Program-made: the position numbers and the translations under genes
Part shown: in pieces, positions 1-64,000 of the stretch
Numbering within the stretch: the first letter of the stretch is position 1
Layout: every line of letters begins with the position of its first letter
Notes under the pieces: generated by a model
Seen by the model: the letters and a program-made list of their open reading frames with translations, nothing else
Database searches by the model: none
What the model was told of the DNA's origin: nothing
NCBI GenBank assembly: GCA_900319105.1
Contig: ONND01000005.1
Coordinates: 62,001 to 126,000, forward strand
Reading direction: 5' to 3'
Length of the DNA: 64,000 bases
Source of the DNA: an uncultured Bacteroidales bacterium
GTDB lineage: Bacteria; Bacteroidota; Bacteroidia; Bacteroidales; Paludibacteraceae

Positions 1-231
1 ACCAGACGAGACGCTGAGGTCAATTGAGAGGTCCTTGAGTTCTTCCGGCGAGGTCTTCGAGCCATCCACGATAAAATGCGAACGGTTAATATAGCATACC
101 AACGTATCGCTACCCGCTAAAGGAAGCGCCTCAAGCACGAGCCCCGGGTTCGTCTCCTTACCCGAATAATGGATCTCGCTTTCGCAGGCTACGAGGAGCG
201 GTATCAGCAATATATATATCCAGCGCTTCAT
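1..231 (-). CDS. Outer-membrane-associated lipoprotein, DUF4249-like (N-terminal part)
   Basis: First 77 residues of a protein that runs off the left edge. It opens MKRWIYILLIPLLVAC, a lipoprotein signal peptide with a lipobox ending at Cys16, so the mature protein should be lipid-anchored. The following text (ETNPGLVLEALPLAGSDTLVCYINRS and on) resembles the start of DUF4249 lipoproteins of Bacteroidota, which are usually encoded just after a TonB-dependent receptor with a carboxypeptidase-like domain. That is exactly the context: its ATG lies one base after the receptor stop, so the two are co-transcribed and probably form one uptake or surface system. Family assignment rests on context plus the N-terminus only. 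Confidence 0.7.
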   Translation of the reverse strand, partial: MKRWIYILLIPLLVACESEIHYSGKETNPGLVLEALPLAGSDTLVCYINRSHFIVDGSKTSPEELKDLSIDLSVSSG

Positions 232-232
232 C

Positions 233-2662
233 TCAGAACTTGAAGGTATAACTTAAACTCGGTAATATCGGTAACAAACTGAATTTATATAATTTTCCTT
301 CTCGCGGATAAACGAGAAAGGGATTGAGCCGGCAATACACATTGTATATGGATATATTGAGCATATGATCCCAGTCTGCATGCTTCTTATCCGGCAGATG
401 ACAAGTTGCGCCTAAATCCAGACGATGGTAGTCCGGCATCTTGAAATTATTTCGTTCACTGACGTAGTTAACTTCCGTTATTACTCCTTTCCCCGGGTGG
501 TCTATCTCACCATAGAGCCAGTCGTCGTATCGCTGTAAGGGCAAGGTGCCCCGTGTTCCGGTTCCATAGACGAATGTACCGGCAATCTCCCATTGTTTGT
601 TGATCTTGTATTGGAGCGTTACACTCAGATCATGCTCTCGGTCATACTTGGCATGAAAAGGTTTACCGAAGTTCAGTTCTTGCCCGGGTTTGTCAAACTG
701 GCGCATAGTACGGCTCCATGTATAGCCAATCCATCCGGTAAGGGCTCCGACGGTGCGTTTGGCAAGAACCTGTACGCCATAACTCCATCCGTCTCCCATC
801 ACCACCTGCGTCTGCCAGTTCTTACCGCCCATATACGACGCACCGTCTTTGTACTCCAACAGATTCAGCATTTTTTTATAATAGCCCTCCACGGACAGCT
901 CGACTTGGTTGCATATGTTATAGGTCACCCCTGCGGCTACCTGCATCGATCGCATAGGTGGCACTTTAGCAGTCACGGGCACCCATAGATCGGTAGGCAG
1001 CGAGACAGAACTATTCGAGAGCATATGTACGTACTGGGTCATATAGGCGTAACTGGCTTTGATCGCCACATCCTTATGCGGCAAGAAGCGCAGCCCGACA
1101 CGCGGCTCGAACGAGTAGTATGTCTTTCCTTCCGTATGATAGAGCGCGGCATGCAAGCCCGCATCACCTTTGAACCAGGTACATGGCGAATAGGTGTCCT
1201 CGATATAAACACCCGCCTCATGCGTATATACCGTACCGCCGACGGAGATTGTGGTATCCAGTCGCCCATCGGAGGTATTCACAAGGAAATGTCCCACCTG
1301 CGGATGGAAAGTATGCCATGTATAGTTTGCACCGAAATGCACCTCATTGCGTGCGTTCGGACGCCATTCGAAATGCGTCTGTGCTGTCAGATCAAGTATA
1401 TAGGAGTTGTAACCCGTCTCGCGTTCCGTAGCGGACGTCTTACCCTCTTTGAGTTGGTCTGTCTCCCTAAGTTTCAGTTTGTATTTATAGCGCATACAAC
1501 TGACCTGCGAGGTATTATACAATCGCCCGTTGAAGCGATGCTCGTAATGAACGGATCCGAAGATGTTCCCCCAGTTATAGCGCATTCTCATGTAGGTCGG
1601 TTCCTTGGGGTGTAAGGGATGACTGTTGCGAATACGGTTATAGATCACATCGTCGCCCATATAAAAGGATGCACTCAGCTTATCGTCGGCAGAAAAAGTA
1701 TGGGTCAGTTTGGCATTCACGTCATAGAAATAATACCCTCCGGTAGAGATGGAGTCACCTTTCGATTTGGCAGACGAAAGCGCCGTTGTGATCGGTAAGG
1801 CGAGCAGATCATAGAGTGTACGCCGGGCAGAAATGATAAAGGTTGTTTTCGCTTTCACTTTCTCTTTGTTCCGGAACCGCCGCCATTCGTCTTTTGTCCA
1901 ATATACCGGTCCCTCCACACTCAGTTTGGTAGAGACAATACCGACCGTCAGACTACCGTGGTAACCATAAGCATCACCGTCTTTCTGGCGCACATCAATG
2001 ATGGATGATAGCCGTCCGGCATACCGAGCCGGGAAATTACCCTCATAGAGGGTCACGTTCTTCACTGCATCTGCATTGAATACCGAGAAGAAGCCGAACA
2101 TATGATTGACCGAATAGAGGGGCACGCCGTCCAACATGATGAGGTTCTGATCCGGGCCGCCGCCACGTACGTAAAGTCCGGACGAACCTTCCGAGCCAGA
2201 CTGCACTCCCGGCAGTAACTGTATCGCCTTGATGATATCCACTTCGCCACCGATGGACGGAATACCTTTTATCTGCGACACCGGTACATCGACCGCCGAC
2301 ATCTGTACCGAGTGGGGACTGGAGAGCGATTGTCTGCCGGCCACTACTATCTCGTCTAACATCGTTGCTGTCATCAGCGGCATCTCCACCAGTGTATCCG
2401 TGTGCAGCATGAACGGCGCAGTCGGAAGGGCTTCATACCCGACATAGCCCGCCTGTAACTGCACTGAATCTCCAGGAAGCGTCAGCGAATAGAACCCATT
2501 CACGTTCGTCACCGTTCCAGTTCCGCTATACATATCTACCACCGTTGCTCCAATGAGACGTTCGCCGGTCTTGGCATCCAGCACGTAACCGCTTATCGTG
2601 GGATTCTTACCCCACATCATAAGCGGCATCACAGATGCTATCAGACCGACCACATACCTCAT
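233..2662 (-). CDS. TonB-dependent outer-membrane receptor with carboxypeptidase-like N-terminal domain
   Basis: 809 residues. After a signal peptide (about residues 1-18) comes a CarboxypepD_reg-like domain (about 22-105; GYVLDAKTGERLIGATV), then a plug domain (about 125-225; EVDIIKAIQLLPGVQSGSEG and YVRGGGPDQNLIMLDGVPLY) and a long beta-barrel ending in an aromatic residue (SYTFKF), as expected for BAM-inserted barrels. It would import a ligand across the outer membrane using TonB-ExbBD energy; an ExbB-ExbD-TonB set lies at 61.6-63.5 kb. There is no SusD partner; the downstream gene is a DUF4249-like lipoprotein, which argues against a classic glycan SusCD pair. The ligand cannot be told from sequence. 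Confidence 0.93.
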   Translation of the reverse strand: MRYVVGLIASVMPLMMWGKNPTISGYVLDAKTGERLIGATVVDMYSGTGTVTNVNGFYSLTLPGDSVQLQAGYVGYEALPTAPFMLHTDTLVEMPLMTATMLDEIVVAGRQSLSSPHSVQMSAVDVPVSQIKGIPSIGGEVDIIKAIQLLPGVQSGSEGSSGLYVRGGGPDQNLIMLDGVPLYSVNHMFGFFSVFNADAVKNVTLYEGNFPARYAGRLSSIIDVRQKDGDAYGYHGSLTVGIVSTKLSVEGPVYWTKDEWRRFRNKEKVKAKTTFIISARRTLYDLLALPITTALSSAKSKGDSISTGGYYFYDVNAKLTHTFSADDKLSASFYMGDDVIYNRIRNSHPLHPKEPTYMRMRYNWGNIFGSVHYEHRFNGRLYNTSQVSCMRYKYKLKLRETDQLKEGKTSATERETGYNSYILDLTAQTHFEWRPNARNEVHFGANYTWHTFHPQVGHFLVNTSDGRLDTTISVGGTVYTHEAGVYIEDTYSPCTWFKGDAGLHAALYHTEGKTYYSFEPRVGLRFLPHKDVAIKASYAYMTQYVHMLSNSSVSLPTDLWVPVTAKVPPMRSMQVAAGVTYNICNQVELSVEGYYKKMLNLLEYKDGASYMGGKNWQTQVVMGDGWSYGVQVLAKRTVGALTGWIGYTWSRTMRQFDKPGQELNFGKPFHAKYDREHDLSVTLQYKINKQWEIAGTFVYGTGTRGTLPLQRYDDWLYGEIDHPGKGVITEVNYVSERNNFKMPDYHRLDLGATCHLPDKKHADWDHMLNISIYNVYCRLNPFLVYPREGKLYKFSLLPILPSLSYTFKF

Positions 2663-2672
2663 ACACAGCCGT

Positions 2673-4100
2673 TTAGAAGAATAACTTCAAGATATCATTT
2701 CCGTTCGCCAATACCAACAATGCAATCAAGATCCAGAAACCCACTTCGTTGGCTTTCTCAAGGAACTTATCGCTTGGTTTGCGACGAGTGATCATTTCCA
2801 CTAACAGGAATAGTATATATCCACCATCCAGGGCAGGAATCGGCAGGAAGTTCATGAATGCCAGAACAATACTAAGGAAGGCTGTCATATGCCAGAACAG
2901 GTACCAACTCCATTGCGAGGGGAACATCGAGCCGATGGCTCCGAATCCGCCGACAGACTGTGCTCCTTCTTTGGTAAATACCAAGCGGAACTGCTTGACG
3001 TACATCGCGAGGATATCCCAGCCGTATTGGATACCTGCGGGAATGGCCTGCCAAAATGTATAGTCGGTCTGCTCGAAGGCAAAGATATCGAGTTTGGGAA
3101 CAATACCCAATTTACATTGGTCGCCCAAGAATGCACGGGTTGTCATTAACTCGCCATGACGATAGAATTCAACCGTGACCGAATCGCACGGATAGCGTTG
3201 CAATTCTTCCGTAAGGAGAATATTACAGGGCGTTGCTACGCCGTTAACCGCTACTATACTATCGCCCTTCTCTATACCCGCGAAAGCCGCCGAGTTATCC
3301 GGTAAGACCGAATCCACGACAAACGGGATCCACTCAGCCACCAGGGTGTAACGGCGTTTCTGATAGTTCTTATCCGAGCGTGCTTTCTCGCGCTCAGCCT
3401 TATCAAACGCATTCTGTTTCGCCAGATAGCGTGTACCAAGGTCTTCGGACAGCGTCAGTTGGATGGTATCGTTACCGCGTAACACCGTTATATGACGTTT
3501 GCCTTCTATGATCATCGCCTGCACCGCTTCGCCTAAAGTACCTGGTTCTTCTCCGTCCACCGTGAGAATCTTATCCTGTTGTTCAAATCCCTCGTCCAGC
3601 ATGATCTGGGAGTAATAGAGTCCGGTCGTGACGTTGCGCAGCGGCAATGTACTCTGCCCCCAAGTCCATAGCATCAGGATGAAGATCACAATCGCTCCAA
3701 TAAAATTGACGAGAATACCGCCCATGATGATCAGTAGTCGCTGCCACGCCGGCTTGGAGCGGAACTCCCATTCCTGCGGTTCAGCCGCCAAATCCTCCGT
3801 CGAGTGCGTCTCATCGACCATTCCACCTATCGCGCAATAACCGCCGAAAGGCAGCCATCCGATTCCCCACTCTGTTGTCTCGGGATGTTTGTTCCATTCC
3901 TCGTCCTCATTGGGAGCGAAGAACTTAACATGCCATTTGCCGTCGAATTTCTTAAACCGGACGATACTCGTCCAGGGATTGAAGAACATATAGAATTTCT
4001 CCACGCGTACATGAAAAATCTTAGCGAACGTGAAGTGCCCCAACTCGTGTATCAGCACGAGAAAAGAAAGGGCGAGTAACAATTGAATTGCTTGTACCAT
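2673..4100 (-). CDS. rseP: Site-2 intramembrane zinc metalloprotease RseP
   Basis: 475 residues, family M50. The zinc motif HELGH is at residues 18-22 in the first membrane helix (LLLALSFLVLIHELGHFTFAK) and the second motif, NFLPIPALDGG, is near residue 420, giving the third ligand Asp. Between them lie PDZ-like segments (for example PDNSAAFAGIEKGDSIVAVNG around 270-290). RseP-type proteases cut single-pass membrane substrates such as anti-sigma factors and remnant signal peptides. The gene sits 18 bp from dxr, the usual dxr-rseP arrangement in Bacteroidota. The target in this organism is not visible here. Confidence 0.95.
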   Translation of the reverse strand: MVQAIQLLLALSFLVLIHELGHFTFAKIFHVRVEKFYMFFNPWTSIVRFKKFDGKWHVKFFAPNEDEEWNKHPETTEWGIGWLPFGGYCAIGGMVDETHSTEDLAAEPQEWEFRSKPAWQRLLIIMGGILVNFIGAIVIFILMLWTWGQSTLPLRNVTTGLYYSQIMLDEGFEQQDKILTVDGEEPGTLGEAVQAMIIEGKRHITVLRGNDTIQLTLSEDLGTRYLAKQNAFDKAEREKARSDKNYQKRRYTLVAEWIPFVVDSVLPDNSAAFAGIEKGDSIVAVNGVATPCNILLTEELQRYPCDSVTVEFYRHGELMTTRAFLGDQCKLGIVPKLDIFAFEQTDYTFWQAIPAGIQYGWDILAMYVKQFRLVFTKEGAQSVGGFGAIGSMFPSQWSWYLFWHMTAFLSIVLAFMNFLPIPALDGGYILFLLVEMITRRKPSDKFLEKANEVGFWILIALLVLANGNDILKLFF

Positions 4101-4103
4101 AAT

Positions 4104-4138
4104 TCATTTACCATTTATTCATTTACCATGTACCATTT
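4104..4138. repeat. 7-bp tandem array (CATTTAC type) at the dxr-rseP junction
   Basis: About five imperfect units based on CATTTAC. Read on the minus strand, the array supplies the last residues and stop codon of Dxr (EQMVHGK, stop at 4119) and the 18-bp spacer before rseP. Confidence 0.75.
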
Positions 4139-5282
4139 GCTCCGCGAGACGGCGAGCCTCAGCGTCTGAGGCGACATAGTCCTCATAAACCGGTTTTGTA
4201 ATGAATACCGTATTATCCATCGTATTGGCGATGATGTCGCTCATCTGCAGGAAACCGCATCTTCCTTCACGGAAAGCCAGGTTAGCCACCTCGTTAGCGG
4301 CATTGAGTACGCAGGGCATATTTCCTCCGCGTCGCATTGCTTCGTACGCCAACCCCAAATTCGGGAAACGTGCCAAGTCGGGTTCTTCGAAACTCAGATC
4401 CTTCAAAGCAAGCAGGTTCGCACGGGGAAAATCGCTCTTCAGCCGTTCGGGGAAGGAGAGGGCGTATTGGATAGGCAGCCGCATGTCGGGTGCACCGAGT
4501 TGCGCCTTGATGGCTCCGTCTGTGAACTGCACCGCCGAATGGACGATCGACTGCGGATGAACGAGCACTTGGATCTTCTCCACCGGCACACCGAACAACC
4601 ATTTGGCCTCGATGACCTCAAATCCCTTGTTCATCATAGAGGCGGAATCGATAGTTATCTTCGCGCCCATAGACCAATTGGGGTGCTTAAGAGCGTCGGC
4701 TGCTGTCACGGTTTTCATCTGTTCGAGGCTGAAGGTACGGAAAGGCCCGCCACTCGCCGTCAGAAGGATTTTCTCTATCTCGTTTTGGTCTTCGCCAACA
4801 AGGCTCTGGAAGATAGCACTGTGTTCGCTATCCACCGGTAAGATTGGCGTATGATGCTTCGCTGCGAGGTCACATATGATCTCACCCGCCACGACGAGTG
4901 TCTCCTTGTTCGCGAGGGCTATCGTCTTACCCGCTTTAATTGCCTCTATGGTAGGTCTGAGACCTGCATAGCCGACCATCGCAGCCACGACGATGTCGAT
5001 ACTCGGCATCGTCACTACATCGGCTATCGCATCCGCTCCACTCCATATTTTCCCCTCAAAACCGACGTCTGACAGCCGATGGCTGAGTTCCTCATACAGC
5101 GTCTCATCGGCAATACACACCACTTCGGGTCGGAACTCTGACGCCTGCTCTACCAGTTTGTCAATACTCCTATTCGCACAAAGCGCGTACACACTATAGC
5201 GCTCGGGGTACGCCCGCACTACGTCCAGCGTCTGTGTGCCGATCGAACCCGTCGAGCCTAATATACAAAGTTGCTTTACCAT
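4119..5282 (-). CDS. dxr: 1-deoxy-D-xylulose 5-phosphate reductoisomerase
   Basis: 387 residues, normal length. Converts DXP to 2-C-methyl-D-erythritol 4-phosphate with NADPH, the first committed MEP-pathway step. The NADPH-binding motif GSTGSIGTQTLDVV is at residues 8-21; the metal and substrate region DSEHSAIFQ is near 150 and MGAKITIDSASMMNKGFE near 205-222. Other MEP genes in the window are ispG (15.0 kb) and dxs (52.5 kb). Its start overlaps the end of the upstream M23-like gene by 7 bp, so translation is probably coupled. The final few residues are encoded by a 7-bp tandem array, so the C-terminus may differ from relatives. Confidence 0.97.
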   Translation of the reverse strand: MVKQLCILGSTGSIGTQTLDVVRAYPERYSVYALCANRSIDKLVEQASEFRPEVVCIADETLYEELSHRLSDVGFEGKIWSGADAIADVVTMPSIDIVVAAMVGYAGLRPTIEAIKAGKTIALANKETLVVAGEIICDLAAKHHTPILPVDSEHSAIFQSLVGEDQNEIEKILLTASGGPFRTFSLEQMKTVTAADALKHPNWSMGAKITIDSASMMNKGFEVIEAKWLFGVPVEKIQVLVHPQSIVHSAVQFTDGAIKAQLGAPDMRLPIQYALSFPERLKSDFPRANLLALKDLSFEEPDLARFPNLGLAYEAMRRGGNMPCVLNAANEVANLAFREGRCGFLQMSDIIANTMDNTVFITKPVYEDYVASDAEARRLAEQMVHGK

Positions 5283-6088
5283 ACAATCACCTCCTCGGGG
5301 TTAACAAACCTCCCGGCCTCCCAGATTTCAAACACCAGTTCTTTCTCACCGTCCATGATACCGATGGCCTCGCCGGCCTCTACCAACGCGCCCTGTATCT
5401 TCAGCGGTTTCGCCACATGGCGGTAGATGGACATATACGGCGTATGTTGTACAATAAGGGTATAGGTGTTATCCTCCGCCCTCTCAGCCAACACGACGTG
5501 CCCTCGCATGATAGAGAGCACGTTCTCATTCCGCGCTGTCTTTACCCACACGGCATACTGATGTTCATCGGGTTCGGCAGACTGCATGATCACCCCGCGC
5601 ACGGGGCGGTACAACTGCGGCATCGTTTTGCTCAACGCATTTTCGTAGAGCGAGAGACGTTCGTGCTCTTTCTGTTCGTATTGGGCGATGAAAGCCTCGG
5701 TCACTTCGTTGCGTTGCTGTTCGAGTATCTGCGCACGCTCCACTCGCTGCAGCGAGTCCAGGCTACGCACACTGTCGGTCTCTATATCGCCGGCGGTGAG
5801 CTGCTTGATCACATCCAGGTACTGCCGTTGCAGCGTCAAGTCCGCCTGCAGGCTATCGACCCGAGCAGACTCTTGTACCAACTGCTGACGAAGGCTCGCA
5901 CTATACCCCGGCAATATATTGCGCAGCGGGGTATAAACGATCAGTACGGACAGCAACACAATCAGTGCGATGATGGACAGCGTAATCATGCTGATAGCAC
6001 CCAACAGACTGACGCGGAAGTGAAACACTTCGCGCAGCGTGATGTCATCCAGCATCGCCAACCGGTATTTATGTCGTTTACTAGCCAT
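5276..6088 (-). CDS. Membrane-anchored M23-like protein with degenerate zinc site
   Basis: 270 residues from ATG 6088, which overlaps the fumarase stop (TAATG); an upstream in-frame ATG at 6112 lies inside fumarase and is less likely. One membrane helix (about 30-55), a coiled-coil region (65-150), then an M23/LytM-like beta domain (about 160-270). Active M23 endopeptidases carry HxGxD and HxH zinc motifs. Here the first reads HQYAVWV (His176 kept, Asp replaced by Trp181) and the last is LVFEIW (251-256) where HLHFEI is expected, so the zinc site looks lost. It may act as a cell-wall scaffold or amidase activator, as EnvC does, rather than as an enzyme. Dxr neighbours of this kind are common in Bacteroidota. 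Confidence 0.85.
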   Translation of the reverse strand: MASKRHKYRLAMLDDITLREVFHFRVSLLGAISMITLSIIALIVLLSVLIVYTPLRNILPGYSASLRQQLVQESARVDSLQADLTLQRQYLDVIKQLTAGDIETDSVRSLDSLQRVERAQILEQQRNEVTEAFIAQYEQKEHERLSLYENALSKTMPQLYRPVRGVIMQSAEPDEHQYAVWVKTARNENVLSIMRGHVVLAERAEDNTYTLIVQHTPYMSIYRHVAKPLKIQGALVEAGEAIGIMDGEKELVFEIWEAGRFVNPEEVIVW

Positions 6089-7728
6089 TAGAGAATCGTG
6101 CAGCCCGCGCAAGGCTTAAGTTGCTTAAAGAAATCATTTCCTTTATCGTCCACGAGGATGAAAGCGGGGAAATTCTCCACTTCGATCTTCCAGATAGCCT
6201 CCATGCCGAGTTCCGGGTACTCGACGCACTCGATGGACTTGATATTATTCTGCGCCAGGATAGCGGCAGGGCCACCGATGGAACCGAGATAGAAGCCGCC
6301 GTGTTTCCGGCAAGCATTGGTAACGTCGATAGAGCGGTTACCCTTTGCGAGCATGATCAGCGAGCCTCCGTGATCCTGGAACTCATCTACGTACGGATCC
6401 ATACGACCTGCCGTGGTCGGGCCCATCGAACCGCAAGCCATACCTGCCGGAGTCTTCGCCGGGCCGGCATAGTAGATCGGATGATTCTTGAGGTACTCCG
6501 GCATCGGTTCGCCTGCATCCAGACGCGCTTTGATCTTCGCATGAGCGATGTCACGGCCGACGATGATGGTTCCGTTGAGGGAGAGACGCGTGCCGATCGG
6601 GTATTTCGTCAGGATCGCGCAAACATCCTTCATCGGCTGGTTGAGGTCGATACGTACGGCATCGCCTTCGCCTGCCTGACGCAGTTCTTCCGGAATAAGG
6701 GATGCAGGGTTGTTATCGAGTTTCTCAATCCATATACCGTCTTTGTTGATCTTGCATTTGATGTTACGGTCGGCCGAGCAGCTAACGCCGAGACCGATCG
6801 GGCAGCTGGCGCCGTGACGCGGCAGACGAACGACACGTACGTCGTGCGCCATGTATTTACCGCCAAACTGTGCGCCAAGACCGATCTTGTAGGCCTCTTG
6901 CAGGAGTTGTTTCTCGAGTTCGATATCGCGGAAAGCTCGTCCGGTCTCGTCACCGGTCGTCGGCAGCGAGTCGTAATAATGGGTGCTCGCCAATTTGACC
7001 GTCAGCAGGTTCTTCTCAGCACTCGTACCGCCGATGACAATCGCGATGTGGTAAGGCGGACAAGCAGCAGTACCGAGGGATTTCATCTTCTCCACAAGGA
7101 AAGGAATGAGCGTACCGGGGTTCTGGATACGTGCTTTGGTCTCCTGATAGAGATAGGTCTTGTTAGCCGATCCGCCGCCCTTGGTCACGCAAAGGAAACG
7201 ATACTCGTTGCCTTCGGTTGCCTCCAAGTCAATCTGTGCAGGCAGGTTGCATTTGGTGTTCACCTCGTCGTACATATTGAGCGGTGCGTTCTGCGAATAA
7301 CGCAAGTTGCATTCGGTATATGTGTTATAAACACCTTTACTCAGCGCTTCCTCATCGCAGAAACCGGTCCATACTTCCTGCCCCTTCTCGCCGTGGATGA
7401 TAGCAGTTCCGGTATCCTGACAAAGTGGAAGTTGTCCTTTGCAAGCCACTTCTGCATTGCGCAGGAAAGTGAGCGCAACGTATTTGTCGTTCGCCGAAGC
7501 CTCCGGGTCGCGCAGGATCTTCGCCACCTGCTCGTTATGCGAGCGACGCAGCATAAAACTGACGTCATGAAAAGCCTGTTGTGCCATGAGGGTCAATGCC
7601 TCCGGCTGTACTTTGAGGATTTCGTGTCCTTCGAACTCGCTGACCGACACATAGTCCTTGGTCAGCAGATAATACTCCGTCTCGTCCTTGCCGAGTTGGA
7701 ACATGGGTGCATACTTAAATTCAGCCAT
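6088..7728 (-). CDS. fumA: Fumarate hydratase, class I (4Fe-4S)
   Basis: 546 residues. Interconverts fumarate and malate. It has both class I parts: the N-terminal alpha-like region ([14 protein letters not shown] near 100; [12 protein letters not shown] near 190; [17 protein letters not shown] near 285; [13 protein letters not shown] near 310) and the C-terminal beta-like swivelling domain ([18 protein letters not shown] near 390; [20 protein letters not shown] near 425). Cysteines for an oxygen-sensitive cluster are present, which fits an anaerobe. A clear promoter lies at 7793-7823, so this gene heads the transcript running into the M23-like gene and dxr. The symbol is by similarity to the FumA/FumB class. 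Confidence 0.96.
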
Positions 7729-7792
7729 ACTATATATATTTTATTATCAACGATTTAACAGGGTGCTTTTCCGCACCGTATAAAATGCGCTG

Positions 7793-7823
7793 CAAAGGTA
7801 CTGCTTTTTTTTGACATATGCAA
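7793..7823 (-). promoter_or_regulatory. Promoter of fumarase operon
   Basis: On the minus strand TTG, 20 bp, TACCTTTG: the Bacteroidetes -33/-7 pair. The spacer carries the TATGTC plus A-run core seen at other promoters here. Confidence 0.85.
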
Positions 7824-7849
7824 GAAAAATCAAAGATTTTTATTGGAAA

Positions 7850-7887
7850 CCCCCTCCGACTCCCCCTCAAGGGGAGGGAAGGTCCCC
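7850..7887. repeat. GC-rich palindrome (family B), intergenic copy
   Basis: CCCCTCCGACTCCCCCTC followed by AAGGGGAGGGAAGG: an imperfect palindrome matching copies found inside several genes of this window. Confidence 0.7.
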
Positions 7888-7925
7888 AAAAAGTTCCAAA
7901 TTTGGCTGATTCATTAAAAAAATGA

Positions 7926-8043
7926 CATTGCACTATTTGCACTATTTGCACTTTGGAACGGGAAAGTGCAAAAAGTGCAGAAAGTGCAAAGTAAAATAAA
8001 ATGATATGGGATTTTAAAGTCTCAAAAGTCTCAGAGTCTCATT
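7926..8043. repeat. 9-bp tandem repeats in the fumA-GH97 gap
   Basis: Within the 323-bp gap: three TTGCACTAT-like units (7928-7953), three inverted AAAGTGCAA-like units (7962-7991) that can pair with them as a hairpin, and three AAAGTCTCA-like units (8016-8040). No gene is seen here apart from the fumarase promoter and palindrome listed separately. Confidence 0.65.
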
Positions 8044-8051
8044 GCAAATTT

Positions 8052-10082
8052 TTATATAGCGGAGAGTTTGATCGCGAAGCCACCGCCGGAAGCCATGCGG
8101 AGCTTAAGCGTCTTGCCGGCATGGACGGTGCGTGTCTCTATGACATAGTCATAGGGTTTGGTCTCCCAATGAGCTTTCTTGCCGTCCCGATAGATTGTTG
8201 CCTTGTATTTCTTGCCGGATTCAAGCATCGTAAGCGGGATTTCTACCGTACGCGGTTCTTCATTGTTAATACCGCCGATAAACCAGTCTGCTTCGCCCCG
8301 CTGTTGGCGAGTGAAAATACAGTACTCGCCAATCCTTCCGTCCACCAGTATCGAGCGCTCCCAATCGCAAGGTACGTCCTCGATGAACTTAAACGCATCG
8401 GGATGTTTCATATAGTTCTCCGGCAGATCGCACGCCATCTGCAAGGGACTGTAGAAACAGACGAAGAGGCCGAGTTGGTTCATGAGGGTGCTATGGACTC
8501 TTGGCGCTTTGCCTTTCTCGGCAGATCCTCTCGTGCCGGTTGGATTGAGTGCGTTGCCGGGGTTCTCAAAGGCAAACACTCCGGGCGTATAGTCCACGGG
8601 ACCCGCCATGATACGGGTAAAGGGCAGCGTTGTGACATGACTGCAGGGACTACCGCCATCCTGGCTCCACGCATTCCATTCCTGCCCGCGCACGCCCTCC
8701 TGTGTCATTAGGTTCGGGTACGTGCGTTGCAGTCCGGTCGGCATCACCGGTTCGTGGTTATCGATACAGATGCGGTACTTAGCTGCGGTCTCGATGACAT
8801 GCCTGTAATGACGGACGCCTGATTGCCCTTTATTCCATTGTAATCCGTCCTTCGTGCGGATAATAGGCGCCACATATCCGGTCTTGATAGCATGGATTCC
8901 GTGGTGCTGATGGTAGGCATAGGCCTCCTCCAGCTGCTCCTCATAATCCGCCGCGTTGCCGCCGGTCTCGTTATGTCCGATGATCTGCACGCCCAACTCC
9001 TTCGCCAAACCGCTCAGGTAAGGCATATCCCAGTCATCGTAGGGCTCGGTAAAGGAGAAATGCTTCCAGTCCTCCCAACCTTTATTCCAACCCTCTGCCA
9101 GCACTGCCTGGATATGATGATCCTTGGTAAAGCGCATATAACGCTCCATGTTCTTCGTCGTCGCTCCGTGCTTGGGTCCTTGCTCCCAAGTCATGGTCTT
9201 GATGTGCATGCCCCACCAAATGCCAAGGAACTTCATCGGTTTAATCCACGATGTGCCATCTATTGCGCAGGGTTCGTTGAGGTTGAGCATGATACGGGAA
9301 GCAACCATGGCGGGTAAGTTACGCGTCAGGATGACGAAGCGCCACGGAGTAGCAAAAGGCAAGGTGACATAGGCTTTGACACACGTAGTCTGACCGTTCG
9401 CCAACCACGGCGTGAGGTACGTCTTCAACGCGCCATCCTGCATATAGACGTTCTGCGCAGGATAGTCGGTCAACGCCGCCTCATGGAGAAAGGCATACCG
9501 TCCGTCCGGCAGTTCCAAGGTTATTGGAGAACATAGCGTATCGGTCTTAGCACTCATCGGCGCTTTGGTCCAGATACCTTCATAATACTCGGTGCGCCAA
9601 GGAATCGACCATGCCTGCGGGTCCGACGCGAAACGATACTCTGTATATTCATCGGTGATTGTCAGACGGATATTCGAATCCGGCAAGACGTAACGAAACG
9701 CCCAACCATCATCAAAAACCCGAAAAACGAGGTCCATCTTCATGCCGGACCGATGGGTCAGATGCAGGGTCAACTCATTATGCTGATCGCGGATAAGACG
9801 CTCTTCTCCCCAAACGGTTTGCCAAGTCTCATCCGCCGTCTTTTCGTCAGATGAGAGCAGGCTGAAACCGTCCCGCAGATCCATTTCTGCAGCACAGATT
9901 CCCAAAGCGGACCAATCGATCATCCGCTGGCCGTCCTGCAGCACTTGATATTGAGGTTGCCCTTGGTCACTGAGTCGGACAAACACTTCCGTTAGCCGAT
10001 CGGGAGAAGATACACTCATTTTTGCGCCATAAACAAGTATGGAAGCAAAGAAGAAGACTAAGAGCAAGAGAATGCGTTTCAT
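8052..10082 (-). CDS. Glycoside hydrolase family 97 (SusB-like alpha-glucosidase)
   Basis: 676 residues from ATG 10082; the signal peptide MKRILLLLVFFFASILVYGA fixes this start, and the 40 upstream in-frame codons overlap the promoter. Expected in periplasm or outer envelope. Family 97 layout: N-terminal beta-sandwich, central (beta/alpha)8 barrel, C-terminal beta domain. Barrel motifs GHNETGGNAADYE, HAIKTGYV, NHEPVMPTG and VRGQEWNAW match the inverting SusB type, in which glutamates in these segments hold calcium and the catalytic water; retaining members have an Asp in place of the KTGY segment. It would release glucose from alpha-glucans. It is not in a Sus cluster here. It has its own promoter (10111-10141). 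Confidence 0.93.
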   Translation of the reverse strand: MKRILLLLVFFFASILVYGAKMSVSSPDRLTEVFVRLSDQGQPQYQVLQDGQRMIDWSALGICAAEMDLRDGFSLLSSDEKTADETWQTVWGEERLIRDQHNELTLHLTHRSGMKMDLVFRVFDDGWAFRYVLPDSNIRLTITDEYTEYRFASDPQAWSIPWRTEYYEGIWTKAPMSAKTDTLCSPITLELPDGRYAFLHEAALTDYPAQNVYMQDGALKTYLTPWLANGQTTCVKAYVTLPFATPWRFVILTRNLPAMVASRIMLNLNEPCAIDGTSWIKPMKFLGIWWGMHIKTMTWEQGPKHGATTKNMERYMRFTKDHHIQAVLAEGWNKGWEDWKHFSFTEPYDDWDMPYLSGLAKELGVQIIGHNETGGNAADYEEQLEEAYAYHQHHGIHAIKTGYVAPIIRTKDGLQWNKGQSGVRHYRHVIETAAKYRICIDNHEPVMPTGLQRTYPNLMTQEGVRGQEWNAWSQDGGSPCSHVTTLPFTRIMAGPVDYTPGVFAFENPGNALNPTGTRGSAEKGKAPRVHSTLMNQLGLFVCFYSPLQMACDLPENYMKHPDAFKFIEDVPCDWERSILVDGRIGEYCIFTRQQRGEADWFIGGINNEEPRTVEIPLTMLESGKKYKATIYRDGKKAHWETKPYDYVIETRTVHAGKTLKLRMASGGGFAIKLSAI

Positions 10083-10110
10083 GTGATAAGCGTTATGATT
10101 AATTCGGTTG

Positions 10111-10141
10111 CAAAGGTACAAAAAAAACTCCATATACGCAA
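10111..10141 (-). promoter_or_regulatory. Promoter of GH97 gene
   Basis: Minus strand: TTG, 20 bp, TACCTTTG, ending 29 bp before the ATG at 10082. Confidence 0.85.
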
Positions 10142-10220
10142 AAAAACAGCCTAAAAAAGGATTTTTCAAGGCATAAAATAATGGAAAATGCATTTTTTTC
10201 AAAAAAAGTTGCTAAAAAAT

Positions 10221-10251
10221 TTGGTCATGTCAAAAAAAAGCAGTACCTTTG
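10221..10251 (+). promoter_or_regulatory. Promoter of tRNA-Asp
   Basis: TTG (10221-10223), 20 bp, TACCTTTG (10244-10251). The block is nearly the same as the tRNA-Lys promoter at 16442-16472. Confidence 0.85.
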
Positions 10252-10329
10252 CACCCGGTTTTGAATGAAGCGAGTGTTAAGCCCTTTTGGGCGGAAGCCG
10301 CTTCTCCCGTTAAACGGGAGACCGCTCGG
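10252..10329 (+). ncRNA. Structured leader of tRNA-Asp precursor
   Basis: About 78 nt between the promoter and the tRNA. It contains GCCC-TTTT-GGGC and CTCCCGTT-AA-ACGGGAG hairpins. Its first bases (GCACCC) are complementary to GGGTGC spanning the tRNA 5' end. It would be removed by RNase P; a function beyond that is only inferred. Confidence 0.45.
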
Positions 10330-10403
10330 GGTGCGGTAGTTCAGTTGGTTAGAATACCGGCCTGTCACGCCGTAGGTCGCGAGTTCGAGTCTCGTCCGCA
10401 CCG
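10330..10403 (+). tRNA. tRNA-Asp (GTC)
   Basis: 74 nt. Acceptor arms GGTGCGG/CCGCACC pair fully; anticodon loop CTGTCAC gives anticodon GTC; T-arm GCGAG-TTCGAGT-CTCGT; discriminator G. CCA is not encoded. Confidence 0.97.
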
Positions 10404-10405
10404 CA

Positions 10406-10434
10406 AAAAGACATCCAAACGGGTGTCTTTTTTG
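10406..10434 (+). terminator. Terminator after tRNA-Asp
   Basis: Hairpin GACATCC-AAAC-GGGTGTC followed by TTTTTT. Confidence 0.9.
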
Positions 10435-10444
10435 TGCAGTAGTT

Positions 10445-10801
10445 CTACAACTCCGGATGTTGGACGGTGAGGACCTGTCCCGGCGTAGCAAAGTAGAACA
10501 TGTTGAGAATGACAGGTTTGTTTCCTCTGTTCTCGCCACGATGGATTGTATTGATCACCTCCACCATTGCCTCGCCTTCATGGAACGTTTTCTCTTTGCC
10601 ATCCTGACAAACGATAGTCAGTTCGCCCTGCTCAATAATGCCGTAGTTGACCGCCGTATGATGATGCCATCCGGTAATACCTCCCACGGGGAATACGGTT
10701 CTGAAAACAGTTAACTCCGGTTTGCCTGTCGGGAAATCAGGTAAAGTAGCACCCTCCCACGTCTCGGACGTGCGGATGAGTTCTGTCGTTTTGACTTCCA
10801 T
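10445..10801 (-). CDS. Small cupin-domain protein
   Basis: 118 residues, a single conserved beta-barrel cupin. Motif 1 reads GWHHHTAVNYGIIEQGEL (about 49-66), with His residues and a Glu typical of metal binding; motif 2 is around HEGEAMVEVINTIHRGENRG (75-95). Such stand-alone cupins bind a metal and often a small ligand; the reaction cannot be told. Last gene of the minus-strand series that starts at ispG; 14 bp separate it from the DUF4491 gene. Confidence 0.85.
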   Translation of the reverse strand: MEVKTTELIRTSETWEGATLPDFPTGKPELTVFRTVFPVGGITGWHHHTAVNYGIIEQGELTIVCQDGKEKTFHEGEAMVEVINTIHRGENRGNKPVILNMFYFATPGQVLTVQHPEL

Positions 10802-10815
10802 TGTTGTATTATTTT

Positions 10816-11115
10816 TTATTGTTCGTATTCTTTCTTGCGTTTAGGGTTCATAGGGAACCATCCTTTTCGCACCCGTTCACGTTGTTTGAAGACCTCGCCT
10901 ATACTCCAGAAGGAGCTGAAAGCAAAGATGCCCAGGAAGACCGAGAGGTAAGTGTTCTCCACGAAGAGCGAACCAACGACAGTCAGTAGTCCCAGCAGCA
11001 GAAACGCCCACCAGGACTTGACTCCGAAATAGTACTCTGCCTTCATTACCAGCGGATGAAAAAGTCCGATACACAAGAACGCACCCGCGCCCAAGAGGAT
11101 TCCTTCGTAGTTCAT
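10816..11115 (-). CDS. DUF4491 family small membrane protein
   Basis: 99 residues with three hydrophobic helices (about 4-22, 34-52, 56-74) and a basic tail (KQRERVRKGWFPMNPKRKKEYEQ, split here as KQRERVRKGWF and PMNPKRKKEYEQ). Sequence and size fit DUF4491, a family of integral membrane proteins of unknown function found in Bacteroidota and Firmicutes. It lies 2 bp after the alcohol dehydrogenase gene, so is co-transcribed with it. Confidence 0.8.
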   Translation of the reverse strand: MNYEGILLGAGAFLCIGLFHPLVMKAEYYFGVKSWWAFLLLGLLTVVGSLFVENTYLSVFLGIFAFSSFWSIGEVFKQRERVRKGWFPMNPKRKKEYEQ

Positions 11116-11117
11116 AG

Positions 11118-12266
11118 TTACAGACTTTCCAAGAGGATTTCTTTGATATCCGCCGGCTGGAGATTCATGTATCCGGCTGGGAAATAATTCGTTGTGCTGA
11201 CGATAGAGTCAATCATCCCGGGTGTAGCGCCCAGTTCAGTAATGGTAAGGGGCAGACCGATCTCCAGCATCCATTGTTTGAGAGCTTCAAGTCCTTGCTC
11301 AGCCGTCTTCACGCCCCATACGTTCTGCGCAAAGCGCTCGAACTTAGGCCGTCCAAACTGCATCGCACGGCGGTAATAAGCCATCGAGACAGCCGCTAAG
11401 GTATAGCCATGCGGCGCGTGGGTCCATGCGCCGATTGAATGGCCGATCTGGTGAACCATCCAGTCCTGTTTCTTACCGCATTTGAGTAAGGTGTTGAGTG
11501 CCCATGTAGCGGTCCACATGATATTCGAACGTGCTTCGTAATCCCGCGGATCCTTGACAGCAGCCCTCGCCGCCACGATGAGTCCACGCATCAGGCCCTC
11601 CGCTATATAATCGCTTGTGTTATCATCCTCTCCCGAGAAATACTGCTCGAAGATATGATTCATGATATCATATATACCCGCCTTCATCTGATCGATCGGA
11701 ACAGTCATAGTATAGCGCGGATTGAGGATCGCAAAACGGGGCATGAGGCGGCTATCGAACACATGTCCGACCTTGTAGTTCTTCGCTGCATCGGTAATGA
11801 CACACCCTGCATTCATCTCCGAGCCCGTTCCCGCCATGGTGAGGATACAAGCGACGGGTATAATCTTCTGGTCCTCCGCCGGCTGATGTCCTTCGAGCCA
11901 GAAAGCGGTCCAGTAGTCGCCATCAAAGAAAGTGGAAGCAGCTACACCTTTGGAATAATCGCACACACTACCACCTCCGAGCGCCAAGATCCAGTCAACC
12001 TTGTTCTCGCGGGCGATACGAACACCTTCTTGTAGTTTCTCGAGCGTCGGGTTACTCATCACACCGGGGTTCTCAACGATGTTTTTCCCCGCAGTCCGCA
12101 GCATTGCCACTACTTCATCGTAGAGACCATTTCGTTTGACACTTCCGCTACCGTAGTTGAGCAGCACGGTCTGACCCAAGGAACTCAACTCCTGCGCGAG
12201 ATAACTCAAAGAATTTTCACCAAAATAAAGTTTGGTAGGATTATGATATATAAAATTGCCTTGCAT
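11118..12266 (-). CDS. Iron-containing alcohol dehydrogenase (YqhD/BDH type)
   Basis: 382 residues. NAD(P)-dependent group III alcohol dehydrogenase. Features: LALGGGSVCDYSKG near 95 for the nucleotide, MAGTGSEMNAGCVITD near 148, and the metal region MVHQIGHSIGAWTHAPHGYTLA near 257-278 with His residues in the family positions. Closest type is the broad-range aldehyde reductase/butanol dehydrogenase group (YqhD, BdhA). It probably removes aldehydes or makes fermentation alcohols; the substrate is not predictable. Confidence 0.93.
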   Translation of the reverse strand: MQGNFIYHNPTKLYFGENSLSYLAQELSSLGQTVLLNYGSGSVKRNGLYDEVVAMLRTAGKNIVENPGVMSNPTLEKLQEGVRIARENKVDWILALGGGSVCDYSKGVAASTFFDGDYWTAFWLEGHQPAEDQKIIPVACILTMAGTGSEMNAGCVITDAAKNYKVGHVFDSRLMPRFAILNPRYTMTVPIDQMKAGIYDIMNHIFEQYFSGEDDNTSDYIAEGLMRGLIVAARAAVKDPRDYEARSNIMWTATWALNTLLKCGKKQDWMVHQIGHSIGAWTHAPHGYTLAAVSMAYYRRAMQFGRPKFERFAQNVWGVKTAEQGLEALKQWMLEIGLPLTITELGATPGMIDSIVSTTNYFPAGYMNLQPADIKEILLESL

Positions 12267-12329
12267 ACTATATTATTGTTTTAAAAAGAAAGGAGTGACC
12301 CTTCCTTGCAATCCTCGCCTTGAGTGATA

Positions 12330-12725
12330 TTAATCGTTGATTAACAACTGATAAAATTCCGGGAAACGGGTTTGCAGCGACACAGGACGGTTGTTCTCCA
12401 AGAAACAATGGGTGCTCTGTGCAGTACAAACGACTTGGTCGTCCACCGTCATCGTATAGGCGAACGAAATCTTGAGGTTGCTTATTTTCTCCACTTTGAC
12501 GACGATGGAGATGACGTCCTTGAAGGTAGTCGGATGTTTATATTGTAGTGCGACGGACAGAACGGGCGACACCACTCCTTCAGCCTCCATGCGTTCGAAA
12601 CCATAACCGAGCTGGTCCATCCAGTCGATGCGGGCTTCCTCCATAAAACGCACATAATTAGAGTGATGCGTGATACCCATACGATCACATTCGTAATATT
12701 TGACGCAATGTAAATAAGGTTTCAT
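12330..12725 (-). CDS. Acyl-CoA thioesterase, hot-dog fold (YbgC/4HBT type)
   Basis: 131 residues from ATG 12725 (MKPYLHCVKYYECDRMGITHH); longer in-frame extension overlaps the upstream gene and is not conserved-looking. The motif YYECDRMGITHHSNYVRF holds the Asp (DRMG) that is catalytic in 4-hydroxybenzoyl-CoA thioesterase-like enzymes. These hydrolyse short acyl-CoA or acyl-ACP thioesters in the cytoplasm. It starts 8 bp after the stop of the TPR-like gene. Confidence 0.88.
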   Translation of the reverse strand: MKPYLHCVKYYECDRMGITHHSNYVRFMEEARIDWMDQLGYGFERMEAEGVVSPVLSVALQYKHPTTFKDVISIVVKVEKISNLKISFAYTMTVDDQVVCTAQSTHCFLENNRPVSLQTRFPEFYQLLIND

Positions 12726-12732
12726 ATCGGGT

Positions 12733-13317
12733 TTACAAGTGATATTTATCGTGACAAAGACGTATATACATCTCGTTGGCCTCTCTCGCCCAACTGTCTT
12801 GCCACTTCGGGTCACGGAAATAGGTCTGCGCTTTCTCAAACCATTGTAGCGCCTCTTTCTTGCTACCGAAAGGTCGTGGCGCATAGAAGAGCGAGGTGCC
12901 TAAATAAGATAGAGTCAGCGGGTCATGAGGCGCTTTCTTGGCCGCCTCTTTAGCCAGACTCATTGCTTTAACCGGGTGAAAAGACTCATGAAGGCGCAGC
13001 TCAAACACATATACCGCCGACATATACATCTCGTAATGTCCGACGGGAAGGGAGTTTCTGCACGCCTCCACATGTTCTCTAAAACGGCTTACGTACGGTT
13101 TAGCCGCCTCTTTATCGGCAGAGACAACATAGCCGCAGTAACCATACTCATAGAGGAGGGCTCCTCCCCCCTTCTCCACCCTAAAGGGAAGAGTGTCGAT
13201 ATAGGTTTTCCACACGGACATGTCTTCGCGGCGATACGCATCAAGCATGTCTCTGTCGGATTGCGCCGACAGAGACATGCTGATACATAAAGCGATGAGA
13301 ATCAACCTAATCCGCAT
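12733..13317 (-). CDS. Secreted TPR-like protein of unknown function
   Basis: 194 residues with a signal peptide (MRIRLILIALCISMSLSAQS). The rest is helical; residues about 115-185 (KAMSLAKEAAKKAPHDPLTLSYLG, split as KAMSLAKEAAKK and APHDPLTLSYLG, then KKEALQWFEKAQTYF) look like one or two tetratricopeptide repeats, so a protein-binding role in the periplasm is possible. The segment LPFRVEKGGGALL near 45-57 is encoded by a family B palindrome copy. Lies 14 bp after pfp. Confidence 0.75.
   Translation of the reverse strand: MRIRLILIALCISMSLSAQSDRDMLDAYRREDMSVWKTYIDTLPFRVEKGGGALLYEYGYCGYVVSADKEAAKPYVSRFREHVEACRNSLPVGHYEMYMSAVYVFELRLHESFHPVKAMSLAKEAAKKAPHDPLTLSYLGTSLFYAPRPFGSKKEALQWFEKAQTYFRDPKWQDSWAREANEMYIRLCHDKYHL
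13155..13196. repeat. Family B palindrome inside the TPR-like gene
   Basis: CTCCTCCCCCCTTCTCCACC and CTAAAGGGAAGAG; encodes LPFRVEKGGGALL on the minus strand, matching peptides in ArgS and the GT87 protein. Confidence 0.6.
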
Positions 13318-13331
13318 GGTTGATAATCCGT

Positions 13332-14987
13332 TTATTTACCGGCACGCTCGAGTAAGAGTGTACGTGTCGGCTGGTCGCATACCTCAGCCGGACCATAGTA
13401 CTGGATCGGACCCGGATAGATGTAACTGGTCTCAGGATCTGCCCAGTCCTCACGGTGTGCCTGCAGATATTGGAAGGGCTTGCCGTTGAGGTCCACAAGT
13501 GCTTTCTGGATCACCGGTTTCATCTTACCGTTACGCTTCTCCATGTTCATCATCATCGTGATAGGCACACCACCGGCGAGCCATTCAGCAGCAGGCTTGG
13601 TAAGGTTGCGCACGAGCGACATATAACCCGTCTTGCCTGCAGCGATGAGGTGAGTAGCGTTCACGCCGATCGAGTAGCAGTAGTCGGCATCGAAATTCGA
13701 CGGCATAGCGCAACGTCCTTCGTAGCCGAAGAAGTGGTTGAGCGCGGAGAACTTACCTTTGTACTCGCCGTTTGCCTTGAGTTGAGCCAGACGTTTGCCT
13801 ACCATTTCGATGAGCAGTTTCTCGGTCTCGATCTGCGATACCATCACATTTCCGTGCGGGTCACGATCGAGCGTCAACTGACGGGCGATACCCTTCGGCA
13901 GCGAACGATAGAGGTCGCAGGAAGCCTTACTCAGTTTGGATTTGACGTATTCGCGTTTTGCGTCATCGCCGTCAAGCGAGGTGAACTCCTCGTTAGCAGC
14001 CAGCATATCATTGAGTTCTTGAATGAGGATTCGCATGGCAGGGATGAACTCGATGAGGCCTTCCGGAATCAGAACGGTTCCGAAGTTAAGACCCGCGTTA
14101 GCACGATTGACAACCACCTTTACGATATCCTCGACGATGTCGTTGAGCGTCATTTTCTTTGCCTCCACTTCCTCGGAGATGAGGCAGATATTCGGCTGGC
14201 TCTGGAGTGCGCACTCGAGTGCGATATGCGATGCCGAACGTCCCATGAGGCGGATGAAGTGCCAGTATTTCTTTGCAGAGTTAGCGTCGCGCTGGATGTT
14301 ACCGATGAGCTCGGCGTACGTCTTACAAGCGGTGTCAAAACCGAAGGAGGTCTCGATCATCTCGTTCTTAAGGTCGCCGTCGATAGTCTTCGGGCAGCCG
14401 ATGACTTGGATGCCGCATTGTTTCTGGAGATAGTACTCAGCGAGCACACACGCGTTGGTGTTCGAATCGTCACCACCGATGATGACAACTGCCTTGATAC
14501 CAAGTTTTTTGCAGATCTCGATACCGTTATCAAACTGCCAAGTCTCCTCCAGTTTGGTACGACCGGAACCGATGATATCAAAACCGCCGGTATTGCGGTA
14601 CTCGTCGATGATAGAACCCGTGAGTTCCTGGTATTTGCCGTCAATCAAACCACTCGGACCACCGAGGAAACCATACAACTTGTTGTTCGGATTCAATGCC
14701 TTCAGACCGTCGTACAGACCGCTGATGACATTATGACCGCCGGGGGCCTGACCGCCGGAAAGGATCACACCGACGTTAAACGGCTCGGCACATTTGTTCT
14801 CGCCCGTCGTAGGTTCCATCGTGATAATAGGCAGACCATAGGTATTAGGGAAGAGTTTCTTGATCTCTTCCTGGTCAGCAACGGATTGTGTTTTCTCGCC
14901 CTCTACGAGGCGTACGGCGCCCAGCAACGCAACCGGCATTTTCGGCTTGTAGTTCTGGCGCGCGATCTGTAATGGAGATTTTTGCAT
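13332..14987 (-). CDS. pfp: Pyrophosphate-dependent 6-phosphofructokinase
   Basis: 551 residues, long (plant-beta-like) PFP type. Transfers phosphate between PPi and fructose 6-phosphate, reversible glycolysis/gluconeogenesis step. Motifs: [18 protein letters not shown] near 76-93; GGDDSNTNA near 165, with Asp in place of the Gly of ATP enzymes; [20 protein letters not shown] near 195, where the Lys is diagnostic of PPi use; [11 protein letters not shown] near 245. Placed 39 bp after ispG and likely in the same transcript. Confidence 0.96.
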
Positions 14988-15026
14988 AATGGTTAGTATT
15001 TTAGTTGTTAATAATTCTATAGTTGA

Positions 15027-16394
15027 CTATTTTTTTTGATCGCTCTCGATAAGCGATAATAGCTGCTCTACGGCTTCTTCCTGCGGGATATTTTTGAGGA
15101 CACACTCTTTGCCGCGATAGAGGGAAATGCGATCACGTCCGGCTCCCACATAGCCGTAATCGGCATCCGCCATCTCACCGGGGCCGTTCACTATACAGCC
15201 CATGACGGCTATTTTTAGTCCTTGGTCCTTAGTCGTTAGTCGTTGGTCAAGCGCAGCTTTTACCTTATGGATGGTGTCCTCTAAATTGAACATTGTTCGT
15301 CCGCACCCCGGGCAGGAGATATACTCCGTTTTATATATACGTACGCGCGCGGCTTGCAGGATATCTTTGCTCAGGAAATTGAGTTTTGTCTCCGAGAAAT
15401 TCGGATTGACCAGCGTCAGTTCGGTAGCCTTGTAATCCCAAAGCAGACGTCCACATTCAGCCGCAGCCTGCAGGCAGTACAGGTTCCAGTCCGTCTCATA
15501 ACTCGTATAACGGATCTCTGCGTCACCGCCGATATTATCCAATACCTCGGCCGTCATACTGCCATCATAACGGATGGAGTCTTCGTCTGTGAAGTAGTCC
15601 ACGAGGTCTTGGGCAACCGGAATCTCGTTCTCCGGCGCCTCGGAGAGGCTGACACGGATGGTGTCTCCGATGCCATCTGCGAGCAGGGCACCTATACCGA
15701 CGGCGGACTTGATTCTTCCGTCCTCGCCTTCACCGGCCTCTGTCACACCAAGATGCAAGGGGAAAGCCATTTGCTCCTTGTCCATCGTCTTGACCAGCAA
15801 GCGGACGGTTTCCACCATAACGCGTGTATTGGAGGCCTTGACGGAGATGACGATATCCTTGAAATCCTGTTCGACGGCGATGCGAAGGAACTCCATGACG
15901 GAGGCTACCATGCCTTGCGGCGTGTCGCCGTACTGGTTCATCATCCGCTCAGAGAGTGAACCATGATTTACACCGATACGAATTGCCGTATGATGCAGAC
16001 GACATAGATCAAGCAGGTGGAGAAAACGCTCCCTCAGTTTGGTCTCGTCTTTGCTATAGTTGCCTGGGTTGATACGGACGGCTTCGACCACTTGCGCCGC
16101 AGCGTCCGCTACTTCGGAATTAAAATGTACATCCGCCACCAGCGGCACAGCGGTTAACACTTGCGCGTGGATCTCGCGGAGCGATTCCACTTCTCTGAGA
16201 CCCTGCGTCGTGAAACGCAACAACTCTGCTCCGGCTTCGATGCAACGTCTGGCTTGATCGACAGAAGCGTCTATATCGTTGGTCGAAGTGTTCGCCATCG
16301 TCTGAATTCGGATGGGGTAGTCGGAACCGATAAAAATGTTGCCAACTTGCACATTGATGGTCTTTCTTCGCTTATTTTCTAATTTTATTTGCAT
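15027..16394 (-). CDS. ispG: 4-hydroxy-3-methylbut-2-enyl diphosphate synthase (IspG/GcpE), with shortened insert
   Basis: 455 residues. Converts MEcPP to HMBPP with a 4Fe-4S cluster. N-terminal TIM barrel (about 1-270; MANTSTNDIDASVDQARRC, VADVHFN, VRINPGNY). The C-terminal cluster domain has CPGCGRT near 365 and GCIVNGPGEMADADYGYVGA near 403, giving the three cysteines. Bacteroidota IspG proteins usually carry a large extra domain between these and reach about 600 residues; here only about 90 residues remain (275-360). A 7-bp tandem array encodes LDQRLTTKDQGL just before the last Cys motif. Heads the minus-strand operon. Confidence 0.94.
   Translation of the reverse strand: MQIKLENKRRKTINVQVGNIFIGSDYPIRIQTMANTSTNDIDASVDQARRCIEAGAELLRFTTQGLREVESLREIHAQVLTAVPLVADVHFNSEVADAAAQVVEAVRINPGNYSKDETKLRERFLHLLDLCRLHHTAIRIGVNHGSLSERMMNQYGDTPQGMVASVMEFLRIAVEQDFKDIVISVKASNTRVMVETVRLLVKTMDKEQMAFPLHLGVTEAGEGEDGRIKSAVGIGALLADGIGDTIRVSLSEAPENEIPVAQDLVDYFTDEDSIRYDGSMTAEVLDNIGGDAEIRYTSYETDWNLYCLQAAAECGRLLWDYKATELTLVNPNFSETKLNFLSKDILQAARVRIYKTEYISCPGCGRTMFNLEDTIHKVKAALDQRLTTKDQGLKIAVMGCIVNGPGEMADADYGYVGAGRDRISLYRGKECVLKNIPQEEAVEQLLSLIESDQKK
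15216..15248. repeat. 7-bp tandem array in ispG
   Basis: AGTCCTT, GGTCCTT, AGTCGTT, AGTCGTT, GGTC: four and a half units. In frame with ispG on the minus strand. Confidence 0.85.
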
Positions 16395-16441
16395 AAAAAT
16401 GCCCTAAAATGCTATTTTTTGTTAAAAAAATTCAAAAAAAT

Positions 16442-16472
16442 TTGGTCATGTCAAAAAAATGTAGTACCTTTG
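16442..16472 (+). promoter_or_regulatory. Promoter of tRNA-Lys
   Basis: TTG (16442-16444), 20 bp, TACCTTTG (16465-16472). Confidence 0.85.
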
Positions 16473-16614
16473 CACCCGCTTTTCGAAAATTAGATTTTTT
16501 GAGTCCCTCTTGGGGTCCCCGAAAATTTCTAATTTTTGGGGAGAGCGGGAACACGGCGAAAATTCTTATGAGCGACATTGTCGCGAGTCGTATTAAGCCG
16601 TAGTTCACGCGAGA
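16473..16614 (+). ncRNA. Long hairpin leader of tRNA-Lys precursor
   Basis: 142 nt before the tRNA. Outer arms CCCGCT (16475) with AGCGGG (16544), then AAAATTAGA (16486) with TCTAATTTT (16528), and an inner GGGG-TCCCC palindrome form one long hairpin. Presumably processed by RNase P; a regulatory role is inference. Confidence 0.5.
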
Positions 16615-16687
16615 GAATCAGTAGCTCAGCAGGTAGAGCACATCCCTTTTAAGGATGGGGTCCTGGGTTCGAGCCCCAGCTGGTTCA
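16615..16687 (+). tRNA. tRNA-Lys (TTT)
   Basis: 73 nt. Acceptor GAATCAG/CTGGTTC (one T-G pair), anticodon stem CATCC/GGATG with loop CTTTTAA, anticodon TTT; T-arm CTGGG-TTCGAGC-CCCAG; discriminator A. CCA not encoded. Confidence 0.97.
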
Positions 16688-16693
16688 CAAGGA

Positions 16694-16716
16694 AGAGAGT
16701 TTCGGCTCTCTTTTTT
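16694..16716 (+). terminator. Terminator after tRNA-Lys
   Basis: AGAGAG-TTTCGG-CTCTCT followed by a T run. Confidence 0.85.
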
Positions 16717-16860
16717 GTTTTCTGTTCTCCTTTCTCATTCTTTCAAATAGCGCCTTGCAATTTTGCATGCAAAATTACTACAAAAAATCCGAATGTGCAA
16801 GATTTTCTTCAAAATAATCGTTTGAACGTAGTAAAAAAAGGAATAAAATGTATTTTTTAT

Positions 16861-16891
16861 TTGTTTTTTAATAGAAAAATTAGTAACTTTG
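16861..16891 (+). promoter_or_regulatory. Promoter of the htrA leader transcript
   Basis: TTG (16861-16863), 20 bp, TAACTTTG (16884-16891). Confidence 0.75.
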
Positions 16892-16894
16892 CAC

Positions 16895-17030
16895 TTCCAA
16901 TTGAGAATAACAAACATTTGAACTATTTAATTCTATGAAGACAAGTACTAGAGGAAGTGAAGTAAGTTTTCAGCTGTCAGTAATCACAGCTATCAGCCGT
17001 CAGGTCGCATGACTCTGGCGGCTGTTTTTT
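16895..17030 (+). ncRNA. Terminated leader or small RNA upstream of htrA
   Basis: A transcript from the 16861 promoter would run about 130 nt to the strong terminator at 16994-17030, before htrA. It contains a possible 25-codon reading frame (ATG 16935, MKTSTRGSEVSF then QLSVITAISRQVA) whose stop falls in the terminator loop, an arrangement seen in attenuators. No clear ribosome site is visible. Alternatives: an independent small RNA, or chance. Confidence 0.4.
16994..17030 (+). terminator. Intrinsic terminator between leader promoter and htrA
   Basis: CAGCCGTCAG (16994-17003) pairs with CTGGCGGCTG (17015-17024) over 10 bp with one G-T pair, followed by TTTTTT. Confidence 0.85.
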
Positions 17031-17047
17031 ATGTGAACCTGTCGGTC

Positions 17048-17064
17048 TTGGCACGGATTTTGCA
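17048..17064 (+). promoter_or_regulatory. Predicted sigma-54 promoter of htrA
   Basis: TTGGCACGGATTTTGCA: TGGCACG, 4 bp, TTGCA, with GG and GC separated by exactly 10 bp, the -24/-12 signature of RpoN promoters. Start would be near 17075, about 23 nt before the ATG. No other match was noticed in the window. Confidence 0.65.
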
Positions 17065-17097
17065 AAGGAGTACTTGCAACTAAAATTATTCAGAACT

Positions 17098-18588
17098 ATG
17101 AAAAAGATATTTAGATTTTTGGGCATCGGACTGCTCGTCGCAGCCGTCAGCGCCGCAACAACACTCGCTGTCTTGAAATACAGCAATCCGCAATTTCAAA
17201 TCACCAATTACAAATCACAAATCACTAATGATTCCACCGGAATCCCTGTCGCCTACAGCCGTTTTGCATCTCTGCCGCAGGCAGGCGAGACGGATTTTAC
17301 CAATGCGGCGGAACTCTCTGTCAATGCCGTAGTCCACGTCAAGACGACCTACCGCAACCAGGTTTCCTCGCAGCAGATGGACCTCTTTGAGTTCTTCTTC
17401 GGCCGTCCGGGACAGCAACGTGAGATGCCGGCGCAGCAGGCGTCCGGTTCGGGTGTCATCATCTCCGAGGACGGTTATATCGTCACTAACAACCACGTCA
17501 TCGACCGTGCGGACCAGATTCAGGTTGTCCTCAACGACAAACGCGAGTACACGGCTACGCTGGTCGGCACCGACCCGAACACGGATATCGCGCTCCTGAA
17601 AATCGAAGAGACAGGTCTGCCGGTGATCCTGATGGGCAACTCCGACGACCTGCGCGTCGGCGAATGGGTGCTTGCGGTCGGCAATCCGTTCAACCTCACT
17701 TCGACCGTCACGGCAGGTATCGTGTCCGCCAAGGCGCGTAACATCAACATCCTTAACGCAGAGATGAAGATTGAGTCGTTCATCCAGACCGACGCGGCAG
17801 TCAATCCTGGCAACTCCGGCGGTGCGCTGGTCAACACACGCGGCGAACTGGTGGGTATCAACACCGCCATCGCCTCGCAGACCGGTTCCTATTCAGGCTA
17901 CAGTTTTGCCGTTCCGACGAGTATCGTGCAGAAAGTGGTGAGCGACATCCGCCAGTACGGCGTTGTGCAACGCGCTATCCTCGGCGTGCAGATGCGTGAG
18001 ATCACATCTGAACTTCAGAAAGAGAAAAAACTGACGACCCTTCAAGGGGCATACGTGGAACGCGTAGTGCCGGACGGTGCGGCGGAGAAAGCAGGCATCA
18101 AGAGCGGCGATGTGATTACGCGTGTTGACGATGCGGCTGTCAAGACCGGCACTGACTTGCAGGAACATATAGGTCGTCACCGTCCGGGTGATGTAGTGAG
18201 CGTGACGCTGCTCCGTGATGGCAAGACCATGACCGTTCAGGCAACGCTCACCAACCGCGAAGGAGGCACGGGAGTCATCTCAGCCGAAGACAAAGCGTCT
18301 GTCCTGGGTGCTACGTTCTCCGAACTGACCGATGCGCAGAAAGAGCGGCTGGGTATCAACTACGGCTTGCAGATCAAGTCGCTCAAGGCAGGCAAACTGA
18401 AGAGTGCCGGTGTTCCCTCGGACTTCATCATCTTGAAAGTCAACAACCGCTCCGTGCGCACCGAGGAAGACCTTGACGACATCGTCCGCCGTGCCAACTC
18501 AGCCTCCGAGCGCGACCGCGTTCTGTTTATCACGGGATGTACACCGCAAGGCAGAGTTCGATATTATGCTGTCAATCTGGCAGAATAA
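17098..18588 (+). CDS. htrA: Periplasmic serine protease HtrA/DegP
   Basis: 496 residues from ATG 17098 (MKKIFRFLGIGLLVAAVSAA signal/anchor). Trypsin-like domain with triad His133 (TNNHVID), Asp163 (TDIALLKI) and Ser240 (GNSGGALV), then two PDZ domains (about 290-375 and 410-495). It degrades or refolds damaged envelope proteins. A 7-bp array adds QFQITNYKSQITND right after the signal region (32-45), in a linker where it should be tolerated. A sigma-54 type promoter sits just upstream, unusual for this gene and suggesting stress control through an RpoN activator. Terminated by the hairpin at 18613. Confidence 0.96.
   Translation: MKKIFRFLGIGLLVAAVSAATTLAVLKYSNPQFQITNYKSQITNDSTGIPVAYSRFASLPQAGETDFTNAAELSVNAVVHVKTTYRNQVSSQQMDLFEFFFGRPGQQREMPAQQASGSGVIISEDGYIVTNNHVIDRADQIQVVLNDKREYTATLVGTDPNTDIALLKIEETGLPVILMGNSDDLRVGEWVLAVGNPFNLTSTVTAGIVSAKARNINILNAEMKIESFIQTDAAVNPGNSGGALVNTRGELVGINTAIASQTGSYSGYSFAVPTSIVQKVVSDIRQYGVVQRAILGVQMREITSELQKEKKLTTLQGAYVERVVPDGAAEKAGIKSGDVITRVDDAAVKTGTDLQEHIGRHRPGDVVSVTLLRDGKTMTVQATLTNREGGTGVISAEDKASVLGATFSELTDAQKERLGINYGLQIKSLKAGKLKSAGVPSDFIILKVNNRSVRTEEDLDDIVRRANSASERDRVLFITGCTPQGRVRYYAVNLAE
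17190..17230. repeat. 7-bp tandem array in htrA
   Basis: CAAATCA/CAAATTA-type units (about five), in frame, encoding the repeated QITN peptide. Confidence 0.85.
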
Positions 18589-18612
18589 AAGATGCACGAT
18601 TGATTATTAAGA

Positions 18613-18660
18613 AATAGCGGGCAACCATTTATTGGCTGCCCGCTATTTGCATATTCACTT
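18613..18660. terminator. Shared terminator between htrA and leuS
   Basis: ATAGCGGGCA pairs with TGCCCGCTAT around 18614-18646; T-rich on the plus side. It lies between convergent genes and can serve both. Confidence 0.85.
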
Positions 18661-18679
18661 TTTCTTTCAGAGAAAGTTA

Positions 18680-21532
18680 TTACATCACAATGTTGACAAT
18701 CCGGCCGGGGACGACGATGACTTTTTTAGGCGTGTTGCCGGCAAGATATTTGGATGTGTCTTCGTGCGCGAGGACAAGTTTCTCGACTTCCTCTTTCGGG
18801 GTGTCCTTCGGGCACTCAAACGTGAAACGCACTTTGCCGTTGAACTGAACCGGATATTTTACACTGTCCTCCACGAGGTACGCTTCGTTGCAAACCGGCC
18901 ACGATTCGTTTACAACGAAATTGCTGATTGCTGATTGCTGATTGCTGATTGCTTGGCATCTATGCCACATTTCCTCTGCGATATGCGGAGCGTACGGAGC
19001 GAGAAGAACCGCAATCGGTTCAAGGATTGCACGCTTGTTGCACTTGAGCGCACTCAGTTCGTTCTGCGCAATCATGAACGCCGGAATAGAGGTATTGAAC
19101 GAGAAGTTCTCGATGTCCCACGTGATCTTCTTAATGAGCTTGTGCAGGCTCTTGAGTTCTTCTTTCGTCGGTTCCTCATCGGTGACATTCTCGTACATGT
19201 TCCATAGTTTCTTCAGGAAGCGATGCACGCCGTCAATACCGTTGGTGTCCCATGGTTTGGACATCTCCAGCGGACCGAGGAACATCTCATATAGACGCAA
19301 CGTGTCTGCGCCGAACTTAGCGATGACGTCATCGGGGTTCACAACGTTGAACATCGACTTGGACATCTTCTCCACTGCCCAGCCGCAGATATACTGCTTT
19401 GCGCCGGCGGTGTAGCCAGTGAGTTCAGACGAGGTGCCGTCCGCAAAAACGAACTCGGCGTTCTTGAACTCCGGCATCCATGCACGGAAAGCGTTGATGT
19501 CCAGCACATCGTTGTTGACGATATTCACGTTCACGTGAATCGGCTGCACTTTGTCCTTGTATTCGGGGTTCTCGATGAGGTTGTAACTGATATACAGGTT
19601 ACCCGTCGCACCCTCGCCGATATAGCGATAGACGAAGTTCGAGCGACCTTGAATCATACCTTGGTTGATGAGTTTCTTGAATGGCTCATCTTCGCATACA
19701 TAGCCCAAATCATAGAGGAACTTATTCCAGAAACGCGAGTAGATCAAGTGTCCTGTCGCGTGCTCGGAACCGCCCAGATACAGATCCACCTGACGCCAGT
19801 AATCGTTCGCTTGTTTGCCCACGAGTGCCTCGTCATTATGCGGATCCATATACCGCAGATAATATGCAGATGAACCGGCAAAGCCCGGCATCGTGCAGAG
19901 CTCCAGCGGGAAGACGGTCTTGTTGTCTATCAGCGATTTATCTACTACTTTGCGGTTCGCTTCGTCCCATGCCCAGACAGCGGCGTTGCCCAACGGCGGT
20001 TCGCCTGTCTCGGTCGGCAGGAAAGCACTCACCTCCGGCAGTTCGAGCGGCAGACACTCTTCGGGCAGCGTATAAGGCATGCCGTCCTTGTAATAAACCG
20101 GGAACGGTTCGCCCCAATAACGCTGACGGCTGAAGATAGCGTCACGCAAACGATAGTTCACTTTCACACGACCGATGCCGGTGTTGGTGATATATTCCTT
20201 CATCGCCTGAATAGCGTCCTTGACTTCCATGCCGTTGAGGAAACCGGAGTTGATCATCTTGCCCTCTTTGGCATCAAACGACTCCTCAGAAACATCCGCT
20301 CCTTCAATCAGCGGAATGATCGGCAGATTGAAATGTTTCGCAAACGCGTAGTCGCGGCTGTCATGTGCCGGAACCGCCATGATAGCACCTGTTCCGTAGC
20401 CCGCGAGCACGTAATCGGAAATATAAATAGGTATCTCGCCTTGAGTGAGCGGGTTAATAGCGTACGAGCCGGTAAACACACCCGTCACTTTGCGGTCGGC
20501 AATACGCTCACGCTCCGTGCGGTTCTTGCAGCGTGCCAGATAAGCGTCCACTTCTGCTTTCTGCTCCGGCGTTACGACCCGTTGTACATACTCGCTCTCC
20601 GGCGCAAGAACCATAAACGTCACACCAAAGACCGTATCCGCACGAGTCGTGAAGATGGTCATGGACAATTCTTCATTTTCCTTGGTACTTGGTACTTTGT
20701 CCCTTTGTACCTTAAATACCATCTCTGCTCCTTCAGAACGGCCGATCCAGTTGCGCTGGGTTTCTTTGAGACTCTCAGTCCAATCAATGCGGTCCAAACC
20801 CTCCAACAAACGGCCGGCATAAGCACTCACGCGCAGACACCACTGCCTCATGACGCGTTGCTCCACCGGATAACCGCCGCGGACGCTCAAGCCCTCACTC
20901 ACTTCGTCATTCGCGAGTACCGTTCCAAGTTTCGGACACCAGTTCACTTTGGTATCCGCGAGATAAGCGATACGATAGTTCATCAACTTCTCCTGCTGCT
21001 CTTTCTCGCTCATGGTCGCCCATTTCGGGTCGTTCGCCTCGAACTCCGCAATCAGCTTGCTAATAGGTTGTGCTTTCTGCGTCTTCGGGTCGAAATAGCT
21101 GTTGAACATCTGCACAAACGCCCATTGAGTCCACTTATAGAACTTCGGATCGCACGTGCGCACCTCGCGGTTCCAGTCGTAGCAGAAACCGATTTTCTTG
21201 AGCTGCGAGATATAGCGGTCGATGTTCTCGAAGGTCGTTTTCTCCGGGTGTTGTCCGGTCTGAATAGCGTATTGCTCCGCCGGCAGACCATAGGAGTCAA
21301 AACCCATCGGGTGCAACACGTTAAAGCCTTTCAACCGTTTGTAACGGCTGTAAATATCGCTGGCAATATAGCCTAACGGGTGACCGACATGCAATCCCGC
21401 TCCCGAAGGATAAGGGAACATATCCAACACATAGTAGTGCGGCTTGTCGGACTCATTGGAAACGGTATAAACACCGTTCTCTTCCCACGCTTTTTGCCAT
21501 TTTTTCTCAATCTCTGAAAAATTATATTCCAT
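18680..21532 (-). CDS. leuS: Leucyl-tRNA synthetase
   Basis: 950 residues from ATG 21532 ([18 protein letters not shown]); the in-frame extension upstream lies in the promoter. Charges tRNA-Leu. Class I signatures: [16 protein letters not shown] near 40 (HIGH motif) and [10 protein letters not shown] near 690 (KMSKS). The editing domain contains [18 protein letters not shown] near 290. Two 7-bp arrays lie in frame: one gives [14 protein letters not shown] at the edge of the editing domain (about 275), the other [13 protein letters not shown] in the C-terminal anticodon-binding region (about 875). Own promoter at 21554-21584. Confidence 0.97.
18920..18954. repeat. 7-bp tandem array (GCTGATT) in leuS C-terminal region
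   Basis: Almost five perfect GCTGATT units; encodes [12 protein letters not shown] on the minus strand. The most regular array in the window. Confidence 0.92.
20680..20714. repeat. 7-bp tandem array (GGTACTT type) in leuS
   Basis: GGTACTT, GGTACTT, then TGTCCCTT and TGTACCTT; encodes [12 protein letters not shown] on the minus strand. Confidence 0.85.
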
Positions 21533-21553
21533 ACTAAAAAACAATTTTGCTTG

Positions 21554-21584
21554 CAAAATTACTACTTTTTTTTGACATACGCAA
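21554..21584 (-). promoter_or_regulatory. Promoter of leuS
   Basis: Minus strand: TTG, 20 bp (TATGTC plus A-run core), TAATTTTG. Confidence 0.8.
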
Positions 21585-21664
21585 GCATTCGGGCATTTTT
21601 TTGCCAAATAGAATGAAATTTAGCCCAAAAGCGTCTCTGCGTCGCTATACGCGCAACTCACGAA

Positions 21665-22504
21665 CTAATCAACGATGAGTTCAATAGGAGTGACTTGGAT
21701 AGTTGTGTCCTTAGTATCCGCAAAGAAACTGTCAAAAATAGATCTATTTTGCTGCTTCTTCGGAATACGCAGTGTCACTTCCGAACTAATGTCTTGTCGG
21801 CCTTTCCGTAAAGGTGCGATCTTTGCTTGGTACACTACCTTTGTTGACACGGGCATACCCTCATATAACGAGTTCTGAATGAAGCTTTCAAGCGGCTCCT
21901 TTCTATACCATTGGTCATCATCTCCTGTCATTTTCACTTTCAACACAGATATAGCATCAGCGCTTGTGATGTTTGTCACTATGCGCACTTCATAAAGAAT
22001 CGTGTCGCCGATTGAAGGGCTTAGGTTGCTGACAGTTGGTTCTACAAAGAGAATTTTCTTGCTCTTCAAGTCAACCGAATCGTTTGTGACGTATATCTCA
22101 TACGGCTTGGAAACAATTGTCCGTCCGGAAGTAGTTTTGACACAAAATTCAGGAAATACGAACTTTCCCTCTTGATTGAACTGCAACGTGTAGTTAAAAC
22201 TTTGCTTGCACATTATAAGCATTGTGTCTTCGTATTGATTTCTGAACGTGGATAAGGATTTAAAAGGTCCTGCCAATTTTTTGCAAGTCCGGTTTGTCTT
22301 ATCAAACTCCACTGGAGAAGCGGACACAATCCGTTCTGTTGAGTCATTCGTGTAGAAATCGTAAGAGACAACATGTGTCCCTTTGTTAATAATAAGAGGC
22401 GCATTGACAACAATAGTGTCCCACGTGAATCTGCTGGAAACTTGGGCGTGAACCAAACCGGTAATTGTCAGACCGAGTGAAAGGAGTAGTAATTTGTAGT
22501 TCAT
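21665..22504 (-). CDS. BatD-like secreted protein
   Basis: 279 residues from ATG 22504 (MNYKLLLLSLGLTITGLVHA signal peptide). The text FVFPEFCVKTTSGRTIVSKPYEIYV (read as FVFPEFCVKTTSG and RTIVSKPYEIYV) followed by a beta-rich domain ending TTIQVTPIELIVD follows the pattern of BatD (oxygen tolerance) proteins, where phrases of the type 'pp..v...g...S.p..v.V' repeat. Full BatD is about 550-600 residues with a C-terminal membrane helix; this one is about half that and lacks the helix. No BatA/B/C/E genes are nearby, so it may be a short stand-alone relative. Own promoter at 22526-22556. Confidence 0.6.
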   Translation of the reverse strand: MNYKLLLLSLGLTITGLVHAQVSSRFTWDTIVVNAPLIINKGTHVVSYDFYTNDSTERIVSASPVEFDKTNRTCKKLAGPFKSLSTFRNQYEDTMLIMCKQSFNYTLQFNQEGKFVFPEFCVKTTSGRTIVSKPYEIYVTNDSVDLKSKKILFVEPTVSNLSPSIGDTILYEVRIVTNITSADAISVLKVKMTGDDDQWYRKEPLESFIQNSLYEGMPVSTKVVYQAKIAPLRKGRQDISSEVTLRIPKKQQNRSIFDSFFADTKDTTIQVTPIELIVD

Positions 22505-22525
22505 AAAGCGAATCCATTTTGCTCG

Positions 22526-22556
22526 CAAAATTACTACATTTTTTTGACATATGCAA
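22526..22556 (-). promoter_or_regulatory. Promoter of BatD-like gene
   Basis: Minus strand: TTG, 20 bp, TAATTTTG, with the same spacer core as leuS. Confidence 0.8.
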
Positions 22557-22709
22557 GAAGTTCAAGTATTTTGTAGATTTTTTGCGTGTATTTAGCCTCC
22601 GTTTACTCTTCAATGAGCCTCTATTTAGCCTTCATTCCCGTTACCATCTCGTTACCATTACGTACGTCACCGTCCTGTTTTTTATCCGCTTATTACCCTA
22701 AAAAGTATC

Positions 22710-22842
22710 CGATTATTAAGATTTTGTCGCCTCTGACTTGACTCCGACTTAACTCCGTTTTGCCTCCGATATAAGTCCGATAAAAAACTCACATAAAAAA
22801 AGCCCATTTTATGCTTCGAAAAATGTACGATTCTTAAGATTT
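22710..22842. repeat. Repeat element D, copy 1
   Basis: Two near-identical boxes, CGATTATTAAGATTT (22710-22724) and CGATTCTTAAGATTT (22828-22842), 118 bp apart, enclosing a tract with an 11-bp period (ACTCCGACTTA, ACTCCGTTTTG, CCTCCGATATA, AGTCCGATAAA). Same plan as 38286-38406. Confidence 0.6.
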
Positions 22843-22937
22843 CTGTGGTTGTTCTACTCGCCAAATTGTAGCAGTCAATCAGCCACTCTCAAGCCACTCT
22901 CGTGGCACTTTTAGATATAGTGCGAGAAGGCAACAAC

Positions 22938-22963
22938 AAAGGCACTCTTTGCAGAATGCCTTT
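22938..22963. terminator. Possible terminator after the 74-residue gene
   Basis: AAAGGCA pairs with TGCCTTT around a 12-nt loop; only a weak T-rich tail. Confidence 0.45.
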
Positions 22964-22995
22964 GTGTGATGATATTAGGAAATGTACTAAATAAA

Positions 22996-23220
22996 TTACA
23001 AATCTTTCCCTTTGCAAGCATCTAAAACATTTTTAGTAATTCTTTGACCGTTTTTACCTGATAATCTCCAGATGTCAGCTCTGCTTATTTCTTTAGCACC
23101 ACCTCCCATAAGATGCGCAATAAAACTAACTACTTTTTCTAAGTAATCGCCTTTTACAAAATTTGTTCCTTGCGCATAACGGCTATGCGTATTTCGAGTT
23201 ATAAAATCAATTTTAGCCAT
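22996..23220 (-). CDS. Hypothetical 74-residue protein
   Basis: Not recognised. 74 residues starting MAKIDFITRNTHSRYAQG, mixed charge, no signal peptide or membrane segment, predicted alpha-helical (YLEKVVSFIAHLMGGG). It lies 22 bp downstream of the LRR gene on the same strand and could be co-transcribed. Base use is as AT-rich as that neighbour. A small accessory protein is plausible, a spurious frame cannot be excluded. Confidence 0.45.
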   Translation of the reverse strand: MAKIDFITRNTHSRYAQGTNFVKGDYLEKVVSFIAHLMGGGAKEISRADIWRLSGKNGQRITKNVLDACKGKDL

Positions 23221-23242
23221 AACAAATTTGATTTAAATTGTT

Positions 23243-25519
23243 TCACAAATCAATATCGTCTATAAGATTCGGATATCCACGCCAAGCGGCTTTTTGACCA
23301 CGCGGAATATGGAGTTCTTTGATCTTACCATAGATATTTTCTACATGTTCTGCATCGCAGAAAGGTTCATTAAAATAGAAATACAAAACTACTTTGTTTG
23401 CATTATTTGTTTTTAAACGCTTATCTCCATAATAATTATAAGTAACTCCATATAATTTTTTCATTTGTTCATTACTTAGCCATTCACAGCCAGCCGGTTT
23501 TATAATATTAATAGGTGAATAAAATTCCTGTAATGGACAATCAAAGAAGGCGTTTAGTGGCAATCCGATTGACTTTACTTCATCAAAATAGGTTCTATCA
23601 TCCAATGCCCATGCTTGAACTTTAGAATTTCTCAAATCAACTTTTTTAATCGCACAATTTCTAAAACAACTCTGCCCTAAAAAATATAATGAGTCTGGGA
23701 TATTTATTTCTTCAAGACTTTTACAATCCGCGAAGACATAATCTCCTATTACTTTCGTTTCGTTTGAAAATTGGACTTTTTTTAGTTTCTCGGGATCTTC
23801 TTTGCCAAATATATTCTTTACCCATAACAATTTTTGTGGCAAGATAAGAGTTTCTAATTGCGTTAGACCAGCAAAAGCCGCTTCGGGTAAATAACACTCT
23901 TCTCTATAAATTATCTTCCCAGATCCTACAACCTTTTCAATATCTTCTACAGACATGGATTTAGGAAGAAGTAAACTCAAATATTCCAATTGTACATGCG
24001 TCTGGTATGCTGTTTCTGTAGAAATTTCTTGGTTATTGTATTTTTGCTCATTCATTTGCTTAGCGGTACTAAATAACCAGTTCATTGCATCAATTTTACC
24101 TTTTTCATTTAAATATCTCTCTTTTGCCTTTTCCGTAGACTCAAAGGTAAAACAATCTCGCATATCTAAATACCTTAGATTCTTACATTTTTTTATGGCA
24201 TCAAATTCTGTTTCGTCCAGAATACCTTTTAGTGTAAGAGATTTGATATTTAAACAAATATCGTCTGTGATAAGATGGGGTAATGTTCCAATACTGTCAA
24301 GTTGGAATGTATATGTATCTTCTGCTCCATCTTCTATGTAATTTAACTTTTCCCATCCTTCTTTTTTGTAGTGTTTTCGTGTTCCTTTAGGTATGATAAA
24401 TTCAACATTGTTTATCACATCGTTTGTAATATTTCCTTTTAGGATAGGTGGATAGTTATGATTTGTTAAATCAACTTGCTTAACACTACTTGCCTCAATA
24501 CAACTAATATCAAATTCTTCGGCTCCGAGAGGCCACTTAATGGATTCTATTCCTGAAAACGAGAATGCGTTACTACCTATAGCAGTAATATTAGTCAAAT
24601 CTATATTTTTTAACTGTGTGCATCCCCAGAAACAACAGTCTGGTATTTTAGTAACATCGTTACCAAGGTTTATATGCTCTAGGTACTTATTATCAAAGAA
24701 TGCACCTTCTTCCAATTCGGTATTTGAGAGGTCTTTAATTATACTTGAAGAAATATCATTATTTATAATCTTTTTCTTGGGCGATTCAACAATTACAATT
24801 TTAGGATCTACAAAACCAATTATGTACCAAGAAAGAGCATACTTAGTCGGCAAAAATAACGTATCACAATGAAATGCCCTATCGTGAATATATCTCTCCT
24901 CTCCTATGTGTTTTACGATATTAGTATATTCCCACTTATACTTAGAACTACCATATGGTTGATATAAGTTCTTTTTCAGTTTATTCTCATTTGATATTTT
25001 ACAACCACTATTTGTAATTTTTAGAGATGTGGATTTCATGTTATATTGTTGTGAAAAGTAAAATTCAAAATTGCATCCAACAACAAGTTTGTCGAGATTA
25101 TATCTTGTTTTATGAAAGCTAAGTTGTTTAGAATTTTTTTCTACGACAAGGTACTTTAAAGTTTCTGAAAACATCATTGTTGTATAATCCCCTAAGTAAG
25201 TACGTTTACGCTCTTTTCCCTCTTTCCATTCATATTCTTTCGCGATATTTGTAGCTTCTCCTAAATCCAAATAGGCTATATTGGGCAAACTAAACAAGAT
25301 AGCCCAATCTTTTTCATTTAGTTCACCAGAAATCTTAAGCGCAGTGGCATTGGGGTCTGCTTTCTTGATGAATTTACCTAACTGACCTGCTTTCTGAAGT
25401 TGGATTTCTTGTAGCTGGCCATACTTTGCCGCTTCTTCGGCACTTTGAGCGAAGACTTCGCTCATGAATGTTGCTGTTACCAACAGCAACAAACTAAGAA
25501 AAAACTTTCTTGTGTTCAT
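23243..25519 (-). CDS. Secreted BspA-like leucine-rich repeat protein
   Basis: 758 residues with signal peptide MNTRKFFLSLLLLVTATFMS ending near EVFAQS. Several LRR_5 (BspA/TpLRR) repeats are visible, for example LEHINLGNDVTKIPDCCFWG around 280, LKNIDLTNITAIGSNAFSFS around 300, LETLILPQKLL near 555, LEEINIPDSLYFLGQSCF near 600. Such proteins are surface or secreted adhesins in Bacteroidota. No C-terminal sorting domain of the type IX kind is evident. The gene is clearly more AT-rich than the flanking core genes, which suggests acquisition. Another LRR protein lies at 44.6 kb. Confidence 0.85.
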   Translation of the reverse strand: MNTRKFFLSLLLLVTATFMSEVFAQSAEEAAKYGQLQEIQLQKAGQLGKFIKKADPNATALKISGELNEKDWAILFSLPNIAYLDLGEATNIAKEYEWKEGKERKRTYLGDYTTMMFSETLKYLVVEKNSKQLSFHKTRYNLDKLVVGCNFEFYFSQQYNMKSTSLKITNSGCKISNENKLKKNLYQPYGSSKYKWEYTNIVKHIGEERYIHDRAFHCDTLFLPTKYALSWYIIGFVDPKIVIVESPKKKIINNDISSSIIKDLSNTELEEGAFFDNKYLEHINLGNDVTKIPDCCFWGCTQLKNIDLTNITAIGSNAFSFSGIESIKWPLGAEEFDISCIEASSVKQVDLTNHNYPPILKGNITNDVINNVEFIIPKGTRKHYKKEGWEKLNYIEDGAEDTYTFQLDSIGTLPHLITDDICLNIKSLTLKGILDETEFDAIKKCKNLRYLDMRDCFTFESTEKAKERYLNEKGKIDAMNWLFSTAKQMNEQKYNNQEISTETAYQTHVQLEYLSLLLPKSMSVEDIEKVVGSGKIIYREECYLPEAAFAGLTQLETLILPQKLLWVKNIFGKEDPEKLKKVQFSNETKVIGDYVFADCKSLEEINIPDSLYFLGQSCFRNCAIKKVDLRNSKVQAWALDDRTYFDEVKSIGLPLNAFFDCPLQEFYSPINIIKPAGCEWLSNEQMKKLYGVTYNYYGDKRLKTNNANKVVLYFYFNEPFCDAEHVENIYGKIKELHIPRGQKAAWRGYPNLIDDIDL

Positions 25520-25590
25520 AATAATTTAATAACATTTAGGGTTGTTTATAATATAAACATAAAAAGAGCGTGAACTTTTGTTCGCTTCAT

Positions 25591-25724
25591 TTGAGTTTTT
25601 GAGGTCCTGAACTTACCCTGTGAATCAAATTCTACGCAAAAGCCCACGCCAAAAGCGTGAGCGTCATTATGCTTTTGCTTGATTCACAATAAGTTTTGAA
25701 GTTGTTCAGGTTTCAAAAACTCAA
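25591..25724. repeat. Large imperfect inverted repeat, candidate structured RNA or MITE
   Basis: Nested arms: TTGAGTTTTTGA/TCAAAAACTCAA, CCTGAAC/GTTCAGG, TGTGAATCAA/TTGATTCACA, CAAAAGC/GCTTTTG and an inner CACGC/GCGTG, separated by internal loops, together making a 134-nt elongated hairpin. No target-site duplication is evident. Confidence 0.6.
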
Positions 25725-25808
25725 GTTTGGCTTATAACGCTATTATTTATGTATGTTGTTTGTCTGTTGTTTTATGCCATAGGCTGATTTTGTTTGTTTT
25801 ATATTTTT

Positions 25809-25841
25809 CTTTCTCCATCTTTTACGTCTCAGAGAGGGACG
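25809..25841. repeat. Hairpin repeat E, relic copy downstream of STAS-like gene
   Basis: Keeps the outer arms CTTTCTCC and GAGAGGGACG of copies at 27051 and 27617, but the centre differs. Confidence 0.5.
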
Positions 25842-25847
25842 ATTATT

Positions 25848-26183
25848 TTATTTTGCCATCAGTTGGTGTTGGACGCTGCCGATGGTGGCGCAATGGATAA
25901 TTGGCATGTCGCCTGCCGTGTGTTGACGCGGAAGGAAACGACCTTTGGTGACAGCAGAGAGCATCTTCTCGACAAAAGGTTCGAGATTGATTAAGTCCAC
26001 ATGCATTTCGCTATGCGTGAGGTTGTAGAGTTCGTCAGCTGCCGAACGGGAGATTTGCTCTACACCCTCCATATCCAGCAGATATTCATTCTCTAGACTT
26101 AACGAAGCAGCCAAACGCTCCATCATTTGACGCGTGTGTAACTCTGCGCCATATTGCTCTTGTATGTTAATAATCTGTTTCAT
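25848..26183 (-). CDS. STAS-like protein (DUF4325-like)
   Basis: 111 residues from ATG 26183 (MKQIINIQEQYG). The central phrase YLLDMEGVEQISRSAADELYNL matches the pattern of STAS-like DUF4325 proteins ('lDf.gV..is.sfadeL'), which are often paired with an ATPase of the GHKL type. The ATG lies 2 bp after the ATPase stop, so the pair is an operon. Partner-switching control, as in SpoIIAA/SpoIIAB, is the natural guess. Its last codons (QLMAK) and downstream flank are almost identical to the end of the DUF1016 relic at 27.1 kb, so the C-terminus may be chimeric. Confidence 0.65.
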   Translation of the reverse strand: MKQIINIQEQYGAELHTRQMMERLAASLSLENEYLLDMEGVEQISRSAADELYNLTHSEMHVDLINLEPFVEKMLSAVTKGRFLPRQHTAGDMPIIHCATIGSVQHQLMAK

Positions 26184-26185
26184 AC

Positions 26186-26905
26186 TCAACTCATGTAATC
26201 ATATAGGTTAAAACCATCGGGCACCTCAGCCGGAATACGTACCATAATCATTGTGCCCTTGAAATCTATCTCCGGCGGTAAGGCCAGGATCTTACGGTTA
26301 TTTGCCGCTTGCAGCAACAGAGCACTACCGGATAAAACAGCAAACTCACCTTTCAGACCATCTACCACCATTTTCATATTAGAAGAAATACCATAACCTC
26401 GGTTCTCCGTGTCCGGTAGGTTTTTTACGGAATAACCGTTTTGCGCGAGATTAAGGGCATCTGCATCGCTATCACCTAATTTGTCAAGGTGTTTTTGTGC
26501 TGCCACATAGCTTCCATATATAGTTATACCAAAATCCGCAAGTATGATCTCTATGGTTTTCGCCGCTTTGTTGTACATCAAATACGCATAGCCTTTGTCC
26601 GTTTGGGCATGTTGCTGAATGTTACAAATCAACTCGTCCAACAAATAAGTCAGAGGCATATTGAGCACTTTAAGTGACTCCGGTATATATGGTTGCAGGT
26701 GTTCTTTCAGTTGCGCAATAACACTCGCCGTAGATTCGTCGTCCAAAGCAAACGGCACTATCAGCGCATTTGTTTCACCATAGAAGAGAGTGGTCATCGC
26801 ATCCAAATATGGATATGCGAACCCCTTTAGATTGCTCTTGGTGACACAATCAAAAAATGCCGACAAGGTGCTTTCTAATGAAAATATGTCTGTGTCGTTT
26901 CGCAT
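26186..26905 (-). CDS. GHKL-type ATP-binding protein
   Basis: 239 residues from ATG 26905 (MRNDTDIFSLESTL). HATPase fold motifs: N-box LLDELICNIQQHA (about 115-127), G1-like ADFGITIYG (about 147-155), G2-like RGYGISSNMKMVVD (about 192-205). No histidine phosphorylation domain, receiver or membrane segment, so this is not a sensor kinase but an anti-sigma-factor-like or stand-alone ATPase. Paired with the STAS-like gene downstream. Own promoter at 26926-26956. Confidence 0.75.
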   Translation of the reverse strand: MRNDTDIFSLESTLSAFFDCVTKSNLKGFAYPYLDAMTTLFYGETNALIVPFALDDESTASVIAQLKEHLQPYIPESLKVLNMPLTYLLDELICNIQQHAQTDKGYAYLMYNKAAKTIEIILADFGITIYGSYVAAQKHLDKLGDSDADALNLAQNGYSVKNLPDTENRGYGISSNMKMVVDGLKGEFAVLSGSALLLQAANNRKILALPPEIDFKGTMIMVRIPAEVPDGFNLYDYMS

Positions 26906-26925
26906 GTCTTTGCAACTTTCGGCTG

Positions 26926-26956
26926 CAAAGTTACTAAAAATATTTGAAATACACAA
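26926..26956 (-). promoter_or_regulatory. Promoter of ATPase/STAS-like pair
   Basis: Minus strand: TTG, 20 bp, TAACTTTG, ending 21 bp before ATG 26905. Confidence 0.8.
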
Positions 26957-27018
26957 GATTTTCAACAAGAAATGCAAAAGAATTCGTATTTTGTGCTGCA
27001 AAGCCTTGTAATGTGCAC

Positions 27019-27050
27019 AAAAAAATCCGCACATTTGATGCAGATTTTTT
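27019..27050 (-). terminator. Terminator downstream of DUF1016 relic
   Basis: AAAAAATC-C-GCA pairs with TGC-A-GATTTTTT around a 7-nt loop; A and T runs on both sides make it usable in both directions. Confidence 0.7.
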
Positions 27051-27097
27051 CTTTCTCCTTTCCCGGAGTGCTCGGAAGCACCGCTCGGAGAGGGACG
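27051..27097. repeat. Hairpin repeat E, copy downstream of DUF1016 relic
   Basis: CTTTCTCC ... GTGCTCGGAAGCAC ... GGAGAGGGACG. Almost identical to 27617-27662. Confidence 0.75.
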
Positions 27098-27103
27098 TTT
27101 ATT

Positions 27104-27570
27104 TTATTTTGCCATCAGTTGGTTCAGTTGTTCTTGTAACTCTGCCTTGTTCGGCAAATACAATTGGTAACGCGCTGCAAATAAGTTATTGTCAATACCC
27201 GCTAAGGCATATTCCATAAGCAACTCATCTTTCCAGACACCGTCTGGATTTTTGGGAAATGCGTGTAGAACAATCTCATATTGAAGAGATTAGACCTTGA
27301 ATAGCCTTTCCCGAGGCGCACTGTAAGGTCTTTAGATAAATTGGTTAGCAATTGCTTGCCGTATTCCGCTTTCAGTTTGCCTTTTTGCTCGAACTCCACG
27401 ATATATTCACCGGTATGCCGACTTGCAGCCAAAAGCGAGGTGTTGACCGCAGAGATAGCCTGCGTGCGTGCATCGTTCCACAAATCAGATATTTGTGACA
27501 CAAGTTGCGCATAACCGGAATCCGTTTGTGCTAACGAATGAAGCCGCTCTATTTTGTCGTTATTGGGCAT
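27104..27570 (-). pseudogene. DUF1016 (YhcG-type) nuclease gene, internally deleted
   Basis: Residues 1-105 (start MPNNDKIERLHSL at 27570) match the DUF1016 N-terminal domain, including GKGYSRSNLFNMRLFYTHFPKIQT. The frame then runs into a premature stop at 27202. A different frame from about 27250 to 27104 encodes the family C-terminus (ELLMEYALAGIDNNLFAARY then QLYLPNKAELQEQLNQLMAK). Family members are about 340 residues, so roughly half the protein including most of the PD-(D/E)XK nuclease domain is gone, with a frameshift at the junction. Such proteins occur near restriction-modification and defence genes. Non-functional. Confidence 0.85.
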
Positions 27571-27616
27571 CGCTGATTTTGATTGTTTCTCTATATTTCT
27601 TTGTTTCTATATTTGT

Positions 27617-27662
27617 CTTTCTCCTTTCCGGAGTGCTCGGAAGCACCGCTCGGAGAGGGACG
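27617..27662. repeat. Hairpin repeat E, copy downstream of BRO/DinD relic
   Basis: Same 46-47-bp hairpin as 27051-27097, in the same orientation, in the gap between the two gene relics. Confidence 0.75.
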
Positions 27663-27765
27663 ATTTCTTATTTCGCCAAAGGCGGGATTTATTATTTTAC
27701 ATGTTTTAGTATATCATCCGCATCAATGCTCAAATGTGCAATTCAACTTATTGCGTATGGGTCAT

Positions 27766-28588
27766 CTATTTATCTTCTTTATCCTCGAATGGCAATTCTG
27801 CTTTGCCTTTTTCTTCTATGGGGCGTATGTGATCCGAAGCGCGTTCTGACGAAATGACGGAATGACCTAAACGACTCTCGATGTCCGCACGGGCGTTGCG
27901 AGCGACCTCGCCACCTTCTTTAGCTGTTTGGCGGCTCTGAGCCATTCCTTTCGGATTGCGTTGACGGGATATTTCCGTCGCAGTCACTTCGGCAAGCGTG
28001 TTTAGCGCCAGTTCCACATTCGTCATGTTATCACGCAGATTCTCTTTGGTCAGACCTTTGTGGCGTTTGTATTCACCGGTGGTCATTCCGCTCCAAGCCT
28101 GTGTGAGGACATTTGTGAGAATTGCAAAATCCTTCTGCTCTGTAATACCTGCACGATGCCATTCGTCCGTCAGCTCTTTGCGCATTTCGATGGAGCGCAT
28201 CCTTTCGTTAATCCATTTGTCAGAATAACCTTGGCGGCGATAGTCCTCCACCGCCATTTGAAAGGTCAGCTCCGGATCAATCATCTGGTCTATTCGCTGC
28301 TCGCCTAATTTTGCCAACCACTGTTTGACAGGCTCCGCTTTCTTAGATGGAATAGACTGAATGAGACGGAAAATGCCTTGTAAATCAGCGGCTTGAACTT
28401 TTCTCCGTTTTCCATCAAAAGCTCTCATTTCAACAGGGGTACAAATTGTACCCCACTTGGAATCTAATTCCGGATCATAACACTTGTACTATATCTACGA
28501 CAGAGAAATAGTACTTTTCTTGCTCGGGATCCCACACAATGCGGACGCGCTTTCCTTCAAACAGTTGTATGGCAAAATTATCGTCCAT
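27766..28588 (-). pseudogene. BRO-N/DinD-like gene with frameshifting deletion
   Basis: From ATG 28588 the frame reads MDDNFAIQLFEGKRVRIVWD and on to FSVVDIVQVL, a BRO-N start, then meets TGA at 28475. The next base opens the other frame with DPELDSKWGTICTPVEMRAF, followed without interruption by the rest of the family (LIQSIPSKKAEPVKQWLAKL, WSGMTTGEYKRHKGLTKENL, EISRQRNPKGMAQSRQTAKE) to 27766. Comparison with the family pattern suggests loss of about 15-20 codons plus a frameshift at the junction. DinD-like proteins are linked to the DNA-damage response and BRO domains to phage antirepressors. The C-terminal part could still be made from ATG 28428 (220 residues), but lacks the DNA-binding BRO-N domain. 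Confidence 0.8.
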
Positions 28589-28603
28589 CGTTTTGTGGTA
28601 TTC

Positions 28604-30613
28604 TTATAGCAATTTCTTTACTTGGTCGTAGACATTCTGGGCGGTGAAGCCGAGTTTTTCGTCGAGGACCTTGTAAGGAGCGGAGAAGCCGAAGGAGTTG
28701 AGACCCCAGATAGCGCCGTTTTCGCCCACGAGTGATTCGAGGGTGCAAGGTAAGCCTGCAGTCATACCGAAACGCTTGATGCCTTTCGGCAGGACGGAGT
28801 CTTGGTACTCTTTGGGTTGCTCACGGAAGAGACCTTCGGACGGAACGCTTACTATCTGGAGACGGATACCTTCTGCACGAAGGAGTTCTGCGCCACTTAA
28901 CAACGTACTTACCTCAGATCCCGAAGCCAAGAGAACGACTTGCGGATTCTCATCTTTGGAGACGATGTATGCCCCTTTTCGGAAGCCTTCAAGGTTCACA
29001 TTAGGCACCGGAGCGATGTCCTGACGGCTGAGAATGAGGGCGGTCGGCGTGTCGTTATTCTCCATTGCCAGCCGCCAAGCGAGCGTCGTTTCCTCGGCGT
29101 CCGCCGGACGAAGAACGAGCATCGACGGTTTGCCGCTGTGGTTATGGAGTTTCTCCATCAAACGGATCTGGGCTTCTTGCTCAACCGGCTCGTGGGTCGG
29201 ACCATCTTCGCCGACACGGAAGGCGTCGTGGCTCCAGATGAACTTAACAGGCAGTTCCATAAGAGCAGCCATACGTACGGCAGGTTTCATGTAGTCGCTG
29301 AATACGAAGAACGTGCCGCAGGCAGGGATAATACCGCCGTGAAGCGCCATACCGATCATGACGCACGCCATGGTGAGTTCGGACACACCGGCTTGCAGGA
29401 ATTGACCGCTGAAATCGCCTTTCTTGAAGGCGTGGGTCTTCTTGAGGAAACCATCGGTCTTATCGGAGTTCGAGAGGTCGGCGGACGAAACAATCATATT
29501 ACCCACGTTCTCTGCCAGATGGCTGAGTACGGTCGCTGAAGCATTTCGGGTAGCCGCTCCGGGTTTTTGCTCAATCAGACTCCAGTCGATGCAGGGTGTC
29601 TCGCCGGACATGAAGGTCTCGTATTCATTCGCAGCCTGCGGGTTAGCTTGTTTCCATTCGTAGTACTGCGCATATTTCTTATTCGCCATTTCGCAGAGTT
29701 CCACTGCACGATCGTCGTACAGTTTCTGCACCTCCGGGAAGATAGCGAACGGATTCGTCGGATCGCCACCGAGGTGCTCGATGGTCTTCTCGAAGGACGC
29801 ACCGGCTTTAGAGAGCGGTGCTCCGTGGGTCGAACATTTGCCTTCCCAGTTAGCCCCTTCGGCCGTCACACATCCCTTACCCATCGTCGTATGGCCTATG
29901 ATGATCGACGGACGTCCTTTCTCTGCTTTCGCTTTGATGATTGCCTCACGGATCGCATCGGGATCATTACCCGGAATCTCCTGAACATACCATCCCCACG
30001 CCTTGTATTTGGCAGCCACATCTTCGGAGGTCACTTCGCTGCAACCTGTGGAGAGCTGGATGGTATTCGAGTCATAGAACATAACGAGGTTATCGAGTCC
30101 GAGGTGTCCGGCCAGACGGCCTGCGCCCTGCGAGATCTCTTCTTGAACGCCACCATCGGAGATAAAGGCATAGATGGTCGGGTTATGAATCTCACCGTAG
30201 CGGGTGTTGAACCATTTGGCAGCGATCGCAGCTCCTACAGCGAACGTGTGTCCCTGTCCAAGCGGACCGGAGGTATTCTCAATCATTCGCTCGATCTCAC
30301 GCTCCGGGTGTCCGGGCGTAACTGAACCCCACTGACGGAGGTTTTGCAGATCTTCGAGGGTAAATTTACCGGCCAGACAGAGCTGTGCATAGAGCATCGG
30401 AGCCATGTGTCCGGGATCCAAGAAGAAGCGGTCACGCGCTTCCCAGCCCGGGTTCTGCGGGTCATATTCAAGGAACTCGCTAAAGAGGACGTTAATGAAG
30501 TCCGCGCCACCCATCGCACCGCCCGGGTGACCACTCTTAGCTTTCTCTACTGCTGCTGCAGCCAGGATACGAATGTTATCCGCTGCGCGATTCATAAGTT
30601 GTGTTGAATTCAT
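28604..30613 (-). CDS. tkt: Transketolase
   Basis: 669 residues. TPP-dependent transfer of two-carbon units between sugar phosphates in the non-oxidative pentose phosphate pathway. N-terminal TPP/PP domain: AKSGHPGGAMGGADF near 25-40, GPLGQGHTFAVGAA near 115, ISDGGVQEEISQGAGRLAGH near 150 with NTIQL after it. Pyrimidine domain from about 360; catalytic Glu region TMACVMIGMALHGG near 425; HDAFRVGEDGPTHEPVEQ near 475. Third gene of a run on one strand with the 211- and 178-residue membrane protein genes; 13 bp separates it from the former. Confidence 0.97.
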   Translation of the reverse strand: MNSTQLMNRAADNIRILAAAAVEKAKSGHPGGAMGGADFINVLFSEFLEYDPQNPGWEARDRFFLDPGHMAPMLYAQLCLAGKFTLEDLQNLRQWGSVTPGHPEREIERMIENTSGPLGQGHTFAVGAAIAAKWFNTRYGEIHNPTIYAFISDGGVQEEISQGAGRLAGHLGLDNLVMFYDSNTIQLSTGCSEVTSEDVAAKYKAWGWYVQEIPGNDPDAIREAIIKAKAEKGRPSIIIGHTTMGKGCVTAEGANWEGKCSTHGAPLSKAGASFEKTIEHLGGDPTNPFAIFPEVQKLYDDRAVELCEMANKKYAQYYEWKQANPQAANEYETFMSGETPCIDWSLIEQKPGAATRNASATVLSHLAENVGNMIVSSADLSNSDKTDGFLKKTHAFKKGDFSGQFLQAGVSELTMACVMIGMALHGGIIPACGTFFVFSDYMKPAVRMAALMELPVKFIWSHDAFRVGEDGPTHEPVEQEAQIRLMEKLHNHSGKPSMLVLRPADAEETTLAWRLAMENNDTPTALILSRQDIAPVPNVNLEGFRKGAYIVSKDENPQVVLLASGSEVSTLLSGAELLRAEGIRLQIVSVPSEGLFREQPKEYQDSVLPKGIKRFGMTAGLPCTLESLVGENGAIWGLNSFGFSAPYKVLDEKLGFTAQNVYDQVKKLL

Positions 30614-30626
30614 AATATTAAAGTAT

Positions 30627-31262
30627 TTAAAACCTCCATCCTAAATAATAACTTGCGCCCCATCGGGTGTTTCCTCTCTTACCGAAGCCGGGGATGTATA
30701 TCGGTCCCATCTCGTCCGCCAGCAACCCGTCTTTCTCGCGGGTAAAGAGGATTTTGAGTCGTCCCGTCCATCCCATATAGAATCCGGTATTCTTCACTTT
30801 CGCTATCTCGACCTGACAGCCCGCAACAACCTCTCCCCAGCAATCCACTTTCTTCGGCTGAAAGTCCGTGCCGATACGGATACCAAGCAGCAGGGCGTGC
30901 GGGGACTCGGGATGCCGCTTGAACGGACATATATCGCATCCCACACGCATGTATCCGCCATACTGATTATAGTGTAACGAATCGCCTTTGCTCGTCTGCC
31001 CTCCGGCACAACCTAACTCCAGCGTAGGATAGAACCGATACTTGAGGCGCCAGTTCATCGCCAACTCGTACTGCTGCAACTTACCCGAACTGAGAGCCGC
31101 CGCCAAAGCCGCCGCTCCGATATCGAGTTTGAGCGTCATGCCTTGGTAGATCGGCTGCTTCGGCTTCGACTCTTTCGTCGCCACCGTAGTCGAATCCGCG
31201 GCATAGAGTCCTACGCTCAGCAGCAACAGACCTACTATGTTACATAAGCGATTTAGCTTCAT
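30627..31262 (-). CDS. DUF6048-like outer-membrane beta protein
   Basis: 211 residues with signal peptide MKLNRLCNIVGLLLLSVGLYA. Alternating hydrophobic strands (YELAMNWRLKYRFYPTLELG, YMRVGCDICPF, ALLLGIRIGTDF, RWGASYYLGWRF) and a C-terminal Phe point to a small outer-membrane barrel. Size and pattern fit the Bacteroidales DUF6048 family; function unknown. Its start overlaps the end of the next upstream gene by 23 bp. Confidence 0.7.
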   Translation of the reverse strand: MKLNRLCNIVGLLLLSVGLYAADSTTVATKESKPKQPIYQGMTLKLDIGAAALAAALSSGKLQQYELAMNWRLKYRFYPTLELGCAGGQTSKGDSLHYNQYGGYMRVGCDICPFKRHPESPHALLLGIRIGTDFQPKKVDCWGEVVAGCQVEIAKVKNTGFYMGWTGRLKILFTREKDGLLADEMGPIYIPGFGKRGNTRWGASYYLGWRF

Positions 31263-31776
31263 TCTTCAGTTCCTCGAGTGCTTTATCAGAGGGTGTCAAT
31301 CCGTTCGAGTTAAACGCCGTCAGAAGCGTTGTGGCATAGACCTGTGCGTTCGCGTTCTTCGGCAGTTGCGCCGCCATAGCGATGACGAACGCGCCGAGTT
31401 GGTCACGGGCATTGATGATCAAGTCCCACACCTCTTCGCTCACATAGACCTGCTGCGACTGATTATGGTCAAACTCCGCGCGGATGGTCTGCAGCAAGTA
31501 TTGTTGCATCTGCATGACCGTCCAGGTCGTAAATGCGTCCGGCTGGTTCTGGCGCAGCTCCATGATCATGTGCTCGGGCTTGGTACGCTCAAGTAGCAGC
31601 GTGAGACGCTCGTACGCCCGCAGACGAATCGGCGAAATTGTCTTCTGGCTCTCCCGTTTGAGTTCCCACATACGTTTCTTCTCCTCGTTGCGGAATTGCG
31701 AGTACTGGATCAACCAGAACCCGAAAATCATTACCACAACGACCAACACGATCAGCAGTATATACGTTGTATTCAT
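31240..31776 (-). CDS. Conserved single-pass membrane protein of unknown function
   Basis: 178 residues: one N-terminal membrane helix (YILLIVLVVVVMIFGFWLI, about 5-23), then a soluble helical domain (RESQKTISPIRLRAYERLTL, LLERTKPEHMIMELRQNQPD, and on). The pattern is a Bacteroidota protein of unknown role often seen near transketolase; I recognise no enzyme motif. First gene of the tkt operon, with its own promoter. Confidence 0.75.
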   Translation of the reverse strand: MNTTYILLIVLVVVVMIFGFWLIQYSQFRNEEKKRMWELKRESQKTISPIRLRAYERLTLLLERTKPEHMIMELRQNQPDAFTTWTVMQMQQYLLQTIRAEFDHNQSQQVYVSEEVWDLIINARDQLGAFVIAMAAQLPKNANAQVYATTLLTAFNSNGLTPSDKALEELKNEAKSLM

Positions 31777-31797
31777 AGCGTTAATTTAAAAACGCTG

Positions 31798-31828
31798 CAA
31801 AGTTACACAAAAAAAAGCACATACGCAA
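31798..31828 (-). promoter_or_regulatory. Promoter of the tkt operon
   Basis: Minus strand: TTG, 20 bp, TAACTTTG. Confidence 0.8.
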
Positions 31829-31870
31829 GGATTTGTGCTTTTTTTTTGCGAGGCGGATTAAAATCCGCAA

Positions 31871-33046
31871 TTATTGAAGAGCCTGATGGCATTGCGCAGA
31901 TGGAACCGGTTTGCAAGTGGTGTAGATGATGCGAAGCCAGGCGAGGGTGTATGTGAGGACGCCAAGCCAGAGAGTCGAATGGACGTAATTGCAGATCTTG
32001 GAGGGGCAGAAGAGGTCGATCGGCATCACACACCATAAGACGAACAGCGCCCAGAAAAGGATTTTGTCAAAGACAGGACGCTTGTCCTCCAAAAAATACC
32101 ACAAGGCATAGCCCGTCATGGCGATCGTATAAGTCGTATATTCCGCCGCTTCACTGAAGAGGACGATATACCCCATCAGTCCTGCCAATGCGCCGACGCG
32201 GAAAGGAAGCCCCACCCCGCCCCTCCCCTTAAAGGGAGGGAGTATTGGAAGGAGGAACGGAATCGCCAGGAGGAGCAGGGCGGCCGCCTGAAAAATACGC
32301 ATGTGGGACAAAGCGAAGGTGCGTATTCCCGGCACAAAAAGGATTGAATAGTAGGTGCCGGTGGACTGATGGGAAGTCAACTGAGCAAACCAGTTCTCAT
32401 ATCCGGCGAGCAGTCCTTCCACACCTCCATTAAGCGCAGGAAGCAAGAGAAAACCTATTCCCGTGAGCACAACATAACCTGCATTACGCCAGAAACGCGG
32501 ATAGCAGAGCAGAAGCGCCAGTTCGATAGCCCCGTAGATCTTGGTCGTCGCAGAGAGCATGATCAGGAGGATTGCCCAGAAAGACTGATCGCGCTCCAGT
32601 AGCACAAACGCCCATACGAAGATCGCCGCCACCAAGAGGTTAAACTGGAAGCAGAACAAACTCTGCGCCACCGTCAGCAGCAGATATAGCATGATCAACG
32701 GCGCCTTTTCCGAAAGGACACCGGGCAGGTTCTTTACCGCAAAATAAAAGACCGTATAGCCAAACAGATTCCATGCAAAACCGCCAAGATAAAACGGCAA
32801 GAACGCAAAAGGTGCGAACAAGACACAGAAGATAGGCGAATAGATGAAAAAACGATGGTGAACATCCACAAAATCCTGCGTATAGGGGTTGATACCCTGC
32901 CAGAACTGCAAAGTGGCATCCCGGAAGACGCAGTAGTTCTCCGCCCCGCCGCGGAACAACTCAATCGCCGAAGCAGCTACGGCGATGACAAACCCCAACC
33001 AGTAGATATTACGGGAAACCGTAAAGAAAGACAGGAACTTTTTCAT
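31871..33046 (-). CDS. GT87-family (DUF2029) polyprenyl-phosphate-sugar glycosyltransferase
   Basis: 391 residues, about ten membrane helices. The periplasmic loop after helix 1 has YCVFRDATLQFWQGINPY, with Asp in the position of the catalytic acidic residue in GT-C enzymes, followed by FIYSPIFCVLFAPFAFLPF. GT87 enzymes transfer mannose or a similar sugar from polyprenyl phosphate on the outer face of the inner membrane. The gene overlaps the GT2 gene start by 4 bp. A family B palindrome inserts PILPPFKGRGGVGLPF near residue 270 between two helices. It ends the four-gene envelope cassette. Confidence 0.85.
   Translation of the reverse strand: MKKFLSFFTVSRNIYWLGFVIAVAASAIELFRGGAENYCVFRDATLQFWQGINPYTQDFVDVHHRFFIYSPIFCVLFAPFAFLPFYLGGFAWNLFGYTVFYFAVKNLPGVLSEKAPLIMLYLLLTVAQSLFCFQFNLLVAAIFVWAFVLLERDQSFWAILLIMLSATTKIYGAIELALLLCYPRFWRNAGYVVLTGIGFLLLPALNGGVEGLLAGYENWFAQLTSHQSTGTYYSILFVPGIRTFALSHMRIFQAAALLLLAIPFLLPILPPFKGRGGVGLPFRVGALAGLMGYIVLFSEAAEYTTYTIAMTGYALWYFLEDKRPVFDKILFWALFVLWCVMPIDLFCPSKICNYVHSTLWLGVLTYTLAWLRIIYTTCKPVPSAQCHQALQ
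32209..32245. repeat. Family B palindrome in the GT87 gene
   Basis: CACCCCGCCCCTCCCC, TTAA, AGGGAGGGAG; in frame, encoding PPFKGRGGVG. Confidence 0.8.
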
Positions 33047-33981
33047 ACTTTCTCGTCGTTATATCTGCGTACAAAATAACCCGGTCTGTTCTTGGTCTCA
33101 TTGAAAATACGCCCCAGGTATTCGCCTAAAACGCCTATCGTGAGCAGTTGAATGCCACCGAGGAAAAGGATGGTCACCATAATCGTCGGATAGCCGGCCA
33201 CCGGATCACCATAAAGCAAGGTGGTAATGAGGATATACACCAGATAGATAAACGCCACAAACGAGACGCCTATACCCAGGTACATCGCTATGCGTAGCGG
33301 CGCGACGGTATAACTGGTCATGCCGTTGATGGCGAGGTTGACGAGTTGTGAGAACCGCCATTTGGAGGTACCCTGCTGCCGCTCCAACTGGTCATAATAG
33401 ATGCCTTTTTTCTTAAAGCCTATCCATGAGTAGAGTCCTTTCGTATTACGCTCCGACTCACGCATCTTACGCAGTGCCTCGATGCAGGTTCGGTCGAGGA
33501 GGCGAAAATCGCCGGTGTTCTTCTGTATGGGCACACGCGTCAGGCTCTGAAGCATAACGTAGTACCACTGCGAGGTCTTCTTCTTAAACCATGACTCGCG
33601 GCTCAAGCGGCGCTGCGCATATACATCGTCATAGCCTTCTTCCCATCCCTTGATCATCTCCGGGATCGCCGAGACAGGGTGCTGCATATCGGCATCCATG
33701 ATAATCACCGCATCTCCTTTGGCATAATCGAAGCCAGCCATCATCGCCACCTCCTTGCCGTAGTTACGCGAGAGGTCGATATAAGACCAGTGTTGCGGGT
33801 CTTTGTGATGCAACGCGACCATCTTATCCAACGTGGTATCCGTACTGCCGTCATTGACGAGCAGGAACTCCCAGTTATAGGCAGGGTTGTCCTTCAGCAC
33901 TTGATCCATGCACTCTTGCAGGTGGTCAAAGCAAGCCTCCTCATTGTAGGCGGGCAACAGAATGGTGATTGTCTTTTTCAT
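33043..33981 (-). CDS. Polyprenyl-phosphate glycosyltransferase, GT2 (GtrB-like)
   Basis: 312 residues. GT-A domain (ITILLPAYNEEACFDHLQEC; LLVNDGSTDTTLDKMV; DAVIIMDADMQHP) with the metal-binding DAD, then two C-terminal membrane helices (about 230-255 and 265-290). This is the architecture of GtrB/DPM-like enzymes that load a sugar on undecaprenyl phosphate at the cytoplasmic face. With a GtrA domain two genes upstream and a GT87 transferase next to it, it likely supplies the lipid-linked sugar of the cassette. Confidence 0.92.
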   Translation of the reverse strand: MKKTITILLPAYNEEACFDHLQECMDQVLKDNPAYNWEFLLVNDGSTDTTLDKMVALHHKDPQHWSYIDLSRNYGKEVAMMAGFDYAKGDAVIIMDADMQHPVSAIPEMIKGWEEGYDDVYAQRRLSRESWFKKKTSQWYYVMLQSLTRVPIQKNTGDFRLLDRTCIEALRKMRESERNTKGLYSWIGFKKKGIYYDQLERQQGTSKWRFSQLVNLAINGMTSYTVAPLRIAMYLGIGVSFVAFIYLVYILITTLLYGDPVAGYPTIMVTILFLGGIQLLTIGVLGEYLGRIFNETKNRPGYFVRRYNDEKV

Positions 33982-33993
33982 ATCAGAAGAACA

Positions 33994-35748
33994 TTATTGG
34001 ATTTGACGAATGAGTGTATTATAGTCCACATGGTCGCCTATATAACGCGGCCGTGTGGTGTTGTATTGCGGCGAGAGCAAGTCCCGATCGGTGCGGTAGT
34101 CGGGAGTCTCTATGCCGGCAAGTGAAAAGAGCATATGACATATATCGCTATTTACAAAAGGCTTGTTTTGAGCAGCACGTATCTGCTCCATGAGGTCAGG
34201 ATGGTTCGTACGGAAGGCATCGGACGTCAAGACGAAGAACGGTATCTCAAACTGGTAACGCGCCACCTGCGGTGTGAGGTGGTTCTGGTCGGAACGCTCA
34301 TAGAAATTACGGTAGTCATAACATTCCTCGCCATGATCGGAGAGATAGACCGCTACCGCATCATGATCCGCAAAAAGTTGCCACAATTCATTCACACAAT
34401 GATCATGAAAAAGGGTAGCATTGGCGTACTGCGCGCGTATCTCACAGCCATGCGCACCGCCATACGTGGGCGACAGGCTGTCCGCCGTGAAGCGGTTGTA
34501 GTCCGACGGAAAACGATCGGCATAACTCACGTGCTGACCTATATAATGAACGATGAACAGGCTCGGACGGGAAAGCGTACCGCCTAACGAATCGGCGATG
34601 AAAGCACGCAGGTTGGTATTCAGTCCCGAGTCATAGGCGAAAGTAGCGCTATTACGCGCGGTGAACTGCAGGCGATTGAGATCCGGATGATTGAGAAGCG
34701 CTCCGCCTAAATTGGAGAACAGACCACCTCCGCCATCCGCGACGAACTGGTTAGACCAATAATAGACGTCATAGCCTGCTTTGCGGAAGACTGCAGGAAA
34801 AAGCGTGTGGTTCATCCAGTTATCCGGTTCATCCTCGCTCCAGGTAGAAAGGATGTTTTGCATAACCTGCGCCGTGAGGTTAGACTGGGTGACGACATCA
34901 GAGAAGAGATAGAGTTGCCCCTCGTCGCGCAGTCGGCACAGGTTAGGCGTTGTAGGCAGCGAAGCTTCGTTATAAAGCGGCGTGTGATACTTATTGAACG
35001 ACTCGCCAATAATAAGCACTATACAAGGCGAGCGAAAGGTACAAGCGTCCACCTGAGTTCGTTCGACAGCGGGCACCAGGATCTTGTATTCGCGCACCGT
35101 TACCACTGAGTATGCGACGCCATACGCAAAGCGTATAGCAGGCGTTCGAAGGCACGGCAGGTAGCGCTCGTCATTAAGTTGCGCCACCGAATCGAGAGAG
35201 AAACAGCGGATGAGCTTGATATGCGAACCTTCGCCCCGCACAGCGGACCACAAAGTGCAGATACAGAAAAGTCCAAACAGGACTTTACGCACTTTATTCG
35301 GCAGCGACGGCCAAAGCATTGTGGTTCTTTTGGCAAGCAAGACAGCCACCACGCCGCAAGCGAGCGTAATCCACAAAGCAGGCATCGCCCATAGGCCGGA
35401 GAGGAACTCCGACGCCTCACGGGTATCTGTCTCGAGGACCAGTTTGACCAGACGCACTGTGATCAGAGACGAATAGAAAAGCACCGAGAAGATCTCCGTC
35501 AGCCAAAAGAGGATCGCTACTATCCATACCACCCAATGAAGCCTGACAGGACGAAGCAGCGTAGCCAGCACGCAATACAGATACGCCCCCCAGAGCGGTA
35601 TCAGCAACGCCAGAAAGATATCAGTGGACATGCCGATATTACTGACTATGGTCAGTATTACCGCCAGAAAGAGCATGGTCAGATAGAACGTGCGGTTGGT
35701 GCTGACCGGATAGAGGAAATATCTATATAGTCGTTTGAGCCAGTTCAT
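33994..35748 (-). CDS. Lipid A phosphoethanolamine transferase-like sulfatase (EptA family)
   Basis: 584 residues from ATG 35748 (MNWLKRLYRYFLYP). About five membrane helices in the first 170 residues, then an alkaline-phosphatase-fold catalytic domain: CIVLIIGESFNKYHTPLYNE near 245-265 (metal Glu in GES), SLPTTPNLCRL with the Thr expected as nucleophile, and YLSDHGEECYDY near 490 with the metal Asp and His. Expected to add phosphoethanolamine to lipid A or another glycan on the periplasmic face, which lowers surface charge. It overlaps the upstream GtrA-deacetylase gene by 26 bp. Confidence 0.88.
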   Translation of the reverse strand: MNWLKRLYRYFLYPVSTNRTFYLTMLFLAVILTIVSNIGMSTDIFLALLIPLWGAYLYCVLATLLRPVRLHWVVWIVAILFWLTEIFSVLFYSSLITVRLVKLVLETDTREASEFLSGLWAMPALWITLACGVVAVLLAKRTTMLWPSLPNKVRKVLFGLFCICTLWSAVRGEGSHIKLIRCFSLDSVAQLNDERYLPCLRTPAIRFAYGVAYSVVTVREYKILVPAVERTQVDACTFRSPCIVLIIGESFNKYHTPLYNEASLPTTPNLCRLRDEGQLYLFSDVVTQSNLTAQVMQNILSTWSEDEPDNWMNHTLFPAVFRKAGYDVYYWSNQFVADGGGGLFSNLGGALLNHPDLNRLQFTARNSATFAYDSGLNTNLRAFIADSLGGTLSRPSLFIVHYIGQHVSYADRFPSDYNRFTADSLSPTYGGAHGCEIRAQYANATLFHDHCVNELWQLFADHDAVAVYLSDHGEECYDYRNFYERSDQNHLTPQVARYQFEIPFFVLTSDAFRTNHPDLMEQIRAAQNKPFVNSDICHMLFSLAGIETPDYRTDRDLLSPQYNTTRPRYIGDHVDYNTLIRQIQ

Positions 35749-36889
35749 GATAGGTAACAAACTCCGCTCCGCGGGCTTTAAGATCCATGATTACCTCTTT
35801 GAGCCGTTCGTACATCGGATCACCGGCATGATGACGGATGATAAACGGCATTTTCCATTCGGGACGTTCTCCTAAGGGATAGAACTCCCATGGATGGAAA
35901 TAAGTATTGAAATAGCCGTCGTGGCGCAGGGTACGGCGCACGAGGGACTTGTAGAACCACAGGGGAAAATTATGCAATGCGAGCCAGAAAAGCGGTATTC
36001 GGCACCAAGGGCTGACGGACGCGGGGATCTGCAGCAGTCCGTCTTGGTAGAACCACGTGCGGGGCATGTCGAGGTGCATATACCGTCCGGGGATAAACGC
36101 CGGATTGAGCGATGCGTTATACTCGTAACCCTGCCGCTTGAGTTCTTGGATATCCACGGGGAACATACGCGGCTGACGATACCCGTAAACAGGCTTTCCC
36201 GTGAGGTCCTCCAATACGTGTTTGGACTCGATCACGTGCTCCGGTTTCGGCTGCCAATGGTCGCAACCATGCGAAGCGATCTCGTGCCCCTCACGGATGA
36301 TACGTGCTATCAGATCCGGTGCGTTCTGAGCAAAATTAGCGGTACAAAAGAACGTCGCCCGTACGTCACATTCCTTGAGACAATCAAGGATGCGCGTCGT
36401 ACCGAAACGGGAGATCTCCATTCCCTGCTCTATCGGATCCCATGACACCCCATGTTCCTTGGGTACATCGTATTCCTCGGTATCGAAAGAGAGAAGTACT
36501 TTGCCCTCTATCGCTCGCGCCGGAAAATGATACACCAGATACAGCACGGTATATTGTACCAACATCGCCACCGCCATGACCAATACAGGCGCCACGAGGC
36601 GATGGATGCCGAGCCAGAGGAAGAGATTGAGCAGCACTATATGCAGCACAAAATTGAGCGCATGGCTTCCGGAGAAACCGATAAAGCGTCCCCACGAAGG
36701 ACGGGAAGAGAAGGTAAAATAACTGGTAGCGAAGAAATTACCGATAAAACTGATCAGGTATCCGGCTATATAGGCTGCATTCACCGGCATATCGGCCATA
36801 AGCAGCAGATAATAAACACCATAGTGGACTGCTGCAGCGCAGCAACCCACTATACAAAATCTGAGGAATGACCGAAATTTCTCTCGCAT
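35723..36889 (-). CDS. GtrA-like flippase domain fused to a polysaccharide deacetylase domain
   Basis: 388 residues. Residues 1-120 are a four-helix GtrA domain (FLRFCIVGCCAAAVHYGVYY, AYIAGYLISFIGNFFATSYF), usually a separate small protein thought to flip polyprenyl-phosphate sugars. Residues about 128-388 are a NodB-type deacetylase: SFDTEEYD near 133, HEIASHGCDH near 200 (His-x3-His type metal site) and YFHPWEFYPLG near 340, the DUF3473-like end. The frame is continuous and both parts look intact, so this is a real fusion. It joins sugar transport and deacetylation in one cassette with EptA, GT2 and GT87 genes. Confidence 0.88.
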   Translation of the reverse strand: MREKFRSFLRFCIVGCCAAAVHYGVYYLLLMADMPVNAAYIAGYLISFIGNFFATSYFTFSSRPSWGRFIGFSGSHALNFVLHIVLLNLFLWLGIHRLVAPVLVMAVAMLVQYTVLYLVYHFPARAIEGKVLLSFDTEEYDVPKEHGVSWDPIEQGMEISRFGTTRILDCLKECDVRATFFCTANFAQNAPDLIARIIREGHEIASHGCDHWQPKPEHVIESKHVLEDLTGKPVYGYRQPRMFPVDIQELKRQGYEYNASLNPAFIPGRYMHLDMPRTWFYQDGLLQIPASVSPWCRIPLFWLALHNFPLWFYKSLVRRTLRHDGYFNTYFHPWEFYPLGERPEWKMPFIIRHHAGDPMYERLKEVIMDLKARGAEFVTYHELAQTTI

Positions 36890-36905
36890 ACCTGCGTCCT
36901 CCTAA

Positions 36906-38273
36906 TCAGCGAATCATATCATCGCCGAAGAAGGGTTGCAGTGCTTTCGGGATGCGGATACCTTCCGGCGTCTGGTTATTTTCCAACAGAGCAGCCACGA
37001 TACGCGGAAGGGCCAAAGCCGAACCGTTCAGTGTGTGGCAGAGTTGCACTTTCTTATCCTCGGTGCGGCGGTAACGACACTTCAGACGATTTGCCTGATA
37101 GGTGTCGAAATTAGAGGTACTTGACACCTCCAGCCAACGGTGTTGCGCCTCAGAATAGACTTCGAAGTCATAGCAGAGAGCCGCCGTGAAACTCATATCA
37201 CCACCCGAGAGGCGGAGAATACGATACGGGAGTTCGAGCTTCTTGAGCAAGCCTTCCACGTGCTCCAACATCTCCTTGTGCGAAGCGTCGGAGTGTTCGG
37301 GCGTATCAATGCGAACAATCTCGATCTTTGAGAACTCATGCAGACGGTTCAGACCGCGTACATCTTTGCCGTACGAACCTGCCTCGCGACGGAAACACTC
37401 CGTGTAAGCACAGTTCTTGATCGGCAGTTGAGCCTCATCAATGATGACGTCGCGATAGAGGTTCGTCACCGGCACTTCGGCTGTCGGGATGAGGTAGAGG
37501 TCGTCCACCTCGCAGTGGTACATCTGACCCTCTTTGTCGGGCAGCTGACCTGTTCCATAACCTGACGCAGCGTTCACTACTGTCGGTGGCATGATCTCCG
37601 TATATCCGGCCTTGTTAGCTTCCGCGAGGAAGAAATTGATGAGCGCACGCTGAAGACGGGCACCCTGACCAATATAAACGGGGAAACCGGCACCCGAGAT
37701 CTTGACACCCAGGTCAAAATCAATGAGGTTGTATTTCTTAGCGAGTTCCCAGTGCGCCAACTTCTCGCTCTGGGCAATACGTTCAGCAGCAATCTTCTCA
37801 TCCGTCTCGCCATCCCAGTATTTCAGTGCCACAGCACCGTTCTTGGCGATGGCGTCGATCATCGGTAGGTTAGGCCAGTTACCGATGGTAACCGCCAAGT
37901 TATCCTCTGCGGAGGCACCTTCCGGTACGATGTCGTACGGGACATTCGGGATAGTAAGGAGCAGTTTGGTCTGCGCCTCTTCGGCGGCAGCCATTTTCTC
38001 GTCATACTCAGCGATTTGTGCTTTGAGCGCACCTGTCTGCGCTTTGGCCTCTTCGGCTTCTCCGCGCTTCCCCTGCGCCATCAGCATACCAATCGATTTG
38101 CTGATTTTGTTCATTTCTGCCGCAGCGGCATCCTTGAGTTGCTGTGCGGACTTACGCTCTCCATCGAGACGAAGCACTTCGTCAATCGCTTCCGCGGCAC
38201 CGGCAAAATGTTTTTTCTCCAGTCCGGCAATAACGCGTGCTTTATCGTCATAAATTTGTTTTAGTGTAAGCAT
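36906..38273 (-). CDS. serS: Seryl-tRNA synthetase
   Basis: 455 residues, somewhat longer than the usual 420-430. N-terminal coiled-coil arm (about 30-110) and class II core: motif 1 region YTEIMPPTVVNAASGYGTGQ near 240; motif 2 FRREAGSYGKDVRGLNRLHE near 300; motif 3 HTLNGSALALPRIVAALLEN near 415. LEVSSTSNFDTYQANRLKCR supplies serine and tRNA contacts. Repeat element D lies directly upstream. Confidence 0.97.
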   Translation of the reverse strand: MLTLKQIYDDKARVIAGLEKKHFAGAAEAIDEVLRLDGERKSAQQLKDAAAAEMNKISKSIGMLMAQGKRGEAEEAKAQTGALKAQIAEYDEKMAAAEEAQTKLLLTIPNVPYDIVPEGASAEDNLAVTIGNWPNLPMIDAIAKNGAVALKYWDGETDEKIAAERIAQSEKLAHWELAKKYNLIDFDLGVKISGAGFPVYIGQGARLQRALINFFLAEANKAGYTEIMPPTVVNAASGYGTGQLPDKEGQMYHCEVDDLYLIPTAEVPVTNLYRDVIIDEAQLPIKNCAYTECFRREAGSYGKDVRGLNRLHEFSKIEIVRIDTPEHSDASHKEMLEHVEGLLKKLELPYRILRLSGGDMSFTAALCYDFEVYSEAQHRWLEVSSTSNFDTYQANRLKCRYRRTEDKKVQLCHTLNGSALALPRIVAALLENNQTPEGIRIPKALQPFFGDDMIR

Positions 38274-38285
38274 AAATAATATATA

Positions 38286-38406
38286 CGATTATTAAGATTT
38301 CTTACCCTCTTGATTACCTCGGTAAAACCTCGGGATTACCTCTACAAAACCTCTACAATATTTTGAGGCTGTTTTGGAGGTAAAAAGTTTACTATTTTTA
38401 AGATTT
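38286..38406. repeat. Repeat element D, copy 2 (serS upstream region)
   Basis: Boxes CGATTATTAAGATTT (38286-38300) and CTATTTTTAAGATTT (38392-38406) 106 bp apart enclose 11-bp units ACCTCGGTAAA, ACCTCGGGATT, ACCTCTACAAA, ACCTCTACAAT, then a mirrored GAGG-N7-GAGG arm. Confidence 0.6.
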
Positions 38407-38414
38407 AGTACAAA

Positions 38415-38457
38415 CAAAAATCTCCCACCTAAAGGCGAAGCCCTCGGTAGGAGATAG
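38415..38457 (-). terminator. Terminator of the rplU-rpmA operon
   Basis: Minus strand: ATCTCCTACC pairs with GGTGGGAGAT around a 16-nt loop, then TTTTTG. Confidence 0.8.
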
Positions 38458-38475
38458 TTTGTTCTCTCTCGCCGA

Positions 38476-38739
38476 TTAAGCTTCAGCAACCGGCTGGATA
38501 GAGACGTACGATTTGTTGTCGCGTTTCTTGCGGAAGGTTACGATACCATCGCAGAGCGCGAACAAAGTGTGGTCAGATCCCATACCCATGTTTTCACCCG
38601 GGTTATGAACCGTACCACGCTGACGTACGATAATGTTACCTGCCTTTGCGAACTGACCACCAAAGATCTTCACGCCAAGGCGTTTGCTTTCTGATTCACG
38701 GCCGTTCTTAGAACTACCGACACCTTTCTTGTGAGCCAT
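38476..38739 (-). CDS. rpmA: Ribosomal protein bL27
   Basis: 87 residues. Starts [20 protein letters not shown] with the conserved glycine and lysine-rich N-terminus that reaches the peptidyl-transferase centre; [20 protein letters not shown] and [20 protein letters not shown] follow. No N-terminal cleavage extension of the Firmicutes type. Follows rplU by 18 bp, the standard pair. Confidence 0.98.
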
Positions 38740-38757
38740 ACTCTGTTGTCCTTTCTT

Positions 38758-39078
38758 TTAAGCAATAACAATTTCTTTAACAATTACGTTGGTAAGGTCC
38801 TGACGGTGACCGTTCAGCTTGCGATAACCTTTGCGACGTTTCTTGTGGAAAACAAGAATCTTCTCGCCACGGCACTCGTTGTCGAGTACTTCGCAAACCA
38901 CTTTAGCACCCTTCACATAAGGAGTACCAACTTTTACTTTACCCTCGTTGTCCAGGAGCAGTACGTTCTCAAACTCAACGGTAGCGCCTTTCTCGAGTTC
39001 GTTCATACGATTGATGAACAGTTTTTTGCCAGCCTCTACTTTAAACTGCTGGCCTTTCATTTCTACAATTGCGTACAT
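38758..39078 (-). CDS. rplU: Ribosomal protein bL21
   Basis: 106 residues, complete ([60 protein letters not shown]). Binds 23S rRNA. First gene of the rplU-rpmA operon with its own promoter and a structured leader of about 100 nt. Confidence 0.98.
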
Positions 39079-39085
39079 TTATATA

Positions 39086-39145
39086 CGTTTGTTTAAATGT
39101 TAGGGCGGTGCGGCGTTCGCTCCCCGAGCGAAACTTAAACAAGCC
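39086..39145 (-). promoter_or_regulatory. Candidate structured leader of rplU
   Basis: In the 5' UTR TTGTTTAA pairs with TTAAACAA (39135-39142 with 39089-39096) enclosing hairpin TTCGCTC-GGG-GAGCGAA (39116-39132). It resembles a ribosomal-protein autoregulatory leader in position; function is inferred. Confidence 0.45.
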
Positions 39146-39187
39146 TTTCCGTATAAATACTTCTGCTTTCTCGACCGAAAAAGCGTG

Positions 39188-39218
39188 CAAAATTACTGCT
39201 TTTTTTTGATATACGCAA
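39188..39218 (-). promoter_or_regulatory. Promoter of rplU-rpmA
   Basis: Minus strand: TTG, 20 bp with A-run core, TAATTTTG. Confidence 0.8.
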
Positions 39219-39254
39219 ATAATTTTGCAAAAATCTTTCAAATTTCGTGTAAAT

Positions 39255-41111
39255 TTACATTCTATCCGGCATTTCAATCCCCAAAAGTGCCATTGAGCTG
39301 CACAAAACTTTCGCTACATTCTTAGCCAAAAGCAGACGAAGCGCACGTTTTGTTTCGTCGGGTTCATTGAGGATCGAGAGATCATGATAGAAGGAATTGA
39401 AGTCGCACGCGAGGGCGTACGCGTAATTACATAAGATCGCGGGCGAGAAGTCCTCTCCGGCGGTGCGCACCGTAGCCGGATATTCACAGAGGCGCTGAAT
39501 AAGGGCAAGTTCTTTGGAATCCAAAGAAAGACCGGCTGCGCCTGTAAAACCGCTAACGCTGACAGAAGACAGACCGTCCTTCGGACTGACAGACTTTCTC
39601 AGCACGGACTGAATACGGGCGTAGGTGTATTGAATGAAGGGCCCGGTGTTGCCGTTGAAATCGATCGACTCAGCGGGGTTGAAGAGCATGTTCTTACGCG
39701 GATCGACCTTGAGGATGAAGTACTTGAGTGCACCGAGGCCTACCTTGCGGGCGATCTCATTCGCCTCTTCTTCGGTGATACCTTGAAGGGTATTGACTTT
39801 ATCCTTACTGATTTCGCGAGCATCCTCGATCATCTTATCCATCAGATCGTCGGCATCGACCACCGTTCCTTCGCGGGATTTCATCTTACCGTTCGGCAGT
39901 TCGACCATGCCGTAGGAGAAATGCACGAGCTCCTTGCCGAAGGGGAAACCGAGGCGGTCGAGGAGGATAGAGAGCACCTTGAAATGGTACTCCTGTTCAT
40001 TGCCGACCACATAGACCATCTTGTCTATCGGATAGTCCTGGAAGCGTAGTTTGGCGGTTCCTATATCCTGGGTCATATAGACCGAAGTACCGTCCGAACG
40101 GAGCAGCAGTTTCTCGTCGAGACCATCCTTGGTCAGATCCGCCCACACGGAACCGTCCTCACGGCGGTAGAAAGCACCGGACGCCAGACCTTTCTCTACT
40201 TCGGACTTACCTTCGAGGTATGTATTGGATTCGTAGTAGATCTTATCGAACGAAACGCCCATCCGTTTGTATGTCTCGTCAAAGCCGGCATAGACCCAAC
40301 TATTCATCTTCGCCCACAGGGCGCGCACCTCAGGATCGTTGGCTTCCCATTTACGGAGCATCTCCTGCGCTTCGAGCATCAGCGGTGCCTCGCGTTTGGC
40401 GGTCTCTTCGTCCTTACCGGCCGCCATAAGTTCAGAGATCTGTTTCTTGTACTCCTTATCGAAACGCACGTAATAGTCGCCGATCAAGTGATCACCTTTC
40501 TTACCGGAGGTCTCAGGCGTCTCACCATTTCCGTATTTGAGCCATGCGAGCATGGACTTGCATATATGAATACCGCGGTCGTTGACGATATTGGTTTTCA
40601 CCACCTTCCATCCGTTCGCTTCCTGAATCTTTGCGATCGAATAGCCGAGCAAGTTATTGCGCACATGGCCGAGGTGAAGGGGCTTGTTGGTGTTCGGCGA
40701 ACTGTACTCCACCATCATCAGTGGGGAGCCTACCCCTTCCCCCTCCCTAAAGGGAAGGGCCTTGTCCGAGGGACGATCAAAACGGCCGTACTGCCCATCC
40801 GCGTCGATTGCCTCTAACTGCTTGATCCAGAACGCATCGTCAATAACGAGGTTCAGAAAACCTTGCACAGCATTGAATTTAGCTATTAACTTTTGGCCGT
40901 TAGCCATTAGCCATTCGCCTATCTCTGCCGCCACTTGTTGCGGTGCCTTGCGGGCTATCTTAACAAAGGGGAACACCACCAAGGTGATGTTTCCCTCAAA
41001 CTCCGGACGGGTCTTTTGCAGTTGGATCTGCTCGTCTGTTGCCTCTACAGCATAAAGCGACTTCACAGCCGCTTTTGCCAATTCATTTATTTGTTGTTCT
41101 AACGAATTCAT
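39255..41111 (-). CDS. argS: Arginyl-tRNA synthetase
   Basis: 618 residues from ATG 41111 (MNSLEQQINELAKAAVKSLY). Class I signature SPNTNKPLHLGHVRNNLLGY near 140-160 (HIGH motif as HLGH) and a degenerate KMSKS, KMKSREGTVVDADD, near 390. The N-terminal Add-1 domain and C-terminal anticodon domain (ALRLLLAKNVAKVLCSSMAL) are present. Two repeats lie in frame: family B gives LPFREGEGVGSP before the HIGH motif (about 125-137), and family C gives SVSPKDGLSSVS in the C-terminal domain (about 525). A possible 7-bp array encodes MANGQKLIAKF near 70. These explain its slight extra length. Confidence 0.96.
   Translation of the reverse strand: MNSLEQQINELAKAAVKSLYAVEATDEQIQLQKTRPEFEGNITLVVFPFVKIARKAPQQVAAEIGEWLMANGQKLIAKFNAVQGFLNLVIDDAFWIKQLEAIDADGQYGRFDRPSDKALPFREGEGVGSPLMMVEYSSPNTNKPLHLGHVRNNLLGYSIAKIQEANGWKVVKTNIVNDRGIHICKSMLAWLKYGNGETPETSGKKGDHLIGDYYVRFDKEYKKQISELMAAGKDEETAKREAPLMLEAQEMLRKWEANDPEVRALWAKMNSWVYAGFDETYKRMGVSFDKIYYESNTYLEGKSEVEKGLASGAFYRREDGSVWADLTKDGLDEKLLLRSDGTSVYMTQDIGTAKLRFQDYPIDKMVYVVGNEQEYHFKVLSILLDRLGFPFGKELVHFSYGMVELPNGKMKSREGTVVDADDLMDKMIEDAREISKDKVNTLQGITEEEANEIARKVGLGALKYFILKVDPRKNMLFNPAESIDFNGNTGPFIQYTYARIQSVLRKSVSPKDGLSSVSVSGFTGAAGLSLDSKELALIQRLCEYPATVRTAGEDFSPAILCNYAYALACDFNSFYHDLSILNEPDETKRALRLLLAKNVAKVLCSSMALLGIEMPDRM
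39559..39595. repeat. Family C palindrome in argS
   Basis: CTGACAGAAGACAGACCG, hairpin GTCC-TTC-GGAC, CTGACAGAC. 37 of 38 positions match the copy in the ABC ATPase gene at 50179. Encodes SVSPKDGLSSVS. Confidence 0.88.
40727..40773. repeat. Family B palindrome in argS
   Basis: CTACCCCTTCCCCCTCCC, TAA, AGGGAAGGGCCTTGTCCG; in frame, encoding LPFREGEGVGSP. Confidence 0.8.
40881..40916. repeat. Probable 7-bp tandem array in argS
   Basis: GCCGTTA, GCCATTA, GCCATTC plus degenerate units; encodes MANGQKLIAKF. Could be native sequence. Confidence 0.5.
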
Positions 41112-41118
41112 AAAAAAC

Positions 41119-41153
41119 ATTTACCATTTAGTCATTTACCATTTACAATTTGG
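41119..41153. repeat. 7-bp tandem array (CATTTAC) between argS and GT2
   Basis: CATTTAC, CATTTAGT, CATTTAC, CATTTAC, AATTTGG. Supplies the last codons (PKL) and stop of the GT2 gene; same word as at 4104. Confidence 0.8.
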
Positions 41154-41877
41154 GGTAATGACGGAACCAGGAACTGATTTTCAGACGAATCACACCAAAA
41201 AGTGCCTCCGAGAAGATACCACCGCTCATCTTACTGGTGCCTAATACACGATTGACGAACACGATCGGAACCTCAATGATCTTCGCGCCACATTTATAGG
41301 CCGTATATTTCATCTCTATCTGGAAAGCATAGCCTTTGAAACGGATCTTATCGAGTTCCATTGTCTCGAGTGTATGGCGCTTGTAACAAACGAATCCGGC
41401 AGTCGTGTCATGGATTTTCACACCCAGCACCGTACGTACGTATTTCGAAGCGAAATAGCTCATCAGCACGCGTCCCATCGGCCAGTTCACCACATTGACA
41501 CCTGTCACATAGCGGCTTCCTATCGCCAGATCTGCCCCTTCGTTGGCACATGCGTCGTACAGTTTGAGCAAGTCCTGCGGGTTGTGACTAAAATCGGCAT
41601 CCATCTCGAATATATAATCGGCTTTATGCTCGATCGCCCATTGGAAACCGCATATATACGCGGTCCCGAGTCCTAACTTGCCGGAGCGCTCTACAAGGAA
41701 CACGCGGTCTTTGTACTTACCCGCCATCAGTCCCTTGACGATGGTAGCGGTGCCGTCCGGCGAACCGTCGTCAATAACCAGCACATTGAACTCGATTGGC
41801 AGATCCATTACCGCTTTAATGATTGCCTCGATGTTCTCTTTTTCGTTGTAAGTAGGAATAATAACTAATCGTTCCAT
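41143..41877 (-). CDS. Dolichol-phosphate-mannose synthase-like glycosyltransferase (GT2)
   Basis: 244 residues, GT-A domain only: ERLVIIPTYNEKENIEAIIK, NVLVIDDGSPDGTATIVKGL, YIFEMDADFSHNP with the metal DAD motif, and AIGSRYVTGVNVVNWPMGR. No C-terminal membrane helices, as in DPM1-type enzymes that move mannose or a like sugar to a polyprenyl phosphate. Lies 2 bp from the metallo-beta-lactamase gene upstream. Substrate unproven. Confidence 0.9.
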   Translation of the reverse strand: MERLVIIPTYNEKENIEAIIKAVMDLPIEFNVLVIDDGSPDGTATIVKGLMAGKYKDRVFLVERSGKLGLGTAYICGFQWAIEHKADYIFEMDADFSHNPQDLLKLYDACANEGADLAIGSRYVTGVNVVNWPMGRVLMSYFASKYVRTVLGVKIHDTTAGFVCYKRHTLETMELDKIRFKGYAFQIEMKYTAYKCGAKIIEVPIVFVNRVLGTSKMSGGIFSEALFGVIRLKISSWFRHYPKL

Positions 41878-41879
41878 AA

Positions 41880-42710
41880 CTATTGGGAAATTATCTTCTC
41901 ATTCAATTCGTACACAGGGCTGGGCGAAGTACGGTCAAGCGGCTTAAGGAATATATCCTGGCCGGGCATGATCTCTATCTCTTCCAGATAAGAAGCCACC
42001 GTGTCGTACGCCACTTCGGGACTATTGTTCTCCAGGGACAAGTGGCATAGCCATACATTTCGTAATTCAGGGTGCCAGTTGCGCTCAAGCAGTTCGCCGC
42101 ACACATCATTACTCTGGTGTCCGCGCGGACTCAGAATACGCTCCTTCAGATAGGTCGGATAAGGGCCATTGAGCAACATATGCTCGTCATGGTTCGCCTC
42201 GATCACCAAATGGTTCGCCGTACGGATATACGCCTCCATCTCATCGTTCACCGACCCGCAGTCGGTCATCAGCACAAAGCGCTGGCCCAGATAGTCAATA
42301 CAATACCCCAAGCAATCCGTCGAGTCATGCTCAATACCAAAAGTATTGATACGCATTCCGAAGAGTTCCCACTCTTTGCCTTTCTCGAAATAACGGCGAC
42401 TTGTACGTAGTTTCTCCCGAACGCCGTAGTTGCGGTCAATGCCTTCGTGAATCTCCGCCGTCGTGTATATAGGAAGATGTACGCGCTCGCCCAAAGTGCC
42501 TACCGCACGTATATGATCCGCATGATCGTGCGTCACAAGAACGCCCATGATATTGGGAAAATCCAAATCCATCTCACGCAGACATTTCTGGATCTGGCGT
42601 GCAGAGATACCCGCATCAATCAGGATGCCCCGTTGATGCGTTCCCAAGTAGTAACAGTTGCCGCTACTACCGCTCGCAAAACTCCGAAATATAAGCGCGT
42701 TCTCGTCCAT
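41880..42710 (-). CDS. Metallo-beta-lactamase-fold hydrolase (YycJ/WalJ-like)
   Basis: 276 residues. Zinc motif VLVTHDHADHIRAV (about 59-72) plus later ligands (IEHDSTDCLG, MTDCGS, EANHDEHMLL, LSPRGHQSNDV). N-terminus LIFRSFASGSSGNCYYLG is typical of the YycJ group, believed to act in DNA processing or cell-wall control and to be a 5'-exonuclease-like enzyme. Own promoter at 42728-42758; it heads the transcript into the GT2 gene. Confidence 0.88.
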   Translation of the reverse strand: MDENALIFRSFASGSSGNCYYLGTHQRGILIDAGISARQIQKCLREMDLDFPNIMGVLVTHDHADHIRAVGTLGERVHLPIYTTAEIHEGIDRNYGVREKLRTSRRYFEKGKEWELFGMRINTFGIEHDSTDCLGYCIDYLGQRFVLMTDCGSVNDEMEAYIRTANHLVIEANHDEHMLLNGPYPTYLKERILSPRGHQSNDVCGELLERNWHPELRNVWLCHLSLENNSPEVAYDTVASYLEEIEIMPGQDIFLKPLDRTSPSPVYELNEKIISQ

Positions 42711-42727
42711 ATTATCAATTCAGCCTG

Positions 42728-42758
42728 CAAAATTAGTGAAAATTTTCTAAATATCCAA
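42728..42758 (-). promoter_or_regulatory. Promoter of yycJ-like operon
   Basis: Minus strand: TTG, 20 bp, TAATTTTG. Confidence 0.75.
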
Positions 42759-42786
42759 ATAATTCGACAAAAATTCCCGAAAATTT

Positions 42787-42816
42787 TTGATATATGCAAA
42801 AAAAAGTGTATCTTTG
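42787..42816 (+). promoter_or_regulatory. Promoter of BadF-family kinase gene
   Basis: TTG (42787-42789), 19 bp, TATCTTTG (42809-42816). Confidence 0.8.
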
Positions 42817-42840
42817 CGGCGGATTTTGACATTTAAGACT

Positions 42841-43701
42841 ATGATTTTAATTGCAGACAGCGGAAGTACCAAGGTCCATTGGTGTTTAGTGACAGCGAGC
42901 GGACAATGCTCGGATGTCTATACCGATGGAATCAACCCGCTTTTTCAAACCACGATCGCGATGCAGAATAGCATCAGTAACCAACTTCTCCCGCAGATAG
43001 CTCCGCTTCTTTGGGCAGGCACCCTGACGCATGTGTTTTTCTACGGAGCCGGCTGCACGCCCGAGAAGAAAGTGTTTGTCCAAAAAGCTCTTGAAGCCGT
43101 TTTCAAAAAAGCCGAAGTGAGTGTTGAGTCGGATATGCTCGGTGCGGCACGGGGTCTGCTTGGTCATAACGCCGGTGTGGCATGTATCTTGGGCACCGGT
43201 AGCGGCAGTTGCTACTATGACGGTCATGCGATTGACTGGTGTGTTCCTTCTCTGGGATATATCCTCGGCGATGAAGGTTCTGCCGCCGTACTGGGTAAAC
43301 GCTTGGTGGGCGACCTGCTCAAAAACCAGTTGGGCGATGACCTCAAAGAAGCGTTCTTCCGAGAATATGAGACCTCCATGGCGGATATTATCGAAAAAGT
43401 ATATCGCCAGCCTTTTCCAAACCGCTTCCTTGCCAAACTATCAAAGTTCTGCGCGGACCATATAGAGGACAAACGAATCCACGACCTCGTCTATGACCAT
43501 TTTGTGCAGTTCATCCGTCGCAATTTGGTGCAATACCAAGCTTCCGCGCCTATCGGCTATGTCGGTTCGATTGCCTATTACTACAAGCCTATTTTAGAGG
43601 AAGCCATGAAGGCGGAAGGCCTGCCTCTCGGCACCATTCTCAAAGACCCCATTGAGGGACTCAAAGAATACCATAAAGATGCAATAATTCCTACAACATA
43701 A
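42841..43701 (+). CDS. BadF/BadG/BcrA/BcrD-family ATPase, N-acetylglucosamine kinase-like
   Basis: 286 residues from ATG 42841 (MILIADSGSTKVHWCLV), which leaves a 25-nt gap to the promoter; earlier in-frame codons overlap the promoter. ASKHA fold: phosphate-1 ADSGSTKVHW (4-13), phosphate-2 ILGTGSGSCYYDG near 115, adenosine region YVGSIAYYYKPILEEAM near 240. The group phosphorylates amino sugars such as GlcNAc, likely from cell-wall turnover. Monocistronic by spacing. Confidence 0.9.
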   Translation: MILIADSGSTKVHWCLVTASGQCSDVYTDGINPLFQTTIAMQNSISNQLLPQIAPLLWAGTLTHVFFYGAGCTPEKKVFVQKALEAVFKKAEVSVESDMLGAARGLLGHNAGVACILGTGSGSCYYDGHAIDWCVPSLGYILGDEGSAAVLGKRLVGDLLKNQLGDDLKEAFFREYETSMADIIEKVYRQPFPNRFLAKLSKFCADHIEDKRIHDLVYDHFVQFIRRNLVQYQASAPIGYVGSIAYYYKPILEEAMKAEGLPLGTILKDPIEGLKEYHKDAIIPTT

Positions 43702-43740
43702 AATTATAAGCCAAAGTTATTATATTTTTTTGCAGAAAAT

Positions 43741-43771
43741 TTGCATATCTCAGAAATTTGTAGTACCTTTG
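43741..43771 (+). promoter_or_regulatory. Promoter of lipoprotein/LRR operon
   Basis: TTG (43741-43743), 20 bp, TACCTTTG (43764-43771). Confidence 0.85.
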
Positions 43772-43837
43772 CGGCTGAAAATTTGCGATTATAAAGTTGT
43801 CTATATAATTAACTAACTTAAAAATCACATTATCATT

Positions 43838-44593
43838 ATGAAAAAATCATTTATCGGTCTCTTGACTCTCATCGTAGCCATGAGTTTCACTTCTTGTGTA
43901 AAAACGTACTACCAAGTAAGTACTACCAAAGCTGTCAATCCCGGGCAATTTGCTTCCGTAAAAGATGGCTATGTGTATGAAGACAGCAACGTAAAAATCA
44001 TGCTGGATATGTGGGACGAAAACGGAAAAAGCACCTTTGTTCTTGAAAACAAAACAGACAAGAACGTTTATCTGAATTGGGAAAAATCCTCCATTTCGCT
44101 TAATGACACAACATATGCATTGAACGATTTGACCAATTACAACGTACAGCGCTTATCTAATTATTTGCTCATTCCGGCTCATAAAAACAGAAAATTCAGT
44201 TCCTATGATATTGTAGATTCTATTTATCGCATTGAAGGACTGAAGGAGAAAGTAAGACGCTCCGAATCTATGTCGTTCGATGCCAACAAATCGCCGCTCA
44301 CTTTGGGGTACCAAATTACCTATTGCATTGATCAGCAGCAAGGCGAACAAACTATCAATCTTGATTTCTATGTAGCCCAAATTACCAACTATGCGACAAA
44401 ATCATTCTACAAGAAAGAAAAAGTTAACAAAATCGTTAACGGAAAAGTAAAGACAGTAAAGAACTACGTATATGCTGTATCCCCAAAGAACGGATTCTTT
44501 GTAGCATACACTCCTATAAAGAACGATATTTGGCTGAGAAAATGGTACTCTGCGAAGGGAAAGAAGTATTATAAATTTGAAATCAAGCAATAA
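43838..44593 (+). CDS. Hypothetical lipoprotein
   Basis: 251 residues. Signal peptide MKKSFIGLLTLIVAMSFTSC with a lipobox ending at Cys20. The mature part is beta-rich (YVYEDSNVKIMLDMWDENGK, STFVLENKTDKNVYLNWEKS, SSISLNDTTYAL) and recalls a family of Bacteroidales lipoproteins of unknown function. Followed after 3 bp by the LRR protein gene, so they probably share a transcript and perhaps a surface role. Its codon use is more AT-rich than the core genes. Confidence 0.8.
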   Translation: MKKSFIGLLTLIVAMSFTSCVKTYYQVSTTKAVNPGQFASVKDGYVYEDSNVKIMLDMWDENGKSTFVLENKTDKNVYLNWEKSSISLNDTTYALNDLTNYNVQRLSNYLLIPAHKNRKFSSYDIVDSIYRIEGLKEKVRRSESMSFDANKSPLTLGYQITYCIDQQQGEQTINLDFYVAQITNYATKSFYKKEKVNKIVNGKVKTVKNYVYAVSPKNGFFVAYTPIKNDIWLRKWYSAKGKKYYKFEIKQ

Positions 44594-44596
44594 CCC

Positions 44597-46042
44597 ATGA
44601 CTCATTTTTGTAAAAAAATCTATCTATTAGCGGCCGCACTTTGTACGGTCGCTAATATGGTTGCGGCCAAGTATGACATACGCATTGATGGTGTTTACTA
44701 TGCGCTGCAAACAGATGGAAAAGCTATCGTTGTAGCCGGAGATGAAAAATACACCGGCATTGTAACGATCCCTGACGTTATTGAATGTGCAGCAGGAGAC
44801 TATCCTGTAACATCTATTGCGGACAGAGCCTTTGCCGGTTGCAAGGAGTTGAAAGAAATCAATTATGGCACTTCTATCACAACGATAGGCAATCATGCTT
44901 TTCACGGTTGTGAAGGATTGACTCACTTCACTATCTTACCGGGCATCACTTTTATCGACCATTCCGCATTCGAGAACACAGGATTAACAGAAATCGTTAT
45001 TCCCCAATCGATAGCCAATATCGGGAATGCGGTCTGGAAAGGATGCAAAGCGCTGCGCAGTGCTTCAATAGAGAACAAACTTATCGGTGAAGAACAATTT
45101 GCCAACTGCATTTCGTTGGACTCTGCTATTATCTCGGAGAATGTTACTTCCATTAAAAAGAAAGCTTTCTCGCGATGCATTGAACTAAAAACCATAGCCA
45201 TTCCTGCGAGCGTAGAAAAAATCGAACAGGAGGTTTTTACGGCTTGTGAAAAACTACAATCCGCAGTTATTCTAAACAGAACGATTGGAAGCAAACAATT
45301 CGTAGGATGCAAAATGCTGAATCAAATCACCCTATCTGAGGCATTGGCTTCCATTGAAGAAAAAGCCTTTAATGGTTGTCTCGCTATAACAGAGTTTCGC
45401 TCACCGGCTGGGCTGCAGATTATAGGAGATGAAGCATTTATGGCTTGCAGTGGTCTAAAGACGGTAGAACTGGGAGTAACACTAACGCACGTTGGGAAAA
45501 AAGCATTTAGTGGCACTGCTATAGAGCAAATAAAAATTCCCGCTAACATCAAGACATTTGGAAATGCCACTTTCCAAAACTGCAAAAGCTTGCAAAGCGT
45601 TGAATTGGAAAACGCTTGTTTGAGCGAAGGAGAGTTCCAAGGTTGCGATAAACTACAACAAGTGTCATTACATGTGCAGACATATCGTATTCCGAAGAAT
45701 GCCTTTAATGGTTGCACTTCCTTGATCAGCATTCCGTTCCCGCAAGGGATGGCTGTGGTAGAGAATAATGCTTTCCATGCTTGCAAAAGTTTGGAAGAGA
45801 TAACCCTTCCGGCATCTATTGAACAAATTGCTAATGGAGCTTTCTCCGGATGTTCCACACTCAAACATATTCGCTGTTATGCCGTGCAAGTACCGCAGAC
45901 GAGCAGTAATGCCTTCTCCGGTATTTCTAAAGAGGGGCTGCGGATTGAAGTTCCGGCTGAATCCGTTGAACCATATAAATTAGCTGCAGGATGGAAAGCT
46001 TTACAGCCCAAAGAGGGACAGGTTTTCTTTCCTATTGAGTGA
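44597..46042 (+). CDS. Secreted BspA-like leucine-rich repeat protein
   Basis: 481 residues, signal peptide about 1-24 ([19 protein letters not shown]). About sixteen LRR_5 units of roughly 23 residues are visible from residue 55 to 460, with the phrase AFxGCxxLxxIxIPxSVxxI (for example [60 protein letters not shown]). Such proteins form curved surface scaffolds for adhesion. The stop overlaps the region just before the glycosyltransferase start. Confidence 0.93.
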
Positions 46043-46053
46043 CAAATAGCATT

Positions 46054-47481
46054 ATGATATCCACTTTTTATTTACCGGGCAGAGTATGCTCGACGAAGGC
46101 GATCAAAGAAATAGCAGAAAAAGCCTCAGCGCAGTACACGATGATCTGTCTCAAGCCCGACATCGAATGGGTGTATTTGGGACAAGAGCGAATGATCCAA
46201 GTACTGGAAATGACCGGCGCAACGATGGTCTATGCCGATCATTTCAATAAAGTACAAAGGGACCATGTACAAAGTACAAAGGAAGAGTTATGGGACATTT
46301 CCGAAGCTCCGGTCATTGACTACCAAATAGGTGCGTTGCGCGATGACTTCGATTTCGGTGCGGTACTGCTGTGGGACACCCAAAAACTGAAATCCATTGT
46401 CTCACAGATGGACACCGAGTATGAGTTCGGCGGATTGTACGACTTGCGATTGAGAGCCACGGAAAGTGACCAAGGGACAAAGGACCAAGTACCATTAGTC
46501 CATATTCCCGAATACCTCTATTATGAGGTAGAAAACGACACCCGTAAGTCCGGAGAGAAACTCTTCGACTATGTCGATCCGCGCAACAGAGCTGTTCAGA
46601 TAGAGATGGAAGCGTGTGTTACGGCGCACCTCAAGCGCATTGGAGCTTACCTCCAACCCGGCGAGTACAAGACTCTTCCTCAAGCCGGAGAATACCCTGT
46701 AACGGCAAGTGTTATCATTCCTTGCAAGAACCGTGTTAAGACCATCGCCGATGCCATTCATTCGGCTCTGAGCCAAAAAGTGCGCGCTCCCTACTCCTTC
46801 AATGTTATCGTGGTCGATGATAACTCCACCGATGGTACCGCTCAGAAAATACAAGAATTGATGAATGGTGACGCTTCGCTTAATGGTGCGAATGGTGAAT
46901 TGATTTATATTGTCCAGGACAAGACCTGGCATGCGATCGGCGGCAACTGGAACGTGGCGATTCATGACCCGCGGTGCGGCAAGTATGCCATTCAGTTGGA
47001 TAGCGACGATACCTATTTCGACGAGAACACCGTGCAGAAATTCATCGACACCTTCGCCGGTTTAGACCCGGAGCAAGACAGCCATGCGACGCCTAAGTAC
47101 GGCATGGTCATCGGTACGTATCAATTAACCAACATGGCCGGTGAGATCTTGCCTCCGGGCGTGATTGACCACCGCGAGTGGACGGACGATAACGGACGTA
47201 ACAACGCTCTCCGCATCAACGGTTTAGGTGCTCCGCGTGGCTTCTATGTGCCACTCCTGCGAACGATAAATTACCCGACAACGAAGTACGGCGAGGACTA
47301 TGCTGTTGGTTTGCGCATCAGTCGTGACTATCCTATCGGACGTATCTACGACGTCGTCTATAACTGCCGTCGATGGGAAGATAATTCCGATGCCAACTGC
47401 GACATAGTCGCCATGAACCGTAACAACTGGTACAAGGATCGCTTGCGCACTTTTGAACTCTTGGCTCGGATTAGGGGTTAG
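46054..47481 (+). CDS. Family 2 glycosyltransferase with N-terminal extension
   Basis: 475 residues from ATG 46054 ([15 protein letters not shown]); a GTG 15 bp upstream overlaps the LRR stop and is a weaker choice. Residues 1-200 form a domain without clear match; residues about 215-470 are a GT-A domain ([60 protein letters not shown] with the metal DSDD). Two 7-bp arrays are in frame in the N-terminal half ([23 protein letters not shown]) and a weaker one lies in the GT domain. Followed by SpoIID and methyltransferase genes, a conserved neighbourhood in Bacteroidales. Confidence 0.85.
46251..46284. repeat. 7-bp tandem array (GTACAAA) in glycosyltransferase gene
   Basis: GTACAAA, GGGACCAT, GTACAAA, GTACAAA, GG; encodes [10 protein letters not shown]. 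Confidence 0.88.
46464..46497. repeat. 7-bp tandem array (GGACCAA type) in glycosyltransferase gene
   Basis: AGTGACC, AAGGGAC, AAAGGACC, AAGTACC; encodes [11 protein letters not shown]. Confidence 0.75.
46863..46900. repeat. Possible degenerate 7-bp array (AATGGTG) in glycosyltransferase gene
   Basis: Three AATGGTG words spaced by unrelated bases; encodes [13 protein letters not shown]. Confidence 0.4.
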
Positions 47482-47490
47482 TGGATTAGT
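47466..47490. repeat. 7-bp tandem array (GGATTAG) at glycosyltransferase-SpoIID junction
   Basis: GGATTAG, GGGTTAG, TGGATTAG, TG. Supplies the upstream stop codon and the GTG start of the next gene. Confidence 0.7.
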
Positions 47491-48517
47491 GAAGATTAAA
47501 GTAGGCATATTAACTGCACCGCACATTGAGTTCGAACAGCGCGAAAAAACGTTCGTGTTGAAGAACGTGCGGATCGGTATCGGTTTCCACTGGGATCGTT
47601 ATGAGGACCAGGAGTTCGCTGGGGAATTGGAAATCCGCGACAACCCCGATGGTACACAAACCGCGATCAACACCATTGATTTGGAAGACTATCTCTGCTC
47701 GGTCATCAGTTCAGAGATGAGTGCGAACAGTCCGATGGAGTTGCTCAAAGCCCACGCGGTCATCAGCCGCTCTTGGGCGATACGTGCCATGGAGCACCCG
47801 AATCATGAGGGGTTTCATGTTTGTGCTGACGATCATTGCCAGCGGTACGAAGGACTGAGACGGATAAATGAGCGCGCCGTTGAAGCCGTCTGTGCAACCA
47901 AGGGACAGGTGTTGGTAAGTACCAAGGGACTAAGTACCAAGGAAGAGATTTGCGACTGCCGGTATTATAAATGTTGCGGCGGACGAACCGAAGTATGGCG
48001 GACGTGCTGGGAAGATATAGACGTACCGTATATTCAGTCCGTTCCATGCGACTGGTGCAAATCTCCTTCGCCCCAAGTACTGCGTCTCGTGCTCAATGAC
48101 TATGACCAAGAGACCAAGGATTTTCGGGACTGGAAGGTCACCTATACTGCCGACGAACTGAGCGAGATCATTCGCACCAAGTCCGGTATCGATTTCGGAG
48201 AGATCATCGGTCTTATTCCCCTCAAACGAGGTGCTTCTGGACGTATCTACGAACTGAAAATCGTAGGTACGAAACGCACCGAGGTCATCGGCAAAGAGTT
48301 AAAAATACGTCTTTGGCTATCGAAAAGCTGTCTCTATAGTTCCTGGTTTGAAGTGGAGCACGAGAACGGGGTATGGACGCTCATCGGCCATGGTTGGGGT
48401 CACGGCGCAGGGTTGTGCCAGATCGGTGCTGCCGTGATGGCAAGCGAAGGTAAGACGTACGAAGAAATTCTACAATACTACTATCATGGTGCAAGACTTG
48501 GCGTTGCAGCGCAATAA
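47489..48517 (+). CDS. SpoIID/LytB-domain protein
   Basis: 342 residues from GTG 47489 (VKIKVGILTAPHIEFEQREK); no ATG is available near, and the TTG at 47453 lies inside the upstream gene. The SpoIID domain spans about 60-340: NTIDLEDYLCSVISSEMSAN, ELLKAHAVISRSWAIRAMEH (the conserved KAQAVAARSY-like segment), and HGWGHGAGLCQIGAAVMASE. SpoIID enzymes are lytic transglycosylases acting on peptide-free peptidoglycan. No signal peptide is visible, odd for a wall enzyme. A 7-bp array encodes LVSTKGLSTKEE near 150. Confidence 0.88.
   Translation: MKIKVGILTAPHIEFEQREKTFVLKNVRIGIGFHWDRYEDQEFAGELEIRDNPDGTQTAINTIDLEDYLCSVISSEMSANSPMELLKAHAVISRSWAIRAMEHPNHEGFHVCADDHCQRYEGLRRINERAVEAVCATKGQVLVSTKGLSTKEEICDCRYYKCCGGRTEVWRTCWEDIDVPYIQSVPCDWCKSPSPQVLRLVLNDYDQETKDFRDWKVTYTADELSEIIRTKSGIDFGEIIGLIPLKRGASGRIYELKIVGTKRTEVIGKELKIRLWLSKSCLYSSWFEVEHENGVWTLIGHGWGHGAGLCQIGAAVMASEGKTYEEILQYYYHGARLGVAAQ
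47913..47943. repeat. 7-bp tandem array (AAGTACC) in spoIID-like gene
   Basis: AAGTACC, AAGGGACT, AAGTACC, AAGG; encodes STKGLSTKE. Confidence 0.85.
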
Positions 48518-49604
48518 ATACAAGCACCTCTCCGACGACGAATGGCGATGGTTCTTGCAGCAAGTCGAGGGTCGCGAACGAACGGCAGACAAACTGCCTT
48601 CTTTTGCCGCCATCGAGGATTGGTGGTATCCCGTGCGACTGAGTTGCGAGCAGTGCTCCTCGGAACTTGCTGCCAGGTATAAAGCAAGCCTTGTTAGCGG
48701 CAACAGGATGGTTGATCTGACAGGCGGCTATGGAGTAGATACGTACTTCATGAGCGAACAATTCCAACATACAGACTATGTTGAGCAAAATAGCGAACTA
48801 TGCCGCATTGCCGAGCATAATTTCGCCCAAAAGCCTATATCTATTCACAACTCCACCGCCGAAGACTTTCTCAATACCGCAAGTTTGTATGACCTTATTT
48901 TTCTTGATCCAGCGCGGCGAGACAGTCATGGAGGCAAGGTCTTCCGGCTCGAAGACTGTACACCGAATGTAGTAGAACTACTCCCTGTTTTATTGCAACA
49001 CAGCAAGCGACTGATGATCAAACTGTCACCCATGCTGGATCTGACGCAAGCCGTCAACGCCTTGTCGCAAGTGACTTGGGACATTTATGTCGTCGCCATT
49101 AAGAATGAGGTCAAGGAAGTGCTGCTGTTGAGCGGAGGTTCGGGACAGATCACAGCAATCGATCTCTCACATCCCAAACAGGCGTTTACTTTCACAAGAG
49201 AGGAAGAGGCTGCCAGCGAAGCGGTCTGTCAGCCAGGAGGGCGGTCTGTATTCTGTCAGGCGCAGTCGGTCTATCTCTACGAGCCCAATGCCGCGATACT
49301 CAAAGCCGGCGCGTATAAGTTAGTGGGAGAGCGGTTCGGGTTGCATAAATTAGATATCAACACCCACCTCTATACCTCCGAGACACTCGTGGAGAATTTT
49401 CCCGGACGAGTATGGAAGATTCTGGAGCAGTTACCAAATCACAAATTACAAATCACAAATGCGAACGTTCTCGTGCGCAATTATCCGCTGACAGCAGAGC
49501 AACTCAAGAAAAAACTGCACCTCCGCGATGGAGGTACAGAGTATATCATTGGATGCAGAGTGAATGGCAAGCCCACGGTTCTTCTTGCCGAACGATGCCA
49601 CTAA
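48486..49604 (+). CDS. Class I SAM-dependent methyltransferase with THUMP-like domain
   Basis: 372 residues; starts inside the SpoIID gene (32-bp overlap). The N-terminal helical part leads to a Rossmann methyltransferase core: MVDLTGGYGVDTYFMSEQF near 78-96 (SAM motif I), DLIFLDPARRDSHGGKVFRL near 135 (motif IV, DPAR), then a C-terminal THUMP-like/ferredoxin-like domain. This matches the Bacteroidota PG_1098-type family, probably an RNA methyltransferase; substrate unknown. A family C palindrome encodes CQPGGRSVFCQAQS near 250 and a 7-bp array encodes NHKLQITNANV near 320. Confidence 0.88.
   Translation: MVQDLALQRNKYKHLSDDEWRWFLQQVEGRERTADKLPSFAAIEDWWYPVRLSCEQCSSELAARYKASLVSGNRMVDLTGGYGVDTYFMSEQFQHTDYVEQNSELCRIAEHNFAQKPISIHNSTAEDFLNTASLYDLIFLDPARRDSHGGKVFRLEDCTPNVVELLPVLLQHSKRLMIKLSPMLDLTQAVNALSQVTWDIYVVAIKNEVKEVLLLSGGSGQITAIDLSHPKQAFTFTREEEAASEAVCQPGGRSVFCQAQSVYLYEPNAAILKAGAYKLVGERFGLHKLDINTHLYTSETLVENFPGRVWKILEQLPNHKLQITNANVLVRNYPLTAEQLKKKLHLRDGGTEYIIGCRVNGKPTVLLAERCH
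49222..49260. repeat. Family C palindrome in methyltransferase gene
   Basis: GGTCTGTCAGCC, AGGAGGGC, GGTCTGTATTCTGTCAGG: the reverse orientation of the family consensus. Confidence 0.7.
49433..49461. repeat. 7-bp tandem array (CAAATCA) in methyltransferase gene
   Basis: CAAATCA, CAAATTA, CAAATCA, CAAATGC; encodes NHKLQITNAN. Same words as in htrA at 17190. Confidence 0.88.
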
Positions 49605-49607
49605 CTT

Positions 49608-50444
49608 CTACCCAAGAGGGTTGAAGATATCCATTCCAAAGGCAGACGTGAACGCGTCTGCTTTTTTCAGGTTTTCAGCTGTATCGAGTTGTACGCCTTG
49701 CGCCTTCGGAGACATCAGCAAGATGCGGTCGCTTAACGCGAGCGCGAGATCCAATTCGTGCGTAGAAATGAGGATGGTCTTGCCTTGCTCATGAGCCAGT
49801 TTGCGTAAAAGGCGTAGGATCAATATACGGTGTGGCAGATCCAGGTGTGCCGTAGGTTCATCGAGCAGGATGATCGGTGTCTGCTGCGCCAACGCTTTCG
49901 CGATGAGGATGCGTTGTTTCTCGCCATCCGAATGGGCGTTGAAGAAAGACTGCCCTACGGGCTGACCGAACTCAGACTGACCGGCTTCGCCTGACGAAGC
50001 GAAGCCCACCTGCTGTAATGATTCGACAATGATGTGTTCGTCTTCGTCAGTCAAGCCGTCGAGGAAAGAGGTATACGGATAGCGTCCCATCGCCACGACA
50101 TCATGAACCGTCGTGTTCTCCAATGACAGCCGCTCCGTCAGAACCAAAGCGATGCTTTTAGATCGCTCGCTTTGCTCGCTGACGGAAGACAGACCGTCCT
50201 TCGGACTGACAGACCGCTCCGCTGACAGACTAAAAGTACCGTTCAGAGGCGGTTGGAGTCCGGCAAGCGTACGGAGCAAGGTCGATTTGCCGCAGCCGTT
50301 GGGGCCCAACATACAAACCATCTCACCTTCATAGAGTGAGAAACTCAAACCGGATTGAATGACTGCCTCGCGAGAATGGCGGTCTCCGCCAACTCGCCGG
50401 TAGCCGATACTCAGGTTATTCGTAGAAATAGACTCGTTGGACAC
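49608..50444 (-). CDS. ABC transporter ATPase (FecE/BtuD type)
   Basis: 278 residues. Walker A GPNGCGKSTLLRTLAG near 49-64, Q-loop region IALVLTERLSLENTTVHDVV, signature HSDGEKQRILIAKALA (usually LSGGQ-like) and Walker B IILLDEPTAHLD near 205. Best fit is the iron-siderophore/vitamin B12 importer class, but no permease or binding protein gene is adjacent, so partners must be elsewhere. Family C repeats are inserted twice: SVSPKDGLSSVS between Walker A and the Q-loop (about 79-95), and GQSEFGQPVGQSFFNAHSD right before the signature. Whether the second is tolerated is a fair question. Overlaps the MurF-Alr 3' end by 29 bp. Confidence 0.88.
   Translation of the reverse strand: MSNESISTNNLSIGYRRVGGDRHSREAVIQSGLSFSLYEGEMVCMLGPNGCGKSTLLRTLAGLQPPLNGTFSLSAERSVSPKDGLSSVSEQSERSKSIALVLTERLSLENTTVHDVVAMGRYPYTSFLDGLTDEDEHIIVESLQQVGFASSGEAGQSEFGQPVGQSFFNAHSDGEKQRILIAKALAQQTPIILLDEPTAHLDLPHRILILRLLRKLAHEQGKTILISTHELDLALALSDRILLMSPKAQGVQLDTAENLKKADAFTSAFGMDIFNPLG
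49947..49982. repeat. Family C palindrome next to the ABC signature motif
   Basis: AGACTGCCCTACGGGCTGAC, then CGAACTCAGACTGACC; hairpin GCCC-TAC-GGGC. Four differences over 33 positions from the copy at 60449. Confidence 0.8.
50179..50230. repeat. Family C palindrome in ABC ATPase gene
   Basis: CTGACGGAAGACAGACCG, hairpin GTCC-TTC-GGAC, CTGACAGACCGCTCC, GCTGACAGAC. Encodes SVSPKDGLSSVS in the same frame as in ArgS. Confidence 0.88.
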
Positions 50445-52308
50445 GACGGGAGACAGATGTTAAGATTTCGTATGTGATCGTACCGAGTTTATCGGCCAGT
50501 TCCTGTAGCGGCAGTTTATCGCCGAAGATCTCCACGGCGTCACCGGGTTGGGCGTCGGTGCCGGTTACATCGATCATGGCTTGGTCCATGCAGACGTTTC
50601 CGACGACCGGACAGCGCTTGCCGCGAACGAGCACCTCGCCGCCGTAGTTAGAGAACCGGCGGTCAAAACCGTCGGCATAGCCGATTGGTATCACAGCGAT
50701 CGTGCGGTCCTCGCCGAGTTTTGTATGCCGTCCATAGCCGATAGTCTCACCCGCACGCACGGTTTTGACAGAAAGGATTGTCGTGCGCAGTGTACACACG
50801 TTGCGTAAGTGTGCACCAGCGAAGGAGAAACCATACAAACCTATTCCGAGACGGCACATGTCGAACTGGTAAGCGCTGAACCGCTCTATTCCCGCCGAGT
50901 TCAGAATATGCTTGAATACCTTTGTACTTAGTCCCTTGTCACTTAGTCCCTTTATTAGTTCCTCGGCACAGGCGTCGAAATAACGAATCTGCGAGAGGGT
51001 GAAGTCGTCAAACTGAGGTTCGTCGCTTCCTGCGAGATGGGAGAAGACAGACGCCACACGTACAGCATTTGTAGCCTTGAGGCGTTCGATGAGCGATGGC
51101 ATCTCTTCTTTATAGAAGCCCAGACGGTGCATGCCGCTGTCGATCTTCACGTGGATCGGGAAATGTTCCAGCCCCTTTGCTTCGGCGGCACCGATAATAT
51201 TCTCCAGCGAGGCGAAGGAATATACGTTCGGCTCGAGGTTGTTCTCGATGATCAAGTCCAAGGCCGCCACTTCGGGATCCATGATGATAATAGGAAGTGT
51301 GATTCCTGCGCGGCGCAACTCCACCCCTTCGTCTGCGACGGCAACTGCCAGGTAATCCACCATTCCGCTCTTCTGCAGTGCCTTGCTCACTTCCACACTT
51401 CCCGCACCATAAGCGAACGCCTTGACCATGCAGGTCAGTTTGGTTTCGGGCTTAAGGAGACTCCGGAAGTAACGCACGTTGTCCACGAGCGCCGAGAGGT
51501 TGACCGACAGCACCGTTTCGTGCGTCTGATGCAGGATTCTCGCAGCGATGGTCTCCTCGTCGTAGCCTAACGCCCGCAGCACGGCCGCACAAGTGCGTGC
51601 GTTCTGGTGCGTCGGATCTTCGATGACGGTCTGCGCATGCGCAAAGAGTTTCATTTTCTCTTCGCGCTTCTGCTCCAACGATGCGAAGTTCTCATCGTGC
51701 TCATGACCGATATAGGTGACGACGCCTATCGTCGGACGGATAATACGCTCCAGTTTGGACATCTCCCCGGGCTGCGAGATACCTGCCTCAAAGAGACACA
51801 GCACTGGCTTGGGCTTGCTCATCTTGGCTTGCAGTTCTTCACGGCCGGTCAGTTGCCAAACCGAGAGAGGAACACCTATCTGCGAGTTGTAGGACTTAGG
51901 CGAACGAATGATTGTATAGTCGTCCTTGAGCAACTGGTAGAGCCATTCTTTAACCACCGTCTTTCCGTTCGAACCGGTAATACCGATGACCGTACCGTTG
52001 AACTGCGAACGCACGTACGCTGCGAGTGCTTGCAAGGCCTCCAACGCATTTCCCGTCACGAACGCCTGCACACCCTTGGCCTGCAATTCGGGGATATACT
52101 TGGCACCGTCATTCTTTTCGGTCTTGATAGCAAAAAACAAAGTCTGGGATGCCTTTGTACTTTGTACCTTGTCCTTTGTACATTGTACATTGCTCCCTTG
52201 TACATCCAACTGGCGACTATCCGTCAGCAGATAACGGATCTCCAAATTATCATCGCCGCTGACGGAGGCTACAGAGCCTATTGCTTGTTTTATTTCCGAT
52301 AGTTTCAT
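50416..52308 (-). CDS. MurF-alanine racemase fusion with eroded MurF part
   Basis: 630 residues from ATG 52308 (MKLSEIKQAIGSVASVSGDD). Bacteroidota normally have a MurF-Alr fusion of about 820-840 residues. Here residues 1-255 hold the MurF N-terminal and part of the ATPase domain (GITGSNGKTVVKEW P-loop near 115; SPKSYNSQIGVPLSVW; PTIGVVTYIGHEHDENFASL), but after RTCAAVLRALGYDEETIAAR the text goes straight to Alr, so the end of the ATPase domain and the whole C-terminal ligase domain are missing in frame. The Alr part (about 262-630) is complete: PLP lysine in MVKAFAYGAG, GYGRHTKL with the Tyr base, VGNVCMDQAMIDVTG. MurF activity is doubtful. Two 7-bp arrays are in frame. Confidence 0.9.
   Translation of the reverse strand: MKLSEIKQAIGSVASVSGDDNLEIRYLLTDSRQLDVQGSNVQCTKDKVQSTKASQTLFFAIKTEKNDGAKYIPELQAKGVQAFVTGNALEALQALAAYVRSQFNGTVIGITGSNGKTVVKEWLYQLLKDDYTIIRSPKSYNSQIGVPLSVWQLTGREELQAKMSKPKPVLCLFEAGISQPGEMSKLERIIRPTIGVVTYIGHEHDENFASLEQKREEKMKLFAHAQTVIEDPTHQNARTCAAVLRALGYDEETIAARILHQTHETVLSVNLSALVDNVRYFRSLLKPETKLTCMVKAFAYGAGSVEVSKALQKSGMVDYLAVAVADEGVELRRAGITLPIIIMDPEVAALDLIIENNLEPNVYSFASLENIIGAAEAKGLEHFPIHVKIDSGMHRLGFYKEEMPSLIERLKATNAVRVASVFSHLAGSDEPQFDDFTLSQIRYFDACAEELIKGLSDKGLSTKVFKHILNSAGIERFSAYQFDMCRLGIGLYGFSFAGAHLRNVCTLRTTILSVKTVRAGETIGYGRHTKLGEDRTIAVIPIGYADGFDRRFSNYGGEVLVRGKRCPVVGNVCMDQAMIDVTGTDAQPGDAVEIFGDKLPLQELADKLGTITYEILTSVSRRVQRVYFYE
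50918..50955. repeat. 7-bp tandem array in alr part
   Basis: GTACTTA, GTCCCTT, GTCACTTA, GTCCCTT; encodes KGLSDKGLSTK on the minus strand. Confidence 0.85.
52153..52206. repeat. 7-bp tandem array in murF part
   Basis: GTACTTT, GTACCTT, GTCCTTT, GTACATT, GTACATT, GCTCCCTT, GTACATC: seven units. Encodes VQGSNVQCTKDKVQSTKAS on the minus strand. Confidence 0.92.
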
Positions 52309-52330
52309 TTCAAAAAAACCTTTGCGGCTG

Positions 52331-52361
52331 CAAAGGTACAACATTTTTTTTGAATGTGCAA
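52331..52361 (-). promoter_or_regulatory. Promoter of murF-alr
   Basis: Minus strand: TTG, 20 bp, TACCTTTG, 23 bp before the ATG. Confidence 0.85.
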
Positions 52362-52382
52362 GAAAAAACAAAGATTTTTAAA

Positions 52383-52401
52383 ACGATTAGGGGTTAGGGA
52401 A
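52383..52401. repeat. Short 7-bp repeat (GATTAGG) in the murF-dxs gap
   Basis: CGATTAG, GGGTTAG, GG between divergent promoters; same word as at 47466. Confidence 0.5.
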
Positions 52402-52429
52402 CGAATGAAGAAAAAATCTACGATTTTAT

Positions 52430-52460
52430 TTGCTTAATTAAAAAAAAAGCAGTACCTTTG
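52430..52460 (+). promoter_or_regulatory. Promoter of dxs
   Basis: TTG (52430-52432), 20 bp with A-run, TACCTTTG (52453-52460). Confidence 0.85.
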
Positions 52461-52515
52461 CAGCCGATTTAGTTTGCGCGAGTATGCGCACATGCGAAAG
52501 CATACGAAAAAAAAC

Positions 52516-54435
52516 ATGGACTATAAGTACATCAATAAGATTGATTCGCCGGCGGATCTGAAGAAGTTGAGAGTGGAAGAGTTGCCGGAAGTATGCGCAG
52601 AGCTGCGCCAATTCATCATTGAGGCGCTGAGTAAGAACCCCGGACATTTGGCTTCGTCCCTGGGTGCGATTGAGTTGACCGTGGCGCTGCATTATGTCTT
52701 CAATACGCCGGAGGATAAATTGGTATGGGATGTAGGGCATCAGGCGTACGCCCATAAGATCCTTACAGGCCGTCGGGACCGTTTCCATACAAACCGTCAG
52801 TTCAAAGGCCTTTCTCCTTTTACCAACCCCGCTGAGAGCGAATACGATGCGTTTATTGCCGGCCATGCCAGCAACTCGATTTCCGCGGCATTAGGTATGA
52901 ACATCGGCGGAGACAAGAACGTGGTTGCGATCATCGGGGATGGCGCATTGACTGGAGGTCTGGCGTTTGAGGGACTGAACAACACGTCGATGGACAAGAA
53001 CAACCTGCTGATTGTTCTCAATGACAACCACATGGCTATCGATCCGCTCAAGGGCGGTATCACGCAGTACCTGGTCGATCTGACTACCAGTTCAACCTAT
53101 AATAAATGGCGCTGGAGGCTTTATCAGTTGGCCGAAAAACTGCACCTCATGGACGAACGCAAACGTCGTGCGATGTTACGCCGCAACAATAGTCTGAAAG
53201 CCGTTTTTTCCGAACAACAGAGTAATATCTTCACGGGTCTCAACATCCGCTATTTCGGTCCTACGGACGGTCATGACGTCGAGGGCTTGGTTCGTATCCT
53301 AAGCGAGATCAAGAACCACCGTGGTCCTAAAGTGCTGCATATTATCACCAAAAAAGGAAAAGGTTATGCACCCGCGGAGAACGACCAGACCGTTTGGCAT
53401 GCTCCGGGGGAGTTTAATGTAGCCAACGGCCAACGGCTAACAGCTAATAGCCAGGATACGCCTCTTTGGCAAGAGGTGTTCGGCGAAACGCTGCTGGAGT
53501 TGGCAAAGAAAAATGAGAAGATCGTTGGTATCACACCGGCTATGCCGAGCGGATGTTCGATGAGTATCATGCAAAAGGAGTTTCCTGACCGCGTGTTCGA
53601 CGTCGGTATCGCCGAAGGGCACGCCGTGACGTTCAGCGCAGGTCTGGCAAAAGCGGGGATGGTACCTTACTGCAATGTCTATTCCACTTTTCTTCAACGC
53701 GCATACGATAATATCGTCCACGATGTAGCGTTGCAGAACCTGCATGTGGTGCTCTGTATAGACCGCGCGGGTATCGTTGGCAACGACGGCGCAACGCACC
53801 ATGGTCTGTTGGATCTCGCGTACCTGCGACCAATACCGAACATGCAGATCTGCGCTCCAAGGACAGCCGAGGATCTAAGAGAGATGTTGACACTCGCGGA
53901 GACACTTGACGGACCTGTAGCAATCCGGTATCCAAGGGGCAGAAGCCCCCTCCAACTCCCCCATGAAGGGGGAGAGCCCTCTAAGAAGGTGGAGTATGGC
54001 AAAGGCGTGAAGTTGCGGGACGGAGAGGATATCGCGGTTCTGACCATCGGAAGTATCGGCAACGCGATGAGCGAAGCCATTGATTTAGCTGTTAGCCGTT
54101 GGCCGTTAGCCGTTAGCGAAAAACCAATAGCCAATAGCCAAAAGCCAATAGCTCACTACGATATGCGGTGGTTGAAGCCGCTGGACGAAGAGATATTACA
54201 CGAAGTAGGACGAAAATACAAGACTATCGTCACCGCCGAGGACGGCATTATAGCCGGCGGCTTCGGAAGCGCGGTACTCGAATGGATGAGTGACCATGGC
54301 TACTCACCGCGCATTATACGGCTTGGCGTGAACGACCAGTTTGTAGAACATGGTTCAACCAAAGAATTATACCATTTATTGAAATTAGATAAGGAGGGCT
54401 TATGCGAATCGTTATTGCAGGCGCAGGCGAAGTAG
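52516..54435 (+). CDS. dxs: 1-deoxy-D-xylulose-5-phosphate synthase
   Basis: 639 residues from ATG 52516 ([20 protein letters not shown]). Condenses pyruvate and glyceraldehyde 3-phosphate with TPP, the entry to the MEP pathway. [20 protein letters not shown] near 75, [20 protein letters not shown] near 150 (TPP/Mg), [18 protein letters not shown] near 370 (catalytic Glu) and [20 protein letters not shown] near 425. Three repeats are in frame: a 7-bp array ([13 protein letters not shown]), a family B palindrome ([17 protein letters not shown]) and a long 7-bp array ([14 protein letters not shown] then [12 protein letters not shown]). Its stop lies 34 bp inside trkA. Confidence 0.97.
53420..53452. 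repeat. 7-bp tandem array (GCCAACG type) in dxs
   Basis: GCCAACG, GCCAACG, GCTAACA, GCTAATA, GCC; encodes [12 protein letters not shown]. Confidence 0.88.
53943..53983. repeat. Family B palindrome in dxs
   Basis: CCCCCTCCAACTCCCCC, ATGA, AGGGGGAGAGCCCTC; encodes [13 protein letters not shown]. Confidence 0.82.
54085..54152. repeat. Longest coding 7-bp tandem array, in dxs
   Basis: About nine units drifting from TTAGCCG to CCAATAG. Encodes heptad peptide units [26 protein letters not shown]. Confidence 0.92.
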
Positions 54436-55736
54436 GAACACACTTGGCCAAACTGCTGAGTCGTGAAGACATGGAGATTAGTCTGTTGGATGAGAGTCCG
54501 GAGCGCCTGGGGGATCTGAGTGCCAACTATGACCTGTTAACCAAAGTGGGTAACCCCACCTCTATTCATGACCTACGCGATATCGGAGTCAAGGACTGCG
54601 ACCTGTTCATCTCGGTCACTCCCCATGAGACGGAGAACATGACGGCCTGCCTGATTGCCAACTCGCTTGGAGCCAAGCGCACCTTGGCACGTATCGATAA
54701 CTACGAATACCTGCTGCCGGAGAACCGTAAGTTCTTCGAGTCCATGGGTCTCAACCACCTCATTTATCCGGAGGTGCTGGCAGCGAACGAGATTGAGGAG
54801 AGCCTGCGCACCAACTGGATGCGGTACCACCTGCATCTATGTCAGGGAGCGTTGGAACTCTGCATCGTCAAAGTGCGCTCTACGGCGAAGATCCTCGGCA
54901 AGACTTTTGCCTCCGGCGTCTATAACCACGGCAAGTACCGCATCGTAGCGATCAAACGCGAACAGGAGACCATCATTCCCCGAGGCTATGACACGGTGGA
55001 GGAGAACGACCTGGTCTATTGCATGTGTCCGAAAGAGAACATGGAGTTCCTGCGCGAGGAATTGGGCAAGTCCAAACGAGAGATTAAGAATGTGTTCTTC
55101 TTCGGTGGCGGACGTATTGCCCGCAAAGCAGCGACGGAGTTGACCGAAGAGATGAATATCAAGATCATCGAGAAAGACCGCGATCTATGCAATATACTGA
55201 GCGAGAAAGTGCCGAACGCGCTGATCATCAATGATGACGGTACAGACATGGATGTGCTCAAGGAAGAAGGCATCCAGGACGCCGACGCTTTCGTGGCAGT
55301 AACGGATAGCAGCGAAGCGAATATCTTCGCCTGTCTGGCTGCCAAGCGTTTTGGTGTGCGTAAGACGATCGCAGAAGTGGAGAACCTCGACTACATCCCC
55401 ATGGCGGAAGGTCTGGATATCGGTACGGTACTCAATAAGAAGACCATCGCCGCATCCTATATCTACCAGATGCTACTCGATGCGTCGGTGCGCGGCGTAC
55501 ACAACCTGACCAGCGCAGACGCGGAGATCGTGGAGTTCTATGCCAAAGAGGACAGCCCGATCACCGACTCTAAAGTGAAAGACTTACACCTGCCCAAAGA
55601 TGCCAACATAGGTGGTATCGTCCGCGCAGGAGAAGGTATATTGGTGAACGGTGACACCCAAGTGATCGCCGGAGACTTGGTAGTAGTCTTCTGCAAGAGT
55701 TATGTAATACGAACCTTAGAGCGATTTTTCAAATGA
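54402..55736 (+). CDS. trkA: Trk potassium uptake regulator TrkA
   Basis: 444 residues with two RCK units: NAD-binding motifs [20 protein letters not shown] (1-20) and [18 protein letters not shown] near 230, each followed by a TrkA-C domain (about 140-215 and 365-444). Peripheral gating subunit of the Trk K+ channel. Starts inside dxs (34-bp overlap) and its stop overlaps trkH by 4 bp, so the three are translationally linked. Confidence 0.96.
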
Positions 55737-57181
55737 CACGTACTTTCAATTGGCGCATCGTATTTCGCACGATGGGTGTGCTGACGATGCTCGAGGCACA
55801 ATTCATGCTCATCCCTACTATCGTCGCGTGGTTCTATCACGAGGCGGATTTCGGAGCATGGATCGCTTCGTGTGGCGTTACGTGGCTGAGTAGTTGGTGG
55901 ATGCTAGCAGCCGGACGAAATGCGGAGAAGCGTGTGGGGGAGCGGGAAGGCTACATCATTGTAGCCGCCGTGTGGATCGTCTATTCGCTATTCGGTATGC
56001 TACCCTTCTGGCTAAGCGGCGCACTGCCGGACATCACAGACGCATGGTACGAAACTATGGCCGGATTCACCACCACAGGTTCTACGGTTTTCACCGATGT
56101 AGCGGCACAGACGCACTCTATCCTGCTCTGGCGCTCGTTGATGCAATGGATCGGTGGTATGGGTATTATCGTGTTGAGCGTCGCTATTCTACCGATGTTC
56201 GGTTTAGGCGGCATGCAGCTTTATAGCGCCGAGGTGACGGGAGTCAGTTACGACAAACTGAGCCCTCGTATCGCCGACACCGCCAAGCATATGTGGATCA
56301 CCTATATCGGCCTGACGGTAGGCGAAGGAATCCTACTGTGGCTTCTTGGTATGGGACGTTTTGACGCAGTTTGCCATGCAATGAGTACGATCTCTACCGG
56401 TGGTTTCGCTACCCATAATGACAGTGTTATCGCCTATTCGCCGGCTATCCAGTGGACGATACTCGTCTTCATGCTCCTCTCGGGCATCAATTTTACACAA
56501 CTGATTTATCTCTTCCGCGGGCACCCGCAACGAATGCTCAAAGATGAAGAAACCCAATGGTACGTAGGCGCCTGCCTTTTCGCCGGAATAGTACTTGCCG
56601 TAGGTCTGTATATCCATACCCATATGCTCTCAAGTTTCCGAATTGGTCTTTTCACATCCGTTGCAACGATCACCAGTACGGGTTTTGTAGCCGCAGATTA
56701 CATGATTTGGCCGCCGGTACTATGGGTATTCGTACTCTTTCTAATGCTTCCCGGAGGTGCCTCGGGTTCGACTGCCGGAGGTATGAAATGGGTTCGTTTG
56801 GCTATTTTCGCCAAGGCAGCCCATGCTGAGATCAAACGTCGTATTCACCCGAACGCCGTCATTCCGGTTCGATTTAACGGCCATACATTACGTGAGCAAA
56901 CGACGAGTAATGTCGTGGCATTCATGTTCTTCTACATGCTCATCATCGTGCTGACGACTCTCTGGTTCTGCGGCTGTGGTATCGGTTTCGATGAGTCGCT
57001 TGGAATTGCCGTTTCGATGATCGGTAACGTAGGTGTATCCATCGGGCAATGGGGTTCGAGCGGTTGCTATGAAGCCTTGCCTGCCGCAGCTAAATGGGCA
57101 GCCACCTTTGTGATGCTCATCGGTCGTCTGGAGATTTTCACGATCTTATTGCTCTTCAGTAAAGCACTGTGGAAGAAGTAA
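55733..57181 (+). CDS. trkH: Trk potassium uptake membrane protein TrkH
   Basis: 482 residues, about ten membrane helices with four pore-loop repeats; selectivity-type segments include AGFTTTGSTVF near 113, STISTGGFATHNDS near 219, ATITSTGFVAADYM near 310 and MIGNVGVSIGQWGSSG near 430. Imports K+ with TrkA. Stop-start overlap with trkA. Confidence 0.96.
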   Translation: MTRTFNWRIVFRTMGVLTMLEAQFMLIPTIVAWFYHEADFGAWIASCGVTWLSSWWMLAAGRNAEKRVGEREGYIIVAAVWIVYSLFGMLPFWLSGALPDITDAWYETMAGFTTTGSTVFTDVAAQTHSILLWRSLMQWIGGMGIIVLSVAILPMFGLGGMQLYSAEVTGVSYDKLSPRIADTAKHMWITYIGLTVGEGILLWLLGMGRFDAVCHAMSTISTGGFATHNDSVIAYSPAIQWTILVFMLLSGINFTQLIYLFRGHPQRMLKDEETQWYVGACLFAGIVLAVGLYIHTHMLSSFRIGLFTSVATITSTGFVAADYMIWPPVLWVFVLFLMLPGGASGSTAGGMKWVRLAIFAKAAHAEIKRRIHPNAVIPVRFNGHTLREQTTSNVVAFMFFYMLIIVLTTLWFCGCGIGFDESLGIAVSMIGNVGVSIGQWGSSGCYEALPAAAKWAATFVMLIGRLEIFTILLLFSKALWKK

Positions 57182-57221
57182 TATAGGGGGGGAAGAAAGG
57201 GGAGGAGAAGGGACACAAGAA

Positions 57222-58523
57222 ATGAGACCGTATAAAGTTCTGATATTTATAGCCTGTGTGATGGGATGCCTGGCAGCACTATGCGTAGTGTTGCCCGGAC
57301 GCCTTGCGTGGGGAGATACGGAACTGAGATGGCCGACGATAGCGGAAGTACTAAGCACCAACCAACCTCCCCATGAAGGGGAGGAGATAGAGCAACTAGA
57401 TACTCTAGAGAGACTAGATACGCTAGATACGCCAGCCCCTCCGGAGAAGAGCGAGGAGAGGCTACCCATTCCCAAGATCACTGTTGATTCAACCACTGAT
57501 AGCCGTATCTTCCTGCAGGCATTCTATGCCTCCTTGGCAGAGGTGGGGCACCGGCGCATTCGTGTGATGCACTACGGGGATAGTCAGATCGAAGAAGACC
57601 GCATGACGATGCAAATCCGTTCTACACTTCAAGCGCGCTACGGCGGTCGGGGTATTGGCCTAATGCCGCTCGCCCAGACGATCCCTACTCTCACGGAAAA
57701 ACAGCAACTCTTCATGAACGGCCGGTACGTAAGCCCGGCGCAAGGCCCGAGACGCTATTTCGTCTATGGCTACAAACGTGACCAACGTAGCGACGGGCTG
57801 TATGGTGTCATGGGACAGATGGCGGAGATGAACGACAGTCTGGTGAGCGGCAGTGAGCAGATGATGGCTGTTTGTACGCCGCAGGGAAAGCAAGCACGAT
57901 ACACCCGATGGCAAGTGTTCGCCGACAGTACCATCCGGGCAACTCTCTCCGGCGACACAGTGCGGTTGGCGGGTAAAGGAAACGTTTATGGTCTGTCGCA
58001 GGAGAGCGAGACAGGTATCATCGTCGATAATATCCCCATGCGAGGCTGTTTGGGTACGGTCTTCACGAAGATCGACAGTACACAGTTGGCGGATTTCTAC
58101 CGCGAACAGAACGTGCGGCTGATCATCCTGCAGTTCGGAGGCAATGCTATACCCTCCAACCAGAACCCCGGCACCATCCAGAGTATCGTAAGGGGTTTGC
58201 GGGAACAAGTACGTTTCTTACGGACCTGCGCCCCGCAAGCTTCGTTCCTCTTCATCGGTCCGAGCGACATGCTCACTCAGACGGACGGTGAATGGCACAC
58301 CTTCCCTATGGTGCCCTACATGGATAAGTTACTGCGTAAGATGGCGCTTGAAGAGAACATCGCTTATTTCAGTTTGTATCGCTGGATGGGCGGTGCCGGT
58401 AGTATGATGAGGTGGCAGGAGATCGGTCTGGCAGGCTCGGATGGCATACATTTTACCCGCGCCGGGGCACGCAAAGCCGGAAATGCGGTCGCAGATTGGA
58501 TATTGGAGGGGATAGAGAGTTGA
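57222..58523 (+). CDS. Periplasmic SGNH-like hydrolase, partner of MBOAT
   Basis: 433 residues; N-terminal helix VLIFIACVMGCLAALCVVLP acts as anchor or signal. SGNH blocks: RVMHYGDSQIEEDRMT near 112 (GDS serine), LQFGGNAIPSNQNPG near 305 (block III, GxN), GSDGIHFTRAGARKAGNAV near 407 (block V, DxxH). Next to an MBOAT acyltransferase, it probably hands an O-acyl group to, or removes it from, an envelope polysaccharide, like AlgJ/AlgX. Residues about 45-70 are made of a family B palindrome and a 9-bp array (LDTLERLDTLDT), in the linker after the membrane segment. Confidence 0.85.
   Translation: MRPYKVLIFIACVMGCLAALCVVLPGRLAWGDTELRWPTIAEVLSTNQPPHEGEEIEQLDTLERLDTLDTPAPPEKSEERLPIPKITVDSTTDSRIFLQAFYASLAEVGHRRIRVMHYGDSQIEEDRMTMQIRSTLQARYGGRGIGLMPLAQTIPTLTEKQQLFMNGRYVSPAQGPRRYFVYGYKRDQRSDGLYGVMGQMAEMNDSLVSGSEQMMAVCTPQGKQARYTRWQVFADSTIRATLSGDTVRLAGKGNVYGLSQESETGIIVDNIPMRGCLGTVFTKIDSTQLADFYREQNVRLIILQFGGNAIPSNQNPGTIQSIVRGLREQVRFLRTCAPQASFLFIGPSDMLTQTDGEWHTFPMVPYMDKLLRKMALEENIAYFSLYRWMGGAGSMMRWQEIGLAGSDGIHFTRAGARKAGNAVADWILEGIES
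57365..57390. repeat. Family B palindrome in SGNH gene
   Basis: CCTCCCC-ATGA-AGGGGAGG; encodes QPPHEGEEI. Confidence 0.7.
57398..57440. repeat. 9-bp tandem array (CTAGATACG) in SGNH gene
   Basis: CTAGATACT, CTAGAGAGA, CTAGATACG, CTAGATACG; encodes LDT-LER-LDT-LDT. Confidence 0.88.
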
Positions 58524-58556
58524 AAGTTGAAAGAAGTTTTAAAGTTGAAAGTTGGA
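58516..58556. repeat. 7-bp tandem array (GTTGAAA) before the MBOAT gene
   Basis: GTTGAAA, GTTGAAA, GAAGTTTTAAA, GTTGAAA, GTTGGAC. It covers the end of the SGNH gene, the gap and the apparent TTG start of MBOAT. Confidence 0.85.
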
Positions 58557-60450
58557 CTTTTTACACCACATATTTGCCTTTGATGAGAACAGCCCGCTGC
58601 TGTTCACCCAGTTCTATTTCTGGGCGTTCTTCGCGTTGGTGTATGCGCTCTTCGCGCTAATAATGTCTGTTGGCAAAACGACGAACAGCAAATTGCACCT
58701 GCGCAACGTCTATCTACTCTTTGTCAGTTGGTTCTTCTATTATAAAACGAGCGGGCTCTTCCTGCTTATTCTGGCATTTGTAACCCTGAGCGATTGGCTC
58801 ATCGCCGGACGGATAAAATCAGCCATCACAAACAACAAACCACAAATAGCCAAAATCTTTTTGACCCTCTCAGTGGCAATAGATTTAGGCATACTGGCTT
58901 ATTTCAAGTATGCCTACTTCTTTACGAACGCCATCAACGACCTATGCGGTACAGATTTTCGGGTATTTGATATCTTCGCCTATATAGGGAACGGTTTTGC
59001 CGAGGCGGGTCGGTTCAGCGTTGATACAATCGTGCTGCCGGTAGGTATCTCGTTCTATATCTTCCAGGTAATCTCTTATACGGTGGATGTTTTCCGGGGA
59101 CGGATACAACCGGTGAGGAACATCCTTGATTTCGGCTTCTACGTCTCCTTCTTCCCGCAGTTGGTAGCCGGACCTATTGTGCGTGCGGAAGAGTTCATCC
59201 CCCAGTTATACAAGCCCTTCCGTCTCAACCGCAGGGCTTTCGGCATCGCGGTCTTCTGGATCATCAACGGCTTGGGAAAGAAGATTATTATGTCGGATTA
59301 TTTGGCGGTGAACCTCATTGATCGCGTCTTTGACAACCCGCTCCTTTTCTCGGGTTTTGAGAACCTCTTTGCCCTCTTCGCGTATTCGCTGCAGGTCTAT
59401 GCGGATTTCTCCGGGTACACGGATATCGCGATCGGCGTAGCCATGCTGATGGGTTTCTATCTGCCGATGAACTTCAACAGCCCGTATAAGTCACAGAGCC
59501 CTCAGGAGTTCTGGCGCAGGTGGCATATGTCGCTCGGTCGATGGCTCAAGAGTTACCTCTATATCCCCTTAGGAGGAAACCGTAAGATCGGGTTCGGTAC
59601 TTATTTCTGGTTGAGTCTGATCGCGCTGGTGTCGGCAGCCCTCACCGGCTGGTGGTGGATTATTGCAGCTGTTGGCTGTTTGCTGTTGGCTATTGGCATT
59701 ATTGACCGCAGGCTAAAAGCGAAAGGCCAAGAGCTAAAAGCAAAGAGCAAACTCCTCTACTCCAACCTCAACTCGTTCATCACCCAGGTGCTCGGCGGTC
59801 TATGGCACGGCGCGAGTTGGAATTTTATCATCTGGGGAGGCATCAACGGTTTCGGAATGATCATAGAGAAGATCTGGCGTGAGACAGGATGGCATCTTCG
59901 TTTCGTCCTCATAACGCTCTTGACTGCCGGCCTATGCGTCGCTGATTTCTACACCAACCTTCCGGCATGGCGGCTCTTCGCCGTCTGGGCAGCAATCATA
60001 TGGGTCGGTACCGCTATCCGGTATATCTATTTCCTCTACGAGGGAACGGAGAATACGTTCACAAAAGCGATGGCGACCGCGTGGGCTGTCCTTCAGACGT
60101 TTACCTTCATCACGTTCACCCGTTTGTTCTTCCGCTCATCGAGCAACCTCGATCCGGCGACGGCAAATGAAGTAGCGTGGGCGACGGCGAAGAACATGGT
60201 CAATCAGATCGGCGGGGCATGGAACAACGCCATCATCCCGGATTTCCTGTGGGAGTACCGATGGGTGGTAGCGATGTTCATCGCCGGAATGCTCATCCAC
60301 TGGGTACCGACGAATTTCAAACGCCGGTATCGTCTATGGTTCAGCGCCATGCCTCTATGGCTGATGGTCCTCGCCGTCTGTGTCGCCATCATCGTCATTT
60401 ATCAGTTCGTCTCCGCCGAGATGCAACCGTTTATATATTTTCAGTTTTAG
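58552..60450 (+). CDS. MBOAT-family O-acyltransferase
   Basis: 632 residues, about twelve membrane helices. MBOAT core about 100-470: GISFYIFQVISYTVDVFRGR, FVSFFPQLVAGPIVRAEEF-like text (SFFPQLVAGPIVRAEEFIPQ), FWRRWHMSLGRWLKSYLYIP, and the active-site histidine in GGLWHGASWNFIIWGGINGF. Moves acyl groups across the inner membrane for O-acetylation of a polysaccharide with the SGNH partner. The start appears to be TTG 58552 (LDFLHHIFAFDENSPLLF), where relatives have ATG; a 7-bp array has overwritten this junction. Two further arrays encode AITNNKPQIAK near 95 and a stretch around 375-400 (RRLKAKGQELKAKSK). Confidence 0.93.
   Translation: MDFLHHIFAFDENSPLLFTQFYFWAFFALVYALFALIMSVGKTTNSKLHLRNVYLLFVSWFFYYKTSGLFLLILAFVTLSDWLIAGRIKSAITNNKPQIAKIFLTLSVAIDLGILAYFKYAYFFTNAINDLCGTDFRVFDIFAYIGNGFAEAGRFSVDTIVLPVGISFYIFQVISYTVDVFRGRIQPVRNILDFGFYVSFFPQLVAGPIVRAEEFIPQLYKPFRLNRRAFGIAVFWIINGLGKKIIMSDYLAVNLIDRVFDNPLLFSGFENLFALFAYSLQVYADFSGYTDIAIGVAMLMGFYLPMNFNSPYKSQSPQEFWRRWHMSLGRWLKSYLYIPLGGNRKIGFGTYFWLSLIALVSAALTGWWWIIAAVGCLLLAIGIIDRRLKAKGQELKAKSKLLYSNLNSFITQVLGGLWHGASWNFIIWGGINGFGMIIEKIWRETGWHLRFVLITLLTAGLCVADFYTNLPAWRLFAVWAAIIWVGTAIRYIYFLYEGTENTFTKAMATAWAVLQTFTFITFTRLFFRSSSNLDPATANEVAWATAKNMVNQIGGAWNNAIIPDFLWEYRWVVAMFIAGMLIHWVPTNFKRRYRLWFSAMPLWLMVLAVCVAIIVIYQFVSAEMQPFIYFQF
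58824..58851. repeat. 7-bp tandem array (CACAAAC type) in MBOAT gene
   Basis: CACAAAC, AACAAAC, CACAAAT, AGCCAAA; encodes AITNNKPQIAK. Confidence 0.75.
59665..59697. repeat. 7-bp tandem array (GCTGTTG) in MBOAT gene
   Basis: GCTGTTG, GCTGTTT, GCTGTTG, GCTATTG, GC; encodes AAVGCLLLAIG within a membrane segment. Confidence 0.85.
59711..59749. repeat. 7-bp tandem array (GCTAAAA type) in MBOAT gene
   Basis: GCTAAAA, GCGAAAG, GCCAAGA, GCTAAAA, GCAAAGA, GC; encodes RLKAKGQELKAKS. Confidence 0.88.
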
Positions 60451-60504
60451 ACCGCCCTACGGGCTGACAGAACACAGACCGTTTCACTGACAGAACACAG
60501 ACCG
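60449..60504. repeat. Family C palindrome between MBOAT and coaE
   Basis: Hairpin GCCC-TAC-GGGC, then CTGACAGAACACAGACCG twice. Fills the MBOAT-coaE gap up to 4 bp before the coaE ATG. Confidence 0.85.
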
Positions 60505-60507
60505 ATT

Positions 60508-61134
60508 ATGATTATTGGTATTACAGGAGGTATAGGAAGTGGGAAGTCCACTATCGCGCGAGCGCTCGCAGCCCGCGGGTACGCCGTTTATGACTGCGAC
60601 AAGGAAGCCAAACGCATCATCGCCGAGAACAAGGACGTGCAGCAACAGATCATCAACTTGTTCGGCGAGAAATCATTTATCAATGGCATCTACAACACGC
60701 AATATATCAGTAAGTGCGTGTTCTCTCCTTCCCTTCAGGGGAGGTCGGGAGAGGCTCTTCTTGCGCAACTCAACGCCATCATCCACCCTGCTGTCAAAGC
60801 AGATATACTTTCCCTCCCCTCTACGGGGAGGTTAGGAGGGGCTCCGGTCCTTTTCATCGAGTCCGCTATACTCGTCGAGGCAGGGTTAGATACCATTTGC
60901 GACAAGATCATCGTTATAGAAGCGCCGGAGGAGGTACGTATCGCCCGAACGATCGAACGGGACTATGGAGGTGTGGCGACGGAAGAGAATATAAATAAGG
61001 TACGCGCGCGTATAAGGGCACAAAAATCCCCTGCGCCGGAAAAGACACAGGGGAAATACTATCGCGTTGCGAACGACGGCCGTTTAGTACTGAGCCGCGT
61101 CGTAAACCTGATCTGCGACATCGCTACCCACTAA
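60508..61134 (+). CDS. coaE: Dephospho-CoA kinase
   Basis: 208 residues. Last step of CoA synthesis. P-loop GITGGIGSGKSTIARAL (3-19), YDCDKEAKRII near 31, LFIESAILVEAGLDTICDKI near 113 and VEAPEEVRIARTIERD-like text (IEAPEEVRIARTIERD) near 135. Two family B palindromes are in frame, encoding SPSLQGRSGEAL (about 74-85) and LSLPSTGRLGGAP (about 97-109), the second beside the core. Convergent with the DJ-1 gene; the 3' ends overlap by 51 bp. Confidence 0.95.
   Translation: MIIGITGGIGSGKSTIARALAARGYAVYDCDKEAKRIIAENKDVQQQIINLFGEKSFINGIYNTQYISKCVFSPSLQGRSGEALLAQLNAIIHPAVKADILSLPSTGRLGGAPVLFIESAILVEAGLDTICDKIIVIEAPEEVRIARTIERDYGGVATEENINKVRARIRAQKSPAPEKTQGKYYRVANDGRLVLSRVVNLICDIATH
60722..60755. 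repeat. Family B palindrome in coaE, first
   Basis: TCTCCTTCCCTTC, AGGGGAGGTCGGGAGAGG; encodes SPSLQGRSGEA. Confidence 0.8.
60808..60842. repeat. Family B palindrome in coaE, second
   Basis: TCCCTCCCCTC, TACGGGGAGGTTAGGAGGGG; encodes LPSTGRLGGA, in a different amino-acid register from the first copy. Confidence 0.8.
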
Positions 61135-61611
61135 GCGCTCAATGATGCAGAACGCAAAGTCAGCACTCAATCCCGGACCTTTACCTGTGATCACATTCTT
61201 GCTCTCCACAACCAATCCACCTACATAACTCTCACCCAGTGCACTCTGGAAGCCCGGATAGCAGGTTGCCTGCTTGCCCTCCAGAATACCCAGTTTGCCC
61301 AGTACAGCGGGTGCGGCACAGATAGCGGCAATGAGTTTGTCGGCTTTGTTATGCTCAATCAGCAGGTCGCACAATGCGGAACACTCACCGAGTTTGGTTT
61401 GTCCACCCGGCAAAATCAACATCTCGGCGTCTGAGAAATCGATGCGTTCAATCAGTCCGTCCGCTTCGACGGCGATGTTATGTGCTCCCAGCACCATCGG
61501 ATTGCCGGTAATAGAAACGGTCGTCACGGCGATATTCGCCCGACGCAGTAAATCAATAGTGGTAATTGCCTCGATTTCCTCGAAACCATTGTCTAAAAAC
61601 AGATAGTTCAT
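61084..61611 (-). CDS. DJ-1/PfpI family protein
   Basis: 175 residues. Class I glutamine amidotransferase-like fold with nucleophile Cys near 103 (IAAICAAPAVLGKLGILEGK) and acidic partner in LFLDNGFEEIEAITTIDLLR (Glu near 14). Usual roles: glyoxalase/deglycase or redox-stress protection. Starts 2 bp after the TonB gene stop, last gene of the pdxJ-exbB-exbD-tonB series. Confidence 0.93.
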   Translation of the reverse strand: MNYLFLDNGFEEIEAITTIDLLRRANIAVTTVSITGNPMVLGAHNIAVEADGLIERIDFSDAEMLILPGGQTKLGECSALCDLLIEHNKADKLIAAICAAPAVLGKLGILEGKQATCYPGFQSALGESYVGGLVVESKNVITGKGPGLSADFAFCIIERLVGSDVADQVYDAAQY

Positions 61612-61613
61612 AA

Positions 61614-62384
61614 TTAGTTTAACTTAAATATATAGGTAATTGTTCCGATCTGGTCATGTTCGCCTTCGGTGAACTTCGCCTTGCGGGCTGCATCGAGGGC
61701 GAGTTGTTGGGTCTGTTTGTCGGATACGTCTCCGCCTTTGACGGTAGCACTGACTACCTGTCCGGCAGCGTTCACACGTATCTGAACGACCACTTTACCT
61801 TCCTGTTTGAAGGTGTTGGACGGTTGCGGCAGCGTTCCTTTGATGCCTCGTCCGGACAAGCTCCAGCTGTTACCTCCTACAGAACCGTGCCCGACGGGGT
61901 TACCTTTCTGTCCGGCACCTTGGCTGTCTCCCGAACCGGTGGTATTACCGCTTTGTCCGAAGAGCGAACCGAAGGCGTTGGCTTTGGCTACCGCCTCTGC
62001 TTCTTTGGCTTTGCGTTCCGCTTCGGCTGCTTCGCGTGCCTTGCGCTCCGCCTCCAGCCGTGCTTTCTCCTCTGCCTCACGTTTCTTCTTCGCTTCCGCG
62101 AGCGCCAAGGCTTCCTGCTCTTCCGACGTCAGCATTTCTTCTTCAGCAGGCGAGGACGGTTGAACGGGTGTTGCCGGTTCGGGCGCAGGCATCGGTACGG
62201 CCTCCGACTGCTCGGCCATGTATCCGCCGGCCTCAGCTACCTCGCCAAAGGCAATCTCTACCCCTTCTTCCTCTTCCGGTACAACCGCGGTCAGATAGGT
62301 GAACCACAGTATAAGAAAGACCAGGATCATGAAGATCGCAGTACCCACAGACGCTATTATATGTCGTTCTTGATTTTTCGTCAT
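61614..62384 (-). CDS. tonB: TonB/TolA-like energy transducer
   Basis: 256 residues. One N-terminal membrane helix (about 9-34; GTAIFMILVFLILWFTYLTA), a proline/acidic then Ala-Lys-Glu-rich periplasmic linker (about 60-140, TolA-like coiled coil), a Gly-rich stretch and a C-terminal TonB-type beta-alpha-beta domain (GKVVVQIRVNAAGQVVSATV, ALDAARKAKFTEGEHDQIGT). Passes proton-motive energy from ExbBD to outer-membrane receptors such as that at 0.2-2.7 kb. Overlaps exbD by 4 bp. Confidence 0.88.
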   Translation of the reverse strand: MTKNQERHIIASVGTAIFMILVFLILWFTYLTAVVPEEEEGVEIAFGEVAEAGGYMAEQSEAVPMPAPEPATPVQPSSPAEEEMLTSEEQEALALAEAKKKREAEEKARLEAERKAREAAEAERKAKEAEAVAKANAFGSLFGQSGNTTGSGDSQGAGQKGNPVGHGSVGGNSWSLSGRGIKGTLPQPSNTFKQEGKVVVQIRVNAAGQVVSATVKGGDVSDKQTQQLALDAARKAKFTEGEHDQIGTITYIFKLN

Positions 62385-62788
62385 TTCTTGGTAGCGACCA
62401 CTAATTTCATGTGGTGCTCATTCGCTATATCCAGCACACGAACTACCTCTTTATACGCTACGTCTTCATCGGCATGGAGCGCGATATAGACCGTTGAGTC
62501 CGCCTCTTGTACGCGGCTCAGGTAACCTTCCAGACTCTCGGGATCCACGGGTATAGGTTTCTCCTTGCCCAGCGCCACAAAATAATTACCGAGATTATCA
62601 ATGGACACTTTCGCCACCTGCGGACGGGTCACCGTCTTCGAACGGGAGGTAGGCAGTTTGATCTTGATATCATTGGGAGAGGACATTGTACTTGCCATGA
62701 CGAAGAAGAGGAGCAAGAGGAACACCAAATCCGTCATGGAGCTCATCGCAAACGTCGCTTCTACCCTATTACGTTTCTTTAAAGCCAT
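62381..62788 (-). CDS. exbD: ExbD/TolR biopolymer transport protein
   Basis: 135 residues from ATG 62788 (MALKKRNRVEATFAMSSMTD); the longer frame runs into the exbB end. One membrane helix with the essential Asp (MTDLVFLLLLFFVMASTM, Asp20), then the periplasmic ExbD domain (PVDPESLEGYLSRVQEADST, VVRVLDIANEHHMKLVVATK). Works with ExbB as the proton-driven motor. Confidence 0.94.
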   Translation of the reverse strand: MALKKRNRVEATFAMSSMTDLVFLLLLFFVMASTMSSPNDIKIKLPTSRSKTVTRPQVAKVSIDNLGNYFVALGKEKPIPVDPESLEGYLSRVQEADSTVYIALHADEDVAYKEVVRVLDIANEHHMKLVVATKK

Positions 62789-62837
62789 AAAATTAACTTG
62801 TTTAATTTTTATTTGGGGTCCCCGCAAATTTGCGCGA

Positions 62838-63530
62838 CTATGCCGGTTCGTTGAGCAGGTCCATAAACTCCATCGTGCGGCTCTCGAGCAGACGAACAAC
62901 GCGGTCGATACGGGCTACGAGGTAGTTATAGGCGAACATCGCCAGAATACCGACGATCAGACCACCGATAGTCGTCACCATCGCCTGGTACATACCGGTA
63001 GAGAGCGCACTCATCTCGATAATACCGCCGGAGGTCTGCGCCATGTTATAGAAGGTCTGAACCATACCGAGTACCGTACCGAGGAAACCGAGCATCGGAG
63101 CACCGCCGGCTACGGTCGCCAGCACGACGAGACCTTTCTCCAGACGACCGACCTCGATATTTCCTACGTTCTCCACGGCTACCTGTACATCCTGCATCGG
63201 ACGGCCGATACGCGAGATTCCTTTCTCGATCATGTGCGCCGAAGGGGTGTCGGTCTGCTTGCACAGGTTCTGAGCCGAGTCGATCTTACCCTCATGAATA
63301 TAGTCGCGAATGCGATCCATGAAGGATTTATCTTCGCGCGTAGCCTGCTTGAGCACCACCAGGCGCTCGATGAAGATATAACATGCGCCACAGAGCAGGA
63401 TAGCGAGGATGATCATGATCCAGCCGCCGTACTGCGCCATTTCCCAAAGGTTCATAGATTGCTGAACGGGTTCTTCGATAGCTGCTACCTGTTCTTCTAC
63501 CGCAGCCAATGTGTCAATTTGTAATAACAT
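62838..63530 (-). CDS. exbB: ExbB/TolQ/MotA-type proton channel
   Basis: 230 residues from ATG 63530 (MLLQIDTLAAVEEQ). Three membrane helices: about 36-56 (WIMIILAILLCGACYIFIE), 140-165 (GAPMLGFLGTVLGMVQTFYN) and 180-205 (MVTTIGGLIVGILAMFAYNY). GFLGTVLGM is the family signature. First of the exbB-exbD-tonB trio. A large 7-bp array fills the gap upstream. Confidence 0.94.
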   Translation of the reverse strand: MLLQIDTLAAVEEQVAAIEEPVQQSMNLWEMAQYGGWIMIILAILLCGACYIFIERLVVLKQATREDKSFMDRIRDYIHEGKIDSAQNLCKQTDTPSAHMIEKGISRIGRPMQDVQVAVENVGNIEVGRLEKGLVVLATVAGGAPMLGFLGTVLGMVQTFYNMAQTSGGIIEMSALSTGMYQAMVTTIGGLIVGILAMFAYNYLVARIDRVVRLLESRTMEFMDLLNEPA

Positions 63531-63538
63531 ATTAATTT

Positions 63539-63629
63539 TCAAATTTCAAATATCAAATATCAAATGTCAAATATCAAATCTCAAATCTCAAATGACAAAT
63601 GTCAAATCTCAAATCTCAAATCTCAAATG
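63539..63629. repeat. Largest 7-bp tandem array (CAAATNT), exbB-pdxJ gap
   Basis: About thirteen units CAAATAT, CAAATGT, CAAATCT and CAAATGA, filling almost the whole gap between pdxJ and exbB. Intergenic, so length is not limited by frame. Confidence 0.95.
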
Positions 63630-63631
63630 AC

Positions 63632-64000
63632 TTACTTCAGTAAGTCCAAATACTCCTGTATAGTCTCCTGGATACCGAGGTACAGGGCGTCGCAGATGAT
63701 CGCATGTCCGATAGATACCTCTGCGGTCCAAGGGAAAGCTTTGATGAAGGGCTTGAGGTTCTTGAGGTTCAGGTCATGGCCTGCATTCATGCCGAGACCC
63801 AACTCATGCGCTTTCTCCGCGGCGGGACGGTACATCTCTATCGCGCGCTTGGGATCCTCCGGGAACAACTCCGCGTACGGCCCCGTATAGAGCTCAACGC
63901 GGTCAGCACCCGTGCGCAGGGCATATTCTACCATTACGGGATCGGGATCCACGAAGATACTCACACGCATCCGATAGGCGTGAAGCTGGTTCACAATGCC
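63632..64000 (-). CDS. pdxJ: Pyridoxine 5'-phosphate synthase (C-terminal part)
   Basis: Last 122 residues of PdxJ; the gene continues past the right edge. Visible: RVSIFVDPDPVMVEYALRTG, ADRVELYTGPYAELF, GLGMNAGHDLNLKNL and EVSIGHAIICDALYLGIQET, the conserved phosphate-binding and dimer segments of the TIM barrel. Makes pyridoxine 5'-phosphate (vitamin B6). Upstream of exbB, as is usual in Bacteroidales. Confidence 0.95.
   Translation of the reverse strand, partial: GIVNQLHAYRMRVSIFVDPDPVMVEYALRTGADRVELYTGPYAELFPEDPKRAIEMYRPAAEKAHELGLGMNAGHDLNLKNLKPFIKAFPWTAEVSIGHAIICDALYLGIQETIQEYLDLLK

Follow-up and report, generated by a model that had tools for sequence, protein, structure and literature searches.

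Why should tandem arrays with a 7-bp unit lie in frame inside housekeeping genes? Where bacterial coding DNA holds microsatellites, units divisible by three are the main expectation. A 7-bp array would disrupt its gene in two out of three cases, yet across the genus such arrays are found in tRNA synthetases, GTPases, RecF and isoprenoid enzymes. A first-pass annotation of the window (the whole stretch of 64,000 nucleotides analysed here) had described more than twenty period-7 arrays with differing words, a description that proved largely right.

Period-7 arrays in the window and in its genome

Using lag-7 matching at a score of at least 10, or TRF, we recovered 17 of the 20 listed coordinates in the window (4104, 15216, 17190, 18920, 20680, 41119, 46464, 49433, 50918, 52153, 53420, 54085, 58516, 58824, 59665, 59711 and 63539). 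Two of these were recovered by TRF only, 4104 and, as a 15-bp period, 50918; those at 58516 and 58824 are both weak (lag-7 score 10), and neither measure detected an array at 46251, 47466 or 47913. Two segments absent from the original list also score: 40879-40919 in argS, and 16711-16739, a T-rich segment that is probably low complexity. The arrays are as follows (scores are lag-7 scores).

4105..4138, minus strand: CATTTAC array spanning the dxr 3' end and the dxr-rseP gap, at a gene edge and not within a gene (TRF, ORFs, NCBIfam names)
15215..15248, minus strand: TTAGTCC/TTAGTCG array within ispG (score 19; TIGR00612)
17183..17229, plus strand: CAAATCA array in the 5'-terminal part of the htrA ORF, preceding the conserved domain (TIGR02037 match, residues 74-477; score 18)
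18920..18953, minus strand: AGCAATC array (coding strand), leuS site 3 (score 27; alignment of relatives)
20668..20705, minus strand: array of GTACAAA words, leuS site 1 (score 13; relatives, AlphaFold model)
40879..40919, minus strand: TTAGCCA array within argS, absent from the original list (score 16; TIGR00456)
41118..41151, minus strand: CATTTAC array over the argS start and upstream gap (TRF; score 10)
46471..46494, plus strand: short CAAGGGA/CAAGTAC array in a glycosyltransferase-like ORF (score 11; NCBIfam matches below cut-off)
49435..49460, plus strand: CAAATCA array near the 3' end of ORF 48486-49604, which has no NCBIfam match (score 15)
50922..50963, minus strand: degenerate array in murF-alr (TRF, period 15)
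52153..52192, minus strand: CTTTGTA array in the murF part of murF-alr (score 23; alignment of relatives)
53422..53451, plus strand: GGCTAAC array in dxs, an inverted near-copy of the array at 54085 (score 17)
54085..54152, plus strand: double array in dxs, GTTAGCC then AATAGCC (score 35)
58515..58533, plus strand: weak GAAAGTT array at the end of ORF 57222-58523 (score 10)
58828..58846, plus strand: weak ACAAACA array in the DltB-like ORF 58552-60450 (score 10; TIGR04091 below cut-off)
59668..59697, plus strand: GCTGTTG array in the same DltB-like ORF (score 17)
59712..59751, plus strand: GCTAAAA array in the DltB-like ORF, directly after the preceding array (score 15)
63534..63628, no strand: intergenic array with a CAAATNT unit in about 13 copies, the longest in the window (score 70)

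Arrays do lie within housekeeping genes, as claimed, in the cases of leuS, dxs, murF-alr, ispG and argS; those at 4105 and 41118 lie at gene edges and that at 63534 between genes. The array at 63534 and two ORF-internal arrays on contig C13 have a word in common (27-28 identical bases, inverted), a match that shows a common word and not copying, since the units are plain.

Chance and low complexity can be rejected as the origin of these arrays, both by Markov shuffles and by the counts for other periods. At a score of at least 10 the window holds 17 lag-7 segments, where 10 third-order Markov shuffles average 0.6; at a score of at least 14 it holds 11, and the shuffles average 0.0. At this higher threshold periods 4-6, 8, 10, 12 and 13 give none, period 9 gives three and period 11 two. 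The excess of period 7 over periods 6 and 8, proposed as a genome-wide check, was found in a 395,552-base sample of the genome (the window plus 20 stretches from contig starts), where the 7-bp unit stands far above its neighbours: 55 arrays of period 7, 1 of period 6, 10 of period 8 and 12 of period 11, with periods 3-6 contributing 0-2 each. Calling the unit strictly 7 bp was too strong, as in near relatives (1.2 Mb) periods 8 (36 arrays), 11 (84) and 22 (53) are likewise in excess next to 148 arrays of period 7. By a simple and crude ORF call on draft assemblies, as all the genomes here are, 37 of the 55 period-7 arrays lie within ORFs, 10 at edges and 8 between, so that the arrays are not mainly outside coding DNA in this genome. 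Identical LeuS arrays in the separately assembled MAGs L005, L016, L034, L066 and L030 argue, at the level of assemblies, against an assembly artefact.

Arrays as added loops in essential proteins

That the arrays are additions had been proposed as something alignments should reveal, and many relatives indeed have no array at the tested loops of LeuS, Dxs and EngB; the arrays there are therefore additions. For LeuS we aligned the window sequence and 65 near relatives (66 sequences, the relatives being Paludibacteraceae of the ruminant gut) together with 15 outgroups. At site 3, a short loop of 51 nt is present in 40 of the 66 sequences and in all 15 outgroups, and a longer loop in the other 26; 13 of the 66 carry a 7-bp array there, in six words, two of them related. 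The array of the window encodes a 12-residue peptide at this site (residues 860-871, from the ATG at 21532), predicted by AlphaFold to be mostly coil with a dip in confidence, while the site 1 array (residues 277-289) falls in predicted coil between two strands; with a mean pLDDT of 71.7 in this one model, both placements are moderately certain. At site 2, the longer loops are not clean insertions into the shorter ones, as bases have been exchanged in addition to those gained.

Alignments of Dxs, MurF-Alr and EngB present a similar picture of in-frame additions in loops. In EngB, 4 of 30 genomes have a bare hairpin of 15 nt and 11 of the 30 have a period-7 segment at a score of at least 8; at dxs site 53422, relatives carry other words. 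Words, lengths and presence vary between close species at one loop (LeuS, EngB), and many species keep it bare. Palindromic inserts also occur in the same loops as the arrays in the LeuS and Dxs comparisons. Such dispersal of 7-bp words, in frame, in loops of housekeeping proteins is unusual for bacterial repeats and amounts to a natural experiment on how far the loops of essential proteins tolerate insertions. It calls for caution in annotation too, where array inserts make close orthologues look divergent.

The reading frame filters what is found in genes. The words of coding arrays are stop-free on the coding strand in 88 of 108 cases, against 41 of 108 on the other strand. Coding copy numbers do not fall smoothly with length: they dip at 3 and peak at 4 (23, 23 and 47 arrays at 3.0, 3.5 and 4.0 copies), as expected given that adding 21 bp keeps the frame. 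Intergenic arrays, with 16, 14 and 12 at the same copy numbers, have no such dip and peak and are compatible with a smooth fall.

Preformed arrays at unlinked loci

The recurrence of words at unlinked loci, also pointed out at first pass, is borne out: 64 arrays yield 27 identical-word pairs, against 1.8 expected from local 7-mers. Composition explains part of it, with a pair identity of 0.0098 observed and 0.0038 under a trinucleotide model (2.5-fold). Some of the recurrence may also be word bias rather than copying, since the AGTCRAA word fills long intergenic arrays in G385, a genome of another family.

Recurrence extends from words to whole arrays, a feature that the first-pass annotation had not seen. 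Of 101 genus genomes, 42 contain, allowing one mismatch, one and the same 30-bp array with its internal variant unit; 14 of them have at least 10 matches, and the maximum is 40 in one genome, without visible transposon ends; a reversed-pattern control gave 2 matches in all. Exact copies lie inside the genes for RimO, KdsB, RecF, EngB/YsxC, BirA, HisS, PheT and RsgA (NCBIfam names) and, by inspection, for Dxs and MurF-Alr. We classified 47 exact copies, 28 of them in sense open frames, and 27 of these 28 share frame 1, encoding the charge-balanced peptide VESQKSKVES. In two genomes (G045 and G110), 25 arrays have a single variant unit, and in 20 of them it is the second of the four (p 1e-8 on the assumption of equal positions), where it changes R to Q in the encoded peptide. 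Selection at the peptide level could keep the common frame and part of the variant order. The KdsB and RsgA copies in G110 share, besides the array, nearly the same following hairpin, one base apart.

The genome of the window has its own, private 26-mer at three places: the first 26 bases of the dxs array at 54085, an exact recurrence on contig C15, and an inverted form with 1 mismatch at 53422-53447 in dxs (23 identical bases inverted). The idea of one mechanism that fixes length and not sequence thus needs to be extended: length is fixed while words vary, as claimed, but such a mechanism alone is insufficient because preformed arrays with internal variants recur at unlinked loci.

Origin of the arrays and comparison with known repeats

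We favour, with moderate confidence, an origin in which 7-bp arrays born by slippage are copied elsewhere as segments of about 30 bp and survive where they form in-frame loop insertions. Mechanistically, slipped-strand replication favouring a 7-nt step would give birth to the arrays and lengthen them; recombination or template switching (the latter being the copying step we infer) would then place copies of segments of about four units elsewhere, in direct or inverted orientation, with no need of conserved flanks. In-frame, stop-free arrays in protein loops would survive as near-neutral inserts, the rest persisting only between genes or being lost, and survivors would decay by point mutation and might be overwritten by another word. 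With one genome per species compared, no single copying or slippage event is observable. An all-against-all blastn of near-relative loci gave 164 indels, of which 25 were assigned to periods 7, 14 or 21; most of these 25 were unrelated indels of 23 bp and 28 bp, and a clean single-unit event readable as slippage of an array turned up at these loci in no more than one doubtful case (L032/L030). A lost mismatch repair system was rejected as a simple cause: MutS1, the one repair gene searched, is over cut-off in G000 and in 24 of the 25 genus genomes in all, missing only from G018 (54% complete).

A rival reading would have each array born by slippage from a local seed and never moved, with tolerant loops, and with words recurring through composition and coding constraints. 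Heptanucleotide bias and slippage are the published explanation of such repeats (as given in PMC4692102 and PMC4679880). The coding peak at 1+3 units, the AT-rich words (GC 33% against 50% locally) as in slippage-prone DNA, and the same word in another family agree with it, and local sequence resembling the array that arose there, at EngB in G061 and G102 and at LeuS site 1, fits local birth. Purely local birth is already strained, however, by the common variant order: identical 30-mers keep it in unrelated genes of one genome, and the inverted private 26-mer, the hairpin shared in G110 and the 2.5-fold excess of word sharing weigh in the same direction, so that we consider it rather unlikely. 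The arrays might instead be, or travel on, a small mobile element that has a dedicated enzyme to move it and resembles Rickettsia palindromic elements, REP/RAYT or MITEs. Such an element would account for dispersed copies in one frame in unrelated genes, for their patchiness between species (42 of 101) and for the palindromic inserts in the same loops. The words, however, differ freely, and the copies show no shared flanks, terminal repeats or transposon ends: direct flank repeats of at least 4 nt occur in 5 of 47 (3.6 expected) and inverted flanks of at least 5 nt in none of 47 (0.8 expected), while the 30-mer folds at only -3.6 kcal/mol, with no strong hairpin and no palindrome. The Y1 (RAYT/IS200) transposase, the one family searched, has no match above 34.6 bits in 25 genus genomes (weak matches over cut-off in 8, and only one, below cut-off, in G000) and exceeds 50 bits in 11 of 16 genomes of other families; we rejected it as mover of the heptamers, a rejection that concerns these and not the palindromic inserts. 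Altogether a mobile element appears improbable to us.

Arrays kept for a function, as regulatory binding sites in DNA or RNA or as adaptive loop peptides tuning protein contacts, seem more improbable still. The single frame and charge balance of VESQKSKVES would suit this reading, as would a cold-shock protein binding heptamer repeats, mentioned in PMC4679880; against it, the same loop differs in word, length and presence among close species and is bare in many. A bolder version of the copying step, which we put forward as a doubtful conjecture, is a copying system so far undescribed, with its own enzyme or a repair pathway, that would write heptamer blocks of about 30 bp from one locus in frame into protein loops proteome-wide. 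Essential proteins would then continually receive new loops from a common word pool.

Tandem 7-bp arrays that are patchy and occupy many loci are likewise found in Cyanobacteria, where heptamer repeats bear the name STRR. Calothrix heptamers are mentioned in PMC4692102, and TAACTGA repeats, similar in all three respects, are reported from Beggiatoaceae, some Cyanobacteria and five Bacteroidetes (PMC4679880); unlike ours, these have one fixed word, mostly just upstream of start codons in the Beggiatoaceae genome. Heptanucleotides are the commonest class of long SSRs, for which polymerase slippage was proposed, as 7 nt may match the polymerase contact (Mrazek et al. 2007, as cited in PMC4679880 and PMC4692102). 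They too have a dominant 7-bp unit, differing words and a patchy distribution between genomes. According to the same two sources, multiple-of-three units prevail in coding DNA and the heptamers of Xanthomonas and Nostoc are over-represented between genes; here, unlike there, most arrays lie in ORFs and identical ones stand at unlinked loci. In Bacillus and others, tandem repeats are known whose units keep one size (20-21 and 52 nt) while their sequence varies (Subirana and Messeguer 2021, PMC8161180); they share with ours a unit length constant per genome; apart from the different unit, the available text of that paper reports no in-frame spread through essential genes. A fixed length with changing words, although confirmed here, is thus already known for heptanucleotide repeats as well as for these longer ones, and the novelty first attached to it lapses.

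Like Rickettsia palindromic elements (PMC10969869), the arrays are short, dispersed and in frame in unrelated genes, with a conserved peptide, but those elements are palindromic and about 150 bp long, not tandem 7-mers of about 30 bp. From MITE and REP elements they differ in the absence of terminal inverted repeats and of an excess of target-site duplications (47 copies). What is new is the invasion of coding sequence combined with the copying of preformed arrays; among the literature matches listed we found no description of heptamer arrays spreading in frame through essential genes. Why 7 nt should be the favoured repeat length, a long-standing question, becomes testable by comparative genomics. 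The coding share varies between genomes: only 3 of 17 arrays lie within ORFs in the genus member G014, and 3 of 25 in samples taken from four genomes that belong to other families, two of which (G385 and G240) were picked for a match to a 7-bp pattern. Arrays of constant 7-bp unit and changing words, mostly intergenic, also occur in other Bacteroidales.

The 7-bp unit and its excess over other periods

Seventeen of the 20 heptamer arrays listed in the first-pass annotation were found by lag matching or by TRF, a tandem-repeat finder, while those at 46251, 47466 and 47913 were not. Lag matching, which scores self-matches at a 7-bp offset, returned 17 period-7 segments in the window at a score of at least 10 (0.6 expected) and 11 at a score of at least 14 (0.0 expected). 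An excess of period 7 over 6 and 8 had been predicted for the whole genome (G000; 2.26 Mb, 30 contigs, the window being positions 62001-126000 of contig C5), and in a sample of 395,552 bases, window included, we counted 55 period-7 arrays versus 1 of period 6 and 10 of period 8; period 11 gave 12. The arrays are thus biased to a 7-bp unit. By a simple greedy ORF call, whose ORFs take up 90.6% of this sample, 37 of the 55 lie inside ORFs, 10 at their edges and 8 between them, so that array density is higher between genes, yet coding arrays form the majority.

According to PMC4679880, Mrazek et al. 2007 found heptanucleotides to be the commonest long SSR class in most genomes, proposed that they arise by slippage of the polymerase, whose contact length would be 7 nt, and noted that units in multiples of three are the likeliest to occur in coding DNA. 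PMC4692102 restates this view, with intergenic over-representation in Xanthomonas and Nostoc, and PMC8161180 describes repeats of constant size and variable sequence, at 20-21 and 52 nt. Among the open-licence literature matches listed, judged by title and start of abstract, no description of in-frame heptamer arrays in essential genes was recognised.

Additions in protein loops and a reading-frame filter

The suggestion that the arrays are insertions was borne out by alignment, with arrays being additions at loops of LeuS, Dxs, MurF-Alr and EngB; clean empty sites were not obtained, since some sites show base replacement alongside addition. LeuS relatives with named records bear the title Paludibacteraceae or uncultured Bacteroidales, and many come from ruminants. 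Two LeuS loops were compared in the window and 65 near relatives:
18920..18953, site 3 (residues 860-871), mostly coil after a helix
20668..20705, site 1 (residues 277-289), coil between two strands

The structural assignments come from a predicted model (mean pLDDT 71.7), in which the site 3 block has a pLDDT of 55 and its neighbours 90 and 89. Site 3 measures 51 nt in 40/66 sequences and in all 15 outgroups, and is longer in 26/66. Period-7 arrays account for 13 of the 66, in six words (AGCAATC, the related AGCCGTC, AGTCGAA, AAATGTC, CTCAACT and ACCAAGT), while one sequence has a period-8 array and others hold inserts that are palindromic or unrelated. At site 1 the length is 78 nt in 58/66 and greater in 8/66, five of these with a period-7 array, and longer in 1/15 outgroups. 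One relative (L023) shares the window's downstream flank and has a different word. Dxs has four array sites and MurF-Alr several, the words again differing between species. Of 98 genomes with an EngB match, the best 30 were compared at the hairpin flanked by LINHFL and WHLVDLPG: 4 have it bare and 11 hold a period-7 segment there.

The arrays are subject to a reading-frame filter. With exact duplicate sequences dropped, coding arrays of 3.0, 3.5, 4.0 and 4.5 copies number 23, 23, 47 and 27, and intergenic ones 16, 14, 12 and 16. Three added units make 21 bp and bring a one-unit seed to four copies, which fits the coding peak. Of the words in 108 coding arrays, 88 lack a stop on the coding strand and 41 on the opposite one, and in dxs of G003 inspection revealed a changed base in the unit that would read TAA in frame.

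In the window and relatives, the loops that hold heptamer arrays are also filled by palindromic in-frame inserts (CCCTCC...GGAGGG type), with peptides such as TPTPSQGEG and LSLEGRAGEG; one in the window's dxs (53941-53979, 13 residues) folds at -14.6 kcal/mol. According to PMC10969869, Rickettsia palindromic elements lie in frame within unrelated genes. A second excess class in near relatives has units of 11 bp (84 segments) and 22 bp (53 segments) over 1.2 Mb, with examples in the window at 22731-22779 and 38306-38358, including a GGTCTGTCAG-like family of in-frame inserts in Dxs of relatives. MurF-Alr (50416-52371) is mostly 610-720 aa in the genus, where some 200 MurF residues are absent between positions 252 and 273 of the query; other families have a fused protein of 769-841 aa.

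Recurring arrays, shared words and their spread

By genus we mean the 101 genomes so labelled; the LeuS loci (L001-L066) are called near relatives, whether or not they belong to it. The 30-bp array AGTCGAAAGTCAAAAGTCGAAAGTCGAAAG, which contains a variant unit, occurs with at most one mismatch in 42 of the 101 and in none of the other 59, with one match in the window's genome, at least ten in 14 genomes and a maximum of 40 (G079), counts that include overlaps within longer arrays. Its reversed control gave two matches in total. Exact copies were inspected in 54 rows (50 distinct), and 47 were classified, one per locus, picked from ten genomes that hold such copies: the longest open frame was sense frame 1 in 27, sense frame 0 in 1 and antisense in 6, with no spanning frame in 13. 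L216, one of the antisense cases, can also be read in a sense frame, which matches its neighbour L215. NCBIfam named 9 of 10 host proteins tested, placing the array inside RimO, KdsB, RecF, EngB/YsxC, BirA, HisS, PheT and RsgA and, at L242, before the LptB domain; L235, RsgA-like by look, had no match at 1e-30. Dxs and MurF-Alr hosts were named by inspection. In G110, a nearly identical hairpin, GTCGAGTAGGCTYGAC, comes directly after the copies in kdsB (L229) and in L235, so array and hairpin may travel as a pair.

Within the window's dxs, TTAGCTGTTAGCCGTTGGCCGTTAGC stands at 54085-54110 and, inverted with one mismatch, at 53422-53447; an exact copy lies on contig C15 of the same genome, and among the 101 genomes two others each hold a single one-mismatch relative. 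The intergenic array at 63534 has 27-28 bases in common, in inverted orientation, with two arrays that lie inside ORFs of contig C13; these being plain repeats of one word, the likeness amounts to a shared word only.

That words recur at unlinked loci held up statistically: pair identity was 0.0098, versus 0.0010 for local 7-mers and 0.0038 under a trinucleotide model. The 226 distinct arrays of near relatives and sampled genus genomes fall into 125 word classes, AT-rich in sequence (GC 33% vs 50%). Sharing is commoner within 2 kb than for most distant pairs, though some of the closest pairs may be fragments of a single array. The difference is clearest in near-relative loci, where same-locus pairs more than 10 kb apart are nevertheless also high (0.206 at 6/7 identity or better).

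Near-relative loci (L001-L064 and L066) hold 148 period-7 segments in 1.2 Mb and more distant Bacteroidales (L065 and L067-L080) 3 in 298 kb. Two other genera of the family had none in 187 kb sampled. In other families we found 8 arrays in 100 kb of G240 (picked since the reversed control pattern matched), 4 in 68 kb of G385 (partly picked for its matches), 6 in 60 kb of G386 and 7 in 20 kb of G300, with 3 of these 25 inside ORFs. G120 (25 kb) and G160 (60 kb) had none, and G026 had 2 in 100 kb. Two genus genomes gave 34 of 60 arrays in ORFs, a biased sample of regions with arrays already known, and the share varies within the genus (G014 3/17, G017 9/15, G011 0/3).

Proposed origin and movement of the arrays

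The evidence points strongly to the copying of preformed arrays. Arrays would originate by slippage and be carried by template switching. In G045 and G110, 20 of the 25 arrays with a single variant unit have it in second position. Among the four genomes covered completely (G045, G110, G115 and G079), a further third-unit change, synonymous in frame 1, appears in G079 and G115, not in G045 or G110. Selection at the peptide level, acting on Q vs R in the second unit, may be part of the cause of this order. Against copying alone as an account of word recurrence stands AGTCRAA, a degenerate form of the 30-mer word, which among 295 genomes of the order matches only in G000, G345 and G385. The last, from another family, has 47 matches, those fetched sitting in long intergenic arrays (e.g. 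contig C12, ~3996-4074). The word can therefore arise or travel outside the genus, and transfer or convergence may explain it. The reversed pattern had 8 matches in G240 and one in G190, which also indicates that heptamer arrays of other words occur across the order.

An enzyme of an undescribed kind is a less likely mover of the arrays. Around the 30-mer copies no conserved flanks were found, nor did target-site duplications or terminal inverted repeats exceed chance. Since the genus has MutS1, and at best weak matches to Y1 transposases, the arrays are not explained by MutS loss in a simple form or by RAYT activity. Many other Bacteroidales families have a third MutS-like protein, of about 610 aa, that most of 25 genus genomes lack; G005 and G012 each show a third match.
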